From Catalimonadaceae bacterium JC749 (GTDB lineage Bacteria > Bacteroidota > Bacteroidia > Cytophagales > Cyclobacteriaceae): DNA of 64,000 nucleotides. Shown in pieces: positions 1 to 64,000 of the stretch. The notes under the pieces were generated by a model. The model ran no database searches. It worked only from the letters and a program-made list of their open reading frames with translations, and was not told where the DNA came from. Position numbers and translations under genes: made by a program. How positions within the stretch are numbered: the first letter of the stretch is position 1; the number at the start of each line of letters is the position of its first letter. The stretch spans positions 1-64,000 of the forward strand of contig JAJNNC010000010.1 in the NCBI GenBank assembly GCA_021730635.1, in the 5' to 3' direction.

Positions 1-596
1 AACCTGTTTTCTTGTTGTGCCTGCTGTACCATCCATCAGGCAGCAGCGCTCAAAGTTACAGTAAAAAGGCAAGATTGCTAACAATGACAGCCCTCAACAG
101 TAAAAATGAAAATGTGCCGCCCGGTTCTATACCTTTCCTTTCCTGATGATAGATAAAGCAGCACTGTCCATAAATGTTTCAAGCACCCTCACTAACAACT
201 ACCGTCAAGTTAAGTAAATAATTATTTGCTGAACTTTTATACCATGATGCAGTATTCATTGTAACTGCTTTCAACATGGCTGTAAGACGAACAGGCATAT
301 GCCCCATCGACCATGACCCAATCTCATACCGCTTCATCAGGATATGGTCCGTTGGTAAAGAAATTTAAGGCAATACCCACCAGCCTGATAGTTGCACTAA
401 ACGAAAAGCCCTTACACCTGTGAAAAAAGAGAAGACTTCGTAGGTAGCCTCTCTACTCGGATCAATTCCTTTCTCAAGTCATTCTTACCCCATAAACTTT
501 TATAATTTTTAGCAAATTAAATATTATAAGACCTTTTTATCTCTATATATACTGCTATATTTGTTAGACAATCAGTCGGTTTTGAAAATAAGTAGC
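1..596. other. Intergenic left edge, no gene seen
   Basis: About 600 bases without a convincing reading frame on either strand. The region ends in an AT-rich stretch before the hemerythrin-like gene, which is where its promoter should lie. No TANNTTTG -7 element is evident and no repeat or RNA gene was recognised. Confidence 0.5.
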
Positions 597-1118
597 ATGA
601 AGACAGACAGTAAATCAAACCATCCAAAAACAAAAGCAGCACCTTTGAAAAGACACCCTGCCCTGGTGCCCTTATCCCAAGACCACCATTTCGGTTTACT
701 GCTTTGCTGGAAGATAAGAACAGGTTTGAGCCTGAGTGTTTCACCGGATCGGATTGCCAGCTATACCTGTTACTTTTTTGATCATCATCTGGCACCTCAT
801 TTCAAAGGGGAAGAAGCCTTTTTATTCAATCTGTTAGCGCAGAAAAATGAAAAGCGAAAAGAAGCCGAAAGACAACACAGAAGATTGAGAAGATTACGGA
901 TAAAACTGGAAGAAATGCCTGCCAGACAAGCCATTACTTTAGGGCAGATAGAAGAGGTACTGGAAGCGCATATCCGCTTTGAAGAACGGGATCTTTTTCC
1001 ATACCTTCAACGACAGTTAACGGAGGAACAGTTAAAAGAAATACAAACACAACTGGAAACATCTCATCAACAGGTGGTAGAGCAGTGGGATGATCCATTC
1101 TGGGAGAAAAGAGGATAA
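597..1118 (+). CDS. Hemerythrin-like HHE domain protein
   Basis: A soluble cytoplasmic protein of about 173 residues with the ligand pattern of the hemerythrin/HHE cation-binding family. A DHHFGLL segment lies near the N-terminus, FDHHLAPHFKGEE in the middle, and HIRFEERDLFP near the C-terminus. Together these supply the His and Glu residues of a di-iron four-helix bundle. The start is placed at the ATG at 597, because the frame upstream to 561 has only a TTG and no family sequence. It lies just upstream of an Rrf2-type regulator with iron-sulphur ligands. In this family such neighbours often deal with nitric oxide, oxygen or iron-sulphur damage, but that role is inferred from context. It is shorter than the RIC/YtfE di-iron repair proteins and lacks their N-terminal domain. 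Confidence 0.8.
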   Translation: MKTDSKSNHPKTKAAPLKRHPALVPLSQDHHFGLLLCWKIRTGLSLSVSPDRIASYTCYFFDHHLAPHFKGEEAFLFNLLAQKNEKRKEAERQHRRLRRLRIKLEEMPARQAITLGQIEEVLEAHIRFEERDLFPYLQRQLTEEQLKEIQTQLETSHQQVVEQWDDPFWEKRG

Positions 1119-1189
1119 ATGTGGAAAAAATTTTAATCACATGAGCAATAATGACCTAACCATTGGCCGGTTGTTTAACAGAAAGAAAA

Positions 1190-1618
1190 ATGTTTTCAAA
1201 AGCATGTGAATACGGCATCAGAGCGGTGATTTTTATAGTTGCCCATAGCAAGAATCATAAAAAGGTAGGAATCAAAGATATATGCCGGGAAATTGGCGCT
1301 CCCGAACATTTTACCGCTAAAATATTGCAAAACTTAAGCCGCATGGAAATCATCAGTTCTACAAAAGGGCCCCATGGTGGTTTTTTTGTTGAAGATGGTA
1401 GAGACATCAGGCTTCTTGAGATTGTAAGAGCCATTGATGGAAATAAACTATTTACTGGCTGTGGTCTAGGCATTAAAGAGTGCTCTGAAAAAAAACCTTG
1501 CCCCATACACGATGAATTCAAACAGATCAGAGACGCGCTCCAACAAATGCTGGAATCTACTTCTGTAAAGGAGATGGCAGAGGGATTGGAGAGGGGACTG
1601 GTATATCTCAAAAAATGA
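1190..1618 (+). CDS. Rrf2/IscR-family Fe-S transcriptional regulator
   Basis: A 142-residue winged-helix regulator of the Rrf2 family. The N-terminal segment MFSKACEYGIRA and the wing segment STKGPHGGF are typical. Cys91, Cys98 and Cys104 followed by His107 sit almost exactly where IscR holds its [2Fe-2S] ligands (Cys92, Cys98, Cys104, His107), so cluster binding is likely. The start is the ATG at 1190; the upstream extension to a TTG at 1163 adds no family sequence. The gene follows the hemerythrin-like gene by about 70 bp on the same strand. The pair probably responds to nitric oxide, oxidative stress or iron-sulphur status. Whether it resembles IscR, NsrR or RsrR in signal cannot be decided from sequence alone. 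Confidence 0.88.
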   Translation: MFSKACEYGIRAVIFIVAHSKNHKKVGIKDICREIGAPEHFTAKILQNLSRMEIISSTKGPHGGFFVEDGRDIRLLEIVRAIDGNKLFTGCGLGIKECSEKKPCPIHDEFKQIRDALQQMLESTSVKEMAEGLERGLVYLKK

Positions 1619-2009
1619 ATTTCAATTTTTAAATGAACAAATGAAATGATAAAATCACCATCAATGATGCATTGAGACGAGACTCCATCATGCTCCTTTG
1701 ACGGATAGAAATAGGCAATATGCGGAACTCGTCATATGGAGGTGACAGATAGGGAGATGGGTGAAGCAGATGATTTTGAGCAGCATACAATAGATGGATT
1801 ACCAACTAAAACCTGTAATAGCAGGATAGCTTGCCAGACGATGTCTACTCACCCTATTTATATAAGACTTTTAAGAGGCTGAAGCACTATTAATCTATCA
1901 ATAAATAATTGAAATATCTCTCCATTACTTTTAATCAGTTCACCAGGATTACAGGAAGTACTGTTGTACAGTGAATTTAATCTCCGAAAAAATACTATTA
2001 ACGATACAT
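1619..2009. other. Intergenic, nothing recognised
   Basis: About 390 bases between the Rrf2 gene and the cytochrome lipoprotein gene. No open frame with coding character, no stem-loop with a T tract and no clear promoter element was seen. Confidence 0.4.
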
Positions 2010-2936
2010 ATGATCATTTTTTATTCATCTTCTTACTGCAAGATAATACGTTCTGTTTTTCTATTCAGCACAGTCACACTATTGGGCTATTTATTGCCAG
2101 GTTGCAGCGGAAAAAGTGGAGATGATGGACAGGAGGAAGAAACCAGGAAAAAAGAAACAAAGGCTTTAACCTTAATCCGTAATGATGATTGTTTGAATTG
2201 CCATAACATTGAAGATAAATCTGTCGGCCCTTCTTATATGAGAGTGGCTCAAAGATACGAAGCGGATTTTAGCACAGTGAATAGGCTGGCAGACAAAATC
2301 ATAGAAGGAGGAGGCGGTTTGTGGGGAGGAGGTCAGATGACAGAGCATCGTTTTCTTAAAAAAGAAAATGCCAGAAAAATTGTACGTTGGATCCTTTCCC
2401 TGGATGACTCGGTAGCCAATAAGAACCCGATGACTACGACCCCCGGCGTCAGACTTGCGGAAGCTTTTCAGGCAGGACAGCCTGCTGGAAAAAACGGATT
2501 GATCCTCAAAGCGTATGCCATGGAAGATCTGGAGGTGTCTGGTGCTGATGCTTTGCCTGAGATTCCTGCCCATGCGATTCCTGTGGATTCCGGTATAATA
2601 AAGTTCATACATTTTACTGGCCTGGAGGCTTTTGAGCCATTACAAGAAAACGCAATGCTGCAAGCTACCGGTTTTATTACTATACAAAAGAAAGGAAAGT
2701 ATTTTGTGAAATTAGTAAAAGGGGGCAAAGGAAGGGTCATCCTCAATGGGGCGATAGCAGTCAATGAAAATGATTGGGATCAAGAAAACGATATGGATCT
2801 TTCTCCGGGAACCTACCCAATTACTATTGAATTCCTTGCCGGACCAGGAGCAAAGGTGCTATCGCTACAATGGATTCCTCCTGATGAGGAGTATTTTAGG
2901 GTAATTCCACAAGAAGTGCTTACCATCAGTCCTTGA
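2010..2936 (+). CDS. Lipoprotein cytochrome c with C-terminal beta-sandwich
   Basis: A lipoprotein of about 308 residues with lipobox LLPGC (Cys32). A class I cytochrome c domain follows, with haem motif CLNCH (Cys61-Cys64-His65) and a probable axial Met110 in GGGQMTEH, as in the short cytochromes appended to Bacteroidota and Planctomycetota secreted enzymes. The C-terminal 120 residues (IKFIHFTGLEAF, GKYFVKLVKGGKGRVILNG, DLSPGTYPITIEF) look like a PA14 or related carbohydrate-binding beta-sandwich; this is a judgement from residue pattern. The ATG at 2010 gives the shortest sensible signal peptide; a GTG at 1971 would add 13 residues. It probably transfers electrons at the cell surface or in the periplasm for a carbohydrate-oxidising partner. 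Confidence 0.75.
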   Translation: MIIFYSSSYCKIIRSVFLFSTVTLLGYLLPGCSGKSGDDGQEEETRKKETKALTLIRNDDCLNCHNIEDKSVGPSYMRVAQRYEADFSTVNRLADKIIEGGGGLWGGGQMTEHRFLKKENARKIVRWILSLDDSVANKNPMTTTPGVRLAEAFQAGQPAGKNGLILKAYAMEDLEVSGADALPEIPAHAIPVDSGIIKFIHFTGLEAFEPLQENAMLQATGFITIQKKGKYFVKLVKGGKGRVILNGAIAVNENDWDQENDMDLSPGTYPITIEFLAGPGAKVLSLQWIPPDEEYFRVIPQEVLTISP

Positions 2937-3288
2937 AAATTACTGGCGTCAAAAAAAGTTTACCTTGCTGGTCAGCCTGAATGGAAACATTGCTTTAGCA
3001 TTCATTGCTTGTGTCGCAGTTGTTTGTAGCCAGTGTGCCCAGAACTCCTATCAGTACGATTGATTTTACTGAGCACCACAACAGGTTTTGATAGACTGAC
3101 TCTTATGAAGTTTGCCAGGCTCTTTTCTGCCACCCAAAACACCATTGATAAGGATTGGGATTACACATCACCTTCCTCTAAACAATATTTAGGATGAATA
3201 ATGCTTAAAGACTTTCTTATCCAGAATAATTATGAAAGACGCCATCATTTTTTTACAGTGCATGGCATGCCACAAAAAAAGGTAATTG
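2937..3288. other. Intergenic between convergent genes, no gene seen
   Basis: About 350 bases between the cytochrome lipoprotein gene (plus strand) and the nitrilase gene (minus strand). A short plus-strand frame near 3201 runs into the 3' end of the nitrilase gene and has no coding character. No clear terminator hairpin was recognised. Confidence 0.4.
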
Positions 3289-4104
3289 CTAAAAATCAAG
3301 TAAACGGGCATACAAGTCGGTGCGCCGATCTATCATATAAGTGGCATAGTTACTCCAGCTATTTCGCATCTCTAAGTCAATGGGCGCCGTGATAATGCCC
3401 TCCTCTCTGTCTGCTTGCGCTAAGATTTTGCCCTGGGGGCCTACAATGACTGAATGTCCAAAGCCCCATAATTTCTTTTCTGTTCCTGTTCGGCAGGCCA
3501 TGGCCACAAATACATTGTTTTCCAGGGCCCGAGTCATGGCTAAAGCCTTTGATTGTTCAGGACTCCAGCCTGCCGGACCACTCTGCTCATCAGCGAACCA
3601 AAAGGTGGCATTCAGTATGATCTCGGCTCCCTTCAACGCTAAGCTTCTGATGTATTCCGGAAAGATAAAGTCATAACAAATGCTCATAGCTACCTTTCCG
3701 AGTTCTGTGTCAACTAGCACTTCGCTATCTCCATAGCTGATCTGCTCCTTCTCAAAGCTAAAGGGATGGACCTTGCGGTACTTGGCCACCAGTCCTTTAG
3801 TGGGTGAAATCATGATAGCGGTATTATAGGGTTTGTTGTTAGGCCCTTTTTCTATCATGCCCCCACTGATCCAAATGTTTTTCCTGGAGGCTAGCTGCTC
3901 CAAGAAAGCGGTGGTTGTACCTGGAATTTCTTCTGCCACGGAGTTCAGATCCAGAGAATACCCTGTCGTGCCGTATTCACAGAAAACAGCCATTCTCACC
4001 GCTTTATCTTTTATGGCATCCACCATAGACGCTATCTTTTCCAGGTTGGCCTTGACATTGCCCAACACAGAATCAATTTGCAAAACAGCTAATTTTTTTT
4101 CCAT
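3289..4104 (-). CDS. Carbon-nitrogen hydrolase (nitrilase superfamily)
   Basis: A cytoplasmic hydrolase of 271 residues, the usual length of a single nitrilase domain. The catalytic triad is intact: Glu43 in FCEYGTTGY, Lys111 in KYRKVHPF and Cys143 in SICYDFIFPE. The family cleaves non-peptide C-N bonds, as in omega-amidase, N-carbamoyl amidase and N-acyl amidase. The tyrosine after the cysteine fits an amidase better than a true nitrilase, but the substrate cannot be read from sequence. It is divergent from the GH127-type gene and shares a 470-bp AT-rich promoter region with it. No operon partner is visible on its strand. Confidence 0.85.
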   Translation of the reverse strand: MEKKLAVLQIDSVLGNVKANLEKIASMVDAIKDKAVRMAVFCEYGTTGYSLDLNSVAEEIPGTTTAFLEQLASRKNIWISGGMIEKGPNNKPYNTAIMISPTKGLVAKYRKVHPFSFEKEQISYGDSEVLVDTELGKVAMSICYDFIFPEYIRSLALKGAEIILNATFWFADEQSGPAGWSPEQSKALAMTRALENNVFVAMACRTGTEKKLWGFGHSVIVGPQGKILAQADREEGIITAPIDLEMRNSWSNYATYMIDRRTDLYARLLDF

Positions 4105-4574
4105 TCAGTCTGTCTTTTTTATTCAGTAAACCATCAGCATATGAGATGCTACCCCCTTCGGGCCGGCAGTATGCTCAGGAAACCAGGTTTACAAAGCTTC
4201 CTCCAATATACGTTAATTTAGCTTGTCGCATTGCATAAAAACACTGCCATAAAAGAACACACCTCCGGCCATTTACAGAAAACAAGAACCCATAAACCGA
4301 TGGATGAAAATGAATTTATTATTTGATAAACCAATGCTTGTCCATTTGATAAAATATTTATTAAATTTAGTTAATGGTGGAAATTAAAAGGGAAAGTAGA
4401 AAATTATGTGACTTTTTTGATTATTTGGCTTTTGTAAGAAAACTCTTTCCGAATAGTATCATCCATGCTGGATTCCCTTCTGATCTTTTGAATCCTGAAA
4501 TATAGCATTAGCATATTTACAATACCAGGTTTGTAAATATGCTTTGAACTAATAAGCAACCTAAAGTACCTTCT
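4105..4574. other. AT-rich divergent intergenic region
   Basis: About 470 bases separate the divergent nitrilase and GH127-type genes, so promoters for both should lie here. The stretch around 4310-4440 is very AT-rich. No exact TANNTTTG element was found on either strand, and none of the repeats of the 49-62 kb arrays occurs here. Confidence 0.4.
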
Positions 4575-6692
4575 ATGAAGAAATGTAAGCCGATCCTGTT
4601 GGCTCTCGTGATGCTTACATGTGCTGAGACCAGGCTTTTATCTCAGCACATAGAAAAACAACCTGCCAGTCTGCATGAAGTCTATCAAGTAAAAATCGAT
4701 GATCCGTTTTGGAGTCCTAAGTTAGCGCTGTGGAGCACAAAAACAGTGAATGACGTCTTCGATAAATTTGAGGGAAAATACCAACCTGAGGGAAAATATC
4801 TGGAAAAAGATTTTCAAGCTTTGGGGAAGACCAGGAACGCGTTTCTGAATTTCGATCTTGTGGCTGAGGGCAAACGGGGAATAGGAAAACATGATGGTCC
4901 ACCCTGGTATGATGGACTAGTTTACGAAACGATCCGTGGAGCGGCCGATCTTCTCACTCAGTATCCGAATCCTACCTTGGAAAAGCGTATTGATGGTTAT
5001 ATTGACCGTATTGCCGCAGCCCAGGCTTCTGATCCCGATGGCTATATTAATACCTATACCCAACTTATGGAGCCTGATCACCGCTGGGGCTTCAATGGGG
5101 GGGTGTTACGCTGGCAGCATGATGTTTATAATGCAGGAATGCTCGTTGAAGCGGCTGTGCATTATTACAAAGCTACCGGAAAAACTAAATTGCTTCATGT
5201 GGCCGTAAAATTCGCAAACCATATGTACGATTATATGGGCCCCGCTCCTAAAAGAAATGTTGTGCCAGCCCATTCCGGACCCGAAGAGGCTTTGATAAAA
5301 CTATACCGCTTGTTTAAAAATGAACCGGCGCTAAAACAGAAAATGTCGGTTCCGGTGGATGCAGACAATTATTATGCATTGGCAAAATTCTGGATAGAAG
5401 GCAGGGGAAATCATGTGGGATTACCCTTATGGAATGAATGGGGAAATGCGGAGGCAGAGAAATGGATCAAAGAAGCTAATTATGCTGATCCCAAATATGG
5501 GGCGTATAGCCGTCCGACCTGGGGAGATTATGCCCAGGATTCTATTCCTGTTTTACAGCAAAAGACCATAGAAGGACATGCCGTCCGTGCCACCTTGCTG
5601 GCCACCGGTCTTACCATGGCTGCTATTGAAAACAATGATCCCCGTTATGTGGAGACCGCCAGTGCTTTGTGGGATAATATGGTCGGTAAGCGCATGTTCG
5701 TTACCGGGGGAGTAGGGGCCATTGCCCATGATGAAAAGTTTGGTCTTGATTACTACTTACCCAACGATGCTTACCTGGAGACTTGTGCGGCCGTAGGAGC
5801 TGGCTTCTTCAGCCAGCGAATGAATCAACTGACTGGCAAAGGGAAATACATGGATGAGATGGAGAGAGTTTTATACAATAATGTACTTACTGGCATTTCA
5901 CAGTCCGGTGATCACTATACCTATCAGAATCCTTTAAGTGCAGCGCATCATCACCGGTGGGGTTGGCATGATTGCCCCTGCTGTCCTCCTATGTTCTTAA
6001 AAATGGTGTCAGCCATGCCGGATTTTATTTACTTGTATAACGCTGAAGAAATTTATGTGAACCTATTTGTAGGCAGCGAAGCTACAATCAATCTTACCGA
6101 TGCGCAGGAGGTCGTGCTGAAGCAAAACACCCATTACCCCTGGCAGGGAAAGACTTTGATTACCGTGAGTCCAAAGAGGGAGAGTGAATTCTCACTCAGA
6201 GTGAGAATCCCTGGCTGGGCAGTAGGAGAGGAAAACCCCTATGGATTATACCATTCGAAGGTAAAGGCTAATGTTGAGTTACAAGTCAATGGTTCTCCTC
6301 ATGAAGTTTCTCCTGTGGATGGCTATGTAACCATTCATCGGAAATGGAAGCAAGGGGATCAGGTAGAACTTACTTTACCCATGGAACCTCGATGGGTGTA
6401 TGCCCATGAATCGGTAGAAGCCTTAAAAGGGATGGTAGCTTTGGCTTCAGGCCCTTTGCTATATTGTTTGGAAGAAAATTTAAATGAAGGCTTGGATGAA
6501 TTGAACATAGACATTGAGGCTCCCCTAGCGGTCAGATATGATGCCAAATTATTGGATGGCATCAATAGGATCACCGGCCATGGGAAGTTGGAAAATGCTA
6601 AACAGGTAAACTACCAGGCCATTCCCTACTATGCAGTGGGTAATATGCAACCTGGGAACAGCTATAAAGTATGGATTCCTTATCAGCAATAG
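4575..6692 (+). CDS. GH127/GH146-type glycoside hydrolase (beta-L-arabinofuranosidase-like)
   Basis: A secreted protein of 705 residues with an N-terminal signal peptide and the (alpha/alpha)6-barrel family once called DUF1680. The hallmark residues of HypBA1-type beta-L-arabinofuranosidases are present. Glu402 and Cys404 (YLETCA) correspond to two zinc ligands, and Cys469-Cys470 (CPCCPP) to the catalytic cysteine and the remaining zinc ligand. The family uses a cysteine nucleophile to cleave L-arabinofuranosides; some relatives act on other sugars. It starts the carbohydrate locus, about 190 bp upstream of SusC and on the same strand. It probably works in the periplasm on oligosaccharides imported by the SusC/SusD pair. 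Exact specificity is not determined. Confidence 0.85.
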   Translation: MKKCKPILLALVMLTCAETRLLSQHIEKQPASLHEVYQVKIDDPFWSPKLALWSTKTVNDVFDKFEGKYQPEGKYLEKDFQALGKTRNAFLNFDLVAEGKRGIGKHDGPPWYDGLVYETIRGAADLLTQYPNPTLEKRIDGYIDRIAAAQASDPDGYINTYTQLMEPDHRWGFNGGVLRWQHDVYNAGMLVEAAVHYYKATGKTKLLHVAVKFANHMYDYMGPAPKRNVVPAHSGPEEALIKLYRLFKNEPALKQKMSVPVDADNYYALAKFWIEGRGNHVGLPLWNEWGNAEAEKWIKEANYADPKYGAYSRPTWGDYAQDSIPVLQQKTIEGHAVRATLLATGLTMAAIENNDPRYVETASALWDNMVGKRMFVTGGVGAIAHDEKFGLDYYLPNDAYLETCAAVGAGFFSQRMNQLTGKGKYMDEMERVLYNNVLTGISQSGDHYTYQNPLSAAHHHRWGWHDCPCCPPMFLKMVSAMPDFIYLYNAEEIYVNLFVGSEATINLTDAQEVVLKQNTHYPWQGKTLITVSPKRESEFSLRVRIPGWAVGEENPYGLYHSKVKANVELQVNGSPHEVSPVDGYVTIHRKWKQGDQVELTLPMEPRWVYAHESVEALKGMVALASGPLLYCLEENLNEGLDELNIDIEAPLAVRYDAKLLDGINRITGHGKLENAKQVNYQAIPYYAVGNMQPGNSYKVWIPYQQ

Positions 6693-6886
6693 ACTGATAT
6701 TATTCCTGGTTCAGGCTCTGAAAAAGTATTTTTTGGCACACTCTAGATCAAATAAAACAATGTGAATTAACCTTCCCTTAGCCGGTATTCATTCAAGGAA
6801 TAAATATCAGCATTAAAAAGAGTTGATAGATTATAAAACAGTAGATAAAAAAATGATCTGTCGACTGATTGAACAATGTCTATTAA

Positions 6887-9800
6887 ATGTCAAAAGATAT
6901 GAAAAATGCTTTACCAATTCTAACCAGTAGAATCCTATATCCTGTTTTAATAGTTGTCTTGCTTCCTCTTCTGGGAGCGGGTCAACTATTAGCGCAAACG
7001 AATGTCCGGGGCACTGTTGTAGATGATGAAGGTACTGCTCTCGTGGGAGTCACAGTACTTGAGTTAGGCACCCAGAACGGTACTATCACCGATGAAGATG
7101 GTACTTATAACCTGTCTGTTAATCCAGAAGCGAGCCTTGTATTTAGCTATGTTGGTTTTTCCACCCAGCAAATAGTGGTAGGAGACAAAAACGTGATCGA
7201 TGTGACACTCCAACCAGATTATCAGCAATTAGATGATATAGTTGTCACTGGATATGGCACGCAACAGAGAAAAGAGATTACCAGCTCAGTTGTCAGTTTG
7301 GAAGCGAAAGATTTCAATAAAGGAAACGTTAGTGATCCTGTTCAACTTTTACAGGGGAAGGTGGCAGGGTTGCAGATTGCCCGTGCAGGGGGGAATCCAA
7401 ACCAACCTTTTACCTTGAGGTTACGGGGATTAAATACCCTGAGTGGTGATTCTGAGCCTCTTATCGTTATTGATGGGGTCCTGGGGGGAGCATTGGACGC
7501 CCTTGATCCTAATGATATTACCTCCATTGAGGTGTTGAAAGATGCTTCGGCTGCTGCCATTTATGGGGCACGAGCCAGTGCGGGCGTTCTGATTATCACC
7601 ACCAAGTCGGGTGAAGGCGTATCAAGACCCCAGTTGAATTATAATGGACAGGTCTCTTTTGAGGAAATCGCCAATCATCCTGACATCGCTTCTGCTGAGG
7701 AATATCTTTCATTAGGTGGCGTTGATTTAGGGAGCAAAACTGATTGGTTGGATGAAGTTACTCAAACAGGGATCTCCCATGTTCACAATATTTCATTTGC
7801 CAATAACGCAGGCGGATTGAATTACAGGGCAGCCGTAAATTATAGAAATGTGGAGAGTATCGTGAAGAATGCAGCCGAATTTGATCAGCTGAACACACGA
7901 CTTGATATTTCACAAAGGCTACTGAACGATAAGCTTACCTTGTCAGGAGCTTTGGCAGCGACCTCACGGGAAGAGAACCAGGGGTTTCAACATGCCCTTT
8001 CGCATGCTTTTTTCTTTAACCCAACAGCCCCCGTTTTTGATGCTGATGGTAACTATTTTGAAACCGGAGATCAGGATCGATACAATCCGGTGGCGATCAA
8101 TGATCAGAATGTCAGAGACAGAAAGTTAAATAGACAAATATCAAACATCAAGGCAGAATACGAGGTGATCAGTAATCTGCTTATTTCGGCAAGTTATACG
8201 CTTCAAAGATCCTCTGAACTAATAGGTGAGTACTCTGCCAGAGATGCCTTATGGGGCGGTGGTCTTGTGAATGGCTGGGCAAGGCGTGAAACCATAGACA
8301 ACTCCTACCAACAATATGATGGTACCATTACCTACCTGGGGGAGGCTGGAGATTTGGGTTATACTGTCATTGCAGGACAATCATGGAATTATGAGAACAT
8401 ACAACAAGCCGTAGCCAGTAACACGGATTTTATTACTGACGAATTTTCATATAATAATCTGGCTGCCGGACAGGGGATCAACAAAAATGGGGTTGTATCA
8501 GCAGAAGGTAATGTGGCTCAACCACAGAACTTTTTAGGCTCTAACCAACAAGAATCAAGGTCAAATGCGTATTTCCTGCGAACTAATTTTAACTATGATG
8601 ATGCTTATTTTCTATCGGCTAGTTATCGTCGGGAAGGGTCATCAAGATTCGGTTCTAACAACAGATGGGGTGATTTCTGGGCAGTCAGTGGTGGCGCAGA
8701 TATTGCCAAAATCATGAGTTTACCCATTTCCCAGTTAAAAGTAAGAGCTGGATATGGCGTCACCGGAACTTTACCGAACGTATTCTATGGTTATTTGGCT
8801 ACTTTACAACTAACAAGTGGTGGATTTGCAAACGGTGGGTTTATCTCAGGAGTGACCCCCGCTACCGGATCAAATCCGGACTTGAAATGGGAGGAAAAGG
8901 CTGAATTGAACCTAGGGTTGGATTTTGGTTTGATGAATAGCAGACTTTCCGGCTCCCTGGAATATTTCATCAGAAATACGAAAGATCTGTTAAACATTGT
9001 AGCGGTACCTTCACCACCCAATGCGGTTACCCAGCAGCTTAGGAATGTAGGAGAATTGGAATCGAAAGGAATTGAGTTTCAATTATCTTATGTTGCGATT
9101 CAAAACCAGAATTTTAACTGGAGCATTGATGCCAATATATCAACTGCGAAAACCAAACTAATCGAGTTTAATTCCGAATCTGATCAGACAGTTTTAAGAG
9201 GTCCCGGACCGGATGGTGCTGTCGCACTAGGTGGAGTAAGTGCTATTTGGACATCCGAAGGAGAGGAGATTGGACAAATCTATGCCCAACCTTTTGTCCG
9301 GTATAATGAAAACGGAGACCCTATATTACTCCTCCTGGACGGAACGGAAGCGCCATACGGATCATTTGATTTCAGGGAAGAAGCCAGAAATGTAGCAGAT
9401 GCCTTACCCAATTTTGTAGGTGGATTAAACAATAATGTGAGATACAAGGATTTTGATATCAATGTATTTTTAAGAGGGGTATTTGGTCATAGTTTGGTCA
9501 ATGGAACCCGGGCAGCTTTTGAAAATGTGGGTGGCATCTCCATTCGAAACGTACTCGTCACTGAGGGTGTTGAAAATATCCCCGTGGCCCATTATAGCAC
9601 AAGGTATATAGAAAACGCATCTTTTGTGAAAATTGACAATGTGACTATCGGTTATACAATTCCAGGGTCAGATAATTCTCTGTTCAGAAGTATAAGACTT
9701 TTTGCAACAGGGCAGAATCTGATAACCATTACAGGTTATGAAGGTGCTGATCCGGAAGTGAGGTATTTTGACCCCCCCTATTCAGGTGAGGGCCGTAGAA

Positions 9801-9901
9801 TAAATAGTTTTACGGGAAACGGTCTTTTTCCGGGAATTGACCGTTACACGACGTTCCCACCCACTCGGATTTATACAGTGGGTGTTAACCTTGGATTTTA
9901 A
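6887..9901 (+). CDS. SusC/RagA-family TonB-dependent outer membrane transporter
   Basis: A 1004-residue outer membrane transporter. A signal peptide ending near LLAQ is followed by a carboxypeptidase-regulatory-like domain (about residues 40-115, VRGTVVDDEGTALVGVTV). The SusC signature LDDIVVTGYGTQ, a plug domain containing LRGLNTLSG and IEVLKDASAAAIYGARASAGVLIITTKSG, and a 22-strand barrel ending in an aromatic residue (VNLGF) come next. It imports a bulky ligand, usually an oligosaccharide, using TonB energy, with SusD as the lid. The SusD gene starts 21 bp downstream, so they form an operon. The GH127-type hydrolase upstream suggests an arabinose-containing glycan, but this is inference. 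Confidence 0.95.
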   Translation: MSKDMKNALPILTSRILYPVLIVVLLPLLGAGQLLAQTNVRGTVVDDEGTALVGVTVLELGTQNGTITDEDGTYNLSVNPEASLVFSYVGFSTQQIVVGDKNVIDVTLQPDYQQLDDIVVTGYGTQQRKEITSSVVSLEAKDFNKGNVSDPVQLLQGKVAGLQIARAGGNPNQPFTLRLRGLNTLSGDSEPLIVIDGVLGGALDALDPNDITSIEVLKDASAAAIYGARASAGVLIITTKSGEGVSRPQLNYNGQVSFEEIANHPDIASAEEYLSLGGVDLGSKTDWLDEVTQTGISHVHNISFANNAGGLNYRAAVNYRNVESIVKNAAEFDQLNTRLDISQRLLNDKLTLSGALAATSREENQGFQHALSHAFFFNPTAPVFDADGNYFETGDQDRYNPVAINDQNVRDRKLNRQISNIKAEYEVISNLLISASYTLQRSSELIGEYSARDALWGGGLVNGWARRETIDNSYQQYDGTITYLGEAGDLGYTVIAGQSWNYENIQQAVASNTDFITDEFSYNNLAAGQGINKNGVVSAEGNVAQPQNFLGSNQQESRSNAYFLRTNFNYDDAYFLSASYRREGSSRFGSNNRWGDFWAVSGGADIAKIMSLPISQLKVRAGYGVTGTLPNVFYGYLATLQLTSGGFANGGFISGVTPATGSNPDLKWEEKAELNLGLDFGLMNSRLSGSLEYFIRNTKDLLNIVAVPSPPNAVTQQLRNVGELESKGIEFQLSYVAIQNQNFNWSIDANISTAKTKLIEFNSESDQTVLRGPGPDGAVALGGVSAIWTSEGEEIGQIYAQPFVRYNENGDPILLLLDGTEAPYGSFDFREEARNVADALPNFVGGLNNNVRYKDFDINVFLRGVFGHSLVNGTRAAFENVGGISIRNVLVTEGVENIPVAHYSTRYIENASFVKIDNVTIGYTIPGSDNSLFRSIRLFATGQNLITITGYEGADPEVRYFDPPYSGEGRRINSFTGNGLFPGIDRYTTFPPTRIYTVGVNLGF

Positions 9902-9922
9902 GAAATAAGAATTATTAGTCAT

Positions 9923-11614
9923 ATGCTTATGAAGAAAATTAGTATCATATCGTTGTGTGTTGCAGGATTGTTGACGATTCAGTCTTGTGAACTAGAACCT
10001 GATGTTTACAGTGAAATCAGACCGGAAAATTTTTTTAAGGATGAAGCTCAGTTAGTCGCCTTTACCTCCTCCGGTTACTCCTCATTGGCGGGATACTATG
10101 ACGCGGCAGTTTTTCAGGACGGAGTATGTTCCGATGAGATGGTCAATCCCTTTCGTTCCAATGACGGTTGGGGGACCAACTACGACCAGATGTCTCATAA
10201 TTTCAGGGCGGCAGACAACTTTGTTCCTGCCATCTGGAATATTGCCTTTCCCGGCGTTGCTACCTGCAACAGATTAATTGAATTTGTAGAAAGCCTGGAA
10301 ACGGATGAATCTGCCGCAATTGCTGAATTACGAGCGTTAAGAGCATTTTATTTGTGGATAGCATTGGATCATTATGGAAATATTCCGGTAGAGTTGCGAT
10401 TCGCCGAGGCCGACCCGGCACCGGCACAGCTGTCACCTTCAGAGGCTTTTGCGGTCATAGAGTCACAATTACTAGAGATAATTGAGAATCTTAACCCGAG
10501 CAAAGACCAGTCAACCTATGCAAAGGTAAACCAGGCAACCGGCTATATGTTGCTCGCAAAGTTGTACATTAATGCGGAAAGGTATGGCGTGGGCGCAAAA
10601 TGGGCTGAAGCGGCCGCCGCTGCTCAGGAGATCATCAACACCGGTAATTATTCTCTTGAATCAGGATACTTTTCTAATTTTTTCATCGAGAACGAGTCAT
10701 CTGCTGAGAATATTTGGGTGATTCCCTACGAAAGAAATCAGATTAACCTGAATATTATGCATATATCAATGCATCAGTCGGCTACGCCTACTTTCGGATT
10801 GGCTGCGCAGCCGTGGGGGGGTTATACGGTGCAAGAGGAACTATACAATTCCTTTGATGAAAATGACAATAGGAGAGGTATGTTTATCGTGGGCCAACAG
10901 TATACCAAAGAAGCCGGACCTTTGTGGGATGCATCCTTAGGTTTTAGATATTCAAATCCAAGGGATGAATTCAAATTGTATGATTGTGGAGAAGATTATA
11001 ATGTGCTTACCAATTTAGAGCGGGGTCACTTTGGGTTACCGGAATTGGCCGAAGGTCAATCTGCTGAAGAATTGTCTCCCCAGGCCTTTGAAGAAGCTTG
11101 TGGCATCGTCATTAACCCGGATCATAATGCGATACTCAAGGAGGTATCAGGCAGAGCAGAGGATATGACAATGTATCGCAGGGGGGCGAGAATGGCAAAG
11201 TATGAACACGAAGTTGGGACAAACGTACCGACGGGTACAAGCAATGACTTTCCTATTTTTCGATATGCTGAAACCCTCCTGATTCGTGCTGAGGCTTTGT
11301 GGCGCCTGGATAATGGGAGCCCCGAAGCACTCAACCTTGTCAATCAGATCAGGCTCAGGTCAGATCTTCCAGAACTGGGAGCATTGACGGAGGAAGATCT
11401 GTATCGGGAATACAAACATGAAATGGCATTGGAAGGGCATGCAAGGCAAATATTAATTCGTTTTGGCCATTGGGAGGATGAATGGACCTTTAAATCCACA
11501 AACCCTTCAGCCCCCGGAGATACCTATGTTCCGGGCCTCCATAAAAGGTGGTATCCAATTCCTGAAACGGCAATGAATTCGAATCCTAATCTGGTTCAAA
11601 ATCCTGGCTATTAG
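9923..11614 (+). CDS. SusD/RagB-family surface lipoprotein
   Basis: A 563-residue surface lipoprotein, lipobox TIQSC near residue 22, with the SusD fold: N-terminal TPR-like helices (ELRALRAFYLWIALDHYGNIPV) and the C-terminal RagB region (FRYAETLLIRAEALWRL, NQIRLRSDLPEL, YREYKHEMALEGHARQILIRFGHWE). The C-terminus WYPIPETAMNSNPNLVQNPGY is typical. It binds the glycan ligand at the cell surface and closes over the SusC pore. It lies 21 bp after SusC. A second ATG six bases in (MKKISIISL) is an equally good start. A short GC-rich stem-loop follows, which may reduce read-through into the next gene. Confidence 0.95.
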   Translation: MLMKKISIISLCVAGLLTIQSCELEPDVYSEIRPENFFKDEAQLVAFTSSGYSSLAGYYDAAVFQDGVCSDEMVNPFRSNDGWGTNYDQMSHNFRAADNFVPAIWNIAFPGVATCNRLIEFVESLETDESAAIAELRALRAFYLWIALDHYGNIPVELRFAEADPAPAQLSPSEAFAVIESQLLEIIENLNPSKDQSTYAKVNQATGYMLLAKLYINAERYGVGAKWAEAAAAAQEIINTGNYSLESGYFSNFFIENESSAENIWVIPYERNQINLNIMHISMHQSATPTFGLAAQPWGGYTVQEELYNSFDENDNRRGMFIVGQQYTKEAGPLWDASLGFRYSNPRDEFKLYDCGEDYNVLTNLERGHFGLPELAEGQSAEELSPQAFEEACGIVINPDHNAILKEVSGRAEDMTMYRRGARMAKYEHEVGTNVPTGTSNDFPIFRYAETLLIRAEALWRLDNGSPEALNLVNQIRLRSDLPELGALTEEDLYREYKHEMALEGHARQILIRFGHWEDEWTFKSTNPSAPGDTYVPGLHKRWYPIPETAMNSNPNLVQNPGY

Positions 11615-11650
11615 CTGTTGCTTTCAGTTTACTATATTGGTTTTATGAAT

Positions 11651-11671
11651 AAGGGGCCAGTCAGGCCCTTT
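11651..11671 (+). terminator. Weak stem-loop between SusD and the VCBS genes
   Basis: An 8-bp stem (11651-11658 with 11664-11671, one G-T pair) and a 5-nt loop lie 36 bp after the SusD stop. The tail is TCATATTG, not a strong T tract. It may stabilise the susCD 3' end or attenuate transcription into the VCBS genes instead of ending it fully. Confidence 0.4.
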
Positions 11672-11756
11672 CATATTGCTGTAAAGGGGCCAGGAATGAA
11701 GATGAGCAACTTGCACTCTACATGATTAAAGTTAGGTCAATTTAGGAAAGTACATC

Positions 11757-14700
11757 ATGAAGTGGATAAGCAGATTTCGTTTTCCCATCCTGTTGTTAAT
11801 GACCATGGCCTTTTTTTCTTGTTCAGATAAAAGACCTGTTTTCACCCTGTTGGAGAATGCAGCTATTGGCGTGGCTTTTGAAAATAATCTTACCTACACA
11901 GAAGAGTTCAATGCCTATTTATTTAGAAATTTCTACAATGGAGCTGGTGTAGGTCTTGCAGACCTTACCAATGACGGGAATCTCGATTTGTTTTTATGTG
12001 GTAACCAAGTAGATAACAAGCTTTATATAGGCGATGGCAATTTTAATTTTCAGGACATTACAGACCACGCCGGCGTTGCCAGTGCAGGTTCCTGGACTAC
12101 TGGTGTGAGTATTGTAGATGTCAATCAGGATGGATGGAAGGATATTTACGTTTGTAAAAGTGGCAGACTTGAAGATCCCAACCGGCGCAATGAATTGTTC
12201 ATCCATAATGGACTCGATGAGCATGGACTTCCAACTTTTACCGAATCTGCAAAAAAATATGGGATTGATGATCTGGGCTTTTCCATTCATGCCGTTTTTG
12301 TCGATTATGATCGCGATGGAGACCTTGATATGTACCTATCCAACAACTCCCACAATCCTACAGAGGTAGTCATCGATGCAAAGAAGGGTATGCGCGATAA
12401 GAGAGAACCTGATGGAAATAAGCTATATCGCAACGAAGGTGATTATTTTAAGGATGTCACCATTGAGGCTGGGATATATAGCAGTGCCATCGGCTATGGT
12501 TTGGGTATTTCGGTAGCAGATGTTAATCGCGATGGGTGGCCTGATATTTATGTGGCTAACGATTTTTTTGAGAAAGATTATCTGTACATCAACCAGGGTG
12601 ATGGTACTTTTAAGGAGTCGATAGCGCAATGGACCAGTGAAATCAGCTTAGGTTCCATGGGTGTCGATATATCCGATATGAATCATGATGGATTTCCTGA
12701 AATTTTCGTCACTGAAATGTTGCCTGAGGACGAAGGCAGACTCAAGACAAAAGCAGTTTTTGATAGCTGGGACAAATATGCTTTGAAAATAGAAAACGGT
12801 TATCATCGCCAATTTCCACGGAATACTTTTCAATATAATAATGGAAGGGATCCTGTGGGTTCAGGCGTGCATTTTAGTGAAATTTCAAGATATGCCGGAG
12901 TGGCAGCGAGTGACTGGAGTTGGGGGGCGCAAATGATAGACCTGGATCACGATGGGCACAAAGAGATTTTTATTACAAACGGAGTAGGAAAAGACCTGTT
13001 AGACCACGACTACCTGGATTTTTACGATAATCCGGCCAGGCTGAGACAGATATTAAAAGATAAGGGGGAGGTAATGACCGAGCTACTCGACCATATGCCG
13101 TCTCAAGCCATTGCCAATCATCTGTACAAGGTAGACAGCAACCTTGTTTTTACAAATGTTGCCTCCGAATTTGGACTCGCACAGCCAGGTTTTTCCAGTG
13201 GGTCCGCTTATGGTGACATAGATAATGACGGAGATCTGGATCTGGTTGTAAACAACATCAATAGCCCTCCCTTTATCTATCGAAACGACCTTGCTACTGA
13301 GAAAAATCATTATATCATCTTGTCGCTAAAAAAGCGGAATGGAACAACAGCGGTGGGGGCACAGGTATCACTGAGGGCTGGAGGAAAATTGTATTACGAA
13401 GAGCTGTACCCCATGCGAGGGGTCATGTCAGTAGTAGATGACCGCCTGCAGGTGGGGTTGGGTCAGTCAACCCTGATTGATTCCCTGGAAATTATGTGGC
13501 CTGATGGAAGCAAGCAGGTAGAAAAAAATCTTTCGGTGGATCAGTTCCTGACTATTACGCAAGGGGTTGAACCTGGTGAAACCGGTATCATAGACGGAGA
13601 AGAAACCATCAGGTCTACTTTTCCGGACGATTCAAAATCATATGGTTTGGATTTTGTCCACAAGGAAAGCCCTTTTGTGGATTTTGACAAAGACCGTTTA
13701 TTGTTTAACATGGTGTCCAACGAAGGGCCAAAAGTCGCTGTGGCCGATGTAAATGGAGACGGGTTGGATGATTGTTATATTGGGGGAGCGAAAGGCGAAC
13801 CGGGGGCACTTTTCATCCAGCATGGGACTACTTTTCACAGGACAAATGTGGCATTGCTTGAATCTGATCGTAACAGTGAAGATCAACAGGCTATCTTTTT
13901 CGATGCTGATAATGATGGTGATAAGGACCTTTTGGTAAGCAGTGGAAGCTATGAGTTTTCCTCCAGTTCTTTTGCCCTCCATGACAGATTGTATTTGAAT
14001 AATGGTAAGGGTGAATTTACCAAATCCGACCAGGTTTTACCTTCTGTCAGGCCTACAAGTACCTCCGTTGTTATTCATGAAGATTATGACAAAGATGGTG
14101 ACGAAGACCTGTTCTTCGGTAGTCGTTTTGTGCCGGGTTTATATGGTGTACCTGCTTCAAGTTACTTATTGGAAAATAACGGTAGGGGTCAATTTACCAA
14201 TGTAACAGAAACAAAGGCTCCGGGGCTCATAGAGCTGGGTATGGTCACCGATGCGGTATGGACAGATTTTGATGGGGATGATGACCCTGACCTGGTGATT
14301 GTTGGTGAGTGGATGCCTGTCAGATTGTTTGCTAACCAAAGGGGAATATTCAAAGAATTACAAACAGTCGAAGGTCTTGAACACTCTCATGGATTCTGGA
14401 ATACTATTGAAGTATCTGATTTAGACAATGACGGAGATGAAGACTTCATCATAGGCAATATGGGTTACAATACATTTTTTAAGGCCTCCCAGGATAAGCC
14501 CGCCGAGATGTATGTGAATGATTTTGACAGAAACGGCAGCATTGAACACATGTTTACAACTTATCGCGAGAATACGTCATATCCTGTGGTTCTGAAAGAC
14601 GAGATAACGAAGCAAATGCCCCATTTACGCAAAAAATACCTTAAACATAGTGCTTATCAACGCCAGACGATGAATGATATCTTTACGGAAGATGAAAGGG

Positions 14701-15092
14701 AAGGGGTTTTATCATACAAAGTTTTTGAAACGGGTTCTTGTATTTTCTGGAATGAAAGGGAGAAATTTATAAAACAAAATCTCCCTTTTGAAGCACAATG
14801 GGCTCCGGTTTTCTCGATATATCCTGCTGATATTGATAACAACGGACATATTGATATTGTGCTTGGCGGTAATCAGTATTGTGCCAAACCTCAAACAGGC
14901 ATCTACGCTGGTAGTTACGGGGTTATTATTTCAAACGAAGGAAACAGGAAATTCAAACACGTCGACCCAAAGACTTCCGGTTTCAAGGTGATGGGTCAAA
15001 TCAGAGATATGCAGAAAATTTCAATCGGAAATGTAGATCATTTATTAATTGCAAGAAATAATGATTCGCTAAAAATTATACGTTTCAAATAA
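11757..15092 (+). CDS. FG-GAP/VCBS repeat lipoprotein with ASPIC/UnbV domain (paralogue 1)
   Basis: An exported 1111-residue lipoprotein (lipobox FFSCS near residue 22). It carries many FG-GAP/VCBS beta-propeller repeats with calcium-binding loops such as DLTNDGNLDL, DVNQDGWKDI, DYDRDGDLDM and DIDNDGDLDL. A UnbV/ASPIC domain lies around residues 530-600 (VGAQVSLRAGGKLYYEEL, VGLGQSTLIDSLEIMWPDGS), followed by a second propeller block. Related CRTAC1-like proteins occur next to SusC/SusD pairs in marine and soil Bacteroidota; their role is not settled, and surface glycan binding is the usual suggestion. It is the first of three tandem paralogues. Only 3 bp separate it from the next small gene, so they are probably co-transcribed. 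Confidence 0.88.
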   Translation: MKWISRFRFPILLLMTMAFFSCSDKRPVFTLLENAAIGVAFENNLTYTEEFNAYLFRNFYNGAGVGLADLTNDGNLDLFLCGNQVDNKLYIGDGNFNFQDITDHAGVASAGSWTTGVSIVDVNQDGWKDIYVCKSGRLEDPNRRNELFIHNGLDEHGLPTFTESAKKYGIDDLGFSIHAVFVDYDRDGDLDMYLSNNSHNPTEVVIDAKKGMRDKREPDGNKLYRNEGDYFKDVTIEAGIYSSAIGYGLGISVADVNRDGWPDIYVANDFFEKDYLYINQGDGTFKESIAQWTSEISLGSMGVDISDMNHDGFPEIFVTEMLPEDEGRLKTKAVFDSWDKYALKIENGYHRQFPRNTFQYNNGRDPVGSGVHFSEISRYAGVAASDWSWGAQMIDLDHDGHKEIFITNGVGKDLLDHDYLDFYDNPARLRQILKDKGEVMTELLDHMPSQAIANHLYKVDSNLVFTNVASEFGLAQPGFSSGSAYGDIDNDGDLDLVVNNINSPPFIYRNDLATEKNHYIILSLKKRNGTTAVGAQVSLRAGGKLYYEELYPMRGVMSVVDDRLQVGLGQSTLIDSLEIMWPDGSKQVEKNLSVDQFLTITQGVEPGETGIIDGEETIRSTFPDDSKSYGLDFVHKESPFVDFDKDRLLFNMVSNEGPKVAVADVNGDGLDDCYIGGAKGEPGALFIQHGTTFHRTNVALLESDRNSEDQQAIFFDADNDGDKDLLVSSGSYEFSSSSFALHDRLYLNNGKGEFTKSDQVLPSVRPTSTSVVIHEDYDKDGDEDLFFGSRFVPGLYGVPASSYLLENNGRGQFTNVTETKAPGLIELGMVTDAVWTDFDGDDDPDLVIVGEWMPVRLFANQRGIFKELQTVEGLEHSHGFWNTIEVSDLDNDGDEDFIIGNMGYNTFFKASQDKPAEMYVNDFDRNGSIEHMFTTYRENTSYPVVLKDEITKQMPHLRKKYLKHSAYQRQTMNDIFTEDEREGVLSYKVFETGSCIFWNEREKFIKQNLPFEAQWAPVFSIYPADIDNNGHIDIVLGGNQYCAKPQTGIYAGSYGVIISNEGNRKFKHVDPKTSGFKVMGQIRDMQKISIGNVDHLLIARNNDSLKIIRFK

Positions 15093-15095
15093 GAT

Positions 15096-15710
15096 ATGTA
15101 TAAGTATACAATAATTGACTTCGTGTTCATCATTTGTCTATTCGTGGTAGGGAGCCGGTGCAGTGAGAAAACCGAGCAGGAGAAAACATTACATGCCTAC
15201 GAAAAAGGATTCAATGAGTATTTGCAGGTATTAGAGGAGGAAAGTCAGAGAGAAGAAACATTCGATAGCCTTATTTTCGGAGTTCATTTCAAAATGACCC
15301 AAAACATGTTCTACGCTTATTGCCACGACATGCATTTGAAAGGCATATTTAATGGAACGAGCAACTATCAGGTGGTGGTCCGTCTTACGGAAGGGTTCAA
15401 AAGGCCAGTCGATTTGATTTTTTTTCCACGGTTTGATAAACCATTTATAGAATTTCTTCAGGCCCGGTTTGGCTATGCGAGTGCCAGTGCTTTCAACAAA
15501 GATCATGGATCAGGAGTACTCATTGAAGAGGTGATCAGGGAAATGATGAAGTGGTATGGAGGACGTGATTTTGTGAAGATCCCACCTCAATACTCTTTCG
15601 GAAAACCGTATTATATCAAAATTGACGGAAATAGAAAGATTACCCTAAGGGAAAATGATTCACTCACTGAGGTGGTGGCTATCTATGAAGACCTCAAACC
15701 ACTTTACTGA
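15096..15710 (+). CDS. Putative lipoprotein of unknown function
   Basis: A 204-residue protein, not recognised. The N-terminus has a hydrophobic segment ending in VVGSRCSEK, which fits a lipoprotein signal with Cys near residue 23. The rest is mixed helix and strand, with a helical stretch (EKTLHAYEKGFNEYLQVLEEESQ) and the segment YHLKGIF-like CHDMHLKGIFNGTSNYQVVV. It starts 3 bp after the first VCBS gene and sits between the first two VCBS paralogues. It is likely part of the same operon and acts at the same cell-surface site, perhaps as an accessory or assembly protein for the VCBS lipoproteins. No catalytic motif is visible. Confidence 0.7.
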   Translation: MYKYTIIDFVFIICLFVVGSRCSEKTEQEKTLHAYEKGFNEYLQVLEEESQREETFDSLIFGVHFKMTQNMFYAYCHDMHLKGIFNGTSNYQVVVRLTEGFKRPVDLIFFPRFDKPFIEFLQARFGYASASAFNKDHGSGVLIEEVIREMMKWYGGRDFVKIPPQYSFGKPYYIKIDGNRKITLRENDSLTEVVAIYEDLKPLY

Positions 15711-15723
15711 CCATCGGAAACCA

Positions 15724-15957
15724 ATGGAGAAAATAAACATATGTAGCATGCTGATGTTTATGTGCGTATTTGTCATAGCTAAAATACTTTTCAATCACCC
15801 TGTGAATGCAGAGGAAAGAGCAGGCATCAGCCGCTTTTACGGAGGTGCTCACTTCATGATAGTCCCTGAAAATAGTCTTGTTCAGGGTGAGCCGATGGGT
15901 AGATATGGAATAAATCGCCTCGAGTGCAGTAAACCTCATAAAATCATGGTGCAATGA
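15724..15957 (+). CDS. Small secreted protein, translationally coupled to the second VCBS gene
   Basis: A candidate gene of 77 residues starting at the ATG at 15724. The N-terminus is a plausible signal peptide (MEKINICSMLMFMCVFVIAKI) with a cleavage-like VNAEE site, followed by about 43 residues. Its stop overlaps the start of the next VCBS gene in an ATGA, the usual sign of translational coupling, and it fills an otherwise empty gap in the operon. No family is recognised. It could be a leader ORF whose translation opens the downstream start, or a real small exported protein. The frame also extends upstream into the preceding gene, so a chance frame remains possible. Confidence 0.45.
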   Translation: MEKINICSMLMFMCVFVIAKILFNHPVNAEERAGISRFYGGAHFMIVPENSLVQGEPMGRYGINRLECSKPHKIMVQ

Positions 15958-18900
15958 GCGTAACTACAAAATCTGGCAGGCGGCCATTTTCCTCCCTTGG
16001 AAACCAAAGTTTTCGTAACTGCCTACGTGCAGTTTTAGGGGTGCTCATCCTCCTGTTTGCCTCTTGCCATCCGAATAGCAATCAGAAGAACCTGACCCTC
16101 TTTTCCACGCTCAATGCGGAAGAGACAGGATTGGATTTTGAGAACACGCTGACGTATACTAGTGATTTTAATATTTATAAATACCGTAATTACTATAACG
16201 GTGGAGGGGTTGGCCTGGGTGATGTGAATAACGATGGTTTGCTCGATGTATATCTCACCGCCAATCTGTTATCCAACAGGCTGTACCTGAATAGAGGCGA
16301 TTTTATGTTTGAGGATGTAACTGAAGAGGCAGGGGTTATGGGTACTCGTGTTTGGTCAACAGGGGTATCTATGGTAGATATCAATGCGGATGGATGGTTG
16401 GATATTTACGTGTGTAACTCTGGTGACATCAAAGGGGACAATAAGCAAAATGAGTTTTTTATCAATAATGGAGATGGTACTTTCACCGATAAGGCCGTTG
16501 AAATGGGTCTTGCTGATCCGGGATTTTCTACACACGCGGCTTTTTTCGATTATGACAAGGATGGTGACCTGGATGTCTATTTGCTCAACAATTCTTATCG
16601 ATCCATCGAGAGTTTTAATCTACGTACAAACGAGCGGCTCAAGCGCGATCAACTGGGAGGTGACAAACTCCTTCGCAACGATGCGGGCATATTCAAAGAT
16701 GTAAGCGAGGCGGCGAATATATATGGGAGTGAGATTGGTTTTGGGCTTGGCGTTTCTGTTTCAGACATCGACAAAGATGGGTGGATGGACCTGTATATCT
16801 CCAATGACTTTTTTGAGCGGGATTATATCTATATGAATAATGGCGATGGCACCTTCAGAGAAGAATTAGAAAAACAGATGCGATCTATCAGTGGGGCATC
16901 CATGGGCTCTGATATCGCAGACATCAATGGAGACGGGTATCCGGAAATTTTTGTCTCTGAAATGCTACCAGAAGGAGACGAGCGGTTCAAAACTACGATG
17001 ACCTTTGAGAATTGGGACAAATATCAGTTCAATGTGCAGAACAATTACTATCACCAGTTCACCCGAAATATGCTGCATCGTCACAATGGGATTATACCCG
17101 GAAAAGGGGTAACCTTCAGTGAAATAGGCCGATTGGCTGGAGTAGAAGCCACTGACTGGAGCTGGTGTCCGCTTATCACCGATCTGGACAATGATGGATT
17201 CAAAGACCTTTTTGTAACCAATGGGTTGGCGCAGGACATTCTTAACCAGGACTACTTGCGCTATATTTCCAATGAGGAAGTGGCTAGAATGGTGATCCGG
17301 GAGGATGGCGTGGATTACGCACAACTCATCGATATTATTCCGGTCAACCGGATACCGAACTACGCCTATGCAGGAAAAGGTGAATTTAGTTTTGAGAATG
17401 TGACTGAAAAGTGGGGATTGGCTACACCCAGTCATTCTAATGGGGCATCTTATGGAGACCTGGATAATGATGGAGACCTGGACCTTATTATCAACAATGT
17501 GAATATGCCCTTATTTGTTTACAGAAACAACTCCGATCAAAGCAAGCATCATTACCTGAAAATTGTCCTCAAAGGCGGTCAATCCAATACAGCAGCCATC
17601 GGTGCGCAAGTCACGCTAAAAGCAGAGGGCCAAATGTTTTTCCAGGAGCAAAACCCAATTCGTGGTTTCCAATCGTCGGTCGATAGCCGGCTCAATTTCG
17701 GACTTGGCGCCATTGAACACATTGACACAGTGATCGTCGACTGGCCCTATGGCCATCGTACCCTGCTGACCAACGTAAAAGCGAATCAAACCCTGATAGT
17801 GTCGGAATCTGAGGGAGAGGAAATAAAAGAGCTGCCGGTAAAAAAAACAGATCCCCTGTTCAAAGAAACAGAAACGGAGATCATGCCTTTTTTCCATCGG
17901 GAGAGTGATTTTGTGGATTTCGACAGGGATCGATTAATCTATCACATGTTATCCACGGAAGGCCCGAAAGTCTCCGTTGCGGATGTGAATGGGGATCAAC
18001 TGGAGGATATTTATGTCGGTGGAGCCCGAGGGTATGCTGGCAGCCTGATGGTTCAGACAGCCACTGGCAGTTTTACAAAAACCAATGCGCTTTTATTTGA
18101 AAAGGATAAAGAGGCAGAAGACCTGTCCTCAACGTTTTTTGATGCAGATGGTGATGGGGATCCGGACTTGTATGTAACCAGTGGAAGCAATGAAACGTCT
18201 GTCAATTCCTTTTCCCTGGTGGATCGACTATACCTGAACGATGGAAAAGGAAACTATAGTAAGTCGGATCAGATCCTGCCAGCGGGTCAGCCGGAAAGCA
18301 GTTCTGTTGTAAAAGCGAATGACTTTGACAGGGATGGTGATATGGATCTGTTTGTGGGTATCCGTTTGAGACCGGGACTATTGGGCGTGCCGCAAAATGG
18401 CTACTTATTGGTCAATGACGGAAAGGGACGCTTCCAAAACAATACGGAACAACTTGCGCCTGCCTTGCTCCAGTCCGGCATGATTACCGATGCCGTGTGG
18501 GCGGACTATGACAAGGATGGTGATGATGACCTGGTAGTTGTGGGAGAGTGGATGAAAATCAGGCTCTACCAAAATAAGAACGGGGTATTCTCAGAAGTAA
18601 CTGCACAGTCCGGACTAGGACAGACCAGTGGTTGGTGGAATACCATTGAAGCGGCTGATCTGGATCAGGATGGCGACATAGACTTTGTATGTGGGAATCA
18701 TGGGTTAAATTCCCGTTTTAAAGCCAGCGAAGAAAAACCCATTTCCTGCTATATCAACGATTACGATCAAAATGGTACGGTCGAACAAATCATCTGTGCC
18801 TATAACGGAGACACCGCTTACCCCTTGGCATTGCGACATGATCTGGTCATGCAGCTTCCTCACCTTAAGAAAAAATACCTGAAGTATGAGTCCTACAAAG

Positions 18901-19346
18901 GACAGACGATGGAAGATATATTTGAACAGAGTATCTTGGAGAGATCAGAAATTCACCAGGTAACTATGCTGGAAAGTGTCTCTCTGATCAACCAGGGCGA
19001 TGGCACTTTCGAAGTTCGGAAATTGCCACAGGAAGCCCAAATTTCACCTGTGTATGCCCTGCTCATCGAGGATTTTAATGGCGATGGACAGAAAGATATT
19101 GTCTTGGGTGGAAACCTATACGAAGTGAAGCCGGAAGTCGGTCGATATGATGCCAGCTATGGTGTTTTCCTGAGGGGAGATGGCAAAGGGAATTTTCACT
19201 CCTTACCAAACTCAGCGACCGGGTTGTTCCTGGAAGGACAAGTTCGTGATCTTACGCTGCTGTCCGTGAAGGGAAAGTCCTTGTTGATGGTTGCCAGAAA
19301 TGACGCTGCTGCCCAGTTTTTTGAAATACTAAATACAAGACAATGA
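15954..19346 (+). CDS. FG-GAP/VCBS repeat lipoprotein with ASPIC/UnbV domain (paralogue 2)
   Basis: A 1130-residue paralogue of the preceding VCBS protein with the same layout. The lipobox is LLFASC. A first propeller block carries loops such as DVNNDGLLDV, DINADGWLDI and DYDKDGDLDV, with RNYYNGGGVGLGD at the start. The ASPIC/UnbV domain lies around residues 540-620 (IGAQVTLKAEGQMFFQEQNPIRGFQSSVDSRLNFGLG), and a second block follows (DFDRDGDMDLF, DLDQDGDIDF). It starts with an ATGA overlap to the small upstream ORF and ends with an ATGA overlap to the third paralogue, so translation of all three is probably coupled. Fixed stoichiometry would suit a complex, but that is inference. Confidence 0.88.
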   Translation: MSVTTKSGRRPFSSLGNQSFRNCLRAVLGVLILLFASCHPNSNQKNLTLFSTLNAEETGLDFENTLTYTSDFNIYKYRNYYNGGGVGLGDVNNDGLLDVYLTANLLSNRLYLNRGDFMFEDVTEEAGVMGTRVWSTGVSMVDINADGWLDIYVCNSGDIKGDNKQNEFFINNGDGTFTDKAVEMGLADPGFSTHAAFFDYDKDGDLDVYLLNNSYRSIESFNLRTNERLKRDQLGGDKLLRNDAGIFKDVSEAANIYGSEIGFGLGVSVSDIDKDGWMDLYISNDFFERDYIYMNNGDGTFREELEKQMRSISGASMGSDIADINGDGYPEIFVSEMLPEGDERFKTTMTFENWDKYQFNVQNNYYHQFTRNMLHRHNGIIPGKGVTFSEIGRLAGVEATDWSWCPLITDLDNDGFKDLFVTNGLAQDILNQDYLRYISNEEVARMVIREDGVDYAQLIDIIPVNRIPNYAYAGKGEFSFENVTEKWGLATPSHSNGASYGDLDNDGDLDLIINNVNMPLFVYRNNSDQSKHHYLKIVLKGGQSNTAAIGAQVTLKAEGQMFFQEQNPIRGFQSSVDSRLNFGLGAIEHIDTVIVDWPYGHRTLLTNVKANQTLIVSESEGEEIKELPVKKTDPLFKETETEIMPFFHRESDFVDFDRDRLIYHMLSTEGPKVSVADVNGDQLEDIYVGGARGYAGSLMVQTATGSFTKTNALLFEKDKEAEDLSSTFFDADGDGDPDLYVTSGSNETSVNSFSLVDRLYLNDGKGNYSKSDQILPAGQPESSSVVKANDFDRDGDMDLFVGIRLRPGLLGVPQNGYLLVNDGKGRFQNNTEQLAPALLQSGMITDAVWADYDKDGDDDLVVVGEWMKIRLYQNKNGVFSEVTAQSGLGQTSGWWNTIEAADLDQDGDIDFVCGNHGLNSRFKASEEKPISCYINDYDQNGTVEQIICAYNGDTAYPLALRHDLVMQLPHLKKKYLKYESYKGQTMEDIFEQSILERSEIHQVTMLESVSLINQGDGTFEVRKLPQEAQISPVYALLIEDFNGDGQKDIVLGGNLYEVKPEVGRYDASYGVFLRGDGKGNFHSLPNSATGLFLEGQVRDLTLLSVKGKSLLMVARNDAAAQFFEILNTRQ

Positions 19347-22300
19347 ATACATCACCCTCTTGTTATTTAAGAGCATGTTTAAATTTTTTTTTGGCAGTTC
19401 GCTGCTGCGATAGTGAAAAAGTTCTCTTTTTGGTTCTGTCGACACTTGGTTTTTGTACAATGGCCAGCGCTATTTTTCAAAAAACAGGGGAAGCCAGGTC
19501 CTGTAACAGGGCTTTTGCAGCCCAAAGGATAAAGTTTAAACATGCTCTCAATCGAATAATCACTGGTATAGCCCTTTTGTGTTTTTTCAGCGCTTGCAGT
19601 GACGACAAATTGTTCAAACCCTTATCTGCCCGCTCTACAGGGATAGCTTTTTCAAATGATGTAGAAGAAACCCAATCGGTTAATATTTTGAACTACCTCT
19701 ACATGTACAACGGCGGCGGGGTTGCCGTCGGTGATGTTAACAACGATCAACTGCCTGATATATATTTCACTGCTAATCAGCAATCCAATAAGCTGTATCT
19801 CAACAAAGGAAATTTTTCATTTGAAGATATCACGGAAAAAGCAGGAGTGGAAGGAGCTGTGGGCCCCTCCGTTTGGACCAACGGGGTGTCTATGGTGGAT
19901 ATTAATGCGGATGGATGGTTGGATATTTACGTATGCCGGATGCATGGTTTTTTAGAATTTGAAGGCGGTAATGAGCTGTTCGTCAACAATGGTGACGGTA
20001 CTTTTACTGAACAGGCCGCAAAGTATGGATTAGATACAAAGTCCTATGCCCAGCAGGCGGCTTTTTTTGATTTTGATCTTGATGGTGACCTGGATATGTT
20101 TCTGGTCAATCAGTCCATCAGAACCCCCAGCACATACAAACCTGGTGCTGCAAGAGCAGAACGGGACAGTTTGGGGGGAGACAGGCTTTACGAAAATCAG
20201 AATAACTTTTTTGTGGACATTAGCGAAGAAGCCGGAATCTATGGGGGGGCTATGGGTTATGGACTGGCTCTAAGCATTGGTGATCTCAACAACGACAATT
20301 ACCCGGACATCTATGTAGCCAATGATTTTCATGAAAATGATTATCTTTATTTCAACCAGGGAGACGGCCCGGATGGACATCCTACATTCATTGAAAAAAT
20401 CAACGAATCTATGGGGCATACCTCCACATTCTCCATGGGCAATGATATAGCTGATATCAACAATGATGGATTGTTGGACATTTTCACCATAGACATGAAA
20501 CCGGATAAGGAAGAGGTGTTAAAAATGTCTATGACTTCGGAAGCCTATAGTACTTATAAATTCAGACGTAATTATGGGTATCATGATCAGTACCCAAGGA
20601 ATATGTTACAGATCAACCAGGGTAACCTTTTTGGGACATATGCCAGCTTTAGTGAAGTCGGTGAATTTTACGGAGTGGATGCCACTGATTGGAGTTGGGG
20701 TACACTGATCGCCGATTTTGACATGGATGGAAACAAAGACATTTTCATCACCAATGGGATACCACGCCGACCAAACGACCTGGACTATATTAAATATACT
20801 TCCGATGAATTTTACGATCCGGATAGTCTGAACTTTAAAGAAGTGATAGAGAAAATGCCTGATGGAAAGGTGCCTAATGTGGCTTATCGAAACAAGGGTA
20901 ATGGGTTTGAGGATGTTTCCAGCATGTGGGGTCTGAACCTGAACGGATACTCTAACGGAACTGCCTACGCCGATTTTGACAATGATGGAGATTGGGACCT
21001 GGTCCTAAACAATCTCAATGCCCAAGCAACCATTTACAAAAACACAGCTTCTGACCGGAAGGAGGCCCATTTTTTAAAGGTTAAATTAATAGGAAACAAA
21101 GGAAATGACAAAGGTTTTGGTGCCCGTGTTACCATTGAACTAAACAATGCCCTGCAAACACAGGAATTATTCCCGGTACGGGGATGGCTTTCTTCCGTAG
21201 AGCCGGTTTTGATATTTGGACTCGGAGAAAACGAACTTGTCGATCGGGTGGAAGTAGATTGGAAAAACGGTAAAAAGACAGTTGTAAACAAAATTAAGGC
21301 GAATACTGAAATCGTGCTGGATTATTCCAAAGCAGTAGCAGAAGAGACGGAAACTGCGACGGTTTCACCAATTTTTTCTCCCCAAGATGACCAAACTATC
21401 ATCGACTACTCGCATGAGGAAAATGATTATATTGATTTTGATTACGAAGCTTTGATTCCCCGGATGTTATCTACCGAAGGACCAAGAATGGCCGTAGGAG
21501 ATGTCAACAACGACGGATTACAGGATGTATACATAGGCGGTGCCAAAAATCAAGCTGGCAAGCTATACGTGCAGCAAAAAAGCGCGGATCAACCTTTCCT
21601 GGAAGTTGACAGTGATGTCTTTTATAAAGACAGGGCAGAGGAAGATGTAGAGGCCACTTTCCTCGATGCAAACCTGGATGGGCTGCCTGATTTGTATGTT
21701 GTCAGTGGCAGTGGGGAAGCCCTTATTGACGCCACAGGTAGAGACAGGCTTTATATCAATATCGGAAATAACCAATTTCAAAAGTCTACCGAACATCCCC
21801 AATTACATTTCAACGGTTCCTGCGTAGTAAAAGCCGATTTCAACCACGATGGGATTGACGATTTATTTGTCGGTGGCCGGTCCGTACCGGGTTCCTATGG
21901 GAAATATCCTGCCAGCCGTATTCTGTTGGGAGATGGTGAAGGAAGATTATTTGATTTTACCCCAAGGATTTTTGGCTATGATTTTACATTAGGGATGGTC
22001 ACAGATGCCGTTTGGCTGGATAAAAGCAACGAATTAGTCGTCGTTGGCGACTGGATTCCGATTACCTTCATCAGTTTTAATGGAAAAGAAGTTAGTTACC
22101 GGCAACTTGAGAATACCTCTGGCTGGTGGAATACCATTGAGGCTGCCGATATGGACGGAGATGGAGATGAGGACTTGTTGGCAGGTAACCGAGGTTTAAA
22201 CTCCTACCTGAAGGCATCGCCCGATTTTCCGGTCAGTCTTTATGTCAAAGATTTTGACCGTAATGCTAGTATAGATCCGATCTTGAGTTACTACCATGAT

Positions 22301-22858
22301 GAGGTGGAAGTTCCCTTCTATGGGATGGATGAACTAGCAAGACAGTTGGTGGCAGTAAAGAAAGTGTACCGAACCTATAAAAGCTACGCACAAAGTACTT
22401 TCAGGGAAGTATTTGACAAAGATGAGTTGCATGGTGCGGGAAGATGGCAGGTGCAGACCTTTGAATCCCTTTTTCTGGAAAACATGGGTGGTGGTAATTT
22501 TTCAATACAACCCTTACCCGGAGAGGTGCAAATAGCGCCCATTTATGGATTTAGTGTAGGCGACTTTGATGACGATGGACATCAGGATATTCTCGCAGTG
22601 GGTAATTTTTATGGGAACCAGGTGAGTATCGGTAAGCTAGATGCTTCCTATGGCCATTTCCTGAAGGGTGATAGCAAAGGCAACTGGGAAGTTGTACATC
22701 CTGGAAAGTCCGGTTTCGCTGTAAAAGGAGAGGCAAGAGACATTGAACAAGTATCTATGGCATCCGGTGATCAACTTATCCTGGTCAGTAGGAACAATGA
22801 CAAGTTGAAGACCTTTAAACTCAATCAGAAAAAGGAATTACTCAGCGTACATCGATAG
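19343..22858 (+). CDS. FG-GAP/VCBS repeat lipoprotein with ASPIC/UnbV domain (paralogue 3)
   Basis: Third tandem paralogue, up to 1171 residues. It has the same two propeller blocks (DVNNDQLPDI, DINADGWLDI, DFDLDGDLDMF, DMDGDGDEDLL) around an ASPIC/UnbV domain (GFGARVTIELNNALQTQELFPVRGWLSSVEPVLIFGLGE). The start is uncertain. The ATG at 19343 overlaps the previous stop as ATGA, yet the first 60 residues are cysteine-rich and unlike a signal. The true lipoprotein signal is RIITGIALLCFFSACSDD at about residues 70-88. An ATG at 19460 leaves a 45-residue lead before the lipid-anchored cysteine. The N-terminal part may have been altered by a small frameshift. Probably a surface lipoprotein like its neighbours. 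Confidence 0.85.
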   Translation: MNTSPSCYLRACLNFFLAVRCCDSEKVLFLVLSTLGFCTMASAIFQKTGEARSCNRAFAAQRIKFKHALNRIITGIALLCFFSACSDDKLFKPLSARSTGIAFSNDVEETQSVNILNYLYMYNGGGVAVGDVNNDQLPDIYFTANQQSNKLYLNKGNFSFEDITEKAGVEGAVGPSVWTNGVSMVDINADGWLDIYVCRMHGFLEFEGGNELFVNNGDGTFTEQAAKYGLDTKSYAQQAAFFDFDLDGDLDMFLVNQSIRTPSTYKPGAARAERDSLGGDRLYENQNNFFVDISEEAGIYGGAMGYGLALSIGDLNNDNYPDIYVANDFHENDYLYFNQGDGPDGHPTFIEKINESMGHTSTFSMGNDIADINNDGLLDIFTIDMKPDKEEVLKMSMTSEAYSTYKFRRNYGYHDQYPRNMLQINQGNLFGTYASFSEVGEFYGVDATDWSWGTLIADFDMDGNKDIFITNGIPRRPNDLDYIKYTSDEFYDPDSLNFKEVIEKMPDGKVPNVAYRNKGNGFEDVSSMWGLNLNGYSNGTAYADFDNDGDWDLVLNNLNAQATIYKNTASDRKEAHFLKVKLIGNKGNDKGFGARVTIELNNALQTQELFPVRGWLSSVEPVLIFGLGENELVDRVEVDWKNGKKTVVNKIKANTEIVLDYSKAVAEETETATVSPIFSPQDDQTIIDYSHEENDYIDFDYEALIPRMLSTEGPRMAVGDVNNDGLQDVYIGGAKNQAGKLYVQQKSADQPFLEVDSDVFYKDRAEEDVEATFLDANLDGLPDLYVVSGSGEALIDATGRDRLYINIGNNQFQKSTEHPQLHFNGSCVVKADFNHDGIDDLFVGGRSVPGSYGKYPASRILLGDGEGRLFDFTPRIFGYDFTLGMVTDAVWLDKSNELVVVGDWIPITFISFNGKEVSYRQLENTSGWWNTIEAADMDGDGDEDLLAGNRGLNSYLKASPDFPVSLYVKDFDRNASIDPILSYYHDEVEVPFYGMDELARQLVAVKKVYRTYKSYAQSTFREVFDKDELHGAGRWQVQTFESLFLENMGGGNFSIQPLPGEVQIAPIYGFSVGDFDDDGHQDILAVGNFYGNQVSIGKLDASYGHFLKGDSKGNWEVVHPGKSGFAVKGEARDIEQVSMASGDQLILVSRNNDKLKTFKLNQKKELLSVHR

Positions 22859-22901
22859 GAAGCCATTCCAAACTATTTTATGCATGATAATATAAGTTAA
22901 C

Positions 22902-24113
22902 ATGAACAAAAGAGAATTTATCAAGACCTTCGCTGGTGCGGCAGCCGGAAGCATGCTATTGAGTCACCGGGTGCTTGCTGCTGAATTGATGCGTGAAAAA
23001 TATCCGGAATTGAGCAAGCATAAAATAGATAAAGCTGACTTGCTATCGGTCAACTTCAACTATCCACGCTTTGTGGGTAAGAATGGTACGAAAGGCGATC
23101 ATGGTCAATATCATAAGACTACCATCCTACGGCTAAGAACCGATCAGGGGGCTGAGGGTTGGGGTATTTCTTCCAATGACGCTAAAGATTCAATGGATAA
23201 AATTGTTGGAAAGAGAGTGGTTGATCTGATAACACCAGATGCGGGAGTGATACAAGAGCTGGAGCCCATCTACTTTGATCTACCCCTTTTTGATCTTATG
23301 GGCATCATCATGCAAAAGCCAGTGTATGAAATCTTAGGTGCACACGGGACCAAGAGTATCCCTGTTTACAGTGGTATGATTTACATTGATGAATTATCTT
23401 CCAAGAATAGAAAAGCTGGTATCGATAAAGTGATGGACAATTGTGCCTGGGATTTTGACTATGGGTATCGGCAGTTGAAGGTGAAAATAGGCCGTGGGAA
23501 GATGTGGTATCCGGCCAGGGAGGGTATGGAGACGGATATTAAGATCTATCAAATGATCCATGAAGCCTACAAAGATAAAGGGGTTCAATTGCTGGTTGAT
23601 GCTAATAACGCTTATACCTTACAGGATACGATTACATTCCTGGATGGCATAGGCGATACATCCCTGTATTGGGTAGAAGAACCCTTTCAGGAAGCGATTC
23701 AGAAGGGTAAAAAATTAAGGGATTGGATGGATAAAAATGGTTTCGACCAAACCCGTTATGCTGATGGGGAATGGATTTTCCCGGACGAAGAGGATATAGC
23801 CCTTGACATGGTGGACCAAGGCATAGTAAATACCTATTTGAATGACATCCATGCGATTGGCATAACAAACTGGATGAAGATCATGCCGAGATTGAAAAAA
23901 GCGAAAGCTGACGGCAGTCCCCATGCGTGGGGAGATAGATTGAAAACAAATTACACAACCCATGTGGCTGCCGGTTTGGGTGGGATCGCTACCGTTGAAG
24001 GTGTCACCTGTTTATCCGACGAGATTGATTATGGCAAATATCCGGTGAAAGAGGGGAAGATCACCGTGTCGGATGAACCGGGTTTTGGTATGAAACTCTT
24101 GAAGCAAAAATGA
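22902..24113 (+). CDS. Secreted enolase-superfamily enzyme (mandelate racemase/sugar-acid dehydratase type)
   Basis: A 403-residue member of the mandelate racemase group of the enolase superfamily. Visible active-site residues are the KxK pair Lys193 and Lys195 (QLKVKIG), metal ligands Asp233 (LLVDANN), Glu259 (YWVEEP) and Glu290, and the Asp315-His341 dyad (NDIHAIG, SPHAWGD). Such enzymes abstract the alpha proton of sugar acids and dehydrate or epimerise them. The N-terminus NKREFIKTFAGAAAGSMLL resembles a Tat signal but has Lys-Arg in place of Arg-Arg. It lies 43 bp after the third VCBS gene on the same strand and probably acts on a sugar acid released from the glycan. The substrate is not known. 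Confidence 0.85.
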   Translation: MNKREFIKTFAGAAAGSMLLSHRVLAAELMREKYPELSKHKIDKADLLSVNFNYPRFVGKNGTKGDHGQYHKTTILRLRTDQGAEGWGISSNDAKDSMDKIVGKRVVDLITPDAGVIQELEPIYFDLPLFDLMGIIMQKPVYEILGAHGTKSIPVYSGMIYIDELSSKNRKAGIDKVMDNCAWDFDYGYRQLKVKIGRGKMWYPAREGMETDIKIYQMIHEAYKDKGVQLLVDANNAYTLQDTITFLDGIGDTSLYWVEEPFQEAIQKGKKLRDWMDKNGFDQTRYADGEWIFPDEEDIALDMVDQGIVNTYLNDIHAIGITNWMKIMPRLKKAKADGSPHAWGDRLKTNYTTHVAAGLGGIATVEGVTCLSDEIDYGKYPVKEGKITVSDEPGFGMKLLKQK

Positions 24114-24174
24114 AACATGCTTTCAGCGACTAGCGAGGTACGGCTTCCGGATCACTTTTTTAGTTGTTTATCTT

Positions 24175-27045
24175 ATGAAGAAAAATAATGCATATGGAAG
24201 ACAGAGCGACTTGCTTGAATTCCCTGGCAGTCCAGATACGCATCCACAGTTATGTCTACATTCCTGTCATCTTGCCTCATTTATTTTACTGATAGCATGG
24301 TTAGGACCATGGGCGGGTGGTTTTGCCCAGGATACCTTCAAAATCAAACTCTCAGATCAACAGCATGGTCTTGACGAGTTGATCTGGGGCACCCGGGATA
24401 GAAACTATATTGATGACTACAGCGTACTGGGAGAACTCAATCTGACTTTGAAATCCGGTACCCATGAGTTGGTATCCATGAGCACACAGGATCTTCCGGT
24501 TGATATAATCAACCATACCTCTGAAAACATACACATTGCGTTCAAGACTGATCAGGGTATCAGCCTAACAGAAAATTTTCGTTTTACTGAGAGGAGTCTT
24601 TTGTGGGAAATTGAAATAAAAAATCATAGTGAAGAAGACATCCAGCTTACTGATTTATATTTCCCTTTGCCCATTGGTGGACTGGATGAAGATATTCCGG
24701 CAAAGGAAAATTTAAATTACCATAAGTCTGTAAATGGTCATTCTTCATTTGCCTATTGGGTTCCTTACAGTGGTGAAGGAGAAGTATTACTCATGACAAT
24801 GATGGAAGGTACTTCTCTTGAATATTTCACTTATGATAGCACCTATAATCTTTACATTTATTCGTCTACTGCTGTAGACAGCGTCAATGATACCTGGCGG
24901 ATACCAAGTTCTCAGACCAGAATTCCTGCTGGCGGGCTGAAGCAATATGGCTTCAAATTCCAGCTGATCCCCCATATGGAAAATTTGAGGGAAGCCCTCC
25001 ACAAGGAAGGATGTTTGGATGTACGAATCGTGCCGGGCATGACATTACCGGTTGATCTGACCGCACGCTGCGCCATAAGGGTAAAGGGCGCTATTCAAAA
25101 TATAATAGCCGAATATCCGGAAAGAACCCGGATAAGCGCTATAGAAAAGGGGGCGGACGATTACAAACTATTCAATATTTCCTCAAATAAATTGGGAGAA
25201 AACTTAATCACCTTGCACTATGGGAAAGGTAAAATTGCGTATTTGGATTTTTTCGTAACCGAGCCGCTGGAAACATTGATCAAAAAGCGGTCTGACTTCA
25301 TTACCAACAAACAGCAACACAGGGATACGTCCAAATGGTATGATGGACTGTATAGCATATGGGATATGGAAAACGCTGAATTACTTTCTCCGGAAAATAA
25401 ACAGCAGTTGCCCGATTATGTAGTAGGTGGATCGGATGATCCCTCCAACAGCAAACCCATGTATGTGAGTGAAAAGAATATCGTGTATCCGGATGAGAAT
25501 GAGATTGCTGCCTTAGAGTACTATGAAAAACATTTTGTATGGGGTGGGTTACAAAGAACCGATACTGAATATCCGTACCCTTATGGAATCTACGGAAGTG
25601 AGAACTGGTATGAGAACCGGTCTGGATATATTAGCAGGGGAAAGGAGGGGAAAAAAGATACCCTGTTCGGATATAATTCAGGGGGGTTGGGAAAAGAACG
25701 CATGTGGCGCACATTTGACTACACGACCCACTTAGCCATTTACTACAACTTATACGTAATCGCTCGCGATAACCCCCACCTGGTTCATTACCTGGATGCT
25801 GATGGTTATTTGGAAAGAGCTTACCGTACCGCCATGGCTTTTTTTGAAGTTCCCTATAATATCTATATGGGTAAGATGTGGAACTTCAATGGTTGGACGG
25901 ATTGGGCCTATAAGCAGGGAAATTTTCACGAGCGATACCTTTTGGATATCATTGAGGCCATGGAACAAACTGGTAAAACTGAAGAAGCCGATGCATTACG
26001 GCGAGAATGGGAAAAGAAGGTGAAATATTTCATCTATGATGACCCCTGGCCTTTTGGTTCAGAAATGTTTGTAGACCGGACAGCTTTTGAATCTTCATAC
26101 TACATCGGGGAATATGCTAAAGAAAATACCATGCAACCCCAGGAGCAATTGTGGTATGATAAGAACAAGGAGGTATGGTACTCCCATGCGAATATCAGTG
26201 ACTCAGCCACGGATGTTTATTTAACAAAACAATTGGTTTCTAACCTGGCCCTTAGAGGCGTGCTTGAACCAACTTACTACCTCATGGGTTCGGCACAGGT
26301 AGGGCTGCATACCCTTGATTATATGAGTCAGATGGGTGGTGCAGCCTTGATTGACTACGCCAGAAAATTCAGTACTACTCCTTATGATTTGATCAATATT
26401 GGATACAATTCCATGCTCAGTTCCTGGGCGCTTATGAATACCGGTAATGAGAAGGAGGGTTATGGTTACTGGTTTCCCAATCCTAAAAATGATGGGGCAG
26501 TAGGCTGGACTTTTGCCCAGGTTCAGAAGGGTACTACCTGGTGGAAGCATATTAAATGTAAAAGAGGAGCATGGCGGTATTGCGGTGAAATTGATCATGG
26601 ATTGACTGCAGGGATACATGACTTGTCCACCATAATAATAGATGATCCTGTTTTCGGTATGGTCGCCTATGGAGGGGTATTAACGGTCCATCATGATGCG
26701 GTGAAGGTGATACCGCATGACGGGGTAAGAAGGCGTTTATATCTGTTGAACAAAGAAAAGAAAGTGTTCATGGAATTAAAGGAAGATGGATTTGCCAAGG
26801 GAGAAGCTATAACCTTTTCAAATAATCTGGACACCATCGAATTTACTATTGAGAACAGAAATGGCTTAGCACATCATTCTTCAATGACCATTCAAAACCT
26901 TGCTCCCGGTAACTATCAGCTTACAGTAAATGATCATCTTGAAGGTAACCTGTCATTGAAAGAAGAGATGCCTGCATTGGATTTGCAGATACCATTAGAG
27001 GTCGAACCCACACGGGTAAAATTAGTAAAATCATTGGAGAACTAA
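24175..27045 (+). CDS. Secreted DUF5695-like protein, probable glycan-active enzyme
   Basis: A 956-residue exported protein. The signal peptide is preceded by an unusually long polar lead; its hydrophobic core is ASFILLIAWLGPWAGG. The N-terminal third is beta-rich (LNLTLKSGTHELVSM, ENFRFTERSLLWEIEIKNHSEEDIQLTDLYFPLP), like the beta-sandwich of polysaccharide lyases or family 65/94-type hydrolases. The central part is a tryptophan-rich helical region (YGIYGSENWYENRSG, MWRTFDYTTHLAIYYNLY, FNGWTDWAYKQGNFHERYLLDIIEAM) consistent with an (alpha/alpha)6 barrel. This fits DUF5695, recalled by pattern. It closes the plus-strand run of the locus, 61 bp after the enolase gene. A carbohydrate-cleaving role is likely but no catalytic residue can be assigned. 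Confidence 0.65.
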   Translation: MKKNNAYGRQSDLLEFPGSPDTHPQLCLHSCHLASFILLIAWLGPWAGGFAQDTFKIKLSDQQHGLDELIWGTRDRNYIDDYSVLGELNLTLKSGTHELVSMSTQDLPVDIINHTSENIHIAFKTDQGISLTENFRFTERSLLWEIEIKNHSEEDIQLTDLYFPLPIGGLDEDIPAKENLNYHKSVNGHSSFAYWVPYSGEGEVLLMTMMEGTSLEYFTYDSTYNLYIYSSTAVDSVNDTWRIPSSQTRIPAGGLKQYGFKFQLIPHMENLREALHKEGCLDVRIVPGMTLPVDLTARCAIRVKGAIQNIIAEYPERTRISAIEKGADDYKLFNISSNKLGENLITLHYGKGKIAYLDFFVTEPLETLIKKRSDFITNKQQHRDTSKWYDGLYSIWDMENAELLSPENKQQLPDYVVGGSDDPSNSKPMYVSEKNIVYPDENEIAALEYYEKHFVWGGLQRTDTEYPYPYGIYGSENWYENRSGYISRGKEGKKDTLFGYNSGGLGKERMWRTFDYTTHLAIYYNLYVIARDNPHLVHYLDADGYLERAYRTAMAFFEVPYNIYMGKMWNFNGWTDWAYKQGNFHERYLLDIIEAMEQTGKTEEADALRREWEKKVKYFIYDDPWPFGSEMFVDRTAFESSYYIGEYAKENTMQPQEQLWYDKNKEVWYSHANISDSATDVYLTKQLVSNLALRGVLEPTYYLMGSAQVGLHTLDYMSQMGGAALIDYARKFSTTPYDLINIGYNSMLSSWALMNTGNEKEGYGYWFPNPKNDGAVGWTFAQVQKGTTWWKHIKCKRGAWRYCGEIDHGLTAGIHDLSTIIIDDPVFGMVAYGGVLTVHHDAVKVIPHDGVRRRLYLLNKEKKVFMELKEDGFAKGEAITFSNNLDTIEFTIENRNGLAHHSSMTIQNLAPGNYQLTVNDHLEGNLSLKEEMPALDLQIPLEVEPTRVKLVKSLEN

Positions 27046-27050
27046 TGTCA

Positions 27051-27086
27051 TGATGAGATGTGTAAACGCAGAAGTTACTCTCATCA
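27051..27086. terminator. Inverted repeat between convergent genes
   Basis: A perfect 8-bp inverted repeat (27051-27058 with 27079-27086) with a 20-nt loop lies in the 45-bp gap between the convergent DUF5695-like and isomerase-like genes. There is no T tract, so it is at best a weak bidirectional terminator. Confidence 0.3.
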
Positions 27087-27090
27087 GAGC

Positions 27091-28014
27091 TTATCGCGGA
27101 TCAATCAACCGGTAGGCTTCCAAAGTAGCCCACTCCCCTTCCTGACCGGGTTGGCTGGTGCCATGTTCCAAACCTACAAAACCACGATATCCTTTATCAT
27201 GCACATATTGAAGGACATTCCGGAAATTAATTTCTCCTGACGTAGGTTCATTGCGCCCGGGTGTGTCGCCCATTTGGATATAAGCAATCTCATCCCAGGC
27301 ATACGCCAGTGTCGGCAGCAGATTGCCTTCCTGAATCTGTACATGGTAAAAGTCAAAAAGTACTTTCACACTCGGACTATCGACCGCTTTAGCCAGTGCA
27401 TATGCCTGGGGTATAGTGTGAAGAAACATACCGGGATGATCAATCTTGTGGTTCATAGATTCCATCACCATTACCAAGCCGTGTGGTTCATAGATAGCTG
27501 CTATCCGTTTCAGCAGCTCAATGGCATTGGCCATCTGGAAGTCCATTGGGAGCTTAGGATCAGCCATTCCCAATACATTGTGGATGAATCTGGTATGCAT
27601 ACGTTTGGCGATATCGACGGATGCACGAACATCCTGCAATACCTTTTCTCTCAGGCTTTTGTCCCTTCCGGCAAAAGTCACCTCCTGAAATGTCAGTGTG
27701 CCAACAAACTGACCGAACTCCATCCCAAGCTGCTGGAGGGTCCGGCTGAGGCGCTCCTGTTCTGCTACGGGACGATCTTTAAGCATGGTATTTTCCCAGG
27801 CACGAAATCCCTGATCATGTCCCCACTTGATCTGATCTACGGGATCATTACCGGCCACATCGGCAAAGATGCCGAATTCGGGAGAAAACTTCATCGTAAA
27901 GGGTTGATCAGCCTTCTTTAATCCGGGAGCGTTCAAGCTTGTGAGAAGGTTGTTTGCATCAGGTAAGGCTACTCCAGCCCATAAGGTTTTCTTAAAAAAG
28001 GTACGACGATTCAT
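27091..28014 (-). CDS. Secreted sugar isomerase/epimerase-like TIM barrel (hydroxypyruvate isomerase-like)
   Basis: A 307-residue AP-endonuclease-2/xylose-isomerase-like TIM barrel. The N-terminus MNRRTFFKKTLWAGVAL carries a twin-arginine signal, so the protein is probably exported folded through Tat. Likely metal-binding or catalytic segments are MVMESMNH, KVLFDFYHVQIQEGN, IQMGDTPGRNEPTSGEINF and GFVGLEHG, which match the hydroxypyruvate isomerase/Otn-like branch. The start is the ATG at 28014; a further upstream ATG would add nine residues without signal character. It heads away from the susCD run but sits next to the sugar-acid enzyme, so both may act on the same breakdown product. Substrate unknown. 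Confidence 0.8.
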   Translation of the reverse strand: MNRRTFFKKTLWAGVALPDANNLLTSLNAPGLKKADQPFTMKFSPEFGIFADVAGNDPVDQIKWGHDQGFRAWENTMLKDRPVAEQERLSRTLQQLGMEFGQFVGTLTFQEVTFAGRDKSLREKVLQDVRASVDIAKRMHTRFIHNVLGMADPKLPMDFQMANAIELLKRIAAIYEPHGLVMVMESMNHKIDHPGMFLHTIPQAYALAKAVDSPSVKVLFDFYHVQIQEGNLLPTLAYAWDEIAYIQMGDTPGRNEPTSGEINFRNVLQYVHDKGYRGFVGLEHGTSQPGQEGEWATLEAYRLIDPR

Positions 28015-28042
28015 TTTTGATGGCAATAGGTTGGTGAACACT

Positions 28043-29524
28043 TTAATTTTTGGCAGGCCATGAGGATGAGATGGCTCTGTTGAGTAGGTTACGGGTCATC
28101 CGCTGTACACGGGAATCCTCTTTGGAAAAGTCCTGATGAGGCGGATTCCGAAAACCGGGTGGTGACGACAGTGGCATACTCCACCAACAGGTGGCCGCGT
28201 TGAACACGAAGTTGCCTCGCGGACCGTGGTAGAGGGTGGTTGTATACGTATTTGGATTTGCGTCCCAGGCGTCATCCAATTCAGATTGTGCCAGCACGAC
28301 GAGGGACGAATCTTTGCGCAGAGGAGGACCATGATATTCCCATCCGACCAGGTTAGGGATGACATCACCATTTTTCAATCCTGTACCCTCAAAGACCCAA
28401 TGATCGGCTTTACGAACTTGCCAGTCTCCCAGGCCTACCCCATAGGAAGCAGCGCCCATGAGCTCTTGTTCATCGGGAAAATTCCGGATACGACCCAGAA
28501 TGCGGTTGGGTTTTCCTGCTGTGCTGCTCGTTAGAAATACTTCTCCATCCATAGCGTTTCCGCTAAGAAATAGCAGATTCACTCCAGCTGTACGTGCCTG
28601 TGTCACATGATGATACATCTGCCGGGTCCAGTATTCATCATGTCCTACTGAAAGGAAACCCTTTACCTGCAGCAACGCTGTTGGATCTTCGTGGGTATCG
28701 ATGTTGGAGATGTATGTCACATCGTAGCCTTCTTTCTCTAACCAAAATGCCAGCGGAAATTCCCACAGCAGGAATTCCCCCGATCCGTTTGTGAAGGGAT
28801 TTAAATCGGAAGGCAAGCCGTTGTAATAGAACGTATAGGGACGATCAAAACTTATGATATTGCCTCCGCTGGTAGTCCAGATATGATCTCTATAGTCATA
28901 CAGTGAACGCCATGCCGGCCAACGGTTATAGGCTTGCCAGGTCATATCAGAAACCTGAAACATCAAATCGGCCTGCCGGCCATCTTTCACAACGAAAATA
29001 ATATATGCCTGGTAGCCCTCAGTAAGTTCTGTGAGTTTACCCAGATATACTCCGCTAGTCCAGTCAACCGGCACCACCCATGAATGAGAGCGTTGCCAGA
29101 CAGCCTCCCGCAGATTTCGCTCCCCATCTTCCGGAGTGGGTTGTGGCTTCCCCTGCAACGGACCGGCAGCCATCATCTTTCGTCCGCCATTTCCCTGATA
29201 ATACCCCATCCGGTAGATGTCAAGTGTATATTCGGCAACAGGATCAGTATTGACAAACAGGTGAATGGTATCTCCGGAGAGGTAACTTGTCTGTGATACA
29301 TAACCCTCTATCTTTTTGCTGCGCGCATAATAGGGACTCTCGCTGCCAAAAGCACTGATAAAGGTACGGACGGTGTCCACTTTGGTGAGCAGCCAATCGC
29401 GGGTGCCAGGATGCTGGTTTTCGCTAACAATTACATTCTGAGCCTGTTGTGCCTGTGTATAGACTGTCAGGCCGACCATCAGTAAGAGCAGGAGAGGAGA
29501 AAATGAAGAATGTTGCGTACTCAT
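28043..29524 (-). CDS. Secreted N,N-dimethylformamidase large-subunit-like protein
   Basis: A 493-residue exported protein (signal MSTQHSSFSPLLLLLMVGLTVYTQAQ). The middle and C-terminal parts match the domain of the beta subunit of N,N-dimethylformamidase: EGYVSQTSYLSGDTIHLFV, YRMGYYQGNGGRKM, FYYNGLPSDLNPFTN, EGYDVTYISNIDTHEDPTALLQVKGFLSVGHDEYWT and LLFLSGNAMDGEV. The GHDEYW segment is highly conserved in that family. The N-terminal part resembles its beta-sandwich. The start at 29524 gives a clean signal and avoids overlap with the upstream gene, whose stop is 28 bp away. Relatives beside glycan loci are common and unstudied; a different amide or carbohydrate substrate is likely. Confidence 0.75.
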   Translation of the reverse strand: MSTQHSSFSPLLLLLMVGLTVYTQAQQAQNVIVSENQHPGTRDWLLTKVDTVRTFISAFGSESPYYARSKKIEGYVSQTSYLSGDTIHLFVNTDPVAEYTLDIYRMGYYQGNGGRKMMAAGPLQGKPQPTPEDGERNLREAVWQRSHSWVVPVDWTSGVYLGKLTELTEGYQAYIIFVVKDGRQADLMFQVSDMTWQAYNRWPAWRSLYDYRDHIWTTSGGNIISFDRPYTFYYNGLPSDLNPFTNGSGEFLLWEFPLAFWLEKEGYDVTYISNIDTHEDPTALLQVKGFLSVGHDEYWTRQMYHHVTQARTAGVNLLFLSGNAMDGEVFLTSSTAGKPNRILGRIRNFPDEQELMGAASYGVGLGDWQVRKADHWVFEGTGLKNGDVIPNLVGWEYHGPPLRKDSSLVVLAQSELDDAWDANPNTYTTTLYHGPRGNFVFNAATCWWSMPLSSPPGFRNPPHQDFSKEDSRVQRMTRNLLNRAISSSWPAKN

Positions 29525-29552
29525 AGGATGAAAAGTAGCTTTGGACATTCCG

Positions 29553-32500
29553 TTAGCGTAGGATCGCTTCATCTGTCTCAGGATCCTGATCCTGCCCAAG
29601 GATGAAAGCCATCAGGTCTGCCATCTCCTGGGCACTAAGTAACTGATCCAAACCTTGTGGCATCATAGACATATCAGAAATTTCTGTTGATACTGCCTCC
29701 TCACGAGGGATTCTGACGGATGTTTGCGGAGAAGTACCCAGGACAATAGCATCGGACGTTTGCTGCTGAATAATGCCGATATGTTCACTTGATTTTGTTT
29801 TGATACGATAGGTTTCATATTCTCGTACAAAACTCACACTCGGATATACAATGGCCTCCAGCAGGTCATGAACGGATCGGTCGCGCTGGATAGAGGTAAG
29901 GTCGGGCCCCAGCTTTCCACCCTCGGCCCCTATGGTATGACAAGTCCAGCAGGCAGCTTTGCCAAAGAACAGGATACGGCCCCGTTCCAGATCGCCCTCT
30001 GCAATCTGACTTTCTAAAGACTGGAGACGTTCCAGCCGGCCGGTCCTAGCATCATGCAGTTTTGCCATCAGTTGATCCACCTGGGGTTTAATTTCTTCCG
30101 GATACGCGGCAAAGAGGGTTTGTAATTGTTCTTCCGTAAAGCTGTCCAGGCTCTTCGATTGCATAAGCTTTGAAGCCAGTGCCCTGCCAATCTGAGCGCT
30201 ATGCGCTCCCTGAAAAACAGGTACCAAGCGCGGCAGCATAAAGGCATCCGCTTCAGGCAGATACTGGGTGGCAAGTTTCAGGAGCTGATCTTCTGAAAGC
30301 TCACTCTGTGCCAACACCGAAGCAGCCTGTTGACGCATGGAGGCTTCCTGGCCAGACTGTAACTGATTGTACAAAAAATCAAAATGCTGGTTTGTGAGTT
30401 TGGGTTGTACTTCCAGTAAAGCCCCTAAAGCCTCCACCCTTAATGTGGTAGCATTTTTATGATTATCGGCCACATGCCGGAGTTGTTCTGTCAGGGAGGT
30501 CAGGCCACGCAGACGTACCAGCTCCAGAACACGGGCCTGCACCTGTGGGTCCTGGGAGGCAACAAGTTGCTCCCCAAGCTGCTCAGCCCAGGATGCTGGT
30601 ATCTTCTCTACGTTACAATCAGACATGGCATCCAGCAGAAACAGCTTTTGCGCGGTTGGCAGATCTTTCAGCTGCTCAGCCATAAACTGCTGCATACGGG
30701 CATCTCCACAGAAAGATACCAGCAAGTCGCCTAGTAATGCCCATTCTTCTTCAACCACAGAAGGGTCCGGTAAGCGTTGGCGCAGAAACGCCATCATGTC
30801 GGCTGACCACTCCGGATGTTGAGAGGCTATCCAAAGGGCTGTCCGCTGCAGGTTTGTATTCTCATGATGAAGAAAAGGCATGAGCTGAGCTGCTGGCAAA
30901 GAAAATGACGGCATCTGATCCAGTGCGATCATAGCAGCTTCCTGTACATCGGGGGAAGCATGGGTGAGTCCCTGTGCTACCAGCTTGGGTTGGTTGATGG
31001 AGACAAGCGCATAGATGATGGCATGCTCTATGAAGCGGTCTGTTGTGCCTTCGGCAGCCGAAAGCAGGGCAGGCACGGCCTTTGGATCACCGATCTGCCC
31101 CAGTGCCGTGGCCGCCTGTCGCCGTACGGCAGGTTCCTCCTTACGGATCATTTCCATGAGTCTGTCAACCGCCTGTGCATCCTTGGCGAGTCCTGCACAG
31201 CGTGCCGCTGCCACACGGACCTGTAGGTCGGGATCCTTCAGGGCTGTTCGTACCGATGAAAGGGCTTCCTCGGTACCGATACGGTAGAGCGCAAAAACGA
31301 TTCTGGTACGGGTATCCGCACCCTTGGATGCAGACAACAGCGTTGTCAGTGGCTTGATAGCGGCTGCTCCCTGGTCTACCAGTGACTGCACAGCCCTGTC
31401 ACGGACGAAAGGACGCGGGTCTTCCAGGTAGGGTAGAATGCTTTCCGGGGAGAGCGAAGCCCACAGCATCTGGTTGCCATAGGGGTCTTTGATAGGGTTG
31501 GCGCCCTGTCGGCGTACCCGGTAAATAGCACCTTCCAATTCTGGTTTGGACACCTGTGAAAGGGGGCATCCCTTGATGAACCACCCGCCTGTCTCTACGA
31601 TCAGCAGGCTACCATCCGCATCCTCCAGCACATCGGTTGGATGAAAATCCTCGTGGTCAGACCAGAAAAAAATCTCATCTTCCGTGCGGAAGGAGGCCCC
31701 TTCCCGGAAGAGTTTATGCCGGAGGACACGGTGGGTATTGAATTGGGCACTGAACAAATTGTTCTGAAAGTCCTGACCAAAGGCCGTATTTCGATACCGG
31801 TCTATTCCCGAAGGAGCTACTCTGGAATATTTAGAAACCACCGGCATGAGTTCCCCTGTCCGGATGAGCTTATCACGGGCGATGTTGTCGTTGGGTTTAG
31901 GATAGATGCCACCCTCTGTCCAGTAGACCAGTGCATCCCGCTGACCTGCTTTCGGATCGGTAAAGTAGGTCTCTGTGCCGATGGGCTCGGCAGCTTCCGT
32001 AAACGTAAGCTCCACAGGGTTGTTCATTCCGCCTGCCGCAATCCATTCCAGCTGAGAACCATCCGGACGAACACGCCAGATACGAGAGGTTTCTCCTTTA
32101 AAATGTTCCCCTTCTTTACTTTTCACGTCGAAACCCATGATGGCACTGGTCATGTAGAGCCAGCCGTCTGGTCCCATAAACGGGCCGATCAGGCTATTCG
32201 CGTTTACGTTGAGAACCCAGCCCGACAGCAATACTTCGCGCTGGTCGGCCACACCATCGTTATCCGTATCGGTGAGTTTGAGCAGGTCTGGTGCAGAGGA
32301 AGCATACAGGCTGCCCTGGTAAAAAACACCTCCCTGCGGGAAACCTACCTGGTCAGCGAAAATGGTACTTTTGTCATAGACGCCGTCGCTGTTCTTATCC
32401 TCCAGCAGATTGATGCGAAACTGCGGATTTTTAATAGCATCTTCCGATTCTTCATATACGTTGCCGGTTGATTCAAAGAGGAAGAGCCGCCCGGTCTCAT

Positions 32501-32717
32501 CTACTATCCCAAACATAGGATAATCCACCAGGTCGGGTCCTGCCACTACTTCTACGGTGAAACCCTCCGGGACATGCACCGCCGCTGCCTGATTTACATC
32601 GTCGTTATTGCGCGGCACTTCTGTATGGCCCAATGAGGAATGACATGCTGTAAGCATTATCATGCTTAAAAACGGTATGACGAGAAGGAGCAGGGTAGAC
32701 ATTCTGGGAGCAGGCAT
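29553..32717 (-). CDS. PVC-type lipoprotein: beta-propeller, HEAT repeats and cytochrome c
   Basis: A 1054-residue lipoprotein (lipobox MLTAC near residue 25). Residues of about 45-420 form a membrane-bound-dehydrogenase type beta-propeller (VPEGFTVEVVAGPDLVDYPMFGIVDETGRLFLFES, GPDGWLYMTSAIMGF, DHEDFHPTDVLEDADGSLLIVETGGWFIKGC). HEAT repeats fill about 430-870. A C-terminal cytochrome c has haem motif CWTCH near residue 922 (GKAACWTCHTIGAEGGKLGPDLTSI) and a late Met ligand (MMPQGLD). The architecture is widespread in Planctomycetota and Bacteroidota as a predicted periplasmic dehydrogenase that passes electrons to its own cytochrome. It is the first gene of a minus-strand run with the dimethylformamidase-like and isomerase-like genes. 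Probably oxidises a sugar; unproven. Confidence 0.85.
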   Translation of the reverse strand: MPAPRMSTLLLLVIPFLSMIMLTACHSSLGHTEVPRNNDDVNQAAAVHVPEGFTVEVVAGPDLVDYPMFGIVDETGRLFLFESTGNVYEESEDAIKNPQFRINLLEDKNSDGVYDKSTIFADQVGFPQGGVFYQGSLYASSAPDLLKLTDTDNDGVADQREVLLSGWVLNVNANSLIGPFMGPDGWLYMTSAIMGFDVKSKEGEHFKGETSRIWRVRPDGSQLEWIAAGGMNNPVELTFTEAAEPIGTETYFTDPKAGQRDALVYWTEGGIYPKPNDNIARDKLIRTGELMPVVSKYSRVAPSGIDRYRNTAFGQDFQNNLFSAQFNTHRVLRHKLFREGASFRTEDEIFFWSDHEDFHPTDVLEDADGSLLIVETGGWFIKGCPLSQVSKPELEGAIYRVRRQGANPIKDPYGNQMLWASLSPESILPYLEDPRPFVRDRAVQSLVDQGAAAIKPLTTLLSASKGADTRTRIVFALYRIGTEEALSSVRTALKDPDLQVRVAAARCAGLAKDAQAVDRLMEMIRKEEPAVRRQAATALGQIGDPKAVPALLSAAEGTTDRFIEHAIIYALVSINQPKLVAQGLTHASPDVQEAAMIALDQMPSFSLPAAQLMPFLHHENTNLQRTALWIASQHPEWSADMMAFLRQRLPDPSVVEEEWALLGDLLVSFCGDARMQQFMAEQLKDLPTAQKLFLLDAMSDCNVEKIPASWAEQLGEQLVASQDPQVQARVLELVRLRGLTSLTEQLRHVADNHKNATTLRVEALGALLEVQPKLTNQHFDFLYNQLQSGQEASMRQQAASVLAQSELSEDQLLKLATQYLPEADAFMLPRLVPVFQGAHSAQIGRALASKLMQSKSLDSFTEEQLQTLFAAYPEEIKPQVDQLMAKLHDARTGRLERLQSLESQIAEGDLERGRILFFGKAACWTCHTIGAEGGKLGPDLTSIQRDRSVHDLLEAIVYPSVSFVREYETYRIKTKSSEHIGIIQQQTSDAIVLGTSPQTSVRIPREEAVSTEISDMSMMPQGLDQLLSAQEMADLMAFILGQDQDPETDEAILR

Positions 32718-32780
32718 AGGAGGTATTTCATTTAGCAGTGTTGAAAAATCTGTTGTATTCTATAAAAAGAGAGGAAGGTG

Positions 32781-32936
32781 TTACTGATATCTTACCTCTA
32801 TCTCATGATTTCCTTTTTGTATACCGTCTATGATGGTATAAGTGCTGTTTCTGATTTTTTCTATCCGGCTTTGGTGCTTGTTGCCGTTGAGGGTCACACC
32901 AGCCGTTTCTACATCCGGGGCAGTAATAGTCTTATC
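32781..32936 (-). pseudogene. Remnant of the C-terminus of a lost gene
   Basis: A minus-strand frame without a start codon, from just after an in-frame stop near 32937 to a stop at 32781, encodes about 51 residues with strong coding character: PDVETAGVTLNGNKHQSR, then YTIIDGIQKGNHEIEVRY. It looks like the final beta-sandwich of a secreted carbohydrate-active enzyme (a polysaccharide lyase or hydrolase). The sequence upstream does not continue it in any frame, so the rest of the gene has been deleted. It lies in the gap between the PVC-type lipoprotein gene and the EamA gene. Confidence 0.55.
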
Positions 32937-33095
32937 TTATAATTTTACCGGATCTCCTGAACAACTAAAGATAATATTTTTTTCTCTGGCATCATGCTGG
33001 TAGGTATAATGCTTTCTCTGAAAGACCATAGGCAAGCACAACTTATATGGTCAGCTGTAAAAACAAAAAAACTGGGATTACGTGAACTAGAAAGT

Positions 33096-33524
33096 ATGTG
33101 GATTGTCTTTGCCTTATTAGCTGCCTTTTCGGCAGGCGTCGCCGTTGTGCTTTCTAAAGCCGGAGTGAGGAATATAGATTCAACGCTGGCTTTCGCTATT
33201 CAATCCATCTTGATTCTGACAATTTCCTGGACGGCCGCCTTCTGGCAAAAAGATGTTTCCGCTATTACGCATATAGACCGGCGTACCTGGATTTTTCTTA
33301 TTGCTGCAGGGGTAGCCACAACACTATCTTCCCTTTTTACTTTCCGTGCCTTGAAATTAGGAGATGCTGCCCTGGTTACTTCCCTGGAGCGGGTGTCCCT
33401 TATTTTTGCCGTTGTTTTTGCGGCCCTTTTCTTAAAAGAACAATTAAACTGGAAAGTGATTCTGGGTGTTGTGCTGATGATCAGCGGCGCTGTCCTGATC
33501 GGTTTCTCGAGGCAGTCGGGATAG
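33096..33524 (+). CDS. EamA/DMT-family small membrane transporter
   Basis: A 142-residue inner-membrane protein with one EamA unit of about four or five membrane segments (MWIVFALLAAFSAGVAVVLSKAG, LAFAIQSILILTISWTAAFWQ, WIFLIAAGVATTLSSLFTFRAL, LIFAVVFAALFLKEQLNWKVILGVVLMISGAVLIGF). Full drug/metabolite transporters have two such units, so this half-size member probably works as a dimer. The start at the ATG at 33096 matches the usual family start; an upstream frame to 32994 is polar and unlikely. Substrate unknown. It is followed by an MFS gene about 100 bp downstream. Confidence 0.85.
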   Translation: MWIVFALLAAFSAGVAVVLSKAGVRNIDSTLAFAIQSILILTISWTAAFWQKDVSAITHIDRRTWIFLIAAGVATTLSSLFTFRALKLGDAALVTSLERVSLIFAVVFAALFLKEQLNWKVILGVVLMISGAVLIGFSRQSG

Positions 33525-33626
33525 CCATATGAAAGCTGTTGGCATATCGTCTTAGCTTGATTAACATCACTGTTATGGTTGCGTATTATCAGTAGTTTTT
33601 TTTACTCTCTGAAAATCTTTGTTGTG

Positions 33627-34976
33627 ATGGCGAAGTCAATGTTTCTCAGCAGACCGTTTGTCTCTTTTACAGGTTCCTCTATTTTTCCCTTACTGCTGGT
33701 AAATTTCATCGGTGCATTGGGCTATAGTATCATCCTCCCTTTTCTGGTCTTTTTAGTACAGGATTTTGGGGGCAACGCCATTTTGTATGGATTTTTGGGG
33801 GCTGTTTATCCTGCCTTTCAATTGGTAGGCGCTCCCTGGCTGGGGCGATGGTCCGACAAAGTCGGAAGAAAAAAAGTGCTACTGATCTCACAGGCTGGCA
33901 CTTTATTGTCATGGTTAATTTTTCTATTGGCTTTCCTGCTTCCGGAAACCAGAATTTTTGCCCTAACTACCAATGCGTACGGCCCTATTCTCTTTACACT
34001 CCCTCTGCTGATACTCGTCGTGGCACGGGCCCTGGATGGTTTGACAGGGGGTAATATCTCGGTAGCGAATGCCTATTTGTCTGATATTTCCAGCGAAAAA
34101 GATCGGAAAGTCAATTTTGGAAAGATGTCTGCGGCTATGAATTTAGGCTTCATCATCGGCCCAGTCATCGCCGGATTGCTGGCAGCACAGGCATCGGGTT
34201 ATTGGCTCATTGTGGCTACGGCGGCTTTGATCTCCTTGTTGTGTCTCTTCATCATCTACTTTCTGTTGCCCGACATCAAAGCTCAACCGGAAGTGAGTAC
34301 CTGTATGGAGGAGAAAATAAAAAAAGTATATACCATTGAGCACAAAGACTGCTATCAGCAACCGGAAGCATCCAATACCAGTATGCAAGCCCTTTTCCGT
34401 TTAAAGAATGCTCCCCTGATGATTCTGCTCTATTTCATGATTTTCCTGGGGTTTAACTTTTTCTATGCAGCCTTCCCGGTCTATGCTTCCTCCACCCTGT
34501 CCTGGTCGTCGGCCCAACTAGGATTATTCTTTACCTTATTGAGTGGGGTCATGATTCTGGTACAGGGACCCCTGCTTTCCCGCCTGGCCAAAAGGTTTAA
34601 AGAAGAACAACTTTTTATGGTGGGTAACCTGATTCTGGTCATTACTTTTGCCTGTATGGCAGTACAGAATCTGGCGCTGATCTATCTTGCGGCAGTATTG
34701 TTTGGTGTGGGCAATGGGATCATGTGGCCTTCCTACTTATCCATGCTTTCAAAGTTAGGAACGCGCAGGCAGCAGGGAAGTATTCAGGGCATAGCGAGTA
34801 GTTCGGGTAGCCTGGCCAGCATCATAGGGTTGTTAGTGGGTGGTTTTGTCTTTAGCCTGCTCTCTGAAGGAGTGTTTCTTCTTTCGGCCCTCCTGTTGTT
34901 TATCATCTTCTTGATAAGTATACAACTACTGTTTTCCTTTCAGAAAGACCAGAAGGTGGCTGTAGAACACATTTAA
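33627..34976 (+). CDS. MFS transporter, tetracycline/multidrug-efflux-like
   Basis: A permease of about 449 residues with twelve predicted membrane segments. Motif A of the major facilitator superfamily is clear in the loop after the second segment (GRWSDKVGRKKVLL). GFIIGPVIAGLLA in the fifth segment resembles motif C of drug:H+ antiporters. A long polar central loop (EVSTCMEEKIKKVYTIEHKDCYQQPEASNTSMQ) divides the two halves. The frame extends upstream to a TTG at 33579; the ATG at 33627 or at 33639 gives a normal start. It most resembles TetA-type exporters, but sugar or other export is possible. It ends 19 bp before the convergent hybrid kinase gene. Confidence 0.85.
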   Translation: MAKSMFLSRPFVSFTGSSIFPLLLVNFIGALGYSIILPFLVFLVQDFGGNAILYGFLGAVYPAFQLVGAPWLGRWSDKVGRKKVLLISQAGTLLSWLIFLLAFLLPETRIFALTTNAYGPILFTLPLLILVVARALDGLTGGNISVANAYLSDISSEKDRKVNFGKMSAAMNLGFIIGPVIAGLLAAQASGYWLIVATAALISLLCLFIIYFLLPDIKAQPEVSTCMEEKIKKVYTIEHKDCYQQPEASNTSMQALFRLKNAPLMILLYFMIFLGFNFFYAAFPVYASSTLSWSSAQLGLFFTLLSGVMILVQGPLLSRLAKRFKEEQLFMVGNLILVITFACMAVQNLALIYLAAVLFGVGNGIMWPSYLSMLSKLGTRRQQGSIQGIASSSGSLASIIGLLVGGFVFSLLSEGVFLLSALLLFIIFLISIQLLFSFQKDQKVAVEHI

Positions 34977-34995
34977 TAAAGCCTTTGGGAAAGAG

Positions 34996-37900
34996 TTAAG
35001 TATCTCGTAAAAACACCTGCAATTCTTCTGTGGCCACCTTGTTTTTTTCTACCAGTGCCTGGTGAAGGTGCATGATCTCGGTGGTTTCATTTTCCAGGGA
35101 AGCCAGGGTTTCTATCTGCTCCAGGTGTAGTTTCATCCCTTCGGCCCCCAGCATAGAAACGGTGGGTTTCATTTTATGGGCTATCTTCTGTACCTCCTGC
35201 ATATCCCCGTTTCTAACGGCCTGTTTAATCCTTTCCAGTTCAAGGGGGACCTGCTGGAGAAACAAAGCGATAATCTCTCCAATAAACTCTTTGTTATCAC
35301 TAGATAACTCTTCCAGGTAGGCAAGGTTGCAGACCCTGAAGGTTGTAGGGTCCGGCGATGCTGCCGTTGGTGAAGGCATGTCCTGGATAGCACTTTGGTG
35401 AGAATGCGCAGCGATTGCAGCCTCTGAATCTTCTGTGCTGCTGTCTTTTTTCGGAACCAGTGCTGCTATTTTCAGATACAGTTCCTCTTCCTGAAAGGGC
35501 TTTGATACATAGCCGTTCATGCCCGCCTTCATATATTTTTCGGCATTGTCCTTGAAAGCATTGGCGGTTAAAGCAATAATAGGGGTGGATGCCTTCTGTA
35601 TGTCAGGAAGAGAGCGTATCCGTTGTGTGGCTTCTATGCCATTCAGTTCAGGCATCTGTATGTCCATCAGAATAATATCATAGTGGTTCTCCTGGAACAA
35701 AGCTATTGCTTCGTTTCCATTCCGAGCAGTGTCTGCGGAAAAGCCCCAGCTTTGTAGGATAGACCTGGCGAGTAGAATATTGATTTCATTATCATCGGCC
35801 ACTAACACATGGATAGGTCCCAAACTGTTGAAATCAATGGCTTCCTTATCCTGTGTGAAGGCGATGGGTTCCAGGCATTTTGGATAAGTCAGCACAAAGC
35901 TAAAGATACTACCTTTTCCAGCTTCACTTTCTACCCAGATATATCCCTGTTGCATTTCCACAAGGTTTTTGCAAATGCTTAATCCCAGCCCGGTTCCACC
36001 GTATTGCCGGGTGGTGCTGTTGGCAGCCTGCATAAATTCTTCAAAGATGAGTGCCTGTTTTTCCTGAGGAATGCCTATCCCTGTATCTGTTACGGAGAAC
36101 TGGAGGGTGACCTGTGTAGGCGTTTCTTCCAGGATTTTTCCACGCAATACAACACTTCCCTCCTGGGTAAACTTCATAGCATTGTTGAGCAGATTCAGGA
36201 GCACCTGGTTTAAGCGGTAAGGATCTCCCTTTAAAATAGTATGAGCCAGGGGTAAGGGGTGTGCTTCAAAAGCAATTCCTTTTTCTTCCGCTTTGTAGAA
36301 AAGGGTCTGATGCGCTACTTTAATCACTTCGTTGACATCGAACGGAATGGACTCCAGCTCCATTTTACCGGCTTCTATCTTTCCGAAGTCCAGAATCTCA
36401 TTGATAATCACCAGCAGGTTATCTGCCGACTTATGAATGATATTGACATAGTGCTGCTGCACCTCATCCAGCTTTGTTTTTTCTAACTGTCGGGTGAAGC
36501 CTAAGATGCCATTGATGGGCGTCCTGATTTCATGACTCATATTGGCCAGAAAAGCTTCTTTGAGCCGTGCTGATTCTTCAGCCTGTTTCTTTGCCTTTTT
36601 AAGCTCTGCCGTTCTTTCCCGTACCTGTTTTTCTAAGATAGCTTTCTGTTTGTGAATATTGTTGATTCTCATGGTATACCAACTGAAAGCACTTCCGCCA
36701 ATGAGGAACAGCAACAACAATTTGCACCACCAGGTTTGCCAGAAAGGTGGTGTCACGATGATATTGAGCTGTGCCCTGTGGTCAGACCAGTTGCCTTCAT
36801 TATTCAATCCTTTTACTTTCAAACTGTATTTTCCGGGATCCAGATTGGTAAAGGTCAGGCTTCTTTTATGGCCTATCTCCTGCCAATCCCGATCAAATCC
36901 TTCCAGCTTATAGGCATATTTCTTTTTTGCTTCTACCGTATAATTCAGAGAAGCAAATTCAACAGTGATGACGGATTGTGTATAGGAAAGCACAATCTCA
37001 TGCAGGTAGCTGATGTGTTTGGAAAGAGACGTGGGATCATTCGGGTATTTATCGATAGACACTTCTTTGTTGAAGAGCTGAAAGCCTGTAAATACCAGGG
37101 GAGGATTATACGGTTTCTCGCGAACCTGCTCTGGATGAAATTCATTGAAACCATTATTTCCGCCAAAATACATCCAACCCGACCGACTCTTGCAAAAAGC
37201 CTGTCTGGCAAACTCATCGTGTTGTAATCCATCTGCTACGGAGTAATTTTTAAAGGTTAAAGTACCGGGATTAAATTTGGACAGACCGCGGTTGGTACTT
37301 AACCATAAATTTTTCTGATCATCCTCCAGTATGCCAAACACCCTGTCGTTGGGTAATCCCTCTCTTTCTGTATACATAGTGAATTGCTGGGAAACCGGAT
37401 CAAACTTATTCAGTCCGGCATCTGTACTGATCCATAAAAAACCATTGGTATCTTCATAAATACAACTCACCGTATTGTTACTGATACTGTTTTTTCCTTC
37501 TGTATGAAGAAATCTGGTAAATTTGCCTGTATTTTTATCCAATAAGTTCAGTCCACCTCCATCTGTACCCAGCCATAAATGGCCTTTTAAATCCTGAAAG
37601 ATCACATAAATATTGTTGCTGCTGATACTGGAAGAGTCCAAAGGATCGTACTTGTAATGGGTAAAGCGTTTTGTTTTTGGGTTGTAGACGTTCAACCCGC
37701 CAAAGTAAGTGCCCATCCATACGTGTTGGTCTCTATCTACTAATACACTCCATACATTATTACTGCTGAGGCTGTTGGAATCAGAAGGGTCATGGCGGAA
37801 ATGGCGAAATTCGTTTGTATGTCTGTTCATTACGGTAACTCCATCGCCCCAGGTACCTATCCATATATTTTTGTCTTTGTCTTCGTGGATACCCAGTACA

Positions 37901-39165
37901 TAATTACCGCCTATACTATTTTTGTTTTTTTCATCGTGTATGTAGCGGGTGAAATGCTTGGTTGATGGATCAAAAAGGTTGAGACCGCCACCGTCTGTAC
38001 CAATCCAGATTTGCTGATCGCTGTCTTCAAAGAACGATAAAACACTGTTGTCACTCAGGCTGTTGGATGAAGTATTGTGCCTGTAGTGATGCATGATTTT
38101 ATTATCGGTATTAAAAAAATTGATTCCTCCGCTATAGGTGCCTACCCACATATTGCCCTTGCGATCTTTCAGGATGCTCCAGACCGAATTGTTGCTCAGG
38201 CTGGTAGGGTCCGCTTTATTTTGCTTATGGTGGGTGAAGGAAGCTGTGGCAAAATTAAAAATATTCAGCCCATGATTCTCGGTTCCAATCCATAGGTTCC
38301 CTTCTTCGTCTTCATGCAGCGACATAATAAAATTATGGCTGAGGCTGTTTGGGTTATTCTCCTCTTTTTTGTAATGCTGAAACGTTTTCTTTTCAGTATC
38401 CAAAAGATTTAACCCACCGCCATAGGTGCCTAGCCACAAATGTCCCCGGCTGTCTTCAAAGATGGCCTGTACATAATTATGGCTGATGGAAGTTGGATTG
38501 TCAGGGTCATGTTCAAAACGGGTAAAGGTTTGTTTTTCTCTGTCAAAAAGGTTTAAGCCCCCTGTTTCAGTACCGACCCAGAGATTATGGTGCCGGTCTT
38601 CGTAGATATCATATACCGCATTGCTGCTGATGCTGTTGGTATCGCTTTTTTCGTGGGTAAAATTTTTAAATGTGTTAGTGCACCGGTCAAAGCAGTTTAA
38701 TCCTCCGTATTTAGTGCCTACCCATATCACGCCCTGGTGGTCTTCATAAATGCTATTCACAAAATTATCGGATAGGCTTACCGTGTCATCCGGTACGGCA
38801 GTGTAATGAATAAACCTTTCTTTTTCCGGATCAAATACATTGACACCACCGCCCCAGGTGGCAATCCATAGTTTTCCTTCCGTGTCTTCCACCAATGCTG
38901 TGACAGAATTACTGCTGATGGAGTTCTCCTCATAGGAATGCTTGTACACAGTAAAACGATAGCCGTCATATTTGTTGAGACCATAGCGGGTACCAAACCA
39001 CATGAAGCCCTGTTGATCCTGGATCATGCACCGGACATTACTCTGTGATAATCCATCCTGGGTACCGATATGCTGAAATTTTAAACTATAGTTCTGAGAA
39101 AAGGCAGGAAGAATAGAAATACTTGTAATACATAAAAAAATAAGTATTACGACATGTATTCTCAT
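34996..39165 (-). CDS. Hybrid sensor histidine kinase with two-component propellers, REC and Hpt
   Basis: A 1389-residue one-protein phosphorelay. After a signal peptide (ending LPAFSQ) come about fourteen two-component propeller repeats (pattern ENSISSNSVTALVEDTEGKLWIATWGGGVNVFD), a Y_Y_Y domain, a membrane segment near residues 810-830 and a coiled coil. The H-box follows with phospho-accepting His near residue 879 (FLANMSHEIRTPINGI), then an HATPase domain (NLLNNAMKFT, DTGIGIP, GGTGLGLSI), a receiver domain with Asp near residue 1168 (ILMDIQMPELNG) and an Hpt domain with His near residue 1330 (KIAHKMKPTVSML). Classical PUL hybrid regulators of this type end in an AraC DNA-binding domain; this one does not, so the phosphate must pass to a separate regulator. 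The ligand is probably a glycan fragment. Confidence 0.93.
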   Translation of the reverse strand: MRIHVVILIFLCITSISILPAFSQNYSLKFQHIGTQDGLSQSNVRCMIQDQQGFMWFGTRYGLNKYDGYRFTVYKHSYEENSISSNSVTALVEDTEGKLWIATWGGGVNVFDPEKERFIHYTAVPDDTVSLSDNFVNSIYEDHQGVIWVGTKYGGLNCFDRCTNTFKNFTHEKSDTNSISSNAVYDIYEDRHHNLWVGTETGGLNLFDREKQTFTRFEHDPDNPTSISHNYVQAIFEDSRGHLWLGTYGGGLNLLDTEKKTFQHYKKEENNPNSLSHNFIMSLHEDEEGNLWIGTENHGLNIFNFATASFTHHKQNKADPTSLSNNSVWSILKDRKGNMWVGTYSGGINFFNTDNKIMHHYRHNTSSNSLSDNSVLSFFEDSDQQIWIGTDGGGLNLFDPSTKHFTRYIHDEKNKNSIGGNYVLGIHEDKDKNIWIGTWGDGVTVMNRHTNEFRHFRHDPSDSNSLSSNNVWSVLVDRDQHVWMGTYFGGLNVYNPKTKRFTHYKYDPLDSSSISSNNIYVIFQDLKGHLWLGTDGGGLNLLDKNTGKFTRFLHTEGKNSISNNTVSCIYEDTNGFLWISTDAGLNKFDPVSQQFTMYTEREGLPNDRVFGILEDDQKNLWLSTNRGLSKFNPGTLTFKNYSVADGLQHDEFARQAFCKSRSGWMYFGGNNGFNEFHPEQVREKPYNPPLVFTGFQLFNKEVSIDKYPNDPTSLSKHISYLHEIVLSYTQSVITVEFASLNYTVEAKKKYAYKLEGFDRDWQEIGHKRSLTFTNLDPGKYSLKVKGLNNEGNWSDHRAQLNIIVTPPFWQTWWCKLLLLFLIGGSAFSWYTMRINNIHKQKAILEKQVRERTAELKKAKKQAEESARLKEAFLANMSHEIRTPINGILGFTRQLEKTKLDEVQQHYVNIIHKSADNLLVIINEILDFGKIEAGKMELESIPFDVNEVIKVAHQTLFYKAEEKGIAFEAHPLPLAHTILKGDPYRLNQVLLNLLNNAMKFTQEGSVVLRGKILEETPTQVTLQFSVTDTGIGIPQEKQALIFEEFMQAANSTTRQYGGTGLGLSICKNLVEMQQGYIWVESEAGKGSIFSFVLTYPKCLEPIAFTQDKEAIDFNSLGPIHVLVADDNEINILLARSILQSWGFSADTARNGNEAIALFQENHYDIILMDIQMPELNGIEATQRIRSLPDIQKASTPIIALTANAFKDNAEKYMKAGMNGYVSKPFQEEELYLKIAALVPKKDSSTEDSEAAIAAHSHQSAIQDMPSPTAASPDPTTFRVCNLAYLEELSSDNKEFIGEIIALFLQQVPLELERIKQAVRNGDMQEVQKIAHKMKPTVSMLGAEGMKLHLEQIETLASLENETTEIMHLHQALVEKNKVATEELQVFLRDT

Positions 39166-39370
39166 GGGCTGTTGTTTTTCTCAAAGATTAAGAAGAATTA
39201 CAGCGAAACCAACATTATAAATGAGCGAATTTAAACCTATGTATGTTATTAGAATTTTTATAAAAAAGGATTTACCATTTTCTGTTTTTGCGTTTCACCC
39301 CTTGCTATTCAGTTTGACAAACTGTCCTGCCGGCTAAAAATCTGGGTGATTTGGCCCATCGAGTCGGGGA

Positions 39371-39403
39371 TCAGCCTCCTTATTTCTCTTCGCAGGAGGC
39401 TGA
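39371..39403 (-). terminator. Stem-loop after the sigma-factor operon
   Basis: A perfect 10-bp inverted repeat (39371-39380 with 39394-39403) with a 13-nt loop lies 20 bp beyond the stop of the last gene of the sigma operon. No strong T tract follows on the minus strand. It probably marks the 3' end of that operon ahead of the kinase gene. Confidence 0.5.
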
Positions 39404-39422
39404 TGGTTGGTTAAAAAGGTAA

Positions 39423-40193
39423 TCACTGCTGTTTGGCGCGCAGATACACATTGCCAAACTTGGCCTCCAGTTGCAAGGGGGTACCTCCCCCATTTAAGGT
39501 GCCTTCAATGTCACTGCCACTGATAAGGGTCAAGGAGGAATCGTTTTTTTTAAGTTCCCAATCCAGATCCGTATAAACAGTACCAAATTTGGTGCTAGTG
39601 GTGAGGGACAAGGCTGCTGCCGGGTCAATGTTCACATCTATGTCGCCGAATTTGCTTTCAATAGACATAGGACCTGTTATCTGGGCGATTTCTACTGTTC
39701 CAAATTTACTTTTTACATCTACCACCACATCGGTGGGTACCCTGACTGTCAGCTGTATTTCTCGCTGTACGCCCTGAGACATCCAATCGTAGCCTCCTTT
39801 TTCTCTGATGAATTGCTGCACCACAGCATCCTGCTTGCTACTGGCATTGAGGATATAATCCTGACCGTCCTGGTGTAAGGTGATGCGTTTGGGCAGGCTG
39901 TCTTCATTTTCAATGGCAGCTTCTACGCTGACGGCCTGTGTTTCCCGGTCTATTTTGATCTGATAGGCATCGTTGTTCTCATTTTCATTGATATTGACCG
40001 TGGCGGTAATGGCAATGTCAGATTGATTCCAGGGTTCAATGCGGATAAGGTCCGTATCGTCCACCTGTAAAATCAATTTTTCGGCTCCTTGCAGTGCTAT
40101 TTGCTCTTCCAGCTTTTTCTGGGCAAAGGCTAATTCCAATGGAAGCAACGCTATCATCAAAAGCAGCCACTTGGGTTTTATAGCGGTGGTCAT
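39423..40193 (-). CDS. Secreted DUF4097-like beta-strand-repeat protein (second copy)
   Basis: A 256-residue exported protein. A signal peptide (PKWLLLMIALLPLELAFAQ) is followed by a regular beta-strand repeat: VVDVKSKFGTVEIAQITGPMSIESKFGDIDVNI, LSLTTSTKFGTVYTDLDW and TPLQLEAKFGNVYLRAK. These repeats, each carrying an FG[TDN] turn, are typical of putative adhesin/DUF4097 proteins that form a beta-solenoid. It ends the ECF sigma operon and is paralogous to the gene 11 bp upstream. Both share the end motif EGTLNGGGT and a final N-V-Y-L-R. Such proteins are often targets or sensors of the linked sigma factor; the biochemical role is unknown. Confidence 0.78.
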   Translation of the reverse strand: MTTAIKPKWLLLMIALLPLELAFAQKKLEEQIALQGAEKLILQVDDTDLIRIEPWNQSDIAITATVNINENENNDAYQIKIDRETQAVSVEAAIENEDSLPKRITLHQDGQDYILNASSKQDAVVQQFIREKGGYDWMSQGVQREIQLTVRVPTDVVVDVKSKFGTVEIAQITGPMSIESKFGDIDVNIDPAAALSLTTSTKFGTVYTDLDWELKKNDSSLTLISGSDIEGTLNGGGTPLQLEAKFGNVYLRAKQQ

Positions 40194-40204
40194 TTCGGTG
40201 AAAG

Positions 40205-40981
40205 TTATTTTTTTCTGAGATACACATTGTTGTGATTAGATTTGAGCACAATGGCAGTGCCTCCTCCGTTTAGCGTACCTTCAATGGTTGAACTGATCTT
40301 TCTCATATTTCCCGAAGCTTTCTGATATTCCAGATCCATATCCGTATAAATAGTGCCATACTGAGAAGCCAGTGTCAGATTGGCCTTGGTATCAGCAGGA
40401 AGGGCTACATCCACATCATTGTGAACAGAAATAATGGACACCGGATTATCCGGCCTGACGGCTGAAAAATCAGCGGTAATAGAACCGTGAACGCTGTTAA
40501 CCAAGGTAGGGCCACTGATATTTTCCAGGGAAATACTGTTATGCAGGGTCGAGACCTCTATCTCATTTTGCAGATTGCTGATGTCTATGTCGTTTCCATG
40601 TACTCCCCTGTTGCTGATTTGTATTTTCACATTGGCTGGCACCCTTACTTTGTAGCGACCATCATTATGATGTTGATTGACCACCTGTTGTACTTCTACC
40701 ACATTTCCTGAGTCGGACACACTAAGGCCTACGCCTGTGTTATCTTCCAAGCCTATGCTATTGATAGGGCGTAGTCCTTTGGCGCGTTCTGGTATATCTT
40801 TTTGCCCTGTATAAGTAATAACTAATTCATTTCCATTGTATCCTTCAATCGACAGGTTACTTACTTCATTGAATTTCAGTGTGCCCGACGTGAGCGGAAG
40901 TTTGTATTCCTGGGCTGTTGCCTGCCAGGATAGGTGAAGAAAGAATAACAGGGTGAATAATGTTGCTGTGACAGTTTTCAT
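40205..40981 (-). CDS. Secreted DUF4097-like beta-strand-repeat protein (first copy)
   Basis: A 258-residue exported protein starting at the ATG at 40981 (MKTVTATLFTLLFFLHLSWQATAQ). The upstream in-frame extension to 41068 would overlap the preceding gene and has no signal, so it is rejected. The mature part is a beta-solenoid-like repeat (IQISNRGVHGNDIDISNLQNEIEVSTLHNSISLENISGPTLVNSVHGSITADF). It ends in TIEGTLNGGGTAIVLKSNHNNVYLRKK, close to the next gene. It lies 25 bp after the anti-sigma candidate and 11 bp before its paralogue. Where the other copy repeats KFG, this one repeats [HS]VHG-type turns, so the two may bind different partners. Function unknown. Confidence 0.75.
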   Translation of the reverse strand: MKTVTATLFTLLFFLHLSWQATAQEYKLPLTSGTLKFNEVSNLSIEGYNGNELVITYTGQKDIPERAKGLRPINSIGLEDNTGVGLSVSDSGNVVEVQQVVNQHHNDGRYKVRVPANVKIQISNRGVHGNDIDISNLQNEIEVSTLHNSISLENISGPTLVNSVHGSITADFSAVRPDNPVSIISVHNDVDVALPADTKANLTLASQYGTIYTDMDLEYQKASGNMRKISSTIEGTLNGGGTAIVLKSNHNNVYLRKK

Positions 40982-41006
40982 TGGTGAAGATGTTTTATGG
41001 TATACA

Positions 41007-41792
41007 TTAAGAAAATTGGAACAGCCCGACATGTGCTTCATCTTTGACCACATCCGGTACTGTTTCATCGTTAATAATTTTTTGCAGGTTCTCTTTTACC
41101 TTCTGGTCCTTGAAAGCGGCCATCGTGTTGATCAGGGATATTTGCACCACAGGGTCATCCTGGGTGACCAGGGAGGTAAGGAGTGCCTGGTATACCAGGG
41201 GCTCTTCCCGGTATTGTACCAGCACCTGCAAGGCGGCTAACCGCACATTGGTATTATCATCATGGTTGAGAATCCGTATGAGCGCTGTCAGAATTTCCTG
41301 GTCGGGGCCATTGTTTGTCTGACTGGCCAATATACCCGACAGGCGCCGGCTGGCCGATGAGGGCTCATGCAGTGAGGTGAGGATGCGCTGTCTGGTTGCT
41401 TCCCTTTCCTGTAGCAGTGCTTGTGCCTTTTCATGCTCAACCGCTTGTTTATGAACGAAGAGTCCTGCCAGCACTCCGACAATGAGTAAGGCCACTGCGG
41501 CTGCATAGCGCCAGTAAGCAGGGGAAACTGGAAGGGTTTTTACGACAGACCGCTCCTCCTGCTGAAAGCGGATTTCTTCCTGCAGCAACCGCTCAAAATC
41601 ATGCTTCAGTTGTTCGTCAGGTATGGGGCGGGGGCTCTCCTGCATCAGATACATAATCTCCCGGAGTTGTTCATACTCCTGGCGCCAGGCAGCCTCTTCC
41701 TCTATTTTCCGGGCTATTTCCTGCCGTTGAGCTTCAGGTAACAGCCCGTCGATGTAGTCTATCAGCTTTTCCTTCATCTTATCTGGGTTCAT
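41007..41792 (-). CDS. Membrane anti-sigma candidate with periplasmic HEAT repeats
   Basis: A 261-residue single-pass protein. The cytoplasmic N-terminal part (MNPDKMKEKLIDYIDGLLPEAQRQEIARKIEEEAAWRQEYEQL) has the shape of an anti-sigma factor that holds an ECF sigma. One membrane segment follows near residues 105-125 (AYWRYAAAVALLIVGVLAGLFV). The C-terminal 110 residues are HEAT-like helices (ILTALIRILNHDDNTNVRLAALQVLVQY, LTSLVTQDDPVVQISLINTMAAF). The zinc HxxxCxxC motif of classical anti-sigma factors is absent. Translation starts at an ATG four bases after the sigma stop, so the two are coupled. The HEAT part presumably senses a periplasmic partner, perhaps the DUF4097-like proteins encoded next. 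Confidence 0.78.
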   Translation of the reverse strand: MNPDKMKEKLIDYIDGLLPEAQRQEIARKIEEEAAWRQEYEQLREIMYLMQESPRPIPDEQLKHDFERLLQEEIRFQQEERSVVKTLPVSPAYWRYAAAVALLIVGVLAGLFVHKQAVEHEKAQALLQEREATRQRILTSLHEPSSASRRLSGILASQTNNGPDQEILTALIRILNHDDNTNVRLAALQVLVQYREEPLVYQALLTSLVTQDDPVVQISLINTMAAFKDQKVKENLQKIINDETVPDVVKDEAHVGLFQFS

Positions 41793-41796
41793 CAAA

Positions 41797-42336
41797 TCAG
41801 CATTTTTCCAGTTGAAAATAAATTTCTTTCAGTTTCAGGATCGCCCGGTGTACCTTTATTTTCACATTGGCCACGGTAAGGTTCATGATACGGGCAATCT
41901 CTTCGTATTTCATTTGCTCAAACCGGCTAAGCACCAGAATCTCCCGCTGGTCGGCAGGGAGTTTGGACAGGGCCGTGTGCAGCAGTCTTTCCTTTTCGGA
42001 TTGCATGATATCTTCCATAGGACTGTTTGTTTTTTCTTCCAAGGTTTCAGCCGGTGTAAAATCCGAAAATAACATCCTGTTTTTCCGGTGATGGTCTGCA
42101 TATACGTTTCTGGCCATCTGAAAAATCCATGACTGAAAAGGCATGTCTTCCTTATAGGTGTGCCGGTACCGGATCAGACGGTAAAATACATTTTGTGTCA
42201 GATCCCGGCCCAATTCCCGATCGAAGGTGACTCTGGTAAAAAAACCATACAATCGCCTGTGGTACAGATCGAACAGGAGAGAGGCCTTTTGCAGGTCGCC
42301 CTGCTTAACTGCTGCCATCAGCGATTCTTCTGTCAT
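41797..42336 (-). CDS. ECF-type RNA polymerase sigma-70 factor
   Basis: A 179-residue ECF sigma factor. Region 2 is seen in LFDLYHRRLYGFFTRVTFDRELGRDLTQNVFYRLIRYRHTYKEDMPFQSWIFQMARNVYADHHRK. Region 4 is seen in ALSKLPADQREILVLSRFEQMKYEEIARIMNLTVANVKIKVHRAILKLKEIY. It leads a four-gene minus-strand operon with the HEAT-type anti-sigma candidate and two DUF4097-like secreted proteins. A CTGTAACCTT element lies about 77 bp upstream of its start on its own strand and recurs upstream of the FtsX-type permease gene at 45.5 kb, so autoregulation and a shared regulon are possible. The signal is unknown. Confidence 0.93.
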   Translation of the reverse strand: MTEESLMAAVKQGDLQKASLLFDLYHRRLYGFFTRVTFDRELGRDLTQNVFYRLIRYRHTYKEDMPFQSWIFQMARNVYADHHRKNRMLFSDFTPAETLEEKTNSPMEDIMQSEKERLLHTALSKLPADQREILVLSRFEQMKYEEIARIMNLTVANVKIKVHRAILKLKEIYFQLEKC

Positions 42337-42412
42337 GAATTTAGAAGGTTGTTAATCGTTAACCCGGTGATCATCTTTTCTTTTTTGTGGTGGGTTACCA
42401 GGATTTCAGCAT

Positions 42413-42422
42413 AAGGTTACAG
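42413..42422 (-). promoter_or_regulatory. CTGTAACCTT element upstream of the sigma operon
   Basis: The 10-mer CTGTAACCTT on the minus strand, 77 bp upstream of the ECF sigma start. The same 10-mer lies upstream of the FtsX-type permease gene (45499-45508). GTAAC-like -35 boxes are common in ECF promoters, so this may be the autoregulated promoter. The -10 part cannot be assigned. Confidence 0.35.
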
Positions 42423-42653
42423 AATTATTTTAATTTTTTGTCTTTTACAGTCTCATCTGCCTGCTTGGTACTACCGTTGACCCTTTCAGCATTATTTTCG
42501 TATATTAACAATACGCTTCATCAACAGTCTTCCACTGAAACCATAGCTATTTTGGGTGTGCAACTTTCTGTTAAAGATATCTTGGAATAGCTGCTATGGT
42601 AATGTATGAGTGATGCAGCATAGAGTGATTCGTTTGTTATTAAAAATAAAAAA

Positions 42654-43223
42654 ATGAAGGCGTTACTGGTCATAGACATGCAAAAAATTTCATTTACACC
42701 CAGAACACCACGATTTGATGCAGCCAGTGTGGTGAAAAGGATAAATGTGCTTTCCGATTGCTTTAGAGCCTCCGGCGATCCGGTGATATTCATTCAACAC
42801 GATGGCACCAAAGAGGGGATTTGTATTCCTGAAACGGAAGAATGGGAATTACTGGATTCCCTGAAGGTAGCTTCAGGTGATTGGAAGGTTCCAAAATCGG
42901 CCAATGATGCGTTCTATAAAACAGATCTTAAAGCGAGGTTGATGCCATTGGGTATTGATGAATTAGTGATCACAGGATGTGCTACTGACTTTTGCGTGGA
43001 TGCCACCGTGAAGTCAGCGCTTGTACAGGATTTCAATATCACCGTCATTGCCGATGGGCATACAACAGCAGACAGACCTTATGTAGAAGCAAAACATGTG
43101 ATAGCCTATTACAATTGGATCTGGCGTGAGATGACACCGACCCAGGGGAGAATTGAAGTGACTATGCTGGAGGATTATTTAAGAGATAAGGCAAGCCGGC
43201 AAAAGCTATCGGTCAGTCTGTGA
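42654..43223 (+). CDS. Isochorismatase-family cysteine hydrolase
   Basis: A 189-residue cytoplasmic hydrolase with the complete Asp-Lys-Cys triad of the isochorismatase-like family: Asp8 (ALLVIDMQ), Lys81 (DWKVPKSANDAF) and Cys114 (VITGCATDFCVDAT). The cis-peptide segment GCATD before the cysteine is also present. Members include nicotinamidase, N-carbamoylsarcosine amidase and many uncharacterised amidases. Nicotinamidase metal-binding residues are not obvious, so a generic amidase is the safer call. It is divergent from the sigma operon, with about 320 bp between them. No operon partner is evident; the next gene is 115 bp away on the same strand. Confidence 0.87.
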   Translation: MKALLVIDMQKISFTPRTPRFDAASVVKRINVLSDCFRASGDPVIFIQHDGTKEGICIPETEEWELLDSLKVASGDWKVPKSANDAFYKTDLKARLMPLGIDELVITGCATDFCVDATVKSALVQDFNITVIADGHTTADRPYVEAKHVIAYYNWIWREMTPTQGRIEVTMLEDYLRDKASRQKLSVSL

Positions 43224-43280
43224 AATGATGCGCTTGCCAGCGAATTACGCTACATACCCTTGCTGCCACTCAAAATAAAA

Positions 43281-43307
43281 AAGCTGACAGGGGCAACGTG
43301 TCAGCTT
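43281..43307 (-). terminator. Rho-independent-like terminator reading leftwards
   Basis: A perfect 9-bp stem (43281-43289 with 43299-43307) with a 9-nt loop. On the minus strand the stem is followed by TTTTTATTTT, a good intrinsic terminator tail; on the plus strand the tail is GCCCG. Both flanking genes are on the plus strand, so it would stop antisense transcription coming from the right. Confidence 0.5.
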
Positions 43308-43337
43308 GCCCGATGGTTGTCTGCCATATTCAATGCA

Positions 43338-44894
43338 ATGAAGAAACTACTCTTACCCCTATTTTATTTTTTGGCATTCATTGAAATCTATGCAGGAACT
43401 CAGAAAGATACCCTGGACATCATCAATATTCAATCCTCTATCCAGGGAGGGTACTATCAACTGTATATCCGGACACCGCACCATTACACGCCTCAATCAA
43501 AAAATCCAGCTATCATACTGTTGGATGCCAATTATTACTATCGAACATTTATCAATCTTTACGACTCGCTGGTGAGTCCTGAAACCGACGATCAGGTGAT
43601 TATAGGAATAGGTTATTTGCCTAATCCTATGAATGACACTTTGTTCATCAGAGATTTCACTCCCGACTTTATCGAAGGTTACCCGAATGCCGGGCAGGCC
43701 CCTGTGTTTAAGCAGGTTTTGGATACAGAACTAATACCTGCTATTCTCAAAAACTACAACATCGACGAATTCAGAATTTCTATTGTTGGCCATCATTACA
43801 GCGCCTTGTTTTTAACCTGGCTCCTTACCCGGGAACCTCCAACATTTTCCAACTATGTGATCTGTAGTCCTGTGTTAACATTCAACCCGGATTTTACCCA
43901 TTTCAAAACGCATAAAAAAAAGACAGGGGTTTATCTGAGTATGGGTGCTGGCACCATACGATTTGTAGAGGATACCGCACAGAATAAAGTAAAATACAAG
44001 GCGCTTTCTGAACATGTAAAAAGAAATCACAGTGCCTCCTACCACATTGAAACTGCCTACTTTGCGTCAACACTTCGTTATGATGACCTTCACAAAGGTT
44101 TTTCCGGAGGTATCCATTTTATCCTGGCAAATCCTGAGAATAGAGGCATGAGAGAGCATCATGCTATCATCAATGACAACATCATCAGTAGGTCGGCAGT
44201 TATCATGGATCAGGTTGCTGATACAAACACTACTTACCCCTATGAGATTTATACCTATATTCCCCAAAACTTTTCCGGAGGAAAACTGCCTTTGATCGTG
44301 ATATTGGATGCCGATTTCAACTATACCGAACTGCTGTACGCTTCTCAACAATTGATGAAGGAAAAGACTATCCCTGAAAGCATAGTGGTTGGCATTGGAT
44401 ATGGCACGTCCATCATTGGAAGAGGAAACCACAGAAACAGAGATTTATTACCGTATAAAATACAGAATCTGGAGTCAGGAAATGGACGCCATTTTGCCAT
44501 TTTTGTGAACGAACAACTGATCTCTTATTTGATGCAGTACCCTGTTGATACCCGCCACATGACACTGCAAGGCCATAGTTATGGAGGGCTCTTTTTAACG
44601 TATTTGCTCACAAGCGATGATCTTGTATACCAAAACATGATTATTTCCAGTCCGGCCATCTGGCAGGATAAATCAGTGCTCCAACAGCTTAAAAAAACTA
44701 ATACAGAAATGACACAGAAAATATTTGTCGCGAGTGGTGAAGTACACGATAATGACAGGGATACAAAACGCTTAGATAAGGTATTGAGCAATAAGACCAC
44801 AAATCTTAAAACAGTGTTCTATCCCAATGATGATCATCTATCGGTCATCACGAAAGCTTTCAAGGAGGGACTGTTGTTTTTACATGAAGAGTAA
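43338..44894 (+). CDS. Secreted tandem esterase-like protein with a degenerate first domain
   Basis: An exported protein of about 518 residues (signal MKKLLLPLFYFLAFIEIYAG) with two alpha/beta-hydrolase domains of the putative esterase (esterase D/Fes-like) family. The second domain has the nucleophile elbow GHSYGG with Ser414 and later acidic and His residues (VHDNDRDTKRLD, PNDDHLSV). In the first domain the same place reads GHHYSA, with His153 where the serine should be, so it is probably not catalytic. Both domains begin alike (AIILLDANYYYRTF and LIVILDADFNYTEL; VIIGIGY and IVVGIGY). It may cleave acyl or siderophore esters, with domain 1 acting as a binding or structural copy. The start at 43338 gives the signal peptide. 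Confidence 0.8.
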   Translation: MKKLLLPLFYFLAFIEIYAGTQKDTLDIINIQSSIQGGYYQLYIRTPHHYTPQSKNPAIILLDANYYYRTFINLYDSLVSPETDDQVIIGIGYLPNPMNDTLFIRDFTPDFIEGYPNAGQAPVFKQVLDTELIPAILKNYNIDEFRISIVGHHYSALFLTWLLTREPPTFSNYVICSPVLTFNPDFTHFKTHKKKTGVYLSMGAGTIRFVEDTAQNKVKYKALSEHVKRNHSASYHIETAYFASTLRYDDLHKGFSGGIHFILANPENRGMREHHAIINDNIISRSAVIMDQVADTNTTYPYEIYTYIPQNFSGGKLPLIVILDADFNYTELLYASQQLMKEKTIPESIVVGIGYGTSIIGRGNHRNRDLLPYKIQNLESGNGRHFAIFVNEQLISYLMQYPVDTRHMTLQGHSYGGLFLTYLLTSDDLVYQNMIISSPAIWQDKSVLQQLKKTNTEMTQKIFVASGEVHDNDRDTKRLDKVLSNKTTNLKTVFYPNDDHLSVITKAFKEGLLFLHEE

Positions 44895-44999
44895 AGCAGG
44901 CACCACTATATTTGCAAGAGCCTGACAAAGAGCAGTGGGACATTATTTTTCAATGGGATCATGGACAAGCATTGGCAGTTGAAATAATTGATTATCATT

Positions 45000-45350
45000 A
45001 TGGAGATGAATATTGAAAACCGAATTGTAATACAGATCCCTTTGGATGAAGTCTGGAATGATAAAGAAGTAATTTCAGCTAGTCGTAAAAGATATGTAAA
45101 GAAAGAAGAAGTAAGCCAAATTTTGAGGCACTCACCTGTAAGATTTGCAATTGCCAGAATCGGTAAAAGTTTAATATGGATAGAAGAAGAGAAATGTTAT
45201 GGGTTTTGGAAATCAGAAATTGAAGCCAATGTAGCTAATCCAGCCGAAAATATAGAAATAGATTCTTTTCCTAACAATTTTGCCTACTTAGCTAGTGAAT
45301 GGTATGAAGAATCTCAAAGACCGATAATACTGTTGGAGCAATACGATTAA
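45000..45350 (+). CDS. Hypothetical small protein
   Basis: A 116-residue soluble protein, not recognised. It starts at the ATG at 45000 or six bases later; an upstream TTG at 44988 adds only hydrophobic filler. Segments such as NRIVIQIPLDEVWNDKEVISASRKRYVKKEEVSQILRHSPVRFAIARIGKSLIWI and CYGFWKSEIEANVANPAENIEIDSFPNNFAYLASEW have normal coding character. Isolated small proteins like this, with a charged N-terminal half and an acidic C-terminus, are sometimes immunity proteins of polymorphic toxins. No toxin gene is next to it, so that is only a possibility. It stands alone between the tandem esterase and the permease gene. Confidence 0.6.
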   Translation: MEMNIENRIVIQIPLDEVWNDKEVISASRKRYVKKEEVSQILRHSPVRFAIARIGKSLIWIEEEKCYGFWKSEIEANVANPAENIEIDSFPNNFAYLASEWYEESQRPIILLEQYD

Positions 45351-45498
45351 AAGAACATTACACACAATAATTCACACCATCAGGCAATTGCTAAAAGAAA
45401 CATGAATATTAGTTAATGATCAGCCTGCATAAAGAATCTTCAATAGATTGCTTAGAAGTTACAAACTTTTGACTATACAAAAAAAACTTCACCCACTT

Positions 45499-45508
45499 CT
45501 GTAACCTT
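45499..45508 (+). promoter_or_regulatory. CTGTAACCTT element upstream of the FtsX-type permease
   Basis: The 10-mer CTGTAACCTT, 38 bp before the preferred permease start at 45546, is identical to the one upstream of the ECF sigma operon (42413-42422, minus strand). It may be the -35 part of a promoter read by that sigma factor. It also overlaps a near-match to TANNTTTG (AACCTTTG), so a housekeeping promoter is the alternative. Confidence 0.3.
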
Positions 45509-45545
45509 TGCCTCGATCGGAAGTATGCCTGTAAAAAACCTTCCT

Positions 45546-47969
45546 ATGCTCAGCAACTACCTGAAAATCGCCCTCAGAAACTTGTGGAAAAATAAGGTAT
45601 TTTCCTTTATCAATATTTTGGGACTGGCCATCGGGATGGCTGCCTGTCTGCTCATTCTGCAGCATGTGACTTCCGAATTGAGCTATGACGAATTTCATAC
45701 TCAAAAGGATCGCATTTACCGCATGAAACTGGACCGCTATGAAAAAGGGGTGCTAGCCACAGAATGGGCTGCCGGTTGTGCCGCCATCGGTCTGGCCATG
45801 AAAGAAGCATTTCCGGAAGTGGAAGAGTATGCGCTTTTAAGGCCTACCCAGGGGGTCGTGATTTATAAAGAAGCATCCGGAGGCCCTGTGAGTTTTAAGG
45901 AAGAAAAAATGTATTTTGCCACCGCCTCTTTTCTGCCTATGTTTTCCTTTGATCTGGTACAGGGCAACGAAGCTACCGCACTGCAGGAGCCTTACCAGGC
46001 CGTTATCTCCCAATCGGCAGCAAAACGGTATTTTGGCCAGGAAGATCCGGTCGGAAAAAGTATCAGCGTCGATGGAAAAGATACTTATGAGATCACAGGT
46101 GTTTTCAAAGACATACCGGACAATTCTCACCTGAAATTTAACTTCCTGCTTTCTTATGAGACTTTTGTGGGTTGGGTAGGAGAAGAAGTGCGTACCGCCT
46201 GGCAGTGGGATGGATTTTTTAATTATATACTGGTACAGCCCGGCACAGACCCTAAGGCGCTGGAGGCAAAGATCCCTTCGTTAGTAGAACAAAAAGTGGG
46301 CGAGGAACTAAAACAATACAATGCCGGGATGACATTTTCTTTGCAGCCCCTTACCGACATTCACCTGTATTCTCATTATATGATGGAAGCCGAAGTCAAT
46401 GGCGATGGAGATGCGGTATATGCTTTGCTCATCATCGCTTTTTTTATCATCATCATTGCCTGGGTGAATTATATCAACCTTTCTACAGCCCGCTCAGTAG
46501 ACCGTGCCAAAGAGGTAGGGGTGAGGAAGGTAATGGGTTCGGCACGTACTCAGCTGATCCGACAGTTTTTGTTTGAGTCCGTCATGCTGAATACGCTGGC
46601 CATCTTGTTGGCCATGATACTGGTGCTGGCGGCGTACCGCTATTTCAACACCCTGACAGGGAAGGAAATGACACTGGCTTTTTTCACTACTTTCACTTTC
46701 TGGCTCATTGTGGCTGGTTTTTTTCTGTTTGGTGCTTTTTTGTCAGGCGTATACCCGGCTTTTGTTCTTTCCTCTTTCAAACCGGCCAGTGTGCTGAAAG
46801 GGAAAATGAGCACTTCCAAGAATGGGGTAGCCTTACGGAAACTCTTGGTCATCTTGCAGTTTGCTGCGTCAGTATTCCTGATGGCAGGTACTTTAACGGT
46901 CTACCAGCAAATCAGATATATGCAAAATCAGGAGCTGGGCTTCGCTATCGATCAAACCCTGGTGATGGAAGCGCCCAATGTGGTAGATGATTCGGTCTAT
47001 GCTGATCAGGTGCAGACCTTTAAAACGGAACTGCTGCGCTCTTCCTCGATCAGAGCGGTAGCCGCCTCTACAGCCGTGCCAGGGAATAAACCCGACTGGA
47101 ATGCCGGAGGCATCCGGCTCATCCAGCAGGATGAGAGCGATAGTAAGCAGTACAGGGTCATAGGCATCGACTATGATTTTGTGGAGGCTTTTCAGTTAAA
47201 AACAATAGCCGGCCGAAACTTTTCACGTGAGTTTGGTACCGATGAAAGTACCGTATTGTTCAATGAGTCGGCAGTGAAGCTGTTGGGTTTTGATGAGCCG
47301 GAAGCGGTGCTCAACCAGGAGATCTTCTTCTGGGGTGACACTTTTAAGATCATCGGTGTGCTCAAAGATTATCATCAGGAATCATTAAAAACCGGTTTTG
47401 ATCCTCTGATTTTCCGGTTGATACCTGCCAGCCGGAATTACTTTTCCGTAAAAGTGGAAACCAGTCGGTTGCCGGAAACCATTGCCTTTGCCAGAAACAC
47501 CTGGGATGCAAATTTCCCGGGTAATCCGTTTTCCTATTTTTTCTTGGACGATCATTTTAATCAGCAATACCAGGCTGATCTTCGCTTTGGAAAAGTATTT
47601 GGTTTTTTTGCGGCGCTCGCCATCTTCGTGGCCTGCCTGGGGCTTTTTGGGCTTTCTGCTTTTATCGCGACCCAACGTACCAAAGAGATTGGTATCCGTA
47701 AGGTGCTGGGAGCTTCTGTGACCGGGATTGTCCGACTGCTTTCCCAGGATTTTATCCGCATGGTCTTCATCGCCAGTCTGATCGCGATACCTATTGCCTA
47801 CTTTGTCATGCAGACCTGGCTAACTCATTATGCTTTCCGGATCAGCATTCAGTGGTGGCTGTTGGGTATTCCGGTGATCATGGTGCTACTGATTGCGCTC
47901 ATGACCGTTGGGCTTCAAACCATCAGGGCCGCCCTGGCCAATCCGGTACATTCGCTTCGGTATGAATGA
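45546..47969 (+). CDS. ABC transporter permease of the MacB/FtsX type
   Basis: An inner-membrane protein of about 807 residues with two MacB periplasmic-core/FtsX units. The N-terminal segment MLSNYLKIALRNLWKNKVFSFINILGLAIGMAACLLI, the first FtsX block (VNYINLSTARSVDRAKEVGVRKVMGSARTQLIRQFLFESVMLN) and the second (LFGLSAFIATQRTKEIGIRKVLGASVTGIVRLLSQDFIRMV) are diagnostic. Bacteroidota carry many such permeases, often without an adjacent ATPase gene, as here. They work as mechanotransmission pumps and not as ordinary importers, and export peptides, drugs or lipoproteins. The ATG at 45546 is the standard start; one at 45525 adds seven residues. It ends at a strong bidirectional terminator shared with the convergent SGNH hydrolase gene. 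Confidence 0.92.
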   Translation: MLSNYLKIALRNLWKNKVFSFINILGLAIGMAACLLILQHVTSELSYDEFHTQKDRIYRMKLDRYEKGVLATEWAAGCAAIGLAMKEAFPEVEEYALLRPTQGVVIYKEASGGPVSFKEEKMYFATASFLPMFSFDLVQGNEATALQEPYQAVISQSAAKRYFGQEDPVGKSISVDGKDTYEITGVFKDIPDNSHLKFNFLLSYETFVGWVGEEVRTAWQWDGFFNYILVQPGTDPKALEAKIPSLVEQKVGEELKQYNAGMTFSLQPLTDIHLYSHYMMEAEVNGDGDAVYALLIIAFFIIIIAWVNYINLSTARSVDRAKEVGVRKVMGSARTQLIRQFLFESVMLNTLAILLAMILVLAAYRYFNTLTGKEMTLAFFTTFTFWLIVAGFFLFGAFLSGVYPAFVLSSFKPASVLKGKMSTSKNGVALRKLLVILQFAASVFLMAGTLTVYQQIRYMQNQELGFAIDQTLVMEAPNVVDDSVYADQVQTFKTELLRSSSIRAVAASTAVPGNKPDWNAGGIRLIQQDESDSKQYRVIGIDYDFVEAFQLKTIAGRNFSREFGTDESTVLFNESAVKLLGFDEPEAVLNQEIFFWGDTFKIIGVLKDYHQESLKTGFDPLIFRLIPASRNYFSVKVETSRLPETIAFARNTWDANFPGNPFSYFFLDDHFNQQYQADLRFGKVFGFFAALAIFVACLGLFGLSAFIATQRTKEIGIRKVLGASVTGIVRLLSQDFIRMVFIASLIAIPIAYFVMQTWLTHYAFRISIQWWLLGIPVIMVLLIALMTVGLQTIRAALANPVHSLRYE

Positions 47970-47980
47970 TGTTTCCTGGT

Positions 47981-48023
47981 TGAAAAGTACTGGGTATTAG
48001 GCTTTGATACCTGGTACTTTTCA
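47981..48023. terminator. Bidirectional terminator between convergent genes
   Basis: A 17-bp stem (47981-47997 with 48007-48023, two G-T pairs) and a 9-nt loop lie between the permease stop and the SGNH hydrolase stop. The right arm includes that hydrolase's stop codon. TTTTC-type tails occur on both strands. It fits termination of both converging transcripts. Confidence 0.7.
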
Positions 48024-48752
48024 TAAACCTGCCTGTAAATCTTTCAGCAGTCTTTCCCTGATTACCCGCGTCCATAGCGCATACCCCTTTTTGTTGAGAT
48101 GCACCCCATCCCACCAAAATAATTCTTCCTGAGGTAGCTTCTTCTTATTCAGAAAGTATGGCGTTGTATCTATAAAGTGAACTCCGTTTTTTGCTGTGGC
48201 ATATTGCCGGATAAGCTGATTGGCTTTCTGTACCTGAGGCCAAATTTCCCATCGGCTCGTAGTGGGTGTGATCGATAGATAATAAAGAGGGGTATCGGGT
48301 AACTCCTTTTCCAGCAGCGTAACCAGTTCCTGGAAATCTGACTGCAGCTGCTCCGGAGTTTTATCATTGGCACGACCACAGATATCATTCGTACCAGCGA
48401 ACAAGACAATGGCCCTGGGTTGATAAGGCACAATAATCTGGTCTGCATAATAAATGACATCACGGAGCTTGGCTCCTCCGAACCCTCGCTTGATCACGGG
48501 AAGGGGCGCCATATCCTGTGCCAGGTTTTTCCAGAAACGAATGCTGGAACTTCCTACAAACAGGATAGCTTTATCAGGTGCTGATATTTCCTGAGCTTCT
48601 GCCTGGAAAGCTTCAATGGTGGATTGCCAGACCCTTGGATCGTCACTTTCCAGTTTTTTAAATTCCTGTCGTATGAGAAAAGCCATGCCCAGACCTGCTA
48701 CCACGACAAGAATGATCAAGCCCAAGGTAATCCTAAGCAGTAATTTTTTCAT
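48021..48752 (-). CDS. Membrane-anchored SGNH/GDSL hydrolase
   Basis: A 243-residue hydrolase with an N-terminal membrane anchor or signal (MKKLLLRITLGLIILVVVAGLGMAFLI). It has the four SGNH blocks: nucleophile Ser in ILFVGSSSIRFW, Gly in VIKRGFGGAKL, Asn in VLFAGTNDIC and the Asp-His pair in WWDGVHLN. The family removes acyl or acetyl groups from lipids, carbohydrates or peptidoglycan in the periplasm. The start at 48752 gives a standard signal; the 10 codons upstream do not. It lies 89 bp downstream of the truncated methyltransferase-like gene on the same strand and shares a terminator with the permease. The substrate is unknown. Confidence 0.88.
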   Translation of the reverse strand: MKKLLLRITLGLIILVVVAGLGMAFLIRQEFKKLESDDPRVWQSTIEAFQAEAQEISAPDKAILFVGSSSIRFWKNLAQDMAPLPVIKRGFGGAKLRDVIYYADQIIVPYQPRAIVLFAGTNDICGRANDKTPEQLQSDFQELVTLLEKELPDTPLYYLSITPTTSRWEIWPQVQKANQLIRQYATAKNGVHFIDTTPYFLNKKKLPQEELFWWDGVHLNKKGYALWTRVIRERLLKDLQAGL

Positions 48753-48841
48753 ATCTTTTATGCTTTTTTTTATTGTTGACAAAATAAGTTAATTGGGAAG
48801 TCTGTGTGCTGTACTAAGAGCTGGAGTGTCAGTAAGGCTAC

Positions 48842-49201
48842 CTAGGTAAAGCCTTCCGTAGTTTCCCAGAGGAGTATGTCTGATTTCATCCAGTATTGGG
48901 TGAGCATTAAAATCATCATAGCATTCGTTAGTACATAGAAGCTTCTAAGCAGAGGAGCAGGCAAGTATTTCCTCAGGAACAGTTGGCTGGATTTTCTGGT
49001 CATTCCGCCATGCAGAAGTCCAATTAGTAGCAGTAGTAAAATATCGGTGAGGGCTGCTTTTCCTGTAGTGCCTGATGAATGAGACAGTGTAGGCCCTATA
49101 GTAAAGGAGTCGCTGGCTGTAAAATCAAATAGAAAGACAGTAGCACCCAGGGCTGCCAAGTAACTACGGACGCCAAGTAAGGCTGACAATAACTTTTTCA
49201 T
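48842..49201 (-). pseudogene. C-terminally truncated MddA/NnrU-like membrane methyltransferase
   Basis: A 119-residue membrane protein that matches only the N-terminal half of the methanethiol S-methyltransferase (MddA)/NnrU branch of isoprenylcysteine methyltransferase-like proteins. It shows the first membrane segment (GVRSYLAALGATVFLFDFTASDSFTIGPTL), the second (ALTDILLLLLIGLLHGGMTRKSSQLFLRKYLP) and APLLRSFYVLTNAMMILMLTQYW. In family members this is followed by roughly another 100 residues with the SAM-binding segments, which are missing: a stop follows WETTEGFT and the next gene begins 89 bp on. The conserved HSVMAR motif reads HGGMTR. It is either a pseudogene or a truncated membrane protein with a new role. 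It follows a short ORF driven by the first operator array. Confidence 0.6.
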
Positions 49202-49290
49202 CAATACAAAAGGTATGTTTTCAACATAAGTTGATCTCATGGGTAGGGCTGAGTATAAGGTAAACCTGACGAATCAGATCAGACCACAGT

Positions 49291-49464
49291 TCAATCTTTA
49301 AAAACCGTTTCCTGGCTTGTAGGGACAAGCAGGTTGGGAAAAAAATGAACAGCCCTCAAGGCTTCGGTCTTAGCAGCATCCTTTGCTCCTATCATCAGAG
49401 GATATCGGTACGCAATCCCTGCAATAACCAGGAGAATCATCAGCCATCTTACAATCTTTTTCAT
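49291..49464 (-). CDS. Small membrane or exported protein (57 residues)
   Basis: A short gene of 57 residues starting at the ATG at 49464, with N-terminus MKKIVRWLMILLVIAGIAY. This is a positively charged start and one hydrophobic segment, so a membrane-anchored or secreted small protein. The rest (RYPLMIGAKDAAKTEALRAV, then HFFPNLLVPTSQETVFKD) has no known family. Support for its reality is its position: the ATG lies 26 nt after a TAGCTTTG -7 element and a full four-repeat operator array, with a leader motif (ACAATGATTCAACTGA) shared with other genes of the cluster. It is followed on the same strand by the truncated MddA-like gene. Confidence 0.6.
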   Translation of the reverse strand: MKKIVRWLMILLVIAGIAYRYPLMIGAKDAAKTEALRAVHFFPNLLVPTSQETVFKD

Positions 49465-49490
49465 AATGTATCAGTTGAATCATTGTTCAG

Positions 49491-49582
49491 CAAAGCTAAT
49501 GGATAGGCTGTTAAGGGACGAATTTTACAGGTAAGCAGATGGTGAACAGCGTTCTAAAGACAAGTAGACAAGAAGTGAACAA
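49491..49582 (-). promoter_or_regulatory. Operator array A and -7 element, minus strand
   Basis: Four 9-bp direct repeats on the minus strand: TTGTTCACT (49574-49582), TTGTCTACT (49563-49571), CTGTTCACC (49541-49549) and CTGCTTACC (49530-49538). Start-to-start spacing is 11-22-11. The last repeat ends 31 bp before TAGCTTTG (49491-49498), a match to the Bacteroidota -7 element TANNTTTG. No TTTG -33 box is seen. It drives the 57-residue ORF and probably the truncated MddA-like gene. Confidence 0.75.
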
Positions 49583-49656
49583 AAGACTGAAAATGCCTTT
49601 TTACAATCTTATTGGCAGCTCCTCCTTAAATTGTACGAGAAATATAAATAATTATC

Positions 49657-50415
49657 CTAGCGCACAGATATCCTATTTTCTTCCGAGTGTAGGGCACTGG
49701 CTAGATTTCTTTCAAAGGCGGCTATTCGCTCGGAAGGATACAGGGTGATTGCTTTTCTGATGTACTGTTGAGATTTCTGCCTGTTCTGCTGTCTGTATTC
49801 CTCAAGGGCCAGATTATAGTACTGTAGACCCGCTAACTGCCGAAGTTGTATCGGGCGGTGGATGAGTGGAGCGGAAATACTCAGCGCCTGATGATACTGA
49901 TCAGCCTCTTCCAGAAAGTGATCTATCCGTTGCTGTATTTCCTGCAAATCGGTGATCCATCCTTGCTGCGGATCGGTAGTTTCAAACATCACCTGCATGC
50001 CTGCTATTGGCACGGTCAGGTAAACATGATAATTCATCTCCCATATTTGGTAAGGAATTTCCAGCCTGTCCAACAGCAACGCATAGAGGGCGGTTCCTGA
50101 TACACAATTATAATGACCTTGGGTGAGAAGGTTCTCTACCGTGCTGTATTCCTTATATTTTTTCAGTACTTGGCGATGGACCGTGTAAAACACAGATTTC
50201 AGGAAATGCAGCTCATTTTTTTGTTTTAGTTTTTTAGCCTCTAACTGTCGTACCATAGCCTCTATCGCTTCAGAAATCTCAGATGGCACTGGTATATCAT
50301 AAAAGTATTGCAGTTTTTGTGGCTGCCCCGTCGTATTTAATGACAAAGAGAAGGCAGAAGCATTTCCTTCACCAAAGAAAAGCAGGATCATAATGATGAG
50401 CAATGGCTTTTTCAT
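49657..50415 (-). CDS. Secreted transglutaminase-like protein with a TPR tail
   Basis: A 252-residue exported protein (signal MKKPLLIIMILLFFGEGNASAF). The core resembles the transglutaminase/cysteine-protease fold with a full triad: Cys104 (GHYNCVSGTALYALLL), His130 (EMNYHVYLTV) and Asp148 (FETTDPQ). The C-terminal part has a TPR-like helical pair (LRQLAGLQYYNLALEEYRQQNRQKSQQYIRKAITLYPSERIAAF). Proteins of this kind act on peptide or amide bonds in the periplasm; the substrate is unknown. It is divergent from the TPR-HTH regulator gene, with 438 bp between them. No operator repeat faces this gene, so it is probably outside the array regulon. Confidence 0.75.
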   Translation of the reverse strand: MKKPLLIIMILLFFGEGNASAFSLSLNTTGQPQKLQYFYDIPVPSEISEAIEAMVRQLEAKKLKQKNELHFLKSVFYTVHRQVLKKYKEYSTVENLLTQGHYNCVSGTALYALLLDRLEIPYQIWEMNYHVYLTVPIAGMQVMFETTDPQQGWITDLQEIQQRIDHFLEEADQYHQALSISAPLIHRPIQLRQLAGLQYYNLALEEYRQQNRQKSQQYIRKAITLYPSERIAAFERNLASALHSEENRISVR

Positions 50416-50771
50416 AACAGACGGTTTAGTGGCACCTGAAGCAGCGCCGTATGTCGATGATCTATAAGATTTAGTATAAGAAGGTAGGAGATTGGTAACC
50501 TAACCATTGACGCTATGCCTTGAAAAATTTTGTTCCTGGCGCCATGATCCTTCGTTGCTGTGCTGTCTTAAAGTGATGGCAGGGAAACTGGTAGATTTCA
50601 GGGAAGTTGTTATCTGAAAAAAATATATCATACCTCTTCTTTGTCATCAACATTGAGATAGCAGTCATGCCCCGGTGTTGGGTGAACCCATGATCAAGGC
50701 TGGCGCCGGATGGTTTGGATCAACCCTGCTGTTAGAAACCCGTTTCCTTTATTTTTTTAGTTAATACAGGG
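50416..50771. other. Intergenic region before the regulator gene
   Basis: Left part of the 438-bp divergent gap. A single ATTGGTAACC occurs near 50492; the same 10-mer occurs twice upstream of the di-haem peroxidase gene (56876 and 56897). No gene, RNA or terminator was recognised. The positions where a second pair of operator repeats would be expected (about 50739-50758) carry no match. Confidence 0.4.
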
Positions 50772-50830
50772 CTGTACACTAATTGTCTACCCGTCAGATT
50801 CGCCCCTTTGGAGGAAAGCTGTTAGGTTTG
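50772..50830 (+). promoter_or_regulatory. Operator pair B and -7 element of the TPR-HTH regulator gene
   Basis: One pair of repeats, CTGTACACT (50772-50780) and TTGTCTACC (50783-50791), with the same 11-bp period as the other arrays. The second ends 31 bp before TAGGTTTG (50823-50830); the regulator ATG follows at 50854. The upstream pair of the four-repeat arrays is missing. This fits weaker or autoregulatory control of the regulator gene. Confidence 0.7.
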
Positions 50831-50853
50831 AGAAATTTTAACATAACACTTCT

Positions 50854-52731
50854 ATGCAATTCAACTATGTTCTTTATAGCAAGCTGCTGCTCATTATCTT
50901 TGTCAGTCTGAAGGTGGTTTCTGGGCAGGCCCAGGATCGTATGGCCATTCTTCAACCCCTGAAAAAACTGTCCTCCGACAAAGAAAAAGTAAGTTACCTG
51001 GAAACGCATATCAATGAGATCATCAGACAGGCACCTGCAGAAGCGCTGTATTTTGCCGAAATCGCTGATTCTCTTTTACAAAGGATAGATTCGCTGGCCT
51101 GGAAGCTGGAGATACAAAGATTAAAAGCCTTAGCCTACCGGGAAATGGGTGACTATGAAAAAGCTACTAAAACCCTGGAGCAAATTTCCCTTCAAATATC
51201 TCCTACAGATACGGTAGCTTCTATGGTGGCTATTCAGGCTAGAATTTATATCAACCTGGCTTCTCTGCACCGCCGTAAAGGTGATACGGAGCAAGCCCTT
51301 TCCCTGAATATCCAGGCTGCTCAGCTACTGGACTCACTGGTAATGCGCTTTCCTGGCCATAAGAAATACATGCAAAATCAGGGTTTGGCATTCAGCGGAT
51401 TAGGAATGATACATGCTGCTTTGGATAACCACAAGCTATCCAACGATTATTTTCAAAAAGCGCTGATCGTTCATCAAAAGCTTGGGGACCGGCAACAAAT
51501 TGCTTACATGCTTTTTAATTTAGGCTCTAACTTTTATAAAAAAGAAGTATTTGATTCGGCAGAAGTCTACTGGACCCGGGGCATACAATATATAGATACT
51601 ACCCAACAGGTGACGCTTTTGGAAGCGTACTACTATAATCTGGGTGCCTTAAAGACAACTGAAAAAAAGTGGGAGGAAGCTATCCGGTATTATCATATGG
51701 CGATGCAACTGGTGAAAAAAACCGGGAATCAGGAAGAACTGGCCAAAGCTTACGAATCACTGGCCAACCTTTATATTGAGAAAGGTGATTATCAACAAGC
51801 CGAAAAAGTGGCTTATACAGCCTTATCTTTAGTCAAAGATGGCCTGGCCACCAAAGTTCGTATCCATGCGGATCTGGCATCCATCTATGAAAAGACAGGA
51901 CAGTTGCCAAAGGCGATCACGTATTATCAAAAGTACACCTTACTGCAGGATTCCCTGACTAATGTGGAGAAAAACCGGGCCATTGCCGAAATGGAGGCGA
52001 AATACCAGCATGACCAACAGCAGAAAGAACTCAAATTGCAAAGCCAGCAGATCGAGCTTTTGTCTCAGGACAACCAGATCAAGCGGCTTACCCGGAATAT
52101 GCTGGCGTTGGCGGTAGTCCTGCTGCTGCTAGTCGGCTTTTTTGTCGTCCGTACCCAGCATCTCCGGATGAAACGCAAACAGGAACAACTGGAACATTCC
52201 CGCTCTTTGCTGGCTTCACAGCAGGAAAATGCTATGCTCAGAGAACAAAAACTGCGGCAGGAACTGGAACACAGAAACCAGCAACTGACCTCGTATACCC
52301 TGAATTTTATCCAGAAAAATGAACTGCTGGAAGAGTTAAAAGAAAATGTGGAGGTTTTGCAAAAACAAAAGCAATGGACGGCGCAGGATTTCCGTTCCCT
52401 TAAACATTTGATTCAGCAACATGTGACTATTGACCAGGACTGGGCGTCTTTCAAAATGCATTTTGAGAGTGTACACCCTGACTTTTTCGTAAACCTGAAT
52501 GAAGCCTTTCCCGAACTGGGACCTCGTGAGATGAAGCTCTGTGCGCTCATTCGGCTGAACCTGAATATCAAAGAATCGGCTTTGGTGCTGGGGATTTCAC
52601 CGGATAGCGTGAAAACCGCCCGCCATCGGGTTCGTAAAAAAATGAATCTGGAACAGGAAGACAATATTGTAGAGGTGCTGTTACAGGTAGAAAAGGGTCA
52701 TTACGAAAGAGCTGTGCTATTGGCTAGTTAA
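50854..52731 (+). CDS. Membrane TPR-HTH transcriptional regulator, candidate master of the operator arrays
   Basis: A 625-residue regulator with a signal peptide (KLLLIIFVSLKVVSGQA) and a periplasmic array of TPR helices (about residues 55-375, for example EEAIRYYHMAMQLVKKTGNQEELAKAYESLANLYIEKGDYQQAEKVAYTALSL). One membrane segment lies near residues 412-433 (MLALAVVLLLLVGFFVV), followed by a coiled coil. The C-terminal LuxR/GerE-like HTH spans about residues 553-600 (ELGPREMKLCALIRLNLNIKESALVLGISPDSVKTARHRVRKKM). Bacteroidota have many such one-component membrane regulators. Its own promoter carries one pair of the repeats found upstream of six other transcripts nearby, so it is the leading candidate to bind them. 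That link is inference from position. Confidence 0.88.
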   Translation: MQFNYVLYSKLLLIIFVSLKVVSGQAQDRMAILQPLKKLSSDKEKVSYLETHINEIIRQAPAEALYFAEIADSLLQRIDSLAWKLEIQRLKALAYREMGDYEKATKTLEQISLQISPTDTVASMVAIQARIYINLASLHRRKGDTEQALSLNIQAAQLLDSLVMRFPGHKKYMQNQGLAFSGLGMIHAALDNHKLSNDYFQKALIVHQKLGDRQQIAYMLFNLGSNFYKKEVFDSAEVYWTRGIQYIDTTQQVTLLEAYYYNLGALKTTEKKWEEAIRYYHMAMQLVKKTGNQEELAKAYESLANLYIEKGDYQQAEKVAYTALSLVKDGLATKVRIHADLASIYEKTGQLPKAITYYQKYTLLQDSLTNVEKNRAIAEMEAKYQHDQQQKELKLQSQQIELLSQDNQIKRLTRNMLALAVVLLLLVGFFVVRTQHLRMKRKQEQLEHSRSLLASQQENAMLREQKLRQELEHRNQQLTSYTLNFIQKNELLEELKENVEVLQKQKQWTAQDFRSLKHLIQQHVTIDQDWASFKMHFESVHPDFFVNLNEAFPELGPREMKLCALIRLNLNIKESALVLGISPDSVKTARHRVRKKMNLEQEDNIVEVLLQVEKGHYERAVLLAS

Positions 52732-52793
52732 TGTAGGGGTTGGGTTTTACGGCAAGTGGCAGCGCGATTATTGAGTAGACAACATAAAAAATG

Positions 52794-52818
52794 AAGAGCC
52801 CCAGGAGGGCTCTTTTTT
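52794..52818. terminator. Rho-independent terminator between convergent genes
   Basis: An 8-bp perfect stem (52794-52801 with 52807-52814), loop CAGGA, followed by TTTT on the plus strand. It ends the regulator transcript. On the minus strand the stem is followed by CATTTTTT, so it can also serve the converging small gene. Confidence 0.85.
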
Positions 52819-52840
52819 CATGTATAGGGGTCAGAACGGT

Positions 52841-53221
52841 TTATTTTTTAAACTTATGATTTCGTACGAGATAGTCATAAGAAATTTGGTGATGCGCTTT
52901 GATCACATGCACCGGACGCCGGGTTTTTCGTAAAATATAAGCTTTGTTTTTCAAAATAGCGATGCCTGAAGCTACCGTAAGCGCAGAGGCTTCCGAAATT
53001 TCTACACTGGCGATTGTGGCGGCATCAACTACCTGACCGGGTTTTACCTTAGGGTTTAGTTTGTGGTTTCGGTTTAATCCCCGGGCCGATTCTGACAGCA
53101 GAGAAGGATGAAGACTGGCTACACGACTGGTATCCACCCCGGAGTAGCCGCTTTTAGCCATCACATTGGCACTCAATACTAACATAAGTAAACCACTGAA
53201 GAAAATTTGATGATAATTCAT
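52841..53221 (-). CDS. Small secreted protein of unknown function
   Basis: A 126-residue exported protein starting at the ATG at 53221 (MNYHQIFFSGLLMLVLSANVMA, then cleavage before KSGYSG). The mature part is basic and has a glycine-poor strand-rich middle (KPGQVVDAATIASVEISEASALTVASGIAILKNKAYILRKTRRP) and a C-terminus ending in KFKK. No family is recognised. Its promoter is one of the full four-repeat operator arrays (C), with TATCTTTG about 50 bp upstream of the start, so it is a member of the candidate regulon. It converges on the regulator gene with a shared terminator. Two in-frame ATGs lie six bases apart; the downstream one is used here. Confidence 0.7.
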   Translation of the reverse strand: MNYHQIFFSGLLMLVLSANVMAKSGYSGVDTSRVASLHPSLLSESARGLNRNHKLNPKVKPGQVVDAATIASVEISEASALTVASGIAILKNKAYILRKTRRPVHVIKAHHQISYDYLVRNHKFKK

Positions 53222-53271
53222 GATCATAAAGGTTAAAGTTGAAACATGTAAACGGGTTTGTTTTGCTTGTT

Positions 53272-53364
53272 CAAAGATACGTTCGTTCGGAGCATGGTGG
53301 TAAATGTATCAGGTATACAACAGGTCTACAGCCTGCCCAATCAGTGTAGACAAAAGGTGATCAG
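53272..53364 (-). promoter_or_regulatory. Operator array C and -7 element, minus strand
   Basis: Minus-strand repeats, farthest first: CTGATCACC (53356-53364), TTGTCTACA (53345-53353), CTGTAGACC (53323-53331) and TTGTATACC (53312-53320). Spacing is 11-22-11, and the last repeat ends 32 bp before TATCTTTG (53272-53279). The spacing is identical to arrays E, F and G. It faces the small secreted-protein gene that starts at 53221. Confidence 0.75.
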
Positions 53365-53390
53365 GATTTGAAAAAGCATTTTTTGTAGGG

Positions 53391-53613
53391 TCAAGAAGCG
53401 TTTTCTGCCACCTCAAGACTGTCCATCAAATGTCGTAAGCTACCAGAAAGCTTTGAGTCAGGATCGACAAGATACCCCATCCAGGCAGGTTGGCTACTCG
53501 GCTATATCTTCCCCCAGTTGAGCAGCCAAATAGGTGGGATCGCTTGTGTTTGTGAGAAGCACTTCTATCGGGTAAATTTTAACAATATTTGCTAATACCT
53601 CACAGTCAGCTGC
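53391..53613 (-). pseudogene. Frameshifted remnant of a lost gene between arrays C and D
   Basis: On the minus strand, a frame opening after a stop at 53614-53616 reads ADCEVLANIVKIYPIEVLL, then TNTSDPTYLAAQLGEDIAE, to a stop at 53494. One base out of frame the reading continues SSQPAWMGYLVDPDSKLSG, then SLRHLMDSLEVAENAS, to a stop at 53391. Both halves have clear coding character, and the 223-nt length equals 74 codons plus one base, as expected for a single frameshift. There is no start codon. It is probably the C-terminal remnant of an enzyme not recognised here. Confidence 0.5.
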
Positions 53614-53624
53614 TTATCGTTTAT

Positions 53625-53727
53625 TTGTTTACCTTTTGTTTACTGGCTATAAATGAATGGAGTCTCTATGTTTACTATTTGATTACTTCCCCCATTAGCA
53701 CCTGACTGGGATTCCTCCGTACCTTTG
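53625..53727 (+). promoter_or_regulatory. Operator array D and -7 element, plus strand
   Basis: Repeats TTGTTTACC (53625-53633), TTGTTTACT (53636-53644), ATGTTTACT (53668-53676) and TTGATTACT (53679-53687). The two pairs each have an 11-bp period, but the gap between the second and third starts is 32, not 22, about one helical turn more than in the other arrays. The last repeat ends 32 bp before TACCTTTG (53720-53727). The lipoprotein start is at 53950, leaving a leader of about 220 nt. Confidence 0.7.
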
Positions 53728-53925
53728 TAAAGCCATGCAAGATACTTTATGAGTATGGCCTGGTAACTTATATCCATGAGCCCATATTAGGTCTTTATAA
53801 GACAAAAGTTTACCGCTGATACAACACTATAGCTAAAGATTTCTCTCGGTCGCAGCCTTCTTCAAACCAGCATTATTACTGATGGGAAAGAGGCGCTACC
53901 CGCAATTTCTACTTATTTATTATTA

Positions 53926-53949
53926 ATTTCTTCAATTATTCAAACAATT
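53926..53949 (+). promoter_or_regulatory. Shared leader motif before the three-repeat lipoprotein gene
   Basis: The last 24 nt before the ATG read ATTTCTTCAATTATTCAAAC and a short AT tail. The same TTCTTCAATNATTCAA core occurs just before the starts at 61233 (minus strand), 61851 and 62277. A shared untranslated leader suggests common post-transcriptional control or a common translation enhancer. Confidence 0.5.
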
Positions 53950-54735
53950 ATGAAAACAAAAATTAGTTTATGTCTTGTTGTCTTTACCCTTTTATTCGGA
54001 TGTAATAAGGAAGATGAGGTCTACCCTTCGCAGGATAGCAGCGAAGGAGGTGAGACCACGGAAGCAGAATTTGTTGACGTAGTCATAGATCCGGAAACCG
54101 GAGAACCTGTGGCTACCAATTTTGATCTGTATCCTGCTTTGGATTGGAGTGAAAAAAATGATGCAGCGCTAAACAGTGCCAGTATAGGAGGACAAATTAT
54201 TCATGAATTTTCTCAAAATCTGGGCACTGCACCCAATAATGCACTGGAAGTATTCCACAACCTGCCTCCCGGCTATGCGCTGACAGGGATCGGCCTGCGA
54301 ATCAGCAATGATAATGTGACGACCATGGTGATTGAGCAGCGTTTTATTAATGACAATGGATCGTTGGGTCCTCGCTACAGAACGTATCATGGTACAGCGC
54401 CCAATCATCAGCTTGAAGTGTGGTATGCCGTTCCTGAAGGGTATCTGATTACGGGGCTAGGGATTCGAGTGAATAATGGGAATGTTACCACGCTGCGGGT
54501 ATATCACCAAAAAATTGATGAGAGTTCTACCACTAACAATATTGTCTTAGATGATTTTCGTCGTATAACCTCGGTAGGTACAGCCCCCACTCACCCGCTT
54601 GAGATAGACTTTGAGACCAGGCTTTTTACCTCTATTCCTCATCGGACCGTACTGACCGGCATAGGATTCCGTTGTAATAATGATAACATCACCACCCTGA
54701 AAGCCCAGTTGGGTTATTTACAATTTCAAAATTGA
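53950..54735 (+). CDS. Lipoprotein with three internal repeats
   Basis: A 261-residue lipoprotein (lipobox TLLFGC) with an acidic linker and three related units of about 55-75 residues. The repeated core reads LTGIGLRISNDNVTTM, then ITGLGIRVNNGNVTTL, then LTGIGFRCNNDNITTL. The first and second cores are preceded by GTAPN..LEV(F/W)...P.GY; the third by GTAPTHPLEI. Such threefold repetition suggests a three-faced beta structure, possibly beta-prism or trefoil-like, often seen in carbohydrate-binding surface proteins. No known family could be named with confidence. It is driven by operator array D and is monocistronic as far as can be seen; the next plus-strand gene is far away. Confidence 0.75.
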   Translation: MKTKISLCLVVFTLLFGCNKEDEVYPSQDSSEGGETTEAEFVDVVIDPETGEPVATNFDLYPALDWSEKNDAALNSASIGGQIIHEFSQNLGTAPNNALEVFHNLPPGYALTGIGLRISNDNVTTMVIEQRFINDNGSLGPRYRTYHGTAPNHQLEVWYAVPEGYLITGLGIRVNNGNVTTLRVYHQKIDESSTTNNIVLDDFRRITSVGTAPTHPLEIDFETRLFTSIPHRTVLTGIGFRCNNDNITTLKAQLGYLQFQN

Positions 54736-55493
54736 GCCTCCCCCTCTGCCGTCTGTGGTTGAGGGGTTCCCAAACTGAGAGTACGTTCTTTTCCACTGAG
54801 TGGAGAAAGCGGTAAAAAATGCGGGTGTAGGGAAGGGACTTTCTCGTGCCAATATACAGGTATCAGGAAGTCCCTAAACCTTTTATAAGAAGGGGTATCT
54901 TTGGAACTGGCTATCAACAGATATCTTCCCTTTCACTATGGCATTAATGTTATGGTATAAAAACGATCATAAGACAATCTCAAATAAAATAGGGATGACT
55001 CGCTTTTTTTCATCGGCTCAATCGCTCAAGTTATAGGGCTGAACAAGGTATGCCTGCAAGCCTGATGCGTCATGAAATTCTTCCTGGTCAAGCATACCTG
55101 TGGGTTGCGTTGAAAAAAATAAACAGGTATCCAAAACGCAGATGATCAGGTCTTGTAAATGCTGATTTCCTACCTGCCCTTCGATTCTATCAAATAATTT
55201 TTTTACGCCTTAGGGGCATCACTTTCAGCACGTAGGTTCCGGACGCTATGCCTGGGCAACAGTATGTTTTTGGAGGTATGGTTGGTTGAACAGATCCGGA
55301 TAGAAAGTATTGCGCTTCATGATGGATTCCGGCAGCGGATCAGATCATCGCTTATAGCGTAAAAGATATGAAAGCAACATGGACGCCAAAGGCGTCCATG
55401 CTTTTTCCAGAAGGTGAAACAATTCTGGATGCAGTGACTGATCTTCTCTTTGCACCTAAAGAAGAGGTCAATACGGAGAATAGTGCATTGAAG
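54736..55493. other. Long gap between convergent transcripts, no intact gene
   Basis: About 760 bases separating the three-repeat lipoprotein gene from the end of the minus-strand five-gene operon. Short frames occur but lack coding character. A minus-strand stretch ending at 55190 reads GIASGTYVLKVMPLRRKKII, similar to the end of a type IX secretion sorting domain, and may be a relic. A strong stem-loop lies at 55378-55400. Confidence 0.4.
55378..55406. terminator. Strong stem-loop with T tract
   Basis: A perfect 10-bp stem (55378-55387 with 55391-55400), a 3-nt AAA loop and the tail CTTTTT on the plus strand. On the minus strand it lies about 90 bp beyond the stop of the di-haem peroxidase gene, where it may mark the end of the five-gene operon. 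The better T tract, however, points to a plus-strand transcript. Confidence 0.65.
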
Positions 55494-56846
55494 TCAGAAA
55501 CCAAATCCCAGATCCGCCCTGGACAAAGTGTCGTTGTTAGGAAATGCCAACCCTGAGGGAAGCGCATCGGGTGCATAGCGGTTCAGCTGTGGATCGTATA
55601 GTGCATGTTCTATAAAATCCGTGATCTGATCTATTTCTTCTTCCGTAAGCCGCAAAGGGTGGAAGGCATCGGCCAGCTGGCTTTCCGGCACAAGAGGATT
55701 CTGAGATACTGCCCGGTTTTTATATTCAACCACTTCTCTCACAGACTGGAAGGAAGCGCCATGCCCGTAAAAGGGTGAATCTTTCAGGTTATAAAGCTGT
55801 GGTACTTTGAATTTATAGTTGTCTTCCGTCCGTCCGGTAAAGCCACCCCGCCCTCTGTGTTCAGGACTATTGGGCTTGCTCAGGAAAATGTCTGCTCCTA
55901 TCAGATCGTTCATGCCCAACGCATGAAATTCCATACTGTTGAGGGCAGGCCCGTTGTGGCAGGTAGCACACTGCGCTTTACCGAAGAACAGGATAGCGCC
56001 CTGCTTTTGCTGCTGGGTCAATGCACTGCTTTCTCCCCGCAACCACCGCTGAAAGGGAGCCTGATTGGCTAGGACGGTGCGTTCATAGGCGGCAATGGCC
56101 AACCCCATGGTCACTTTGGTGTAACGTTCCTGCACGCCAGTTTTCGGAAAGGCCGCATCAAACATGTGCTGGTAGTTGGTCTGAAAGAACAGGGAAGTAT
56201 CTATTGCCAGGCGATGTACGCCTAAGCCTGCTATGGCTTGGGTTTCCAGCCCTTCAAAACCCAGGACATTGTTTTCCTTAGGCGTGCCGGGTGTCCAGGC
56301 TGCTTCGGTACCTTCATTTACGCCGGTGGCGCCAAACTGTCCGTTCCACAACATGTTGGTCTGGTAAGCGCCATTCAGGATAGAAGGCGAACGGATGGGC
56401 TGTACATCCAGTGAATCCTCAGGACACAACTTGTTGGCTTGCCTTCCTTCCCCTGCCAGGCCAAAACCCTCTCCACCTTCTCCGATACCCTGTTTGCGGT
56501 TGGCCTGAAACCCTGCCTGTACATGATGGCAACTGGCACAGGAATAGGTCAGCATATTCTCAGGCATTTTGGATTTCACGGCTAGTCCTGTTTCGTGAAA
56601 CAATAGTTTACCCAGTGCCACCTTTTCAGGGGTGACCGGGTTTTTGGGGTCCTGCGGAAAACTTTTCAGATCATCGCTGGCAGGCAGTCTGTAAAAACGT
56701 TCTCCCTGGCCTGCGGAAGCCTGTTGTAAAGCTTGTGTTAGCTGCTGGTCCAGCTTATCTTTCTCCTGTAGCATATCCTCTTCCTGCTGGCATCCCATAC
56801 CTGCCAGGAGAAAAGTGAGCATGGTAAGTAAATGGTACTTTTTCAT
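55494..56846 (-). CDS. Di-haem cytochrome c peroxidase-family lipoprotein
   Basis: A 450-residue lipoprotein (lipobox LLAGMGC) with two c-type haem motifs: CASCH in the N-terminal half (TYSCASCHHVQAGFQANR) and CATCH in the C-terminal half (GKAQCATCHNGPALNS). The domain order and length fit the bacterial di-haem peroxidase/MauG family. Such proteins reduce hydrogen peroxide in the periplasm or oxidise a protein partner. It is the last gene of the operon that starts at the SAM methyltransferase and is driven by array E. A stem-loop and two copies of ATTGGTAACC lie in the 140-bp gap before it, so its expression may be adjusted separately. Confidence 0.88.
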   Translation of the reverse strand: MKKYHLLTMLTFLLAGMGCQQEEDMLQEKDKLDQQLTQALQQASAGQGERFYRLPASDDLKSFPQDPKNPVTPEKVALGKLLFHETGLAVKSKMPENMLTYSCASCHHVQAGFQANRKQGIGEGGEGFGLAGEGRQANKLCPEDSLDVQPIRSPSILNGAYQTNMLWNGQFGATGVNEGTEAAWTPGTPKENNVLGFEGLETQAIAGLGVHRLAIDTSLFFQTNYQHMFDAAFPKTGVQERYTKVTMGLAIAAYERTVLANQAPFQRWLRGESSALTQQQKQGAILFFGKAQCATCHNGPALNSMEFHALGMNDLIGADIFLSKPNSPEHRGRGGFTGRTEDNYKFKVPQLYNLKDSPFYGHGASFQSVREVVEYKNRAVSQNPLVPESQLADAFHPLRLTEEEIDQITDFIEHALYDPQLNRYAPDALPSGLAFPNNDTLSRADLGFGF

Positions 56847-56937
56847 AATAAATTGTATTGATGGGATATCAAAGATTGGTAACCCTTGATGAGCTATTGG
56901 TAACCCGGTCCTTCCAGGTGCCTACGCTCTGAGAGTG

Positions 56938-56978
56938 AAATCTTCCCGATCCTGTGCATGACCTTACCGGGAAGATTT
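56938..56978 (-). terminator. Stem-loop inside the five-gene operon
   Basis: A perfect 11-bp inverted repeat (56938-56948 with 56968-56978) with a 19-nt loop, 8 bp after the lipoprotein stop and about 90 bp before the peroxidase start. The minus-strand tail is TTTCACTC, a weak T tract. It could attenuate read-through into the peroxidase gene or protect the upstream mRNA. Confidence 0.5.
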
Positions 56979-56986
56979 CTGTCAGA

Positions 56987-57664
56987 TTATTCTGCCCGGT
57001 ACATAAAGCCAAACTGCTCTACCGCTTTGCCCTCCGGACCTAATTCTCCCCCGTAGATATGGCCATCCAAATGATAAGCGCCTACAATGTGTACCTCATA
57101 TTCATCTAAAAGACAGTCGGTCACACTCCCTAAGAAAGAAAGGTCGCCTTCCGGAACGGTCACCGAATAGGAAACTTTTCCATCGGAGCTGGCGATAAAG
57201 TAACCTTCTGTACCATCATGCGCCCCTGCCACACTCTCTCCGATCTGATGGGCGAAGGTGGGGTCAAAGCCCGGTTCTTCAAAAACCAGCACCCAGACAG
57301 AATAAGTACCGAAGGGTATCAGACCTTCAAGGTCCAGCTTGATCTCGGTGCCCTGTTCAGTACAGGTCATTTTCATTTTGCCTTTTACCGCATCAAACGC
57401 TTCCAGCGTAACAGGATCACCTCCGGGGGTCAGTACCGGATTTCCTTTTCTGCTCTCGAAAACGGGTGCCTCAGGATCTGTAGGGGCATTACCTTCTGCA
57501 TCGGCCAGGAACAGATGTATGGCTTCAATAGAGGAGGTGGTAAAAGAGGCTGTTTCCTCCTCATCCTCCTGGTCTTTTACATGGTCAAAAATGTCTTCCA
57601 GTTTGTGGCAACTGGCTAATACAGTAATGAATGCGATCATGAAGAAATTTACAAATGGTTTCAT
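56987..57664 (-). CDS. Putative lipoprotein of unknown function in the array-E operon
   Basis: A 225-residue protein starting at the ATG at 57664 (MKPFVNFFMIAFITVLASCHK, lipobox VLASC). The mature part is acidic and rich in strands (IHLFLADAEGNAPTDPEAPVFESRKGN, KMTCTEQGTEIKLDLEGLIPFGTYSVWVLVFEEPGFD, VSYSVTVPEGDLSFLGSV). It ends in LLDEYEVHIVGAYHLDGHIYGGELGPEG, so an immunoglobulin- or CHRD-like beta-sandwich is likely. No family could be named. It lies 63 bp after the amino-acid permease gene and before the di-haem peroxidase gene, so it is probably a periplasmic or surface partner of the latter. Confidence 0.65.
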   Translation of the reverse strand: MKPFVNFFMIAFITVLASCHKLEDIFDHVKDQEDEEETASFTTSSIEAIHLFLADAEGNAPTDPEAPVFESRKGNPVLTPGGDPVTLEAFDAVKGKMKMTCTEQGTEIKLDLEGLIPFGTYSVWVLVFEEPGFDPTFAHQIGESVAGAHDGTEGYFIASSDGKVSYSVTVPEGDLSFLGSVTDCLLDEYEVHIVGAYHLDGHIYGGELGPEGKAVEQFGFMYRAE

Positions 57665-57727
57665 AAGTGAATACAATTAAAATGGTTAGAAATAAAAGAG
57701 TGTTCAATTAATAGAATGAGATACTGA

Positions 57728-59137
57728 TCAAATCTTTCGGACTTTAGGTACGGGTCTTTTTTCCTTTTGCAGATGGTACGACAGCCCACTGACCAGCAGG
57801 GTCGTTCCCAGCAGGATCAACGCCCTGGAGCCGTAGTAAGCATGGGTACCTGCAAAAGCATAGTACAACCCGATGGTAGTAATGAGGATGCCTGCCACAG
57901 CCATAGCCGTTACCCAGTTTCCTGCAAAGGCTTTTGGAGCCATGGGATACAGCTTACGCTGAAAAATGACCAGCGTATGAAATACTATATACAGCAGTAT
58001 CCACACATAGGCAGCGGAAAAGATCCAGTCGATCACCTGACTGTTGTAGAGTGCCGGAATCATATAGAGTACAAAGGTGACCACGATGGCTACTACGGGT
58101 GACTGGTACTTAGGATGCAGTTTGGCCACTGGTTTTGAAAGCTTGCCAAATAACAGCTGGTCCTGGGCTATGCTGAACAGCAGCCGGGGCATTGCCGCAT
58201 AAGTGACGGTAAGTGTACCCAGGGTAGCGGCTACGGAAGCCAGGGCCATCAGGTAATACCCTACCAGCCCAAACATCTGATAACCGACCACCAGTTGGGG
58301 AGATTCTCCCTGATGACCAATCTCACTCTTGAGGGCCGCTTGCCATTCCGCCAGCGGTAAAGCGCCGGAGACCCCGATACCCATCACCAGGGAGGTGAGT
58401 AACACTAATACCAGCCCCATCACCAGGCCGCGGGACATGGATCGACTGGGATTTTTCACCTCTTCGGCCAGTGAGCAGGCAAATTCAATCCCGACAAAGC
58501 TCCAGAAAGCCAGTGCCAGGCCGGTGGTGAGTATGCCCTGGCTGCCGGTCCAGAAGTTGCCTTCTCCGTGGGTTTGCAGGTTAGCCCATGACCAGAGTTC
58601 CGTATTCCCCCAGCTTAGAAAGCCTGCCAGTCCGAAGAACCACCGGATGCCCAGCATCAGCAGTAGCAGGCCAAGACTGACCCAGGCTGTGGTACGAATT
58701 CCTAAAATATTTGGAATAATGGCCAGGATAGACAGGCAAAGAATATAAAACTGTAAGGGTATCTCCAGGCCAATCATGGCTTGTAACCCAAAGGCACCTG
58801 CGGCCGCTTCTCCGGCCATGGTCAGGGCAATCATCCCATAGAAGGATAAGCCCAGGAAAACCCCCAGGAATTTTCCGGTATTTCCTTGAAATATCTCCCT
58901 GGCATAGTTATACAAGGCCCCTGCTTTGGGATAGGCCGTGCTGAGTTCGGCAGCCGAGAGCCCTAGCAACAGGTTGATCAGAAAGCCTATCAATACAGCT
59001 ATCACAAAGGAAATTCCCAGGCTGAAATACCCATTGAAATCACTCACCAGAGTGCTCGCTGCTACGACCAGGGCGACACCCGCCACCATTACGTCGCGAG
59101 TACCCAGGCTTTTGGAAAATGTTGTTTTGTTTTTCAT
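57728..59137 (-). CDS. APC-superfamily amino-acid permease
   Basis: A 469-residue inner-membrane transporter with about twelve hydrophobic segments. Typical APC segments are LGTRDVMVAGVALVVAASTLVSDFNGYFSLG near the start, AELSTAYPKAGALYNYAREIF with the conserved Pro-x-Ala-Gly-Ala, and FWSFVGIEFACSLAEEVKNPSRSMSRGL. These fit the amino acid/polyamine/organocation group, resembling ethanolamine or GABA permease-type members. The start follows directly after the alpha/beta-hydrolase gene (61 bp). It is third in the array-E operon. The substrate is unknown; uptake of an amine or amino acid related to the methyltransferase product is a guess. Confidence 0.87.
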   Translation of the reverse strand: MKNKTTFSKSLGTRDVMVAGVALVVAASTLVSDFNGYFSLGISFVIAVLIGFLINLLLGLSAAELSTAYPKAGALYNYAREIFQGNTGKFLGVFLGLSFYGMIALTMAGEAAAGAFGLQAMIGLEIPLQFYILCLSILAIIPNILGIRTTAWVSLGLLLLMLGIRWFFGLAGFLSWGNTELWSWANLQTHGEGNFWTGSQGILTTGLALAFWSFVGIEFACSLAEEVKNPSRSMSRGLVMGLVLVLLTSLVMGIGVSGALPLAEWQAALKSEIGHQGESPQLVVGYQMFGLVGYYLMALASVAATLGTLTVTYAAMPRLLFSIAQDQLLFGKLSKPVAKLHPKYQSPVVAIVVTFVLYMIPALYNSQVIDWIFSAAYVWILLYIVFHTLVIFQRKLYPMAPKAFAGNWVTAMAVAGILITTIGLYYAFAGTHAYYGSRALILLGTTLLVSGLSYHLQKEKRPVPKVRKI

Positions 59138-59198
59138 TACGTTGAATACAAATGGAAGAAATTGTGTGTCGATTGTTACTTAATGATTCTCCTGGCTG

Positions 59199-60134
59199 CT
59201 AATGCTCCGCAGGAGTTGCCCTTCCGGACAGGCCTTGGGTTTCCTGCAGAAATTGCTCAACAGCTGTCAGGCATTCAGGGTACATCAGTATATCCAGATG
59301 ATTGGCCTTCGGGATGACTACCAGCGAGCTGCTGGGCAATTGCTGAAAAGGTGCTATGAAGTCGATCATGGGATCATCGTCGCCAATGATTAGCGCTACC
59401 GGGATGTTGTTCTGCCCGAGTTTCTTTTCGTCAACCTGGAAAAGCGCTTTAAAACCTATCAGGCAGTCTTGCAGTGCCTCATTACTTTGTCCTTCCAGAA
59501 TTTGTTGACTTAAGCTATCCAGTATTTCCTTGGTAGGCACAGGCTGCCTGGTGGACCAATACCACTCGAGCAAAGGATTGATCCCGGATTCGTTGGCCAG
59601 GTATTGTGCTGTTTTCACAAAGACCTGATAAAGCGGATGGGCTTCATAGAACTGCTGCTTTGTTAAAGGAGTACCGCCAACAAGAGCCGCACTTTTTACC
59701 CGATCTTTATGGTTGACCAGTAAATTCCCGATGATAAAGGCACCCATGGAATAACCTACCAGGTGTGCTTTTTCTATTTTCAAATGATCCATCAGGCGAA
59801 TGATATCCTCTTCCATGACTTTGCCATAGCTTTCCACACCGGTAGGTTTATCACTTTGCCCATGCCCCCGGGTATCTATGGCTACGACCTGGTACTTTTC
59901 TGCAAGTTTAGTCATGAAATCAGTCCCTGTAGGGGGTAAGGGTTGCTGAAAACATACCGGAATGTTATCAGTAACGCCATGAATCAGTATGACAGGTTCG
60001 CCGGTGCCGGCGGTCATGTAATGAAGCCTGACATGACCAGACTCAAAATAATGAGACGTCAGCGACTGTCCCAAAGCAGGAATCATTACCCCGAATAGCA
60101 GGAGGGTTCCGAAGAGTTTTATCTTTTTCATCAT
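59199..60134 (-). CDS. Exported alpha/beta hydrolase
   Basis: An exported protein of 311 residues (signal MKKIKLFGTLLLFGVMIPALGQ) with an alpha/beta-hydrolase fold. Visible motifs are the oxyanion segment VILIHGVTDN, the nucleophile elbow GYSMGAF with Ser129, an acidic residue in IIGDDDPMIDF and His in VIPKANHLDILMYPE. This matches the epoxide hydrolase/haloperoxidase-like group without the tyrosines typical of epoxide hydrolases. It lies 25 bp after the methyltransferase gene in the array-E operon. The product is likely periplasmic while the methyltransferase is cytoplasmic, so they do not act on the same pool directly. The substrate is unknown. Confidence 0.85.
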   Translation of the reverse strand: MMKKIKLFGTLLLFGVMIPALGQSLTSHYFESGHVRLHYMTAGTGEPVILIHGVTDNIPVCFQQPLPPTGTDFMTKLAEKYQVVAIDTRGHGQSDKPTGVESYGKVMEEDIIRLMDHLKIEKAHLVGYSMGAFIIGNLLVNHKDRVKSAALVGGTPLTKQQFYEAHPLYQVFVKTAQYLANESGINPLLEWYWSTRQPVPTKEILDSLSQQILEGQSNEALQDCLIGFKALFQVDEKKLGQNNIPVALIIGDDDPMIDFIAPFQQLPSSSLVVIPKANHLDILMYPECLTAVEQFLQETQGLSGRATPAEH

Positions 60135-60159
60135 AAATAAGTAGAAGTGAATGGAGTGA

Positions 60160-61233
60160 TTATTTCCGGATGACGTAATAACGGTTTTGAAAATCCTGTG
60201 GTAACAGATGCTCCCGGATTTCAGAAAACCCTGCTTCTTTCAGCATAACATTCGCTTTTTCACGACCCCACATAGTGCCTAGTCCCATGCCTCCCTGTGC
60301 CAGTGAGACTGTCATGCAGTGCATCGTAGAAACTGTATACAACAAAGGACCAATAGGGTGCTCCATGTTGTTTTCTACCCGGGAAGAAGCGTTTATGTCT
60401 ACCATCAGATAATAACCTCCTGCTTTCAGCGCCTGGTACACCCCTGCCAATACATTGTCGGGTCGTGCCTGATCATGGATAGCATCAAAAGCGGTGATAA
60501 AATCAAAGGGTTGCTCTGGCTGAAAATACGTCAGATCGCGCTGCTCAAAGTAAACATTGGTCAGTCCCTGTGCCTGGGCTTCTCGCCGGGCATTAACCAG
60601 GGGTTCTTCACACAGGTCATAGCCCACAAAGGTGCTGGCCGGGAAATGTTTTGCCATCAGATTAAGGGCTCTTCCGCTGCCGCATCCGATATCGAGTACC
60701 CGAATTCCTGCGGTCAGTTTTTCTTTAATATTGGGTACCAGAGGAAGCACCTCATTGATCAGGGAAGAGATTACGGCCAACCCGCTGTCTTCCACCATCA
60801 CTTCGTGAAAGCGGTTATACTGTTCGTAGGGTACGCCACCCCCTTCATAAAAGCAGCGCACCACAGCATCTTCCACATAAGCCAGCACCGGAATGTATTG
60901 TGCCAGAACGCCTACGTTATTGGATCCTGCTTTCCGGGTCAGGTAGGCCGCATGCTCAGACGGGAGCTCGTACGTTTGGTCTTTTGGATTGAACATAACG
61001 ATCTTTCCCGTTACCATAGCACCCAGCCATTCCCGCACGTAGCGTTCCTGCAACCCTGCCTTTTGGGCGATGACTTCACTGGTTGCCGGTGGAAGTTTGT
61101 CCATGGTATCAAATAAGCGGGTACGATGACCCACAGAAATCATCAGCGACAAAGCACCCTGATTCATGATACCTATTAATTGTTCGCCGAAAGCTTCGGC
61201 TTTTGTGGTGTCAAAAGAACATAGTTTACACAT
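60160..61233 (-). CDS. SAM-dependent methyltransferase with winged-helix N-terminal domain
   Basis: A 357-residue cytoplasmic methyltransferase. The N-terminal 100 residues form a winged-helix dimerisation domain (ALSLMISVGHRTRLFDTMDKLPPATSEVIAQKAGLQERYVREWLGAMV). The class I Rossmann domain follows with motif I VLDIGCGSGRALNLMAKHFP, then FVGYDLCEE and FDFITAFDAIHDQARP. This matches the Rv2258c-like group, whose members methylate small metabolites; the real substrate is unknown. The N-terminus MCKLCSFD has a CxxC pair. It is the first gene of a five-gene operon (methyltransferase, hydrolase, permease, lipoprotein, di-haem peroxidase) controlled by array E, with the shared leader motif at 61243-61266. 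Confidence 0.87.
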   Translation of the reverse strand: MCKLCSFDTTKAEAFGEQLIGIMNQGALSLMISVGHRTRLFDTMDKLPPATSEVIAQKAGLQERYVREWLGAMVTGKIVMFNPKDQTYELPSEHAAYLTRKAGSNNVGVLAQYIPVLAYVEDAVVRCFYEGGGVPYEQYNRFHEVMVEDSGLAVISSLINEVLPLVPNIKEKLTAGIRVLDIGCGSGRALNLMAKHFPASTFVGYDLCEEPLVNARREAQAQGLTNVYFEQRDLTYFQPEQPFDFITAFDAIHDQARPDNVLAGVYQALKAGGYYLMVDINASSRVENNMEHPIGPLLYTVSTMHCMTVSLAQGGMGLGTMWGREKANVMLKEAGFSEIREHLLPQDFQNRYYVIRK

Positions 61234-61242
61234 AATACTTAA

Positions 61243-61266
61243 TCAGTTGAGTTATTGAAGAAATTT
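61243..61266 (-). promoter_or_regulatory. Shared leader motif before the methyltransferase gene
   Basis: On the minus strand, between the -7 element at 61286-61293 and the start at 61233, the leader reads AAATTTCTTCAATAACTCAA and CTGATT. It is the same leader sequence found before the starts at 61851, 62277 (with an insertion) and 53950. Confidence 0.5.
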
Positions 61267-61285
61267 ATTATTCGTAAGCGTTACA

Positions 61286-61378
61286 CAAAGGTAAGGCAGA
61301 GAATAGCAAAGCGTAAAATGTAAAGGGTGAACAATAGGTAAACCTACTTTACGAATCGGGTAGACAATGAGTGGACAA
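61286..61378 (-). promoter_or_regulatory. Operator array E and -7 element, minus strand
   Basis: Minus-strand repeats, farthest first: TTGTCCACT (61370-61378), TTGTCTACC (61359-61367), AGGTTTACC (61337-61345) and TTGTTCACC (61326-61334). Spacing is 11-22-11. The last repeat ends 32 bp before TACCTTTG (61286-61293), which lies about 53 bp before the methyltransferase start. It drives the longest operon of the candidate regulon. Confidence 0.78.
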
Positions 61379-61682
61379 TTGCCTGTTTTATGACTTTTAT
61401 GCCTTTACAGGCTTGATTTGATGGCAAGTTCTGAAAATTTTGTCATCCGGAAATGCATTTTTAAAGAGAAAGGCGATGGCTTGTCAAGCTTGTATTCTGA
61501 TCCGGTGAAAGAGGTCAGAGAGGAATGTAAATAGCAGGTTGCGGAGAAAAGTCCGGAGCGTAAATACAGGAAGTGTTTGTCGGGTGAAAGTACATCAATA
61601 ATGATGGGAATAAAGTGAAAAGCAGGCTTTTGCTACTGGGATAAAAAGTGCCTTTTAGCGTACCAATGGCAAAAATGCCAAA
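61379..61682. other. Gap between divergent arrays E and F
   Basis: About 300 bases between the two arrays, which face away from each other. A 37-codon plus-strand frame from the ATG at 61421 to 61534 (beginning MASSENFVIRKCIF) has some coding character but no promoter element of its own. Nothing else was recognised. Confidence 0.35.
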
Positions 61683-61775
61683 TTGTCTACTTGTTGTCTA
61701 CCCGGAAAAAGAAGCTTGTTGACTTATTGTTGACCCGAAAAATTTTAAGATAGGTTACGTTCATCGCTATCTTTG
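61683..61775 (+). promoter_or_regulatory. Operator array F and -7 element, plus strand
   Basis: Repeats TTGTCTACT (61683-61691), TTGTCTACC (61694-61702), TTGTTGACT (61716-61724) and TTGTTGACC (61727-61735), the clearest copy of the array. Spacing is 11-22-11, and the last repeat ends 32 bp before TATCTTTG (61768-61775). It drives a short ORF at 61851 that may be frameshifted. Confidence 0.8.
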
Positions 61776-61793
61776 TGACAAATAAAATAAAAA

Positions 61794-61821
61794 GACCCGA
61801 CTATCACCGAATAGTAGGGTC
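61794..61821 (+). other. Hairpin in the array-F leader
   Basis: Arms 61794-61804 and 61811-61821 pair over 11 positions with one G-A mismatch around a 6-nt loop. It lies in the leader of the short ORF at 61851. The tail (AATAAAAATTT) is not a strong terminator, so it may protect the transcript or attenuate it. Confidence 0.45.
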
Positions 61822-61830
61822 AATAAAAAT

Positions 61831-61850
61831 TTCTTCAATGATTCAACTTA
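61831..61850 (+). promoter_or_regulatory. Shared leader motif before the array-F ORF
   Basis: The 20 nt directly before the ATG at 61851 read TTCTTCAATGATTCAACTTA. This is the clearest copy of the leader motif also found before the starts at 61233, 62277 and 53950. Confidence 0.55.
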
Positions 61851-62125
61851 ATGCGTAAAAGTACTGCGAATTCTGGTAAAAAACAAAAATTAATCAGACA
61901 AAAGTTATGGGCTGTATCCAATAGTTTTCTGTGGTCGCTGCTCTCCTGTTTGGAAGCGGAATTACTTTCTGTTTCTGGTCCGATCAGGAAAAGCCCACTT
62001 CCGGCGTAGCGTATCCTTTGAGAGCCGGCCTGCTGACAAAAAGCGGATGTCTGTCTTTCCACCTGACAAAGCGTGCGTGGTATTCAGCCAAAGGGTGTCT
62101 TTATAATTGCCTGATAATCAGATAG
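61851..62125 (+). pseudogene. Short ORF under array F, probably frameshifted
   Basis: The ATG at 61851 follows the shared leader directly and opens a frame of 52 residues (MRKSTANSGKKQKLIRQKLW, then AVSNSFLWSLLSCLEAELL) that stops at 62007-62009. One base out of frame, the reading from about 61931 continues VAALLFGSGITFCFWSDQEK and PTSGVAYPLRAGLLTKSG, with a clear membrane-like segment, to 62125. A basic N-terminus followed by a membrane segment in the other frame suggests a small membrane protein of about 90 residues broken by one frameshift. The first frame alone could also be the true product. Confidence 0.4.
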
Positions 62126-62134
62126 TGGCAATGA

Positions 62135-62227
62135 ATGTATACTTTTTGTCTACCTGCTGGGGAAAGGCTGTAAACTTATTGTTCACCTGTTAAATTTTAT
62201 GATACGGGAGCAGCCTCCTTACCTTTG
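62135..62227 (+). promoter_or_regulatory. Operator array G and -7 element, plus strand
   Basis: Repeats ATGTATACT (62135-62143), TTGTCTACC (62146-62154), CTGTAAACT (62168-62176) and TTGTTCACC (62179-62187). Spacing is 11-22-11, and the last repeat ends 32 bp before TACCTTTG (62220-62227). Repeat-to-repeat and repeat-to-promoter distances are identical to arrays E and F. A split copy of the leader motif (62236-62264) precedes the lipoprotein start at 62277. Confidence 0.8.
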
Positions 62228-62276
62228 CTCCTGTTCATTTCTTCAATAATTATGTTTCAACTTAACGATTAAAAAA

Positions 62277-63065
62277 ATGCAAAGTGTTAAAAATTACCTG
62301 TTGTTTATCGTTGCCGTAGGGCACATGTTGTTCTTTGCCGCCTGTGATGATGAAGAAGGGCAGCCTGCTCCCTCTGACGACGCTTCAGTGGAAGTAAAAT
62401 TATCCAGTAACACTACCCTGGACAACTTCCTGGTAGACGAAGCAGGCCGCACGCTCTACCTCTTTACCAAAGATGTGCAGGGCAGCAGTGTTTGTCTGGA
62501 AGGCTGCCTTGCCTCCTGGCCTGTTTTCTTTGCCGAAGAGATTCAGGAAGGGGCAGGCTTAGCAGCCGCTGACTTTGGCACCATTACCCGTACCGACGGG
62601 CAGCGGCAAACAACTTACAAAGGTTGGCCACTGTATTACTATGCGGGCGACAACCAGGCTGGCGATACCAATGGAGAAGGTATCGGAGAAGTATGGTTTG
62701 TAGCCAAGCCCGATTATACCCTGATGTTGGCTGACCAAAAGGTAGAGCCTTTTGCCGACCCAACGACCAAATACATTGTGGACCCGCAGGGACGTACCTT
62801 GTATTATTTTCTGAAGGATGAGGAAAATGTCAGTAACTGCAACGGAGGTTGTCTTTCAGCCTGGCCGGCCTTTGAAGATATAGAAGACCTGATCATTCCT
62901 TCTACGTTGGACAAAGCCAAGTTCAGTGTGATTACTCGCACTGATGGAGCGAAGCAACTGGCCTATAAAGGAAGAGCGATGTATTTCTTTGCCCAGGATA
63001 ATGCACGGGGAGAAACCAAAGGACAAACTGTCAATGACTGGACTATTTCGCGCCTGGAATGGTGA
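62277..63065 (+). CDS. COG4315-type lipoprotein with two repeat units
   Basis: A 262-residue lipoprotein (lipobox MLFFAAC) with two copies of the predicted-lipoprotein repeat of the COG4315 type. Each has a Y-x-[FWY]-x-x-D motif and a CxxGC-x4-WP motif. Copy one reads GRTLYLFTKDVQGSSVCLEGCLASWPVF; copy two reads GRTLYYFLKDEENVSNCNGGCLSAWPAF. Each is followed by ITRTDG..Q..YKG..(L/M)Y(Y/F)(Y/F)A.DN. The function of the family is not settled; redox or metal-related roles have been proposed because of the paired cysteines. It is the first gene of the array-G operon, overlapping the next gene by 7 bp. Confidence 0.88.
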   Translation: MQSVKNYLLFIVAVGHMLFFAACDDEEGQPAPSDDASVEVKLSSNTTLDNFLVDEAGRTLYLFTKDVQGSSVCLEGCLASWPVFFAEEIQEGAGLAAADFGTITRTDGQRQTTYKGWPLYYYAGDNQAGDTNGEGIGEVWFVAKPDYTLMLADQKVEPFADPTTKYIVDPQGRTLYYFLKDEENVSNCNGGCLSAWPAFEDIEDLIIPSTLDKAKFSVITRTDGAKQLAYKGRAMYFFAQDNARGETKGQTVNDWTISRLEW

Positions 63066-63892
63066 TTACTGAAAAGTGTATGATGTGTTCTAAACAGTAT
63101 GTCAGTGTGACAATCCTCATCATGGCGATAGCCAGCTTGATGCAGGCTTGTACGTATGACGTGGTGCCAGCGCCCGAAGATTGCTCTGACCCCCCTGTCA
63201 TACAACTTATATCGGTAGAAGATGCCAGCTGTGGTGTAGCCAGTGGGGCTATCCAGGTACAGGCATCAGCCGGAGAAGCCCCCTATGTATTCCGAATCAA
63301 TGGAGAGGGAGCCAATGCCGAAGGTAAATTCAATAACCTAAAGGCGGGCAACTATTCGGTGACCGTAGCGGATAATAAGGGTTGTACTCATACTTTAGAG
63401 GTTCAGGTGAATAACCAGGATGGCCTCAACGTCACCGTAGAAACGACGGAGGCTGCCTGCGGTACAGCGGAGGGAAGTATCCGTATTCATGCGGAAGGAG
63501 GAGAAGAACCCTACCAGTTCAAGCTTGACCAGCAGGCATTTCAAAGCAGTAGCACCTTTGCTCAACTGCTCCCTGGCTCCTACGAGATCACCGCGCAGGA
63601 TGCCAATGGGTGTGAAGTAGTGCAATCGGTACAGCTCAGCAGTGGTGTGGCCTTCGAACAGGTTGAGGCTATCATTAAAACAAACTGTGCAGTGTCCAAC
63701 TGCCACGATGGCACCACATCCCCTGACTTTCGCCAGCAGGAGGTAATCCGGCAAAAAGCAGAAAGAATAGGAGACCGTACCGGTAACAAAACCATGCCGC
63801 CGTCTTCCAGTGGGAAAAAACTTTCCGATGAGGAAATAGCGCATATTGCCTGCTGGGTTGGTGATGGAGCCCCTGCGGAAAATTCACAATAA
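63059..63892 (+). CDS. Lipoprotein with SprB-like repeats and a CX4CH cytochrome-like domain
   Basis: A lipoprotein of 277 residues (lipobox SLMQAC). Two related repeat units follow, VEDASCGVASGAIQVQASAGEAPYVFRING and TEAACGTAEGSIRIHAEGGEEPYQFKLD, each ending in a YxVT/YEIT-xxDxxGC segment. They resemble the SprB-type repeats of gliding adhesins. The C-terminal 85 residues contain TNCAVSNCHDG, a CX4CH motif in place of the usual CX2CH, with later MPPSSSGKKLSDEEIAHIACWV, like a short cytochrome c of Bacteroidota. It overlaps the COG4315-type gene and is followed by a partial gene 32 bp on, so it belongs to the array-G operon. Haem attachment is likely but unproven. Confidence 0.75.
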   Translation: MVITEKCMMCSKQYVSVTILIMAIASLMQACTYDVVPAPEDCSDPPVIQLISVEDASCGVASGAIQVQASAGEAPYVFRINGEGANAEGKFNNLKAGNYSVTVADNKGCTHTLEVQVNNQDGLNVTVETTEAACGTAEGSIRIHAEGGEEPYQFKLDQQAFQSSSTFAQLLPGSYEITAQDANGCEVVQSVQLSSGVAFEQVEAIIKTNCAVSNCHDGTTSPDFRQQEVIRQKAERIGDRTGNKTMPPSSSGKKLSDEEIAHIACWVGDGAPAENSQ

Positions 63893-63924
63893 GTAAAAAC
63901 AGTCATTATTTATATTAATCGATC

Positions 63925-64000
63925 ATGAAAACTATCTGTATATTAGGAATATCAATGCTCACTTTAGGCATTGTTCCTTTAAAGGCCCAGGATAAATACA
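63925..64000 (+). CDS. Exported protein, cut by the window end
   Basis: The first 25 codons of a gene continuing past the window: MKTICILGISMLTLGIVPLK, then AQDKY. It begins with a signal peptide and a likely cleavage after KAQ. It lies 32 bp after the cytochrome-like lipoprotein gene and is probably the third gene of the array-G operon. Function cannot be judged. Confidence 0.6.
   Translation, partial: MKTICILGISMLTLGIVPLKAQDKY

Follow-up and report, generated by a model that had tools for sequence, protein, structure and literature searches.

Seven promoters in the 64,000-nucleotide stretch of DNA analysed here (the window) share direct repeats of TGTNNAC placed at a fixed distance from a TANNTTTG −7 element. 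Judged from sequence comparisons, these arrays probably (probability about 0.8) serve as operators for a Bacteroidota family of membrane-tethered one-component activators, of which the window member would be the product of the gene at 50854–52731.

Seven promoters share heptamer arrays at fixed spacing

The seven arrays (A to G) and their −7 elements, described in an initial annotation of this DNA, were found on both strands at the following positions, which were read in the window:

49531–49581, minus strand: array A, units at 49581, 49570, 49548 and 49537, spaced 11-22-11
49491–49498, minus strand: −7 element of promoter A, TAGCTTTG, 32 nt past the last unit
50773–50790, plus strand: array B, one 11-bp pair, 5' of the candidate regulator gene
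50823–50830, plus strand: −7 element of promoter B, TAGGTTTG, 32 nt past the pair
53313–53363, minus strand: array C, units at 53363, 53352, 53330 and 53319, spaced 11-22-11
53272–53279, minus strand: −7 element of promoter C, TATCTTTG, 33 nt past the last unit
53626–53686, plus strand: array D, units at 53626, 53637, 53669 and 53680, spaced 11-32-11
53720–53727, plus strand: −7 element of promoter D, TACCTTTG, 33 nt past the last unit
61327–61377, minus strand: array E, units at 61377, 61366, 61344 and 61333, spaced 11-22-11
61286–61293, minus strand: −7 element of promoter E, TACCTTTG, 33 nt past the last unit
61684–61734, plus strand: array F, units at 61684, 61695, 61717 and 61728, exactly 11-22-11
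61768–61775, plus strand: −7 element of promoter F, TATCTTTG, 33 nt past the last unit
62136–62186, plus strand: array G, units at 62136, 62147, 62169 and 62180, exactly 11-22-11
62220–62227, plus strand: −7 element of promoter G, TACCTTTG, 33 nt past the last unit

The unit common to all seven promoters is the direct repeat TGTNNAC, and the spacings agree with those first reported (11-22-11 in A, C, E, F and G, 11-32-11 in D and a single 11-bp pair in B). The distance of 31–32 bp to the −7 element given for a 9-bp frame corresponds to 32–33 nt when counted from the last TGTNNAC, with TANNTTTG starting 32 nt past it in A and B and 33 nt past it in C to G. All seven −7 elements fit TANNTTTG, in line with the Bacteroidota type of sigma-A promoter originally proposed; TANNTTTG is the −7 consensus of such promoters in PMC9723704 and PMC7366714. 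The accompanying claim that a −33 box is missing held in part: TTTG is absent, but in a consensus of 25 arrays a TTT ends 21–22 nt before TANNTTTG, and by reading ATTT occupies the −33 place in promoters C, E, F and G, though not in A, B and D.

The arrays might be repressor or dual-function operators, with the same candidate regulator blocking transcription from its sites at −45 to −95: the direction of regulation is not readable from sequence, and array B might act in negative feedback. We consider this unlikely, as the fixed distance to the −7 element, a position farther upstream than the −33 box and the degenerate form of that box fit activation better than repression, and repressor sites would more often overlap the −7 element or the start site. 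Activation is plausible.

The layout exceeds chance expectation

Counts in the window, in its own genome and in other genomes, each set against controls, bear out the view of the initial annotation that the spacing is very unlikely to have arisen by chance. The window has 15 TGTNNAC pairs at 11 bp with at most one mismatch, of which 13 fall inside arrays, against an expectation of 3.24, and 15 was reached in none of 100 shuffles. Pairs matching at least 9 of 10 positions and followed by TANNTTTG at 32–33 nt occurred seven times between 49 and 64 kb (six of the seven with an upstream pair), versus no occurrence in 200 dinucleotide shuffles; none was present in positions 1–49000 of the window. 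In the 8.0-Mb genome, an exact pair followed by N28–37 and TANNTTTG had six matches, four of them in the window, and exact tetrads with a gap of 14–15 had five (F, G and three outside the window), while the reversed-pattern control for the former and the control for the latter gave 0; at two of the five exact tetrads a TANNTTTG-like box is missing at the expected distance.

The motif scan that had been proposed for the genome and its relatives yielded 24 matches of the array pattern across 13 of 148 same-family genomes, the own genome included, with 0 in the control. For the 18 matches outside the own genome, the query took in no upstream units; among the best 12 of 74 offsets, those with at least four strong matches were −21, −22, −32 and −33 (5, 4, 4 and 4 of the 18, respectively), and an upstream pair matching at least 8 of 10 positions was present in eight of the 18. 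Some matches elsewhere look accidental, for example L063, which lies in GC-rich DNA, has no upstream pair and is the sole match of its genome, G135. A chance origin of the layout was rejected on the shuffle, reversed-pattern and other-genome counts, and array-type promoters were found both outside the window and in other lineages.

A candidate regulator with TPR, membrane and HTH segments

The initial annotation had left the regulator unnamed, although a candidate gene lies within the interval that it covered:

50854–52731, plus strand: candidate regulator of 625 aa behind array B, with a signal-like N-terminus, TPRs, a TM helix and an HTH

The protein has one predicted transmembrane helix at about 416–432, followed by a helical linker and, as placed by model helices, a GerE/sigma-R4-like HTH at 557–613. 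Three tandem paralogues are encoded just outside the window (C2:67748–73164). Hydropathy alone placed a hydrophobic membrane helix between the TPR part and the HTH in 51 of 51 aligned relatives, and it indicated a signal-like N-terminus in 34 and, in 45, a C-terminal side that is more positive. Pfam matches among the 51 comprised TPR_12 in all, TPR_MalT in 39, Sigma70_r4_2 in 35 and GerE in 23. The fold predicted for the TPR part matches many TPR structures, Rap pheromone receptors being one example. In other proteins GerE domains frequently recognise inverted repeats, which counts against this candidate.

Two relatives, each 47% identical to the candidate regulator, have an array before their own gene as in B (L095 and L097), whereas B is a pair only and their arrays are spaced 11-13-11; a third close relative with an interrupted reading frame (L141) has no array before its gene. 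From these positions we infer that the candidate regulator may control its own transcription through array B.

The arrays are associated with the candidate regulator family

A TPR-TM-HTH match at E ≤ 1e-60 was present in 67 of the 148 genomes. At the stricter threshold of E ≤ 1e-120, a homologue was found in 11 of the 13 array genomes versus 10 of the 135 others (p = 1.9e-9), and without the four genomes that were sources of the profile in 7 of 9 versus 10 of 135 (p = 2.8e-6). The loci of relatives pointed the same way: a score of at least 19 was reached within 760 nt after the regulator gene at 41 of 80 loci (the best 80 of 90) versus 20 of 1,693 control tiles of real DNA, the score counting partial matches and having been set after the arrays were known. 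Several of the 80 loci are close relatives, the motif search had already turned up three of them (L100, L108 and L135), and hand grouping to genus or isolate left 26 of 58. At a score of at least 20, 27 of the 80 relatives were retained and none in letter-shuffled sequence, a first control in place of which the real-DNA tiles were used. The other 39 of the 80, including every record whose title names Bacteroidales, Marinifilum or Ancylomarina, scored below 19 after the gene, so some family members may recognise different sites or regulate genes farther away. Arrays and regulator genes occur together again in Cytophagales-type, Flavobacteriaceae, Lewinella-type and Chitinophagaceae lineages and in one Rhodothermia record. 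A strict pair and −7 element are present at 15 loci of relatives; in nine of these the array lies 3' of the regulator gene on the same strand, so that the regulator gene is not its target there.

Of 15 matches outside the own genome that were examined in context, four have a regulator relative ending 58–287 bp before the proximal pair on the same strand. For 10 the examined stretch contains no homologue of this kind, and for one (L093), which lacks an upstream pair, the sole related HTH is that of a response regulator 15 bp away, a neighbourhood that is probably due to chance.

A different protein, an OmpR/PhoB-like winged-helix response regulator or a SARP-like protein encoded elsewhere, could bind the arrays, with the TPR-TM-HTH gene being a target or a frequent neighbour. 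Direct repeats of 11 bp are typical of PhoB/OmpR, and most motif-only matches have no TPR-HTH gene in the examined stretch; SARP operators likewise have 11-bp direct repeats (PMC10936776, PMC5930380). This explanation is nevertheless improbable, given that in nine of the 15 strict loci mentioned above the array stands behind the regulator gene on its strand and that the association is repeated across several lineages and the Rhodothermia record. Five genome matches to Trans_reg_C (PF00486) exceeded the cut-off, the nearest lying about 155 kb (C1) and about 196 kb (C2) from an array and the remainder on contigs without a full array. An OmpR/PhoB-type regulator was rejected as a neighbouring candidate, none of the five genes being within 150 kb of a full array.

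Comparison with known systems

The DNA-binding domain of SARPs is an OmpR-like winged helix plus BTA. Neither Trans_reg_C nor BTA matched the window protein, and TPR and Sigma70_r4_2/GerE models matched instead. In SARP operators direct repeats are spaced by 11 or 22 bp (PMC10936776), each a heptamer with a 4-nt spacer (PMC5930380), and the SARPs AfsR and PimR of Actinomycetota activate beside a poor −35 element (PMC10936776, PMC5930380). The arrays described here have the same 11/22-bp repeats and the same heptamer plus 4-nt spacer, and AfsR, too, has TPRs. The last SARP repeat is separated from the −10 element by 8 bp, compared with 32–33 nt to TANNTTTG at all seven promoters here. The present system further differs from SARP systems in the GerE/sigma-R4-like HTH, the tetrads, the predicted membrane helix, the phylum and the repeat sequence. 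The SARP likeness pointed out in the initial annotation thus extends to geometry but not to the regulator domain or the distance to the promoter element, and membership in the SARPs was rejected on position and fold. If the operator assignment is true, a SARP-like operator geometry is paired with an unrelated DNA-binding fold, which suggests that one-turn heptamer arrays may be a convergent solution.

The DNA-binding domain of MalT is a C-terminal LuxR-type HTH, and its box sequence and layout differ from the arrays. MalT (STAND/LAL) and the candidate regulator both combine a TPR-like sensor with a C-terminal LuxR-type HTH, but the latter has a membrane helix between sensor and HTH and no NOD/AAA+ ATPase domain was found: none occurred in the Pfam matches of the window protein or among the 25 of 50 families listed for the 51 members. 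According to PMC4381067, MalT carries a TPR-type superhelical sensor and a DNA-binding domain on one chain, binds multiple boxes cooperatively and recruits RNA polymerase. The best NCBIfam match of the candidate regulator was the BT3442 family (NF053779; E 1.6e-17, residues 128–605, covering TPR and HTH), membership in which was rejected at 63.4 bits against a cut-off of 940. The one paper listed for the term BT3442 is, by its title, on a MACPF structure. ToxR/CadC-type proteins unite a periplasmic sensor, one membrane helix and a cytoplasmic winged helix on a single protein and are not known to have a TPR sensor; the candidate regulator would share this one-protein plan, with the opposite domain order and a GerE-like HTH in place of the winged helix.

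In line with the initial remark that no system of this layout was known in Bacteroidota, none of the titles and opening parts of abstracts listed in literature searches presented a counterpart or a binding site for TPR-TM-HTH proteins. To our knowledge, few activator–promoter geometries are known in this phylum. An operator at fixed spacing to a known −7 element would make TPR-TM-HTH regulons predictable from sequence.

A model for activation from the arrays

The analysis covers the sequences, their spacing and conservation, the adjacency and co-occurrence of arrays and regulator genes, and the predicted domain architecture; binding of the arrays by the candidate regulator, its cooperativity, activation in place of repression, the signal and the membrane topology are inferred. 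A periplasmic TPR sensor would respond to a periplasmic signal that brings protomers together, and their HTH domains, joined to the membrane helix by a cytoplasmic linker, would bind TGTNNAC heptamers on one face of the DNA, the heptamer and its 4-nt spacer making up one helical turn. Taking the −7 box as −12 to −5 puts the proximal pair at about −62 to −45 and the distal one, three turns farther off, at about −95 to −78. The tethered activator would bind cooperatively at both pairs and recruit sigma-A RNA polymerase to TANNTTTG promoters with a degenerate −33 box. A more far-reaching version, which we regard as a long shot, is a phylum-wide circuit in which the periplasmic TPR receptor responds to an exported peptide or to a signal from the envelope, and a tethered tetramer bound to all four sites of an array takes the place of −33 recognition at sigma-A promoters; the small, exported-looking 57-codon product of promoter A could then be an autocrine signal.

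Target genes and leaders

The following features lie downstream of the arrays:

49291–49464, minus strand: putative first gene of promoter A, a 57-codon ORF with the hydrophobic N-terminus MKKIVRWLMILL
48842–49240: follows the 57-codon ORF, by reading
52841–53227, minus strand: target of C, a protein of 128 aa that looks secreted and matches neither Pfam nor NCBIfam
53950–54735, plus strand: target of D, a protein of 261 aa that resembles a lipoprotein and matches neither Pfam nor NCBIfam
60160–61233, minus strand: target of E, methyltransferase with an Rv2258c-like HTH_65 domain (Pfam)
61794–61850, plus strand: leader of transcript F, a hairpin at 61794–61821 and then TTTCTTCAATGATTCAACTTA
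62277–63065, plus strand: target of G, Lipoprotein_15 protein, first in a gene run

When compared by BLAST with the ORFs of 16 loci, either related or from the own genome, the products of A, C and D gave no match at 1e-3. No known RNA element was detected between 48 and 64 kb by Rfam up to E = 1. A leader before the start codon is common to promoters D, E, F and G and to a TonB promoter at C2:75.8 kb. In the own genome, matches to this leader (TTTCTTCAAT..TTCAAY) concentrate on the regulon; as a family-wide RNA element it found no support, matches with at most one mismatch occurring in 127 of the 148 genomes, a few in each. The shared leader could be a relic of cassette duplication, but that the likeness of the arrays reflects a duplicated promoter cassette and not a conserved operator is very improbable, as the spacers (unit to unit and array to −7 element) are by reading dissimilar among the seven promoters and the layout precedes unrelated genes in other genera.

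Arrays are also found before recurrent targets. The gene run of promoter G comprises 62277–63065 and 63059–63892, followed beyond the window by YceI and DUF5777 genes. Among 30 Lipoprotein_15 loci collected with a protein query, eight had an upstream array scoring at least 19 (versus 0 of 120 control tiles) and 22 had none; all eight are in genomes with a regulator homologue at E ≤ 1e-170, and three of these genomes (G033, G055 and G147) had been missed by the strict motif search. A methyltransferase relative follows the regulator gene and an array-like promoter in L107 (by Pfam) and L116 (by the start of its sequence). Across lineages, the Lipoprotein_15 run, a fatty-acid hydroxylase, TonB proteins and the methyltransferase recur as targets, and they offer a starting point toward the signal of the regulator.

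Arrays in the window and in the own genome

Re-examination of the window bore out the existence and positions of all seven repeat arrays (A to G) of the initial annotation, together with the spacings and the fixed distance to the -7 element TANNTTTG claimed for them. The repeat is best described as the heptamer TGTNNAC followed by a 4-nt spacer; heptamer starts are spaced 11-22-11 in A, C, E, F and G and 11-32-11 in D, B consists of a single pair, and TANNTTTG begins 32 nt beyond the last heptamer in A and B and 33 nt beyond it in C–G. Pairs at 11-bp spacing (at most one mismatch) occurred 15 times in the window against 3.24 expected. A chance origin of the layout had been judged very unlikely, and a pair (at least 9/10 positions) with TANNTTTG at 32–33 nt was indeed found seven times, always at 49–64 kb and never at 1–49 kb, compared to zero in 200 dinucleotide shuffles. 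Within the array interval lies a gene of the di-haem cytochrome c peroxidase/MauG type (55494–56846), upstream of which pair scans found no array. An ORF at 48842–49240 matched only the N-terminal half of MddA (methanethiol S-methyltransferase, NF045656; positions 1–115 of 238, below cut-off) and is possibly truncated, judging by this partial match. Behind promoter F, nothing in 61841–62140 is convincing as an intact gene: an ORF of 52 codons overlaps a signal-peptide-like stretch in a different frame. This region may represent the remains of a gene or encode an RNA.

When the own assembly (8.0 Mb, 86 contigs) was scanned for a pair, N28–37 and TANNTTTG, six exact matches were obtained and none with the reversed pattern; the gap was always 32 or 33, and four matches lay within the window and two elsewhere (C1:665.0 kb and C86:57.9 kb). 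A degenerate promoter at C3:9.6 kb has one good pair, and the gene behind it reads as alpha/beta hydrolase-like from its sequence alone. Five exact four-heptamer arrays (tetrads) were found, compared to none in the control.

Exact tetrads in the own genome (gap 14–15)
F, window promoter
G, window promoter
C2:75.8 kb, preceding a TonB-type outer-membrane protein gene (identity read from sequence), with a TANNTTTG-like box matching 5/6 at 32
C86:69.3 kb, no TANNTTTG-like box (at least 5/6) at 25–44 nt
C86:70.5 kb, likewise no such box at 25–44 nt

Among 148 same-family genomes, a pair with N32–33 and TANNTTTG gave 24 matches in 13 genomes (own included), with controls at 0 throughout. The query did not include upstream units; for the 18 matches outside the own genome, the offsets with at least four strong upstream matches, among the 12 listed, which had the highest mean scores out of 74, were -21 (5/18), -22, -32 and -33 (4/18 each), at a background rate of 1.3%, whereas -53, third by mean score among those listed, had two. 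An upstream pair of at least 8/10 was present in 8 of the 18, every one at -32 or -33. Some motif matches look accidental, for example L063. The sole other same-genus genome of the set (G025) had neither a motif match nor a regulator homologue at E ≤ 1e-60.

Candidate regulator and its linkage to arrays

The candidate regulator, encoded behind array B (50854–52731), is a 625-aa protein predicted to begin with a signal-like segment, followed by TPRs, a single membrane helix (about 416–432), a long helix and, at 557–613, a domain of four helices; its AlphaFold2 model reached a mean pLDDT of 85.9 (51 sequences), with values below 50 at 454–485. Pfam detected TPR_12 in 51/51 family members, Sigma70_r4_2 in 35/51 and GerE in 23/51, the window protein matching Sigma70_r4_2 weakly (E 0.0024). 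A hydrophobic helix separates TPR and HTH in 51/51, its HTH-facing side is more positive in 45/51, and 34/51 have a signal-like start. Foldseek paired the sensor part with TPR proteins (LGN, consensus TPRs and Rap, among the matches listed) and did not resolve the HTH among the 50 matches listed. Three tandem regulator paralogues lie at C2:67748–73164 (L042 7748–13164) of the own genome (G000), with C-terminal halves nearly identical by reading and a differing sensor part in the first; judged from sequence, this is a recent duplication with sensor exchange.

Context of up to 20 kb was retrieved for 15 of the 18 non-own motif matches. Four of these (L079, L081, L082, L086) have a same-strand relative of gene 50854–52731 that ends 58–287 bp upstream of the proximal pair. 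The corresponding gene in L093, ending 15 bp before the pair, encodes a response regulator whose HTH is related. Such a regulator homologue was absent from the retrieved stretch in 10 of the 15, L089 giving a TPR-only match. In the reverse approach, a public-genome scan with the protein returned 90 relatives. An array-like promoter (score of at least 19 of 26 summed across four units and the -7 element) was located within 760 nt downstream of the gene in 41 of the best 80 of these, compared to 20 of 1,693 same-locus tiles (Fisher 1.4e-45), where loci are non-independent, the scoring was chosen once arrays had been seen, and some control tiles are arrays themselves (L097, L103, L106, L109); after hand grouping to genus or isolate the count was 26/58. 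L100, L108 and L135 are the same places as the motif-found L082, L081 and L086. Under a strict rule (pair at least 9/10 and exact TANNTTTG), 15 of the 80 loci have a promoter anywhere, nine of them directly downstream of the gene. Record titles with array-like promoters comprised Flammeovirgaceae or Cytophagales MAGs, Chryseotalea, Flavobacteriaceae (Aquimarina, Croceivirga, Flagellimonas, Allomuricauda and others, with one distal and two proximal units as the usual form, by reading), Lewinella, Neolewinella, Terrimonas, Flavihumibacter, Hufsiella and a Rhodothermia MAG; no record titled Bacteroidales, Marinifilum or Ancylomarina among the 80 scored 19 or more. A seven-sequence profile (A1) for regulator homologues matched 13/13 array genomes at E ≤ 1e-60 (67/148 overall), and at E ≤ 1e-120 11/13 versus 10/135 others, or 7/9 versus 10/135 minus the four genomes contributing proteins to A1, G135 being tallied as an array genome although its single motif match, L063, looks accidental.

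Target genes

With the Lipoprotein_15 protein of promoter G as a third query, matches were found in 26/148 genomes (38 match rows, 30 loci). An array scoring at least 19 preceded the gene at 8/30 loci, compared to 0/120 control tiles, and the other 22 had none at this score; the eight loci belong to G000, G033, G055, G071, G124 and G147, each with a regulator homologue at E ≤ 1e-170. Lipoprotein_15 relatives of the G target are also present downstream of arrays or array-like promoters in L103, L106, L109 and L124. L107 (Pfam run) and L116 (sequence start) each have a relative of the E target, a methyltransferase with HTH_65, behind regulator and array-like promoter. Judged by sequence start, the targets in L105, L113 and L137 resemble the gene that comes second in the G run, and TonB-type receptors are the targets in L161 (Pfam run), L157, L150 and L172 (sequence start). 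The commonest Flavobacteriaceae target is a fatty-acid hydroxylase (Pfam run: L104).

Promoter architecture and comparison with known systems

If the -7 box is placed at -12 to -5, as for Bacteroidota promoters in PMC9723704, the two pairs would span roughly -62 to -45 (proximal) and -95 to -78 (distal). The reported lack of a -33 box held in part: the consensus of 25 aligned arrays has TTT ending 21–22 nt upstream of TANNTTTG, near that place, so the contact may be weak instead of absent. The spacing would put every unit on the same DNA face, and a membrane-tethered activator could cluster upon a signal, bind the units cooperatively and recruit polymerase. The layout fits such an activator, for which we infer activation, binding and signal alike. 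Array B, and arrays preceding the regulators' own genes in L095 (3908) and L097 (1208), suggest autoregulation; the latter two read 11-13-11, not 11-22-11, possibly a separate autoregulatory layout, and a third close relative (L141) had no array upstream of its regulator gene. The proposed resemblance to SARP operators holds for geometry (PMC10936776, PMC5930380) but not for the protein, which does not qualify as a SARP. MalT (PMC4381067) has a similar domain logic; the candidate regulator, with no ATPase domain among its Pfam matches, does not qualify as a member of this group either. None of the papers listed by literature searches, which leave out most subscription titles, described this system, in agreement with the initial annotation.

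A shared leader and hairpin

By reading, the sequence TTTCTTCAAT(N)ATTCAAC, sometimes in a slightly different form, lies immediately 5' of the start codon at the TonB gene and in D, E and F; G has it with an insertion.

Leader TTTCTTCAATNATTCAAC, 5' of the start codons of array-controlled genes
window 53927–53947
window 61243–61263
window 61830–61850
window ~62236–62276
C2:75695–75711
upstream of C3:9556

Among 276 ORF upstream regions (window and 14 own-genome loci), a non-random sample because most loci were chosen for motif matches, the top five leader matches were E, D, the TonB gene, the C3 gene and G. The leader core (at most one mismatch) had nine matches in the own genome versus one in the control, four of the nine behind arrays. 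A search of the family genomes did not support a family-wide element; the leader could function in translation or be left over from the duplication of a promoter. A GACCC...GGGTC hairpin followed by the leader was found in transcript F (61794–61821, z -3.1) and in the Lipoprotein_15 transcript of L096 (~5695–5722, z -3.0).
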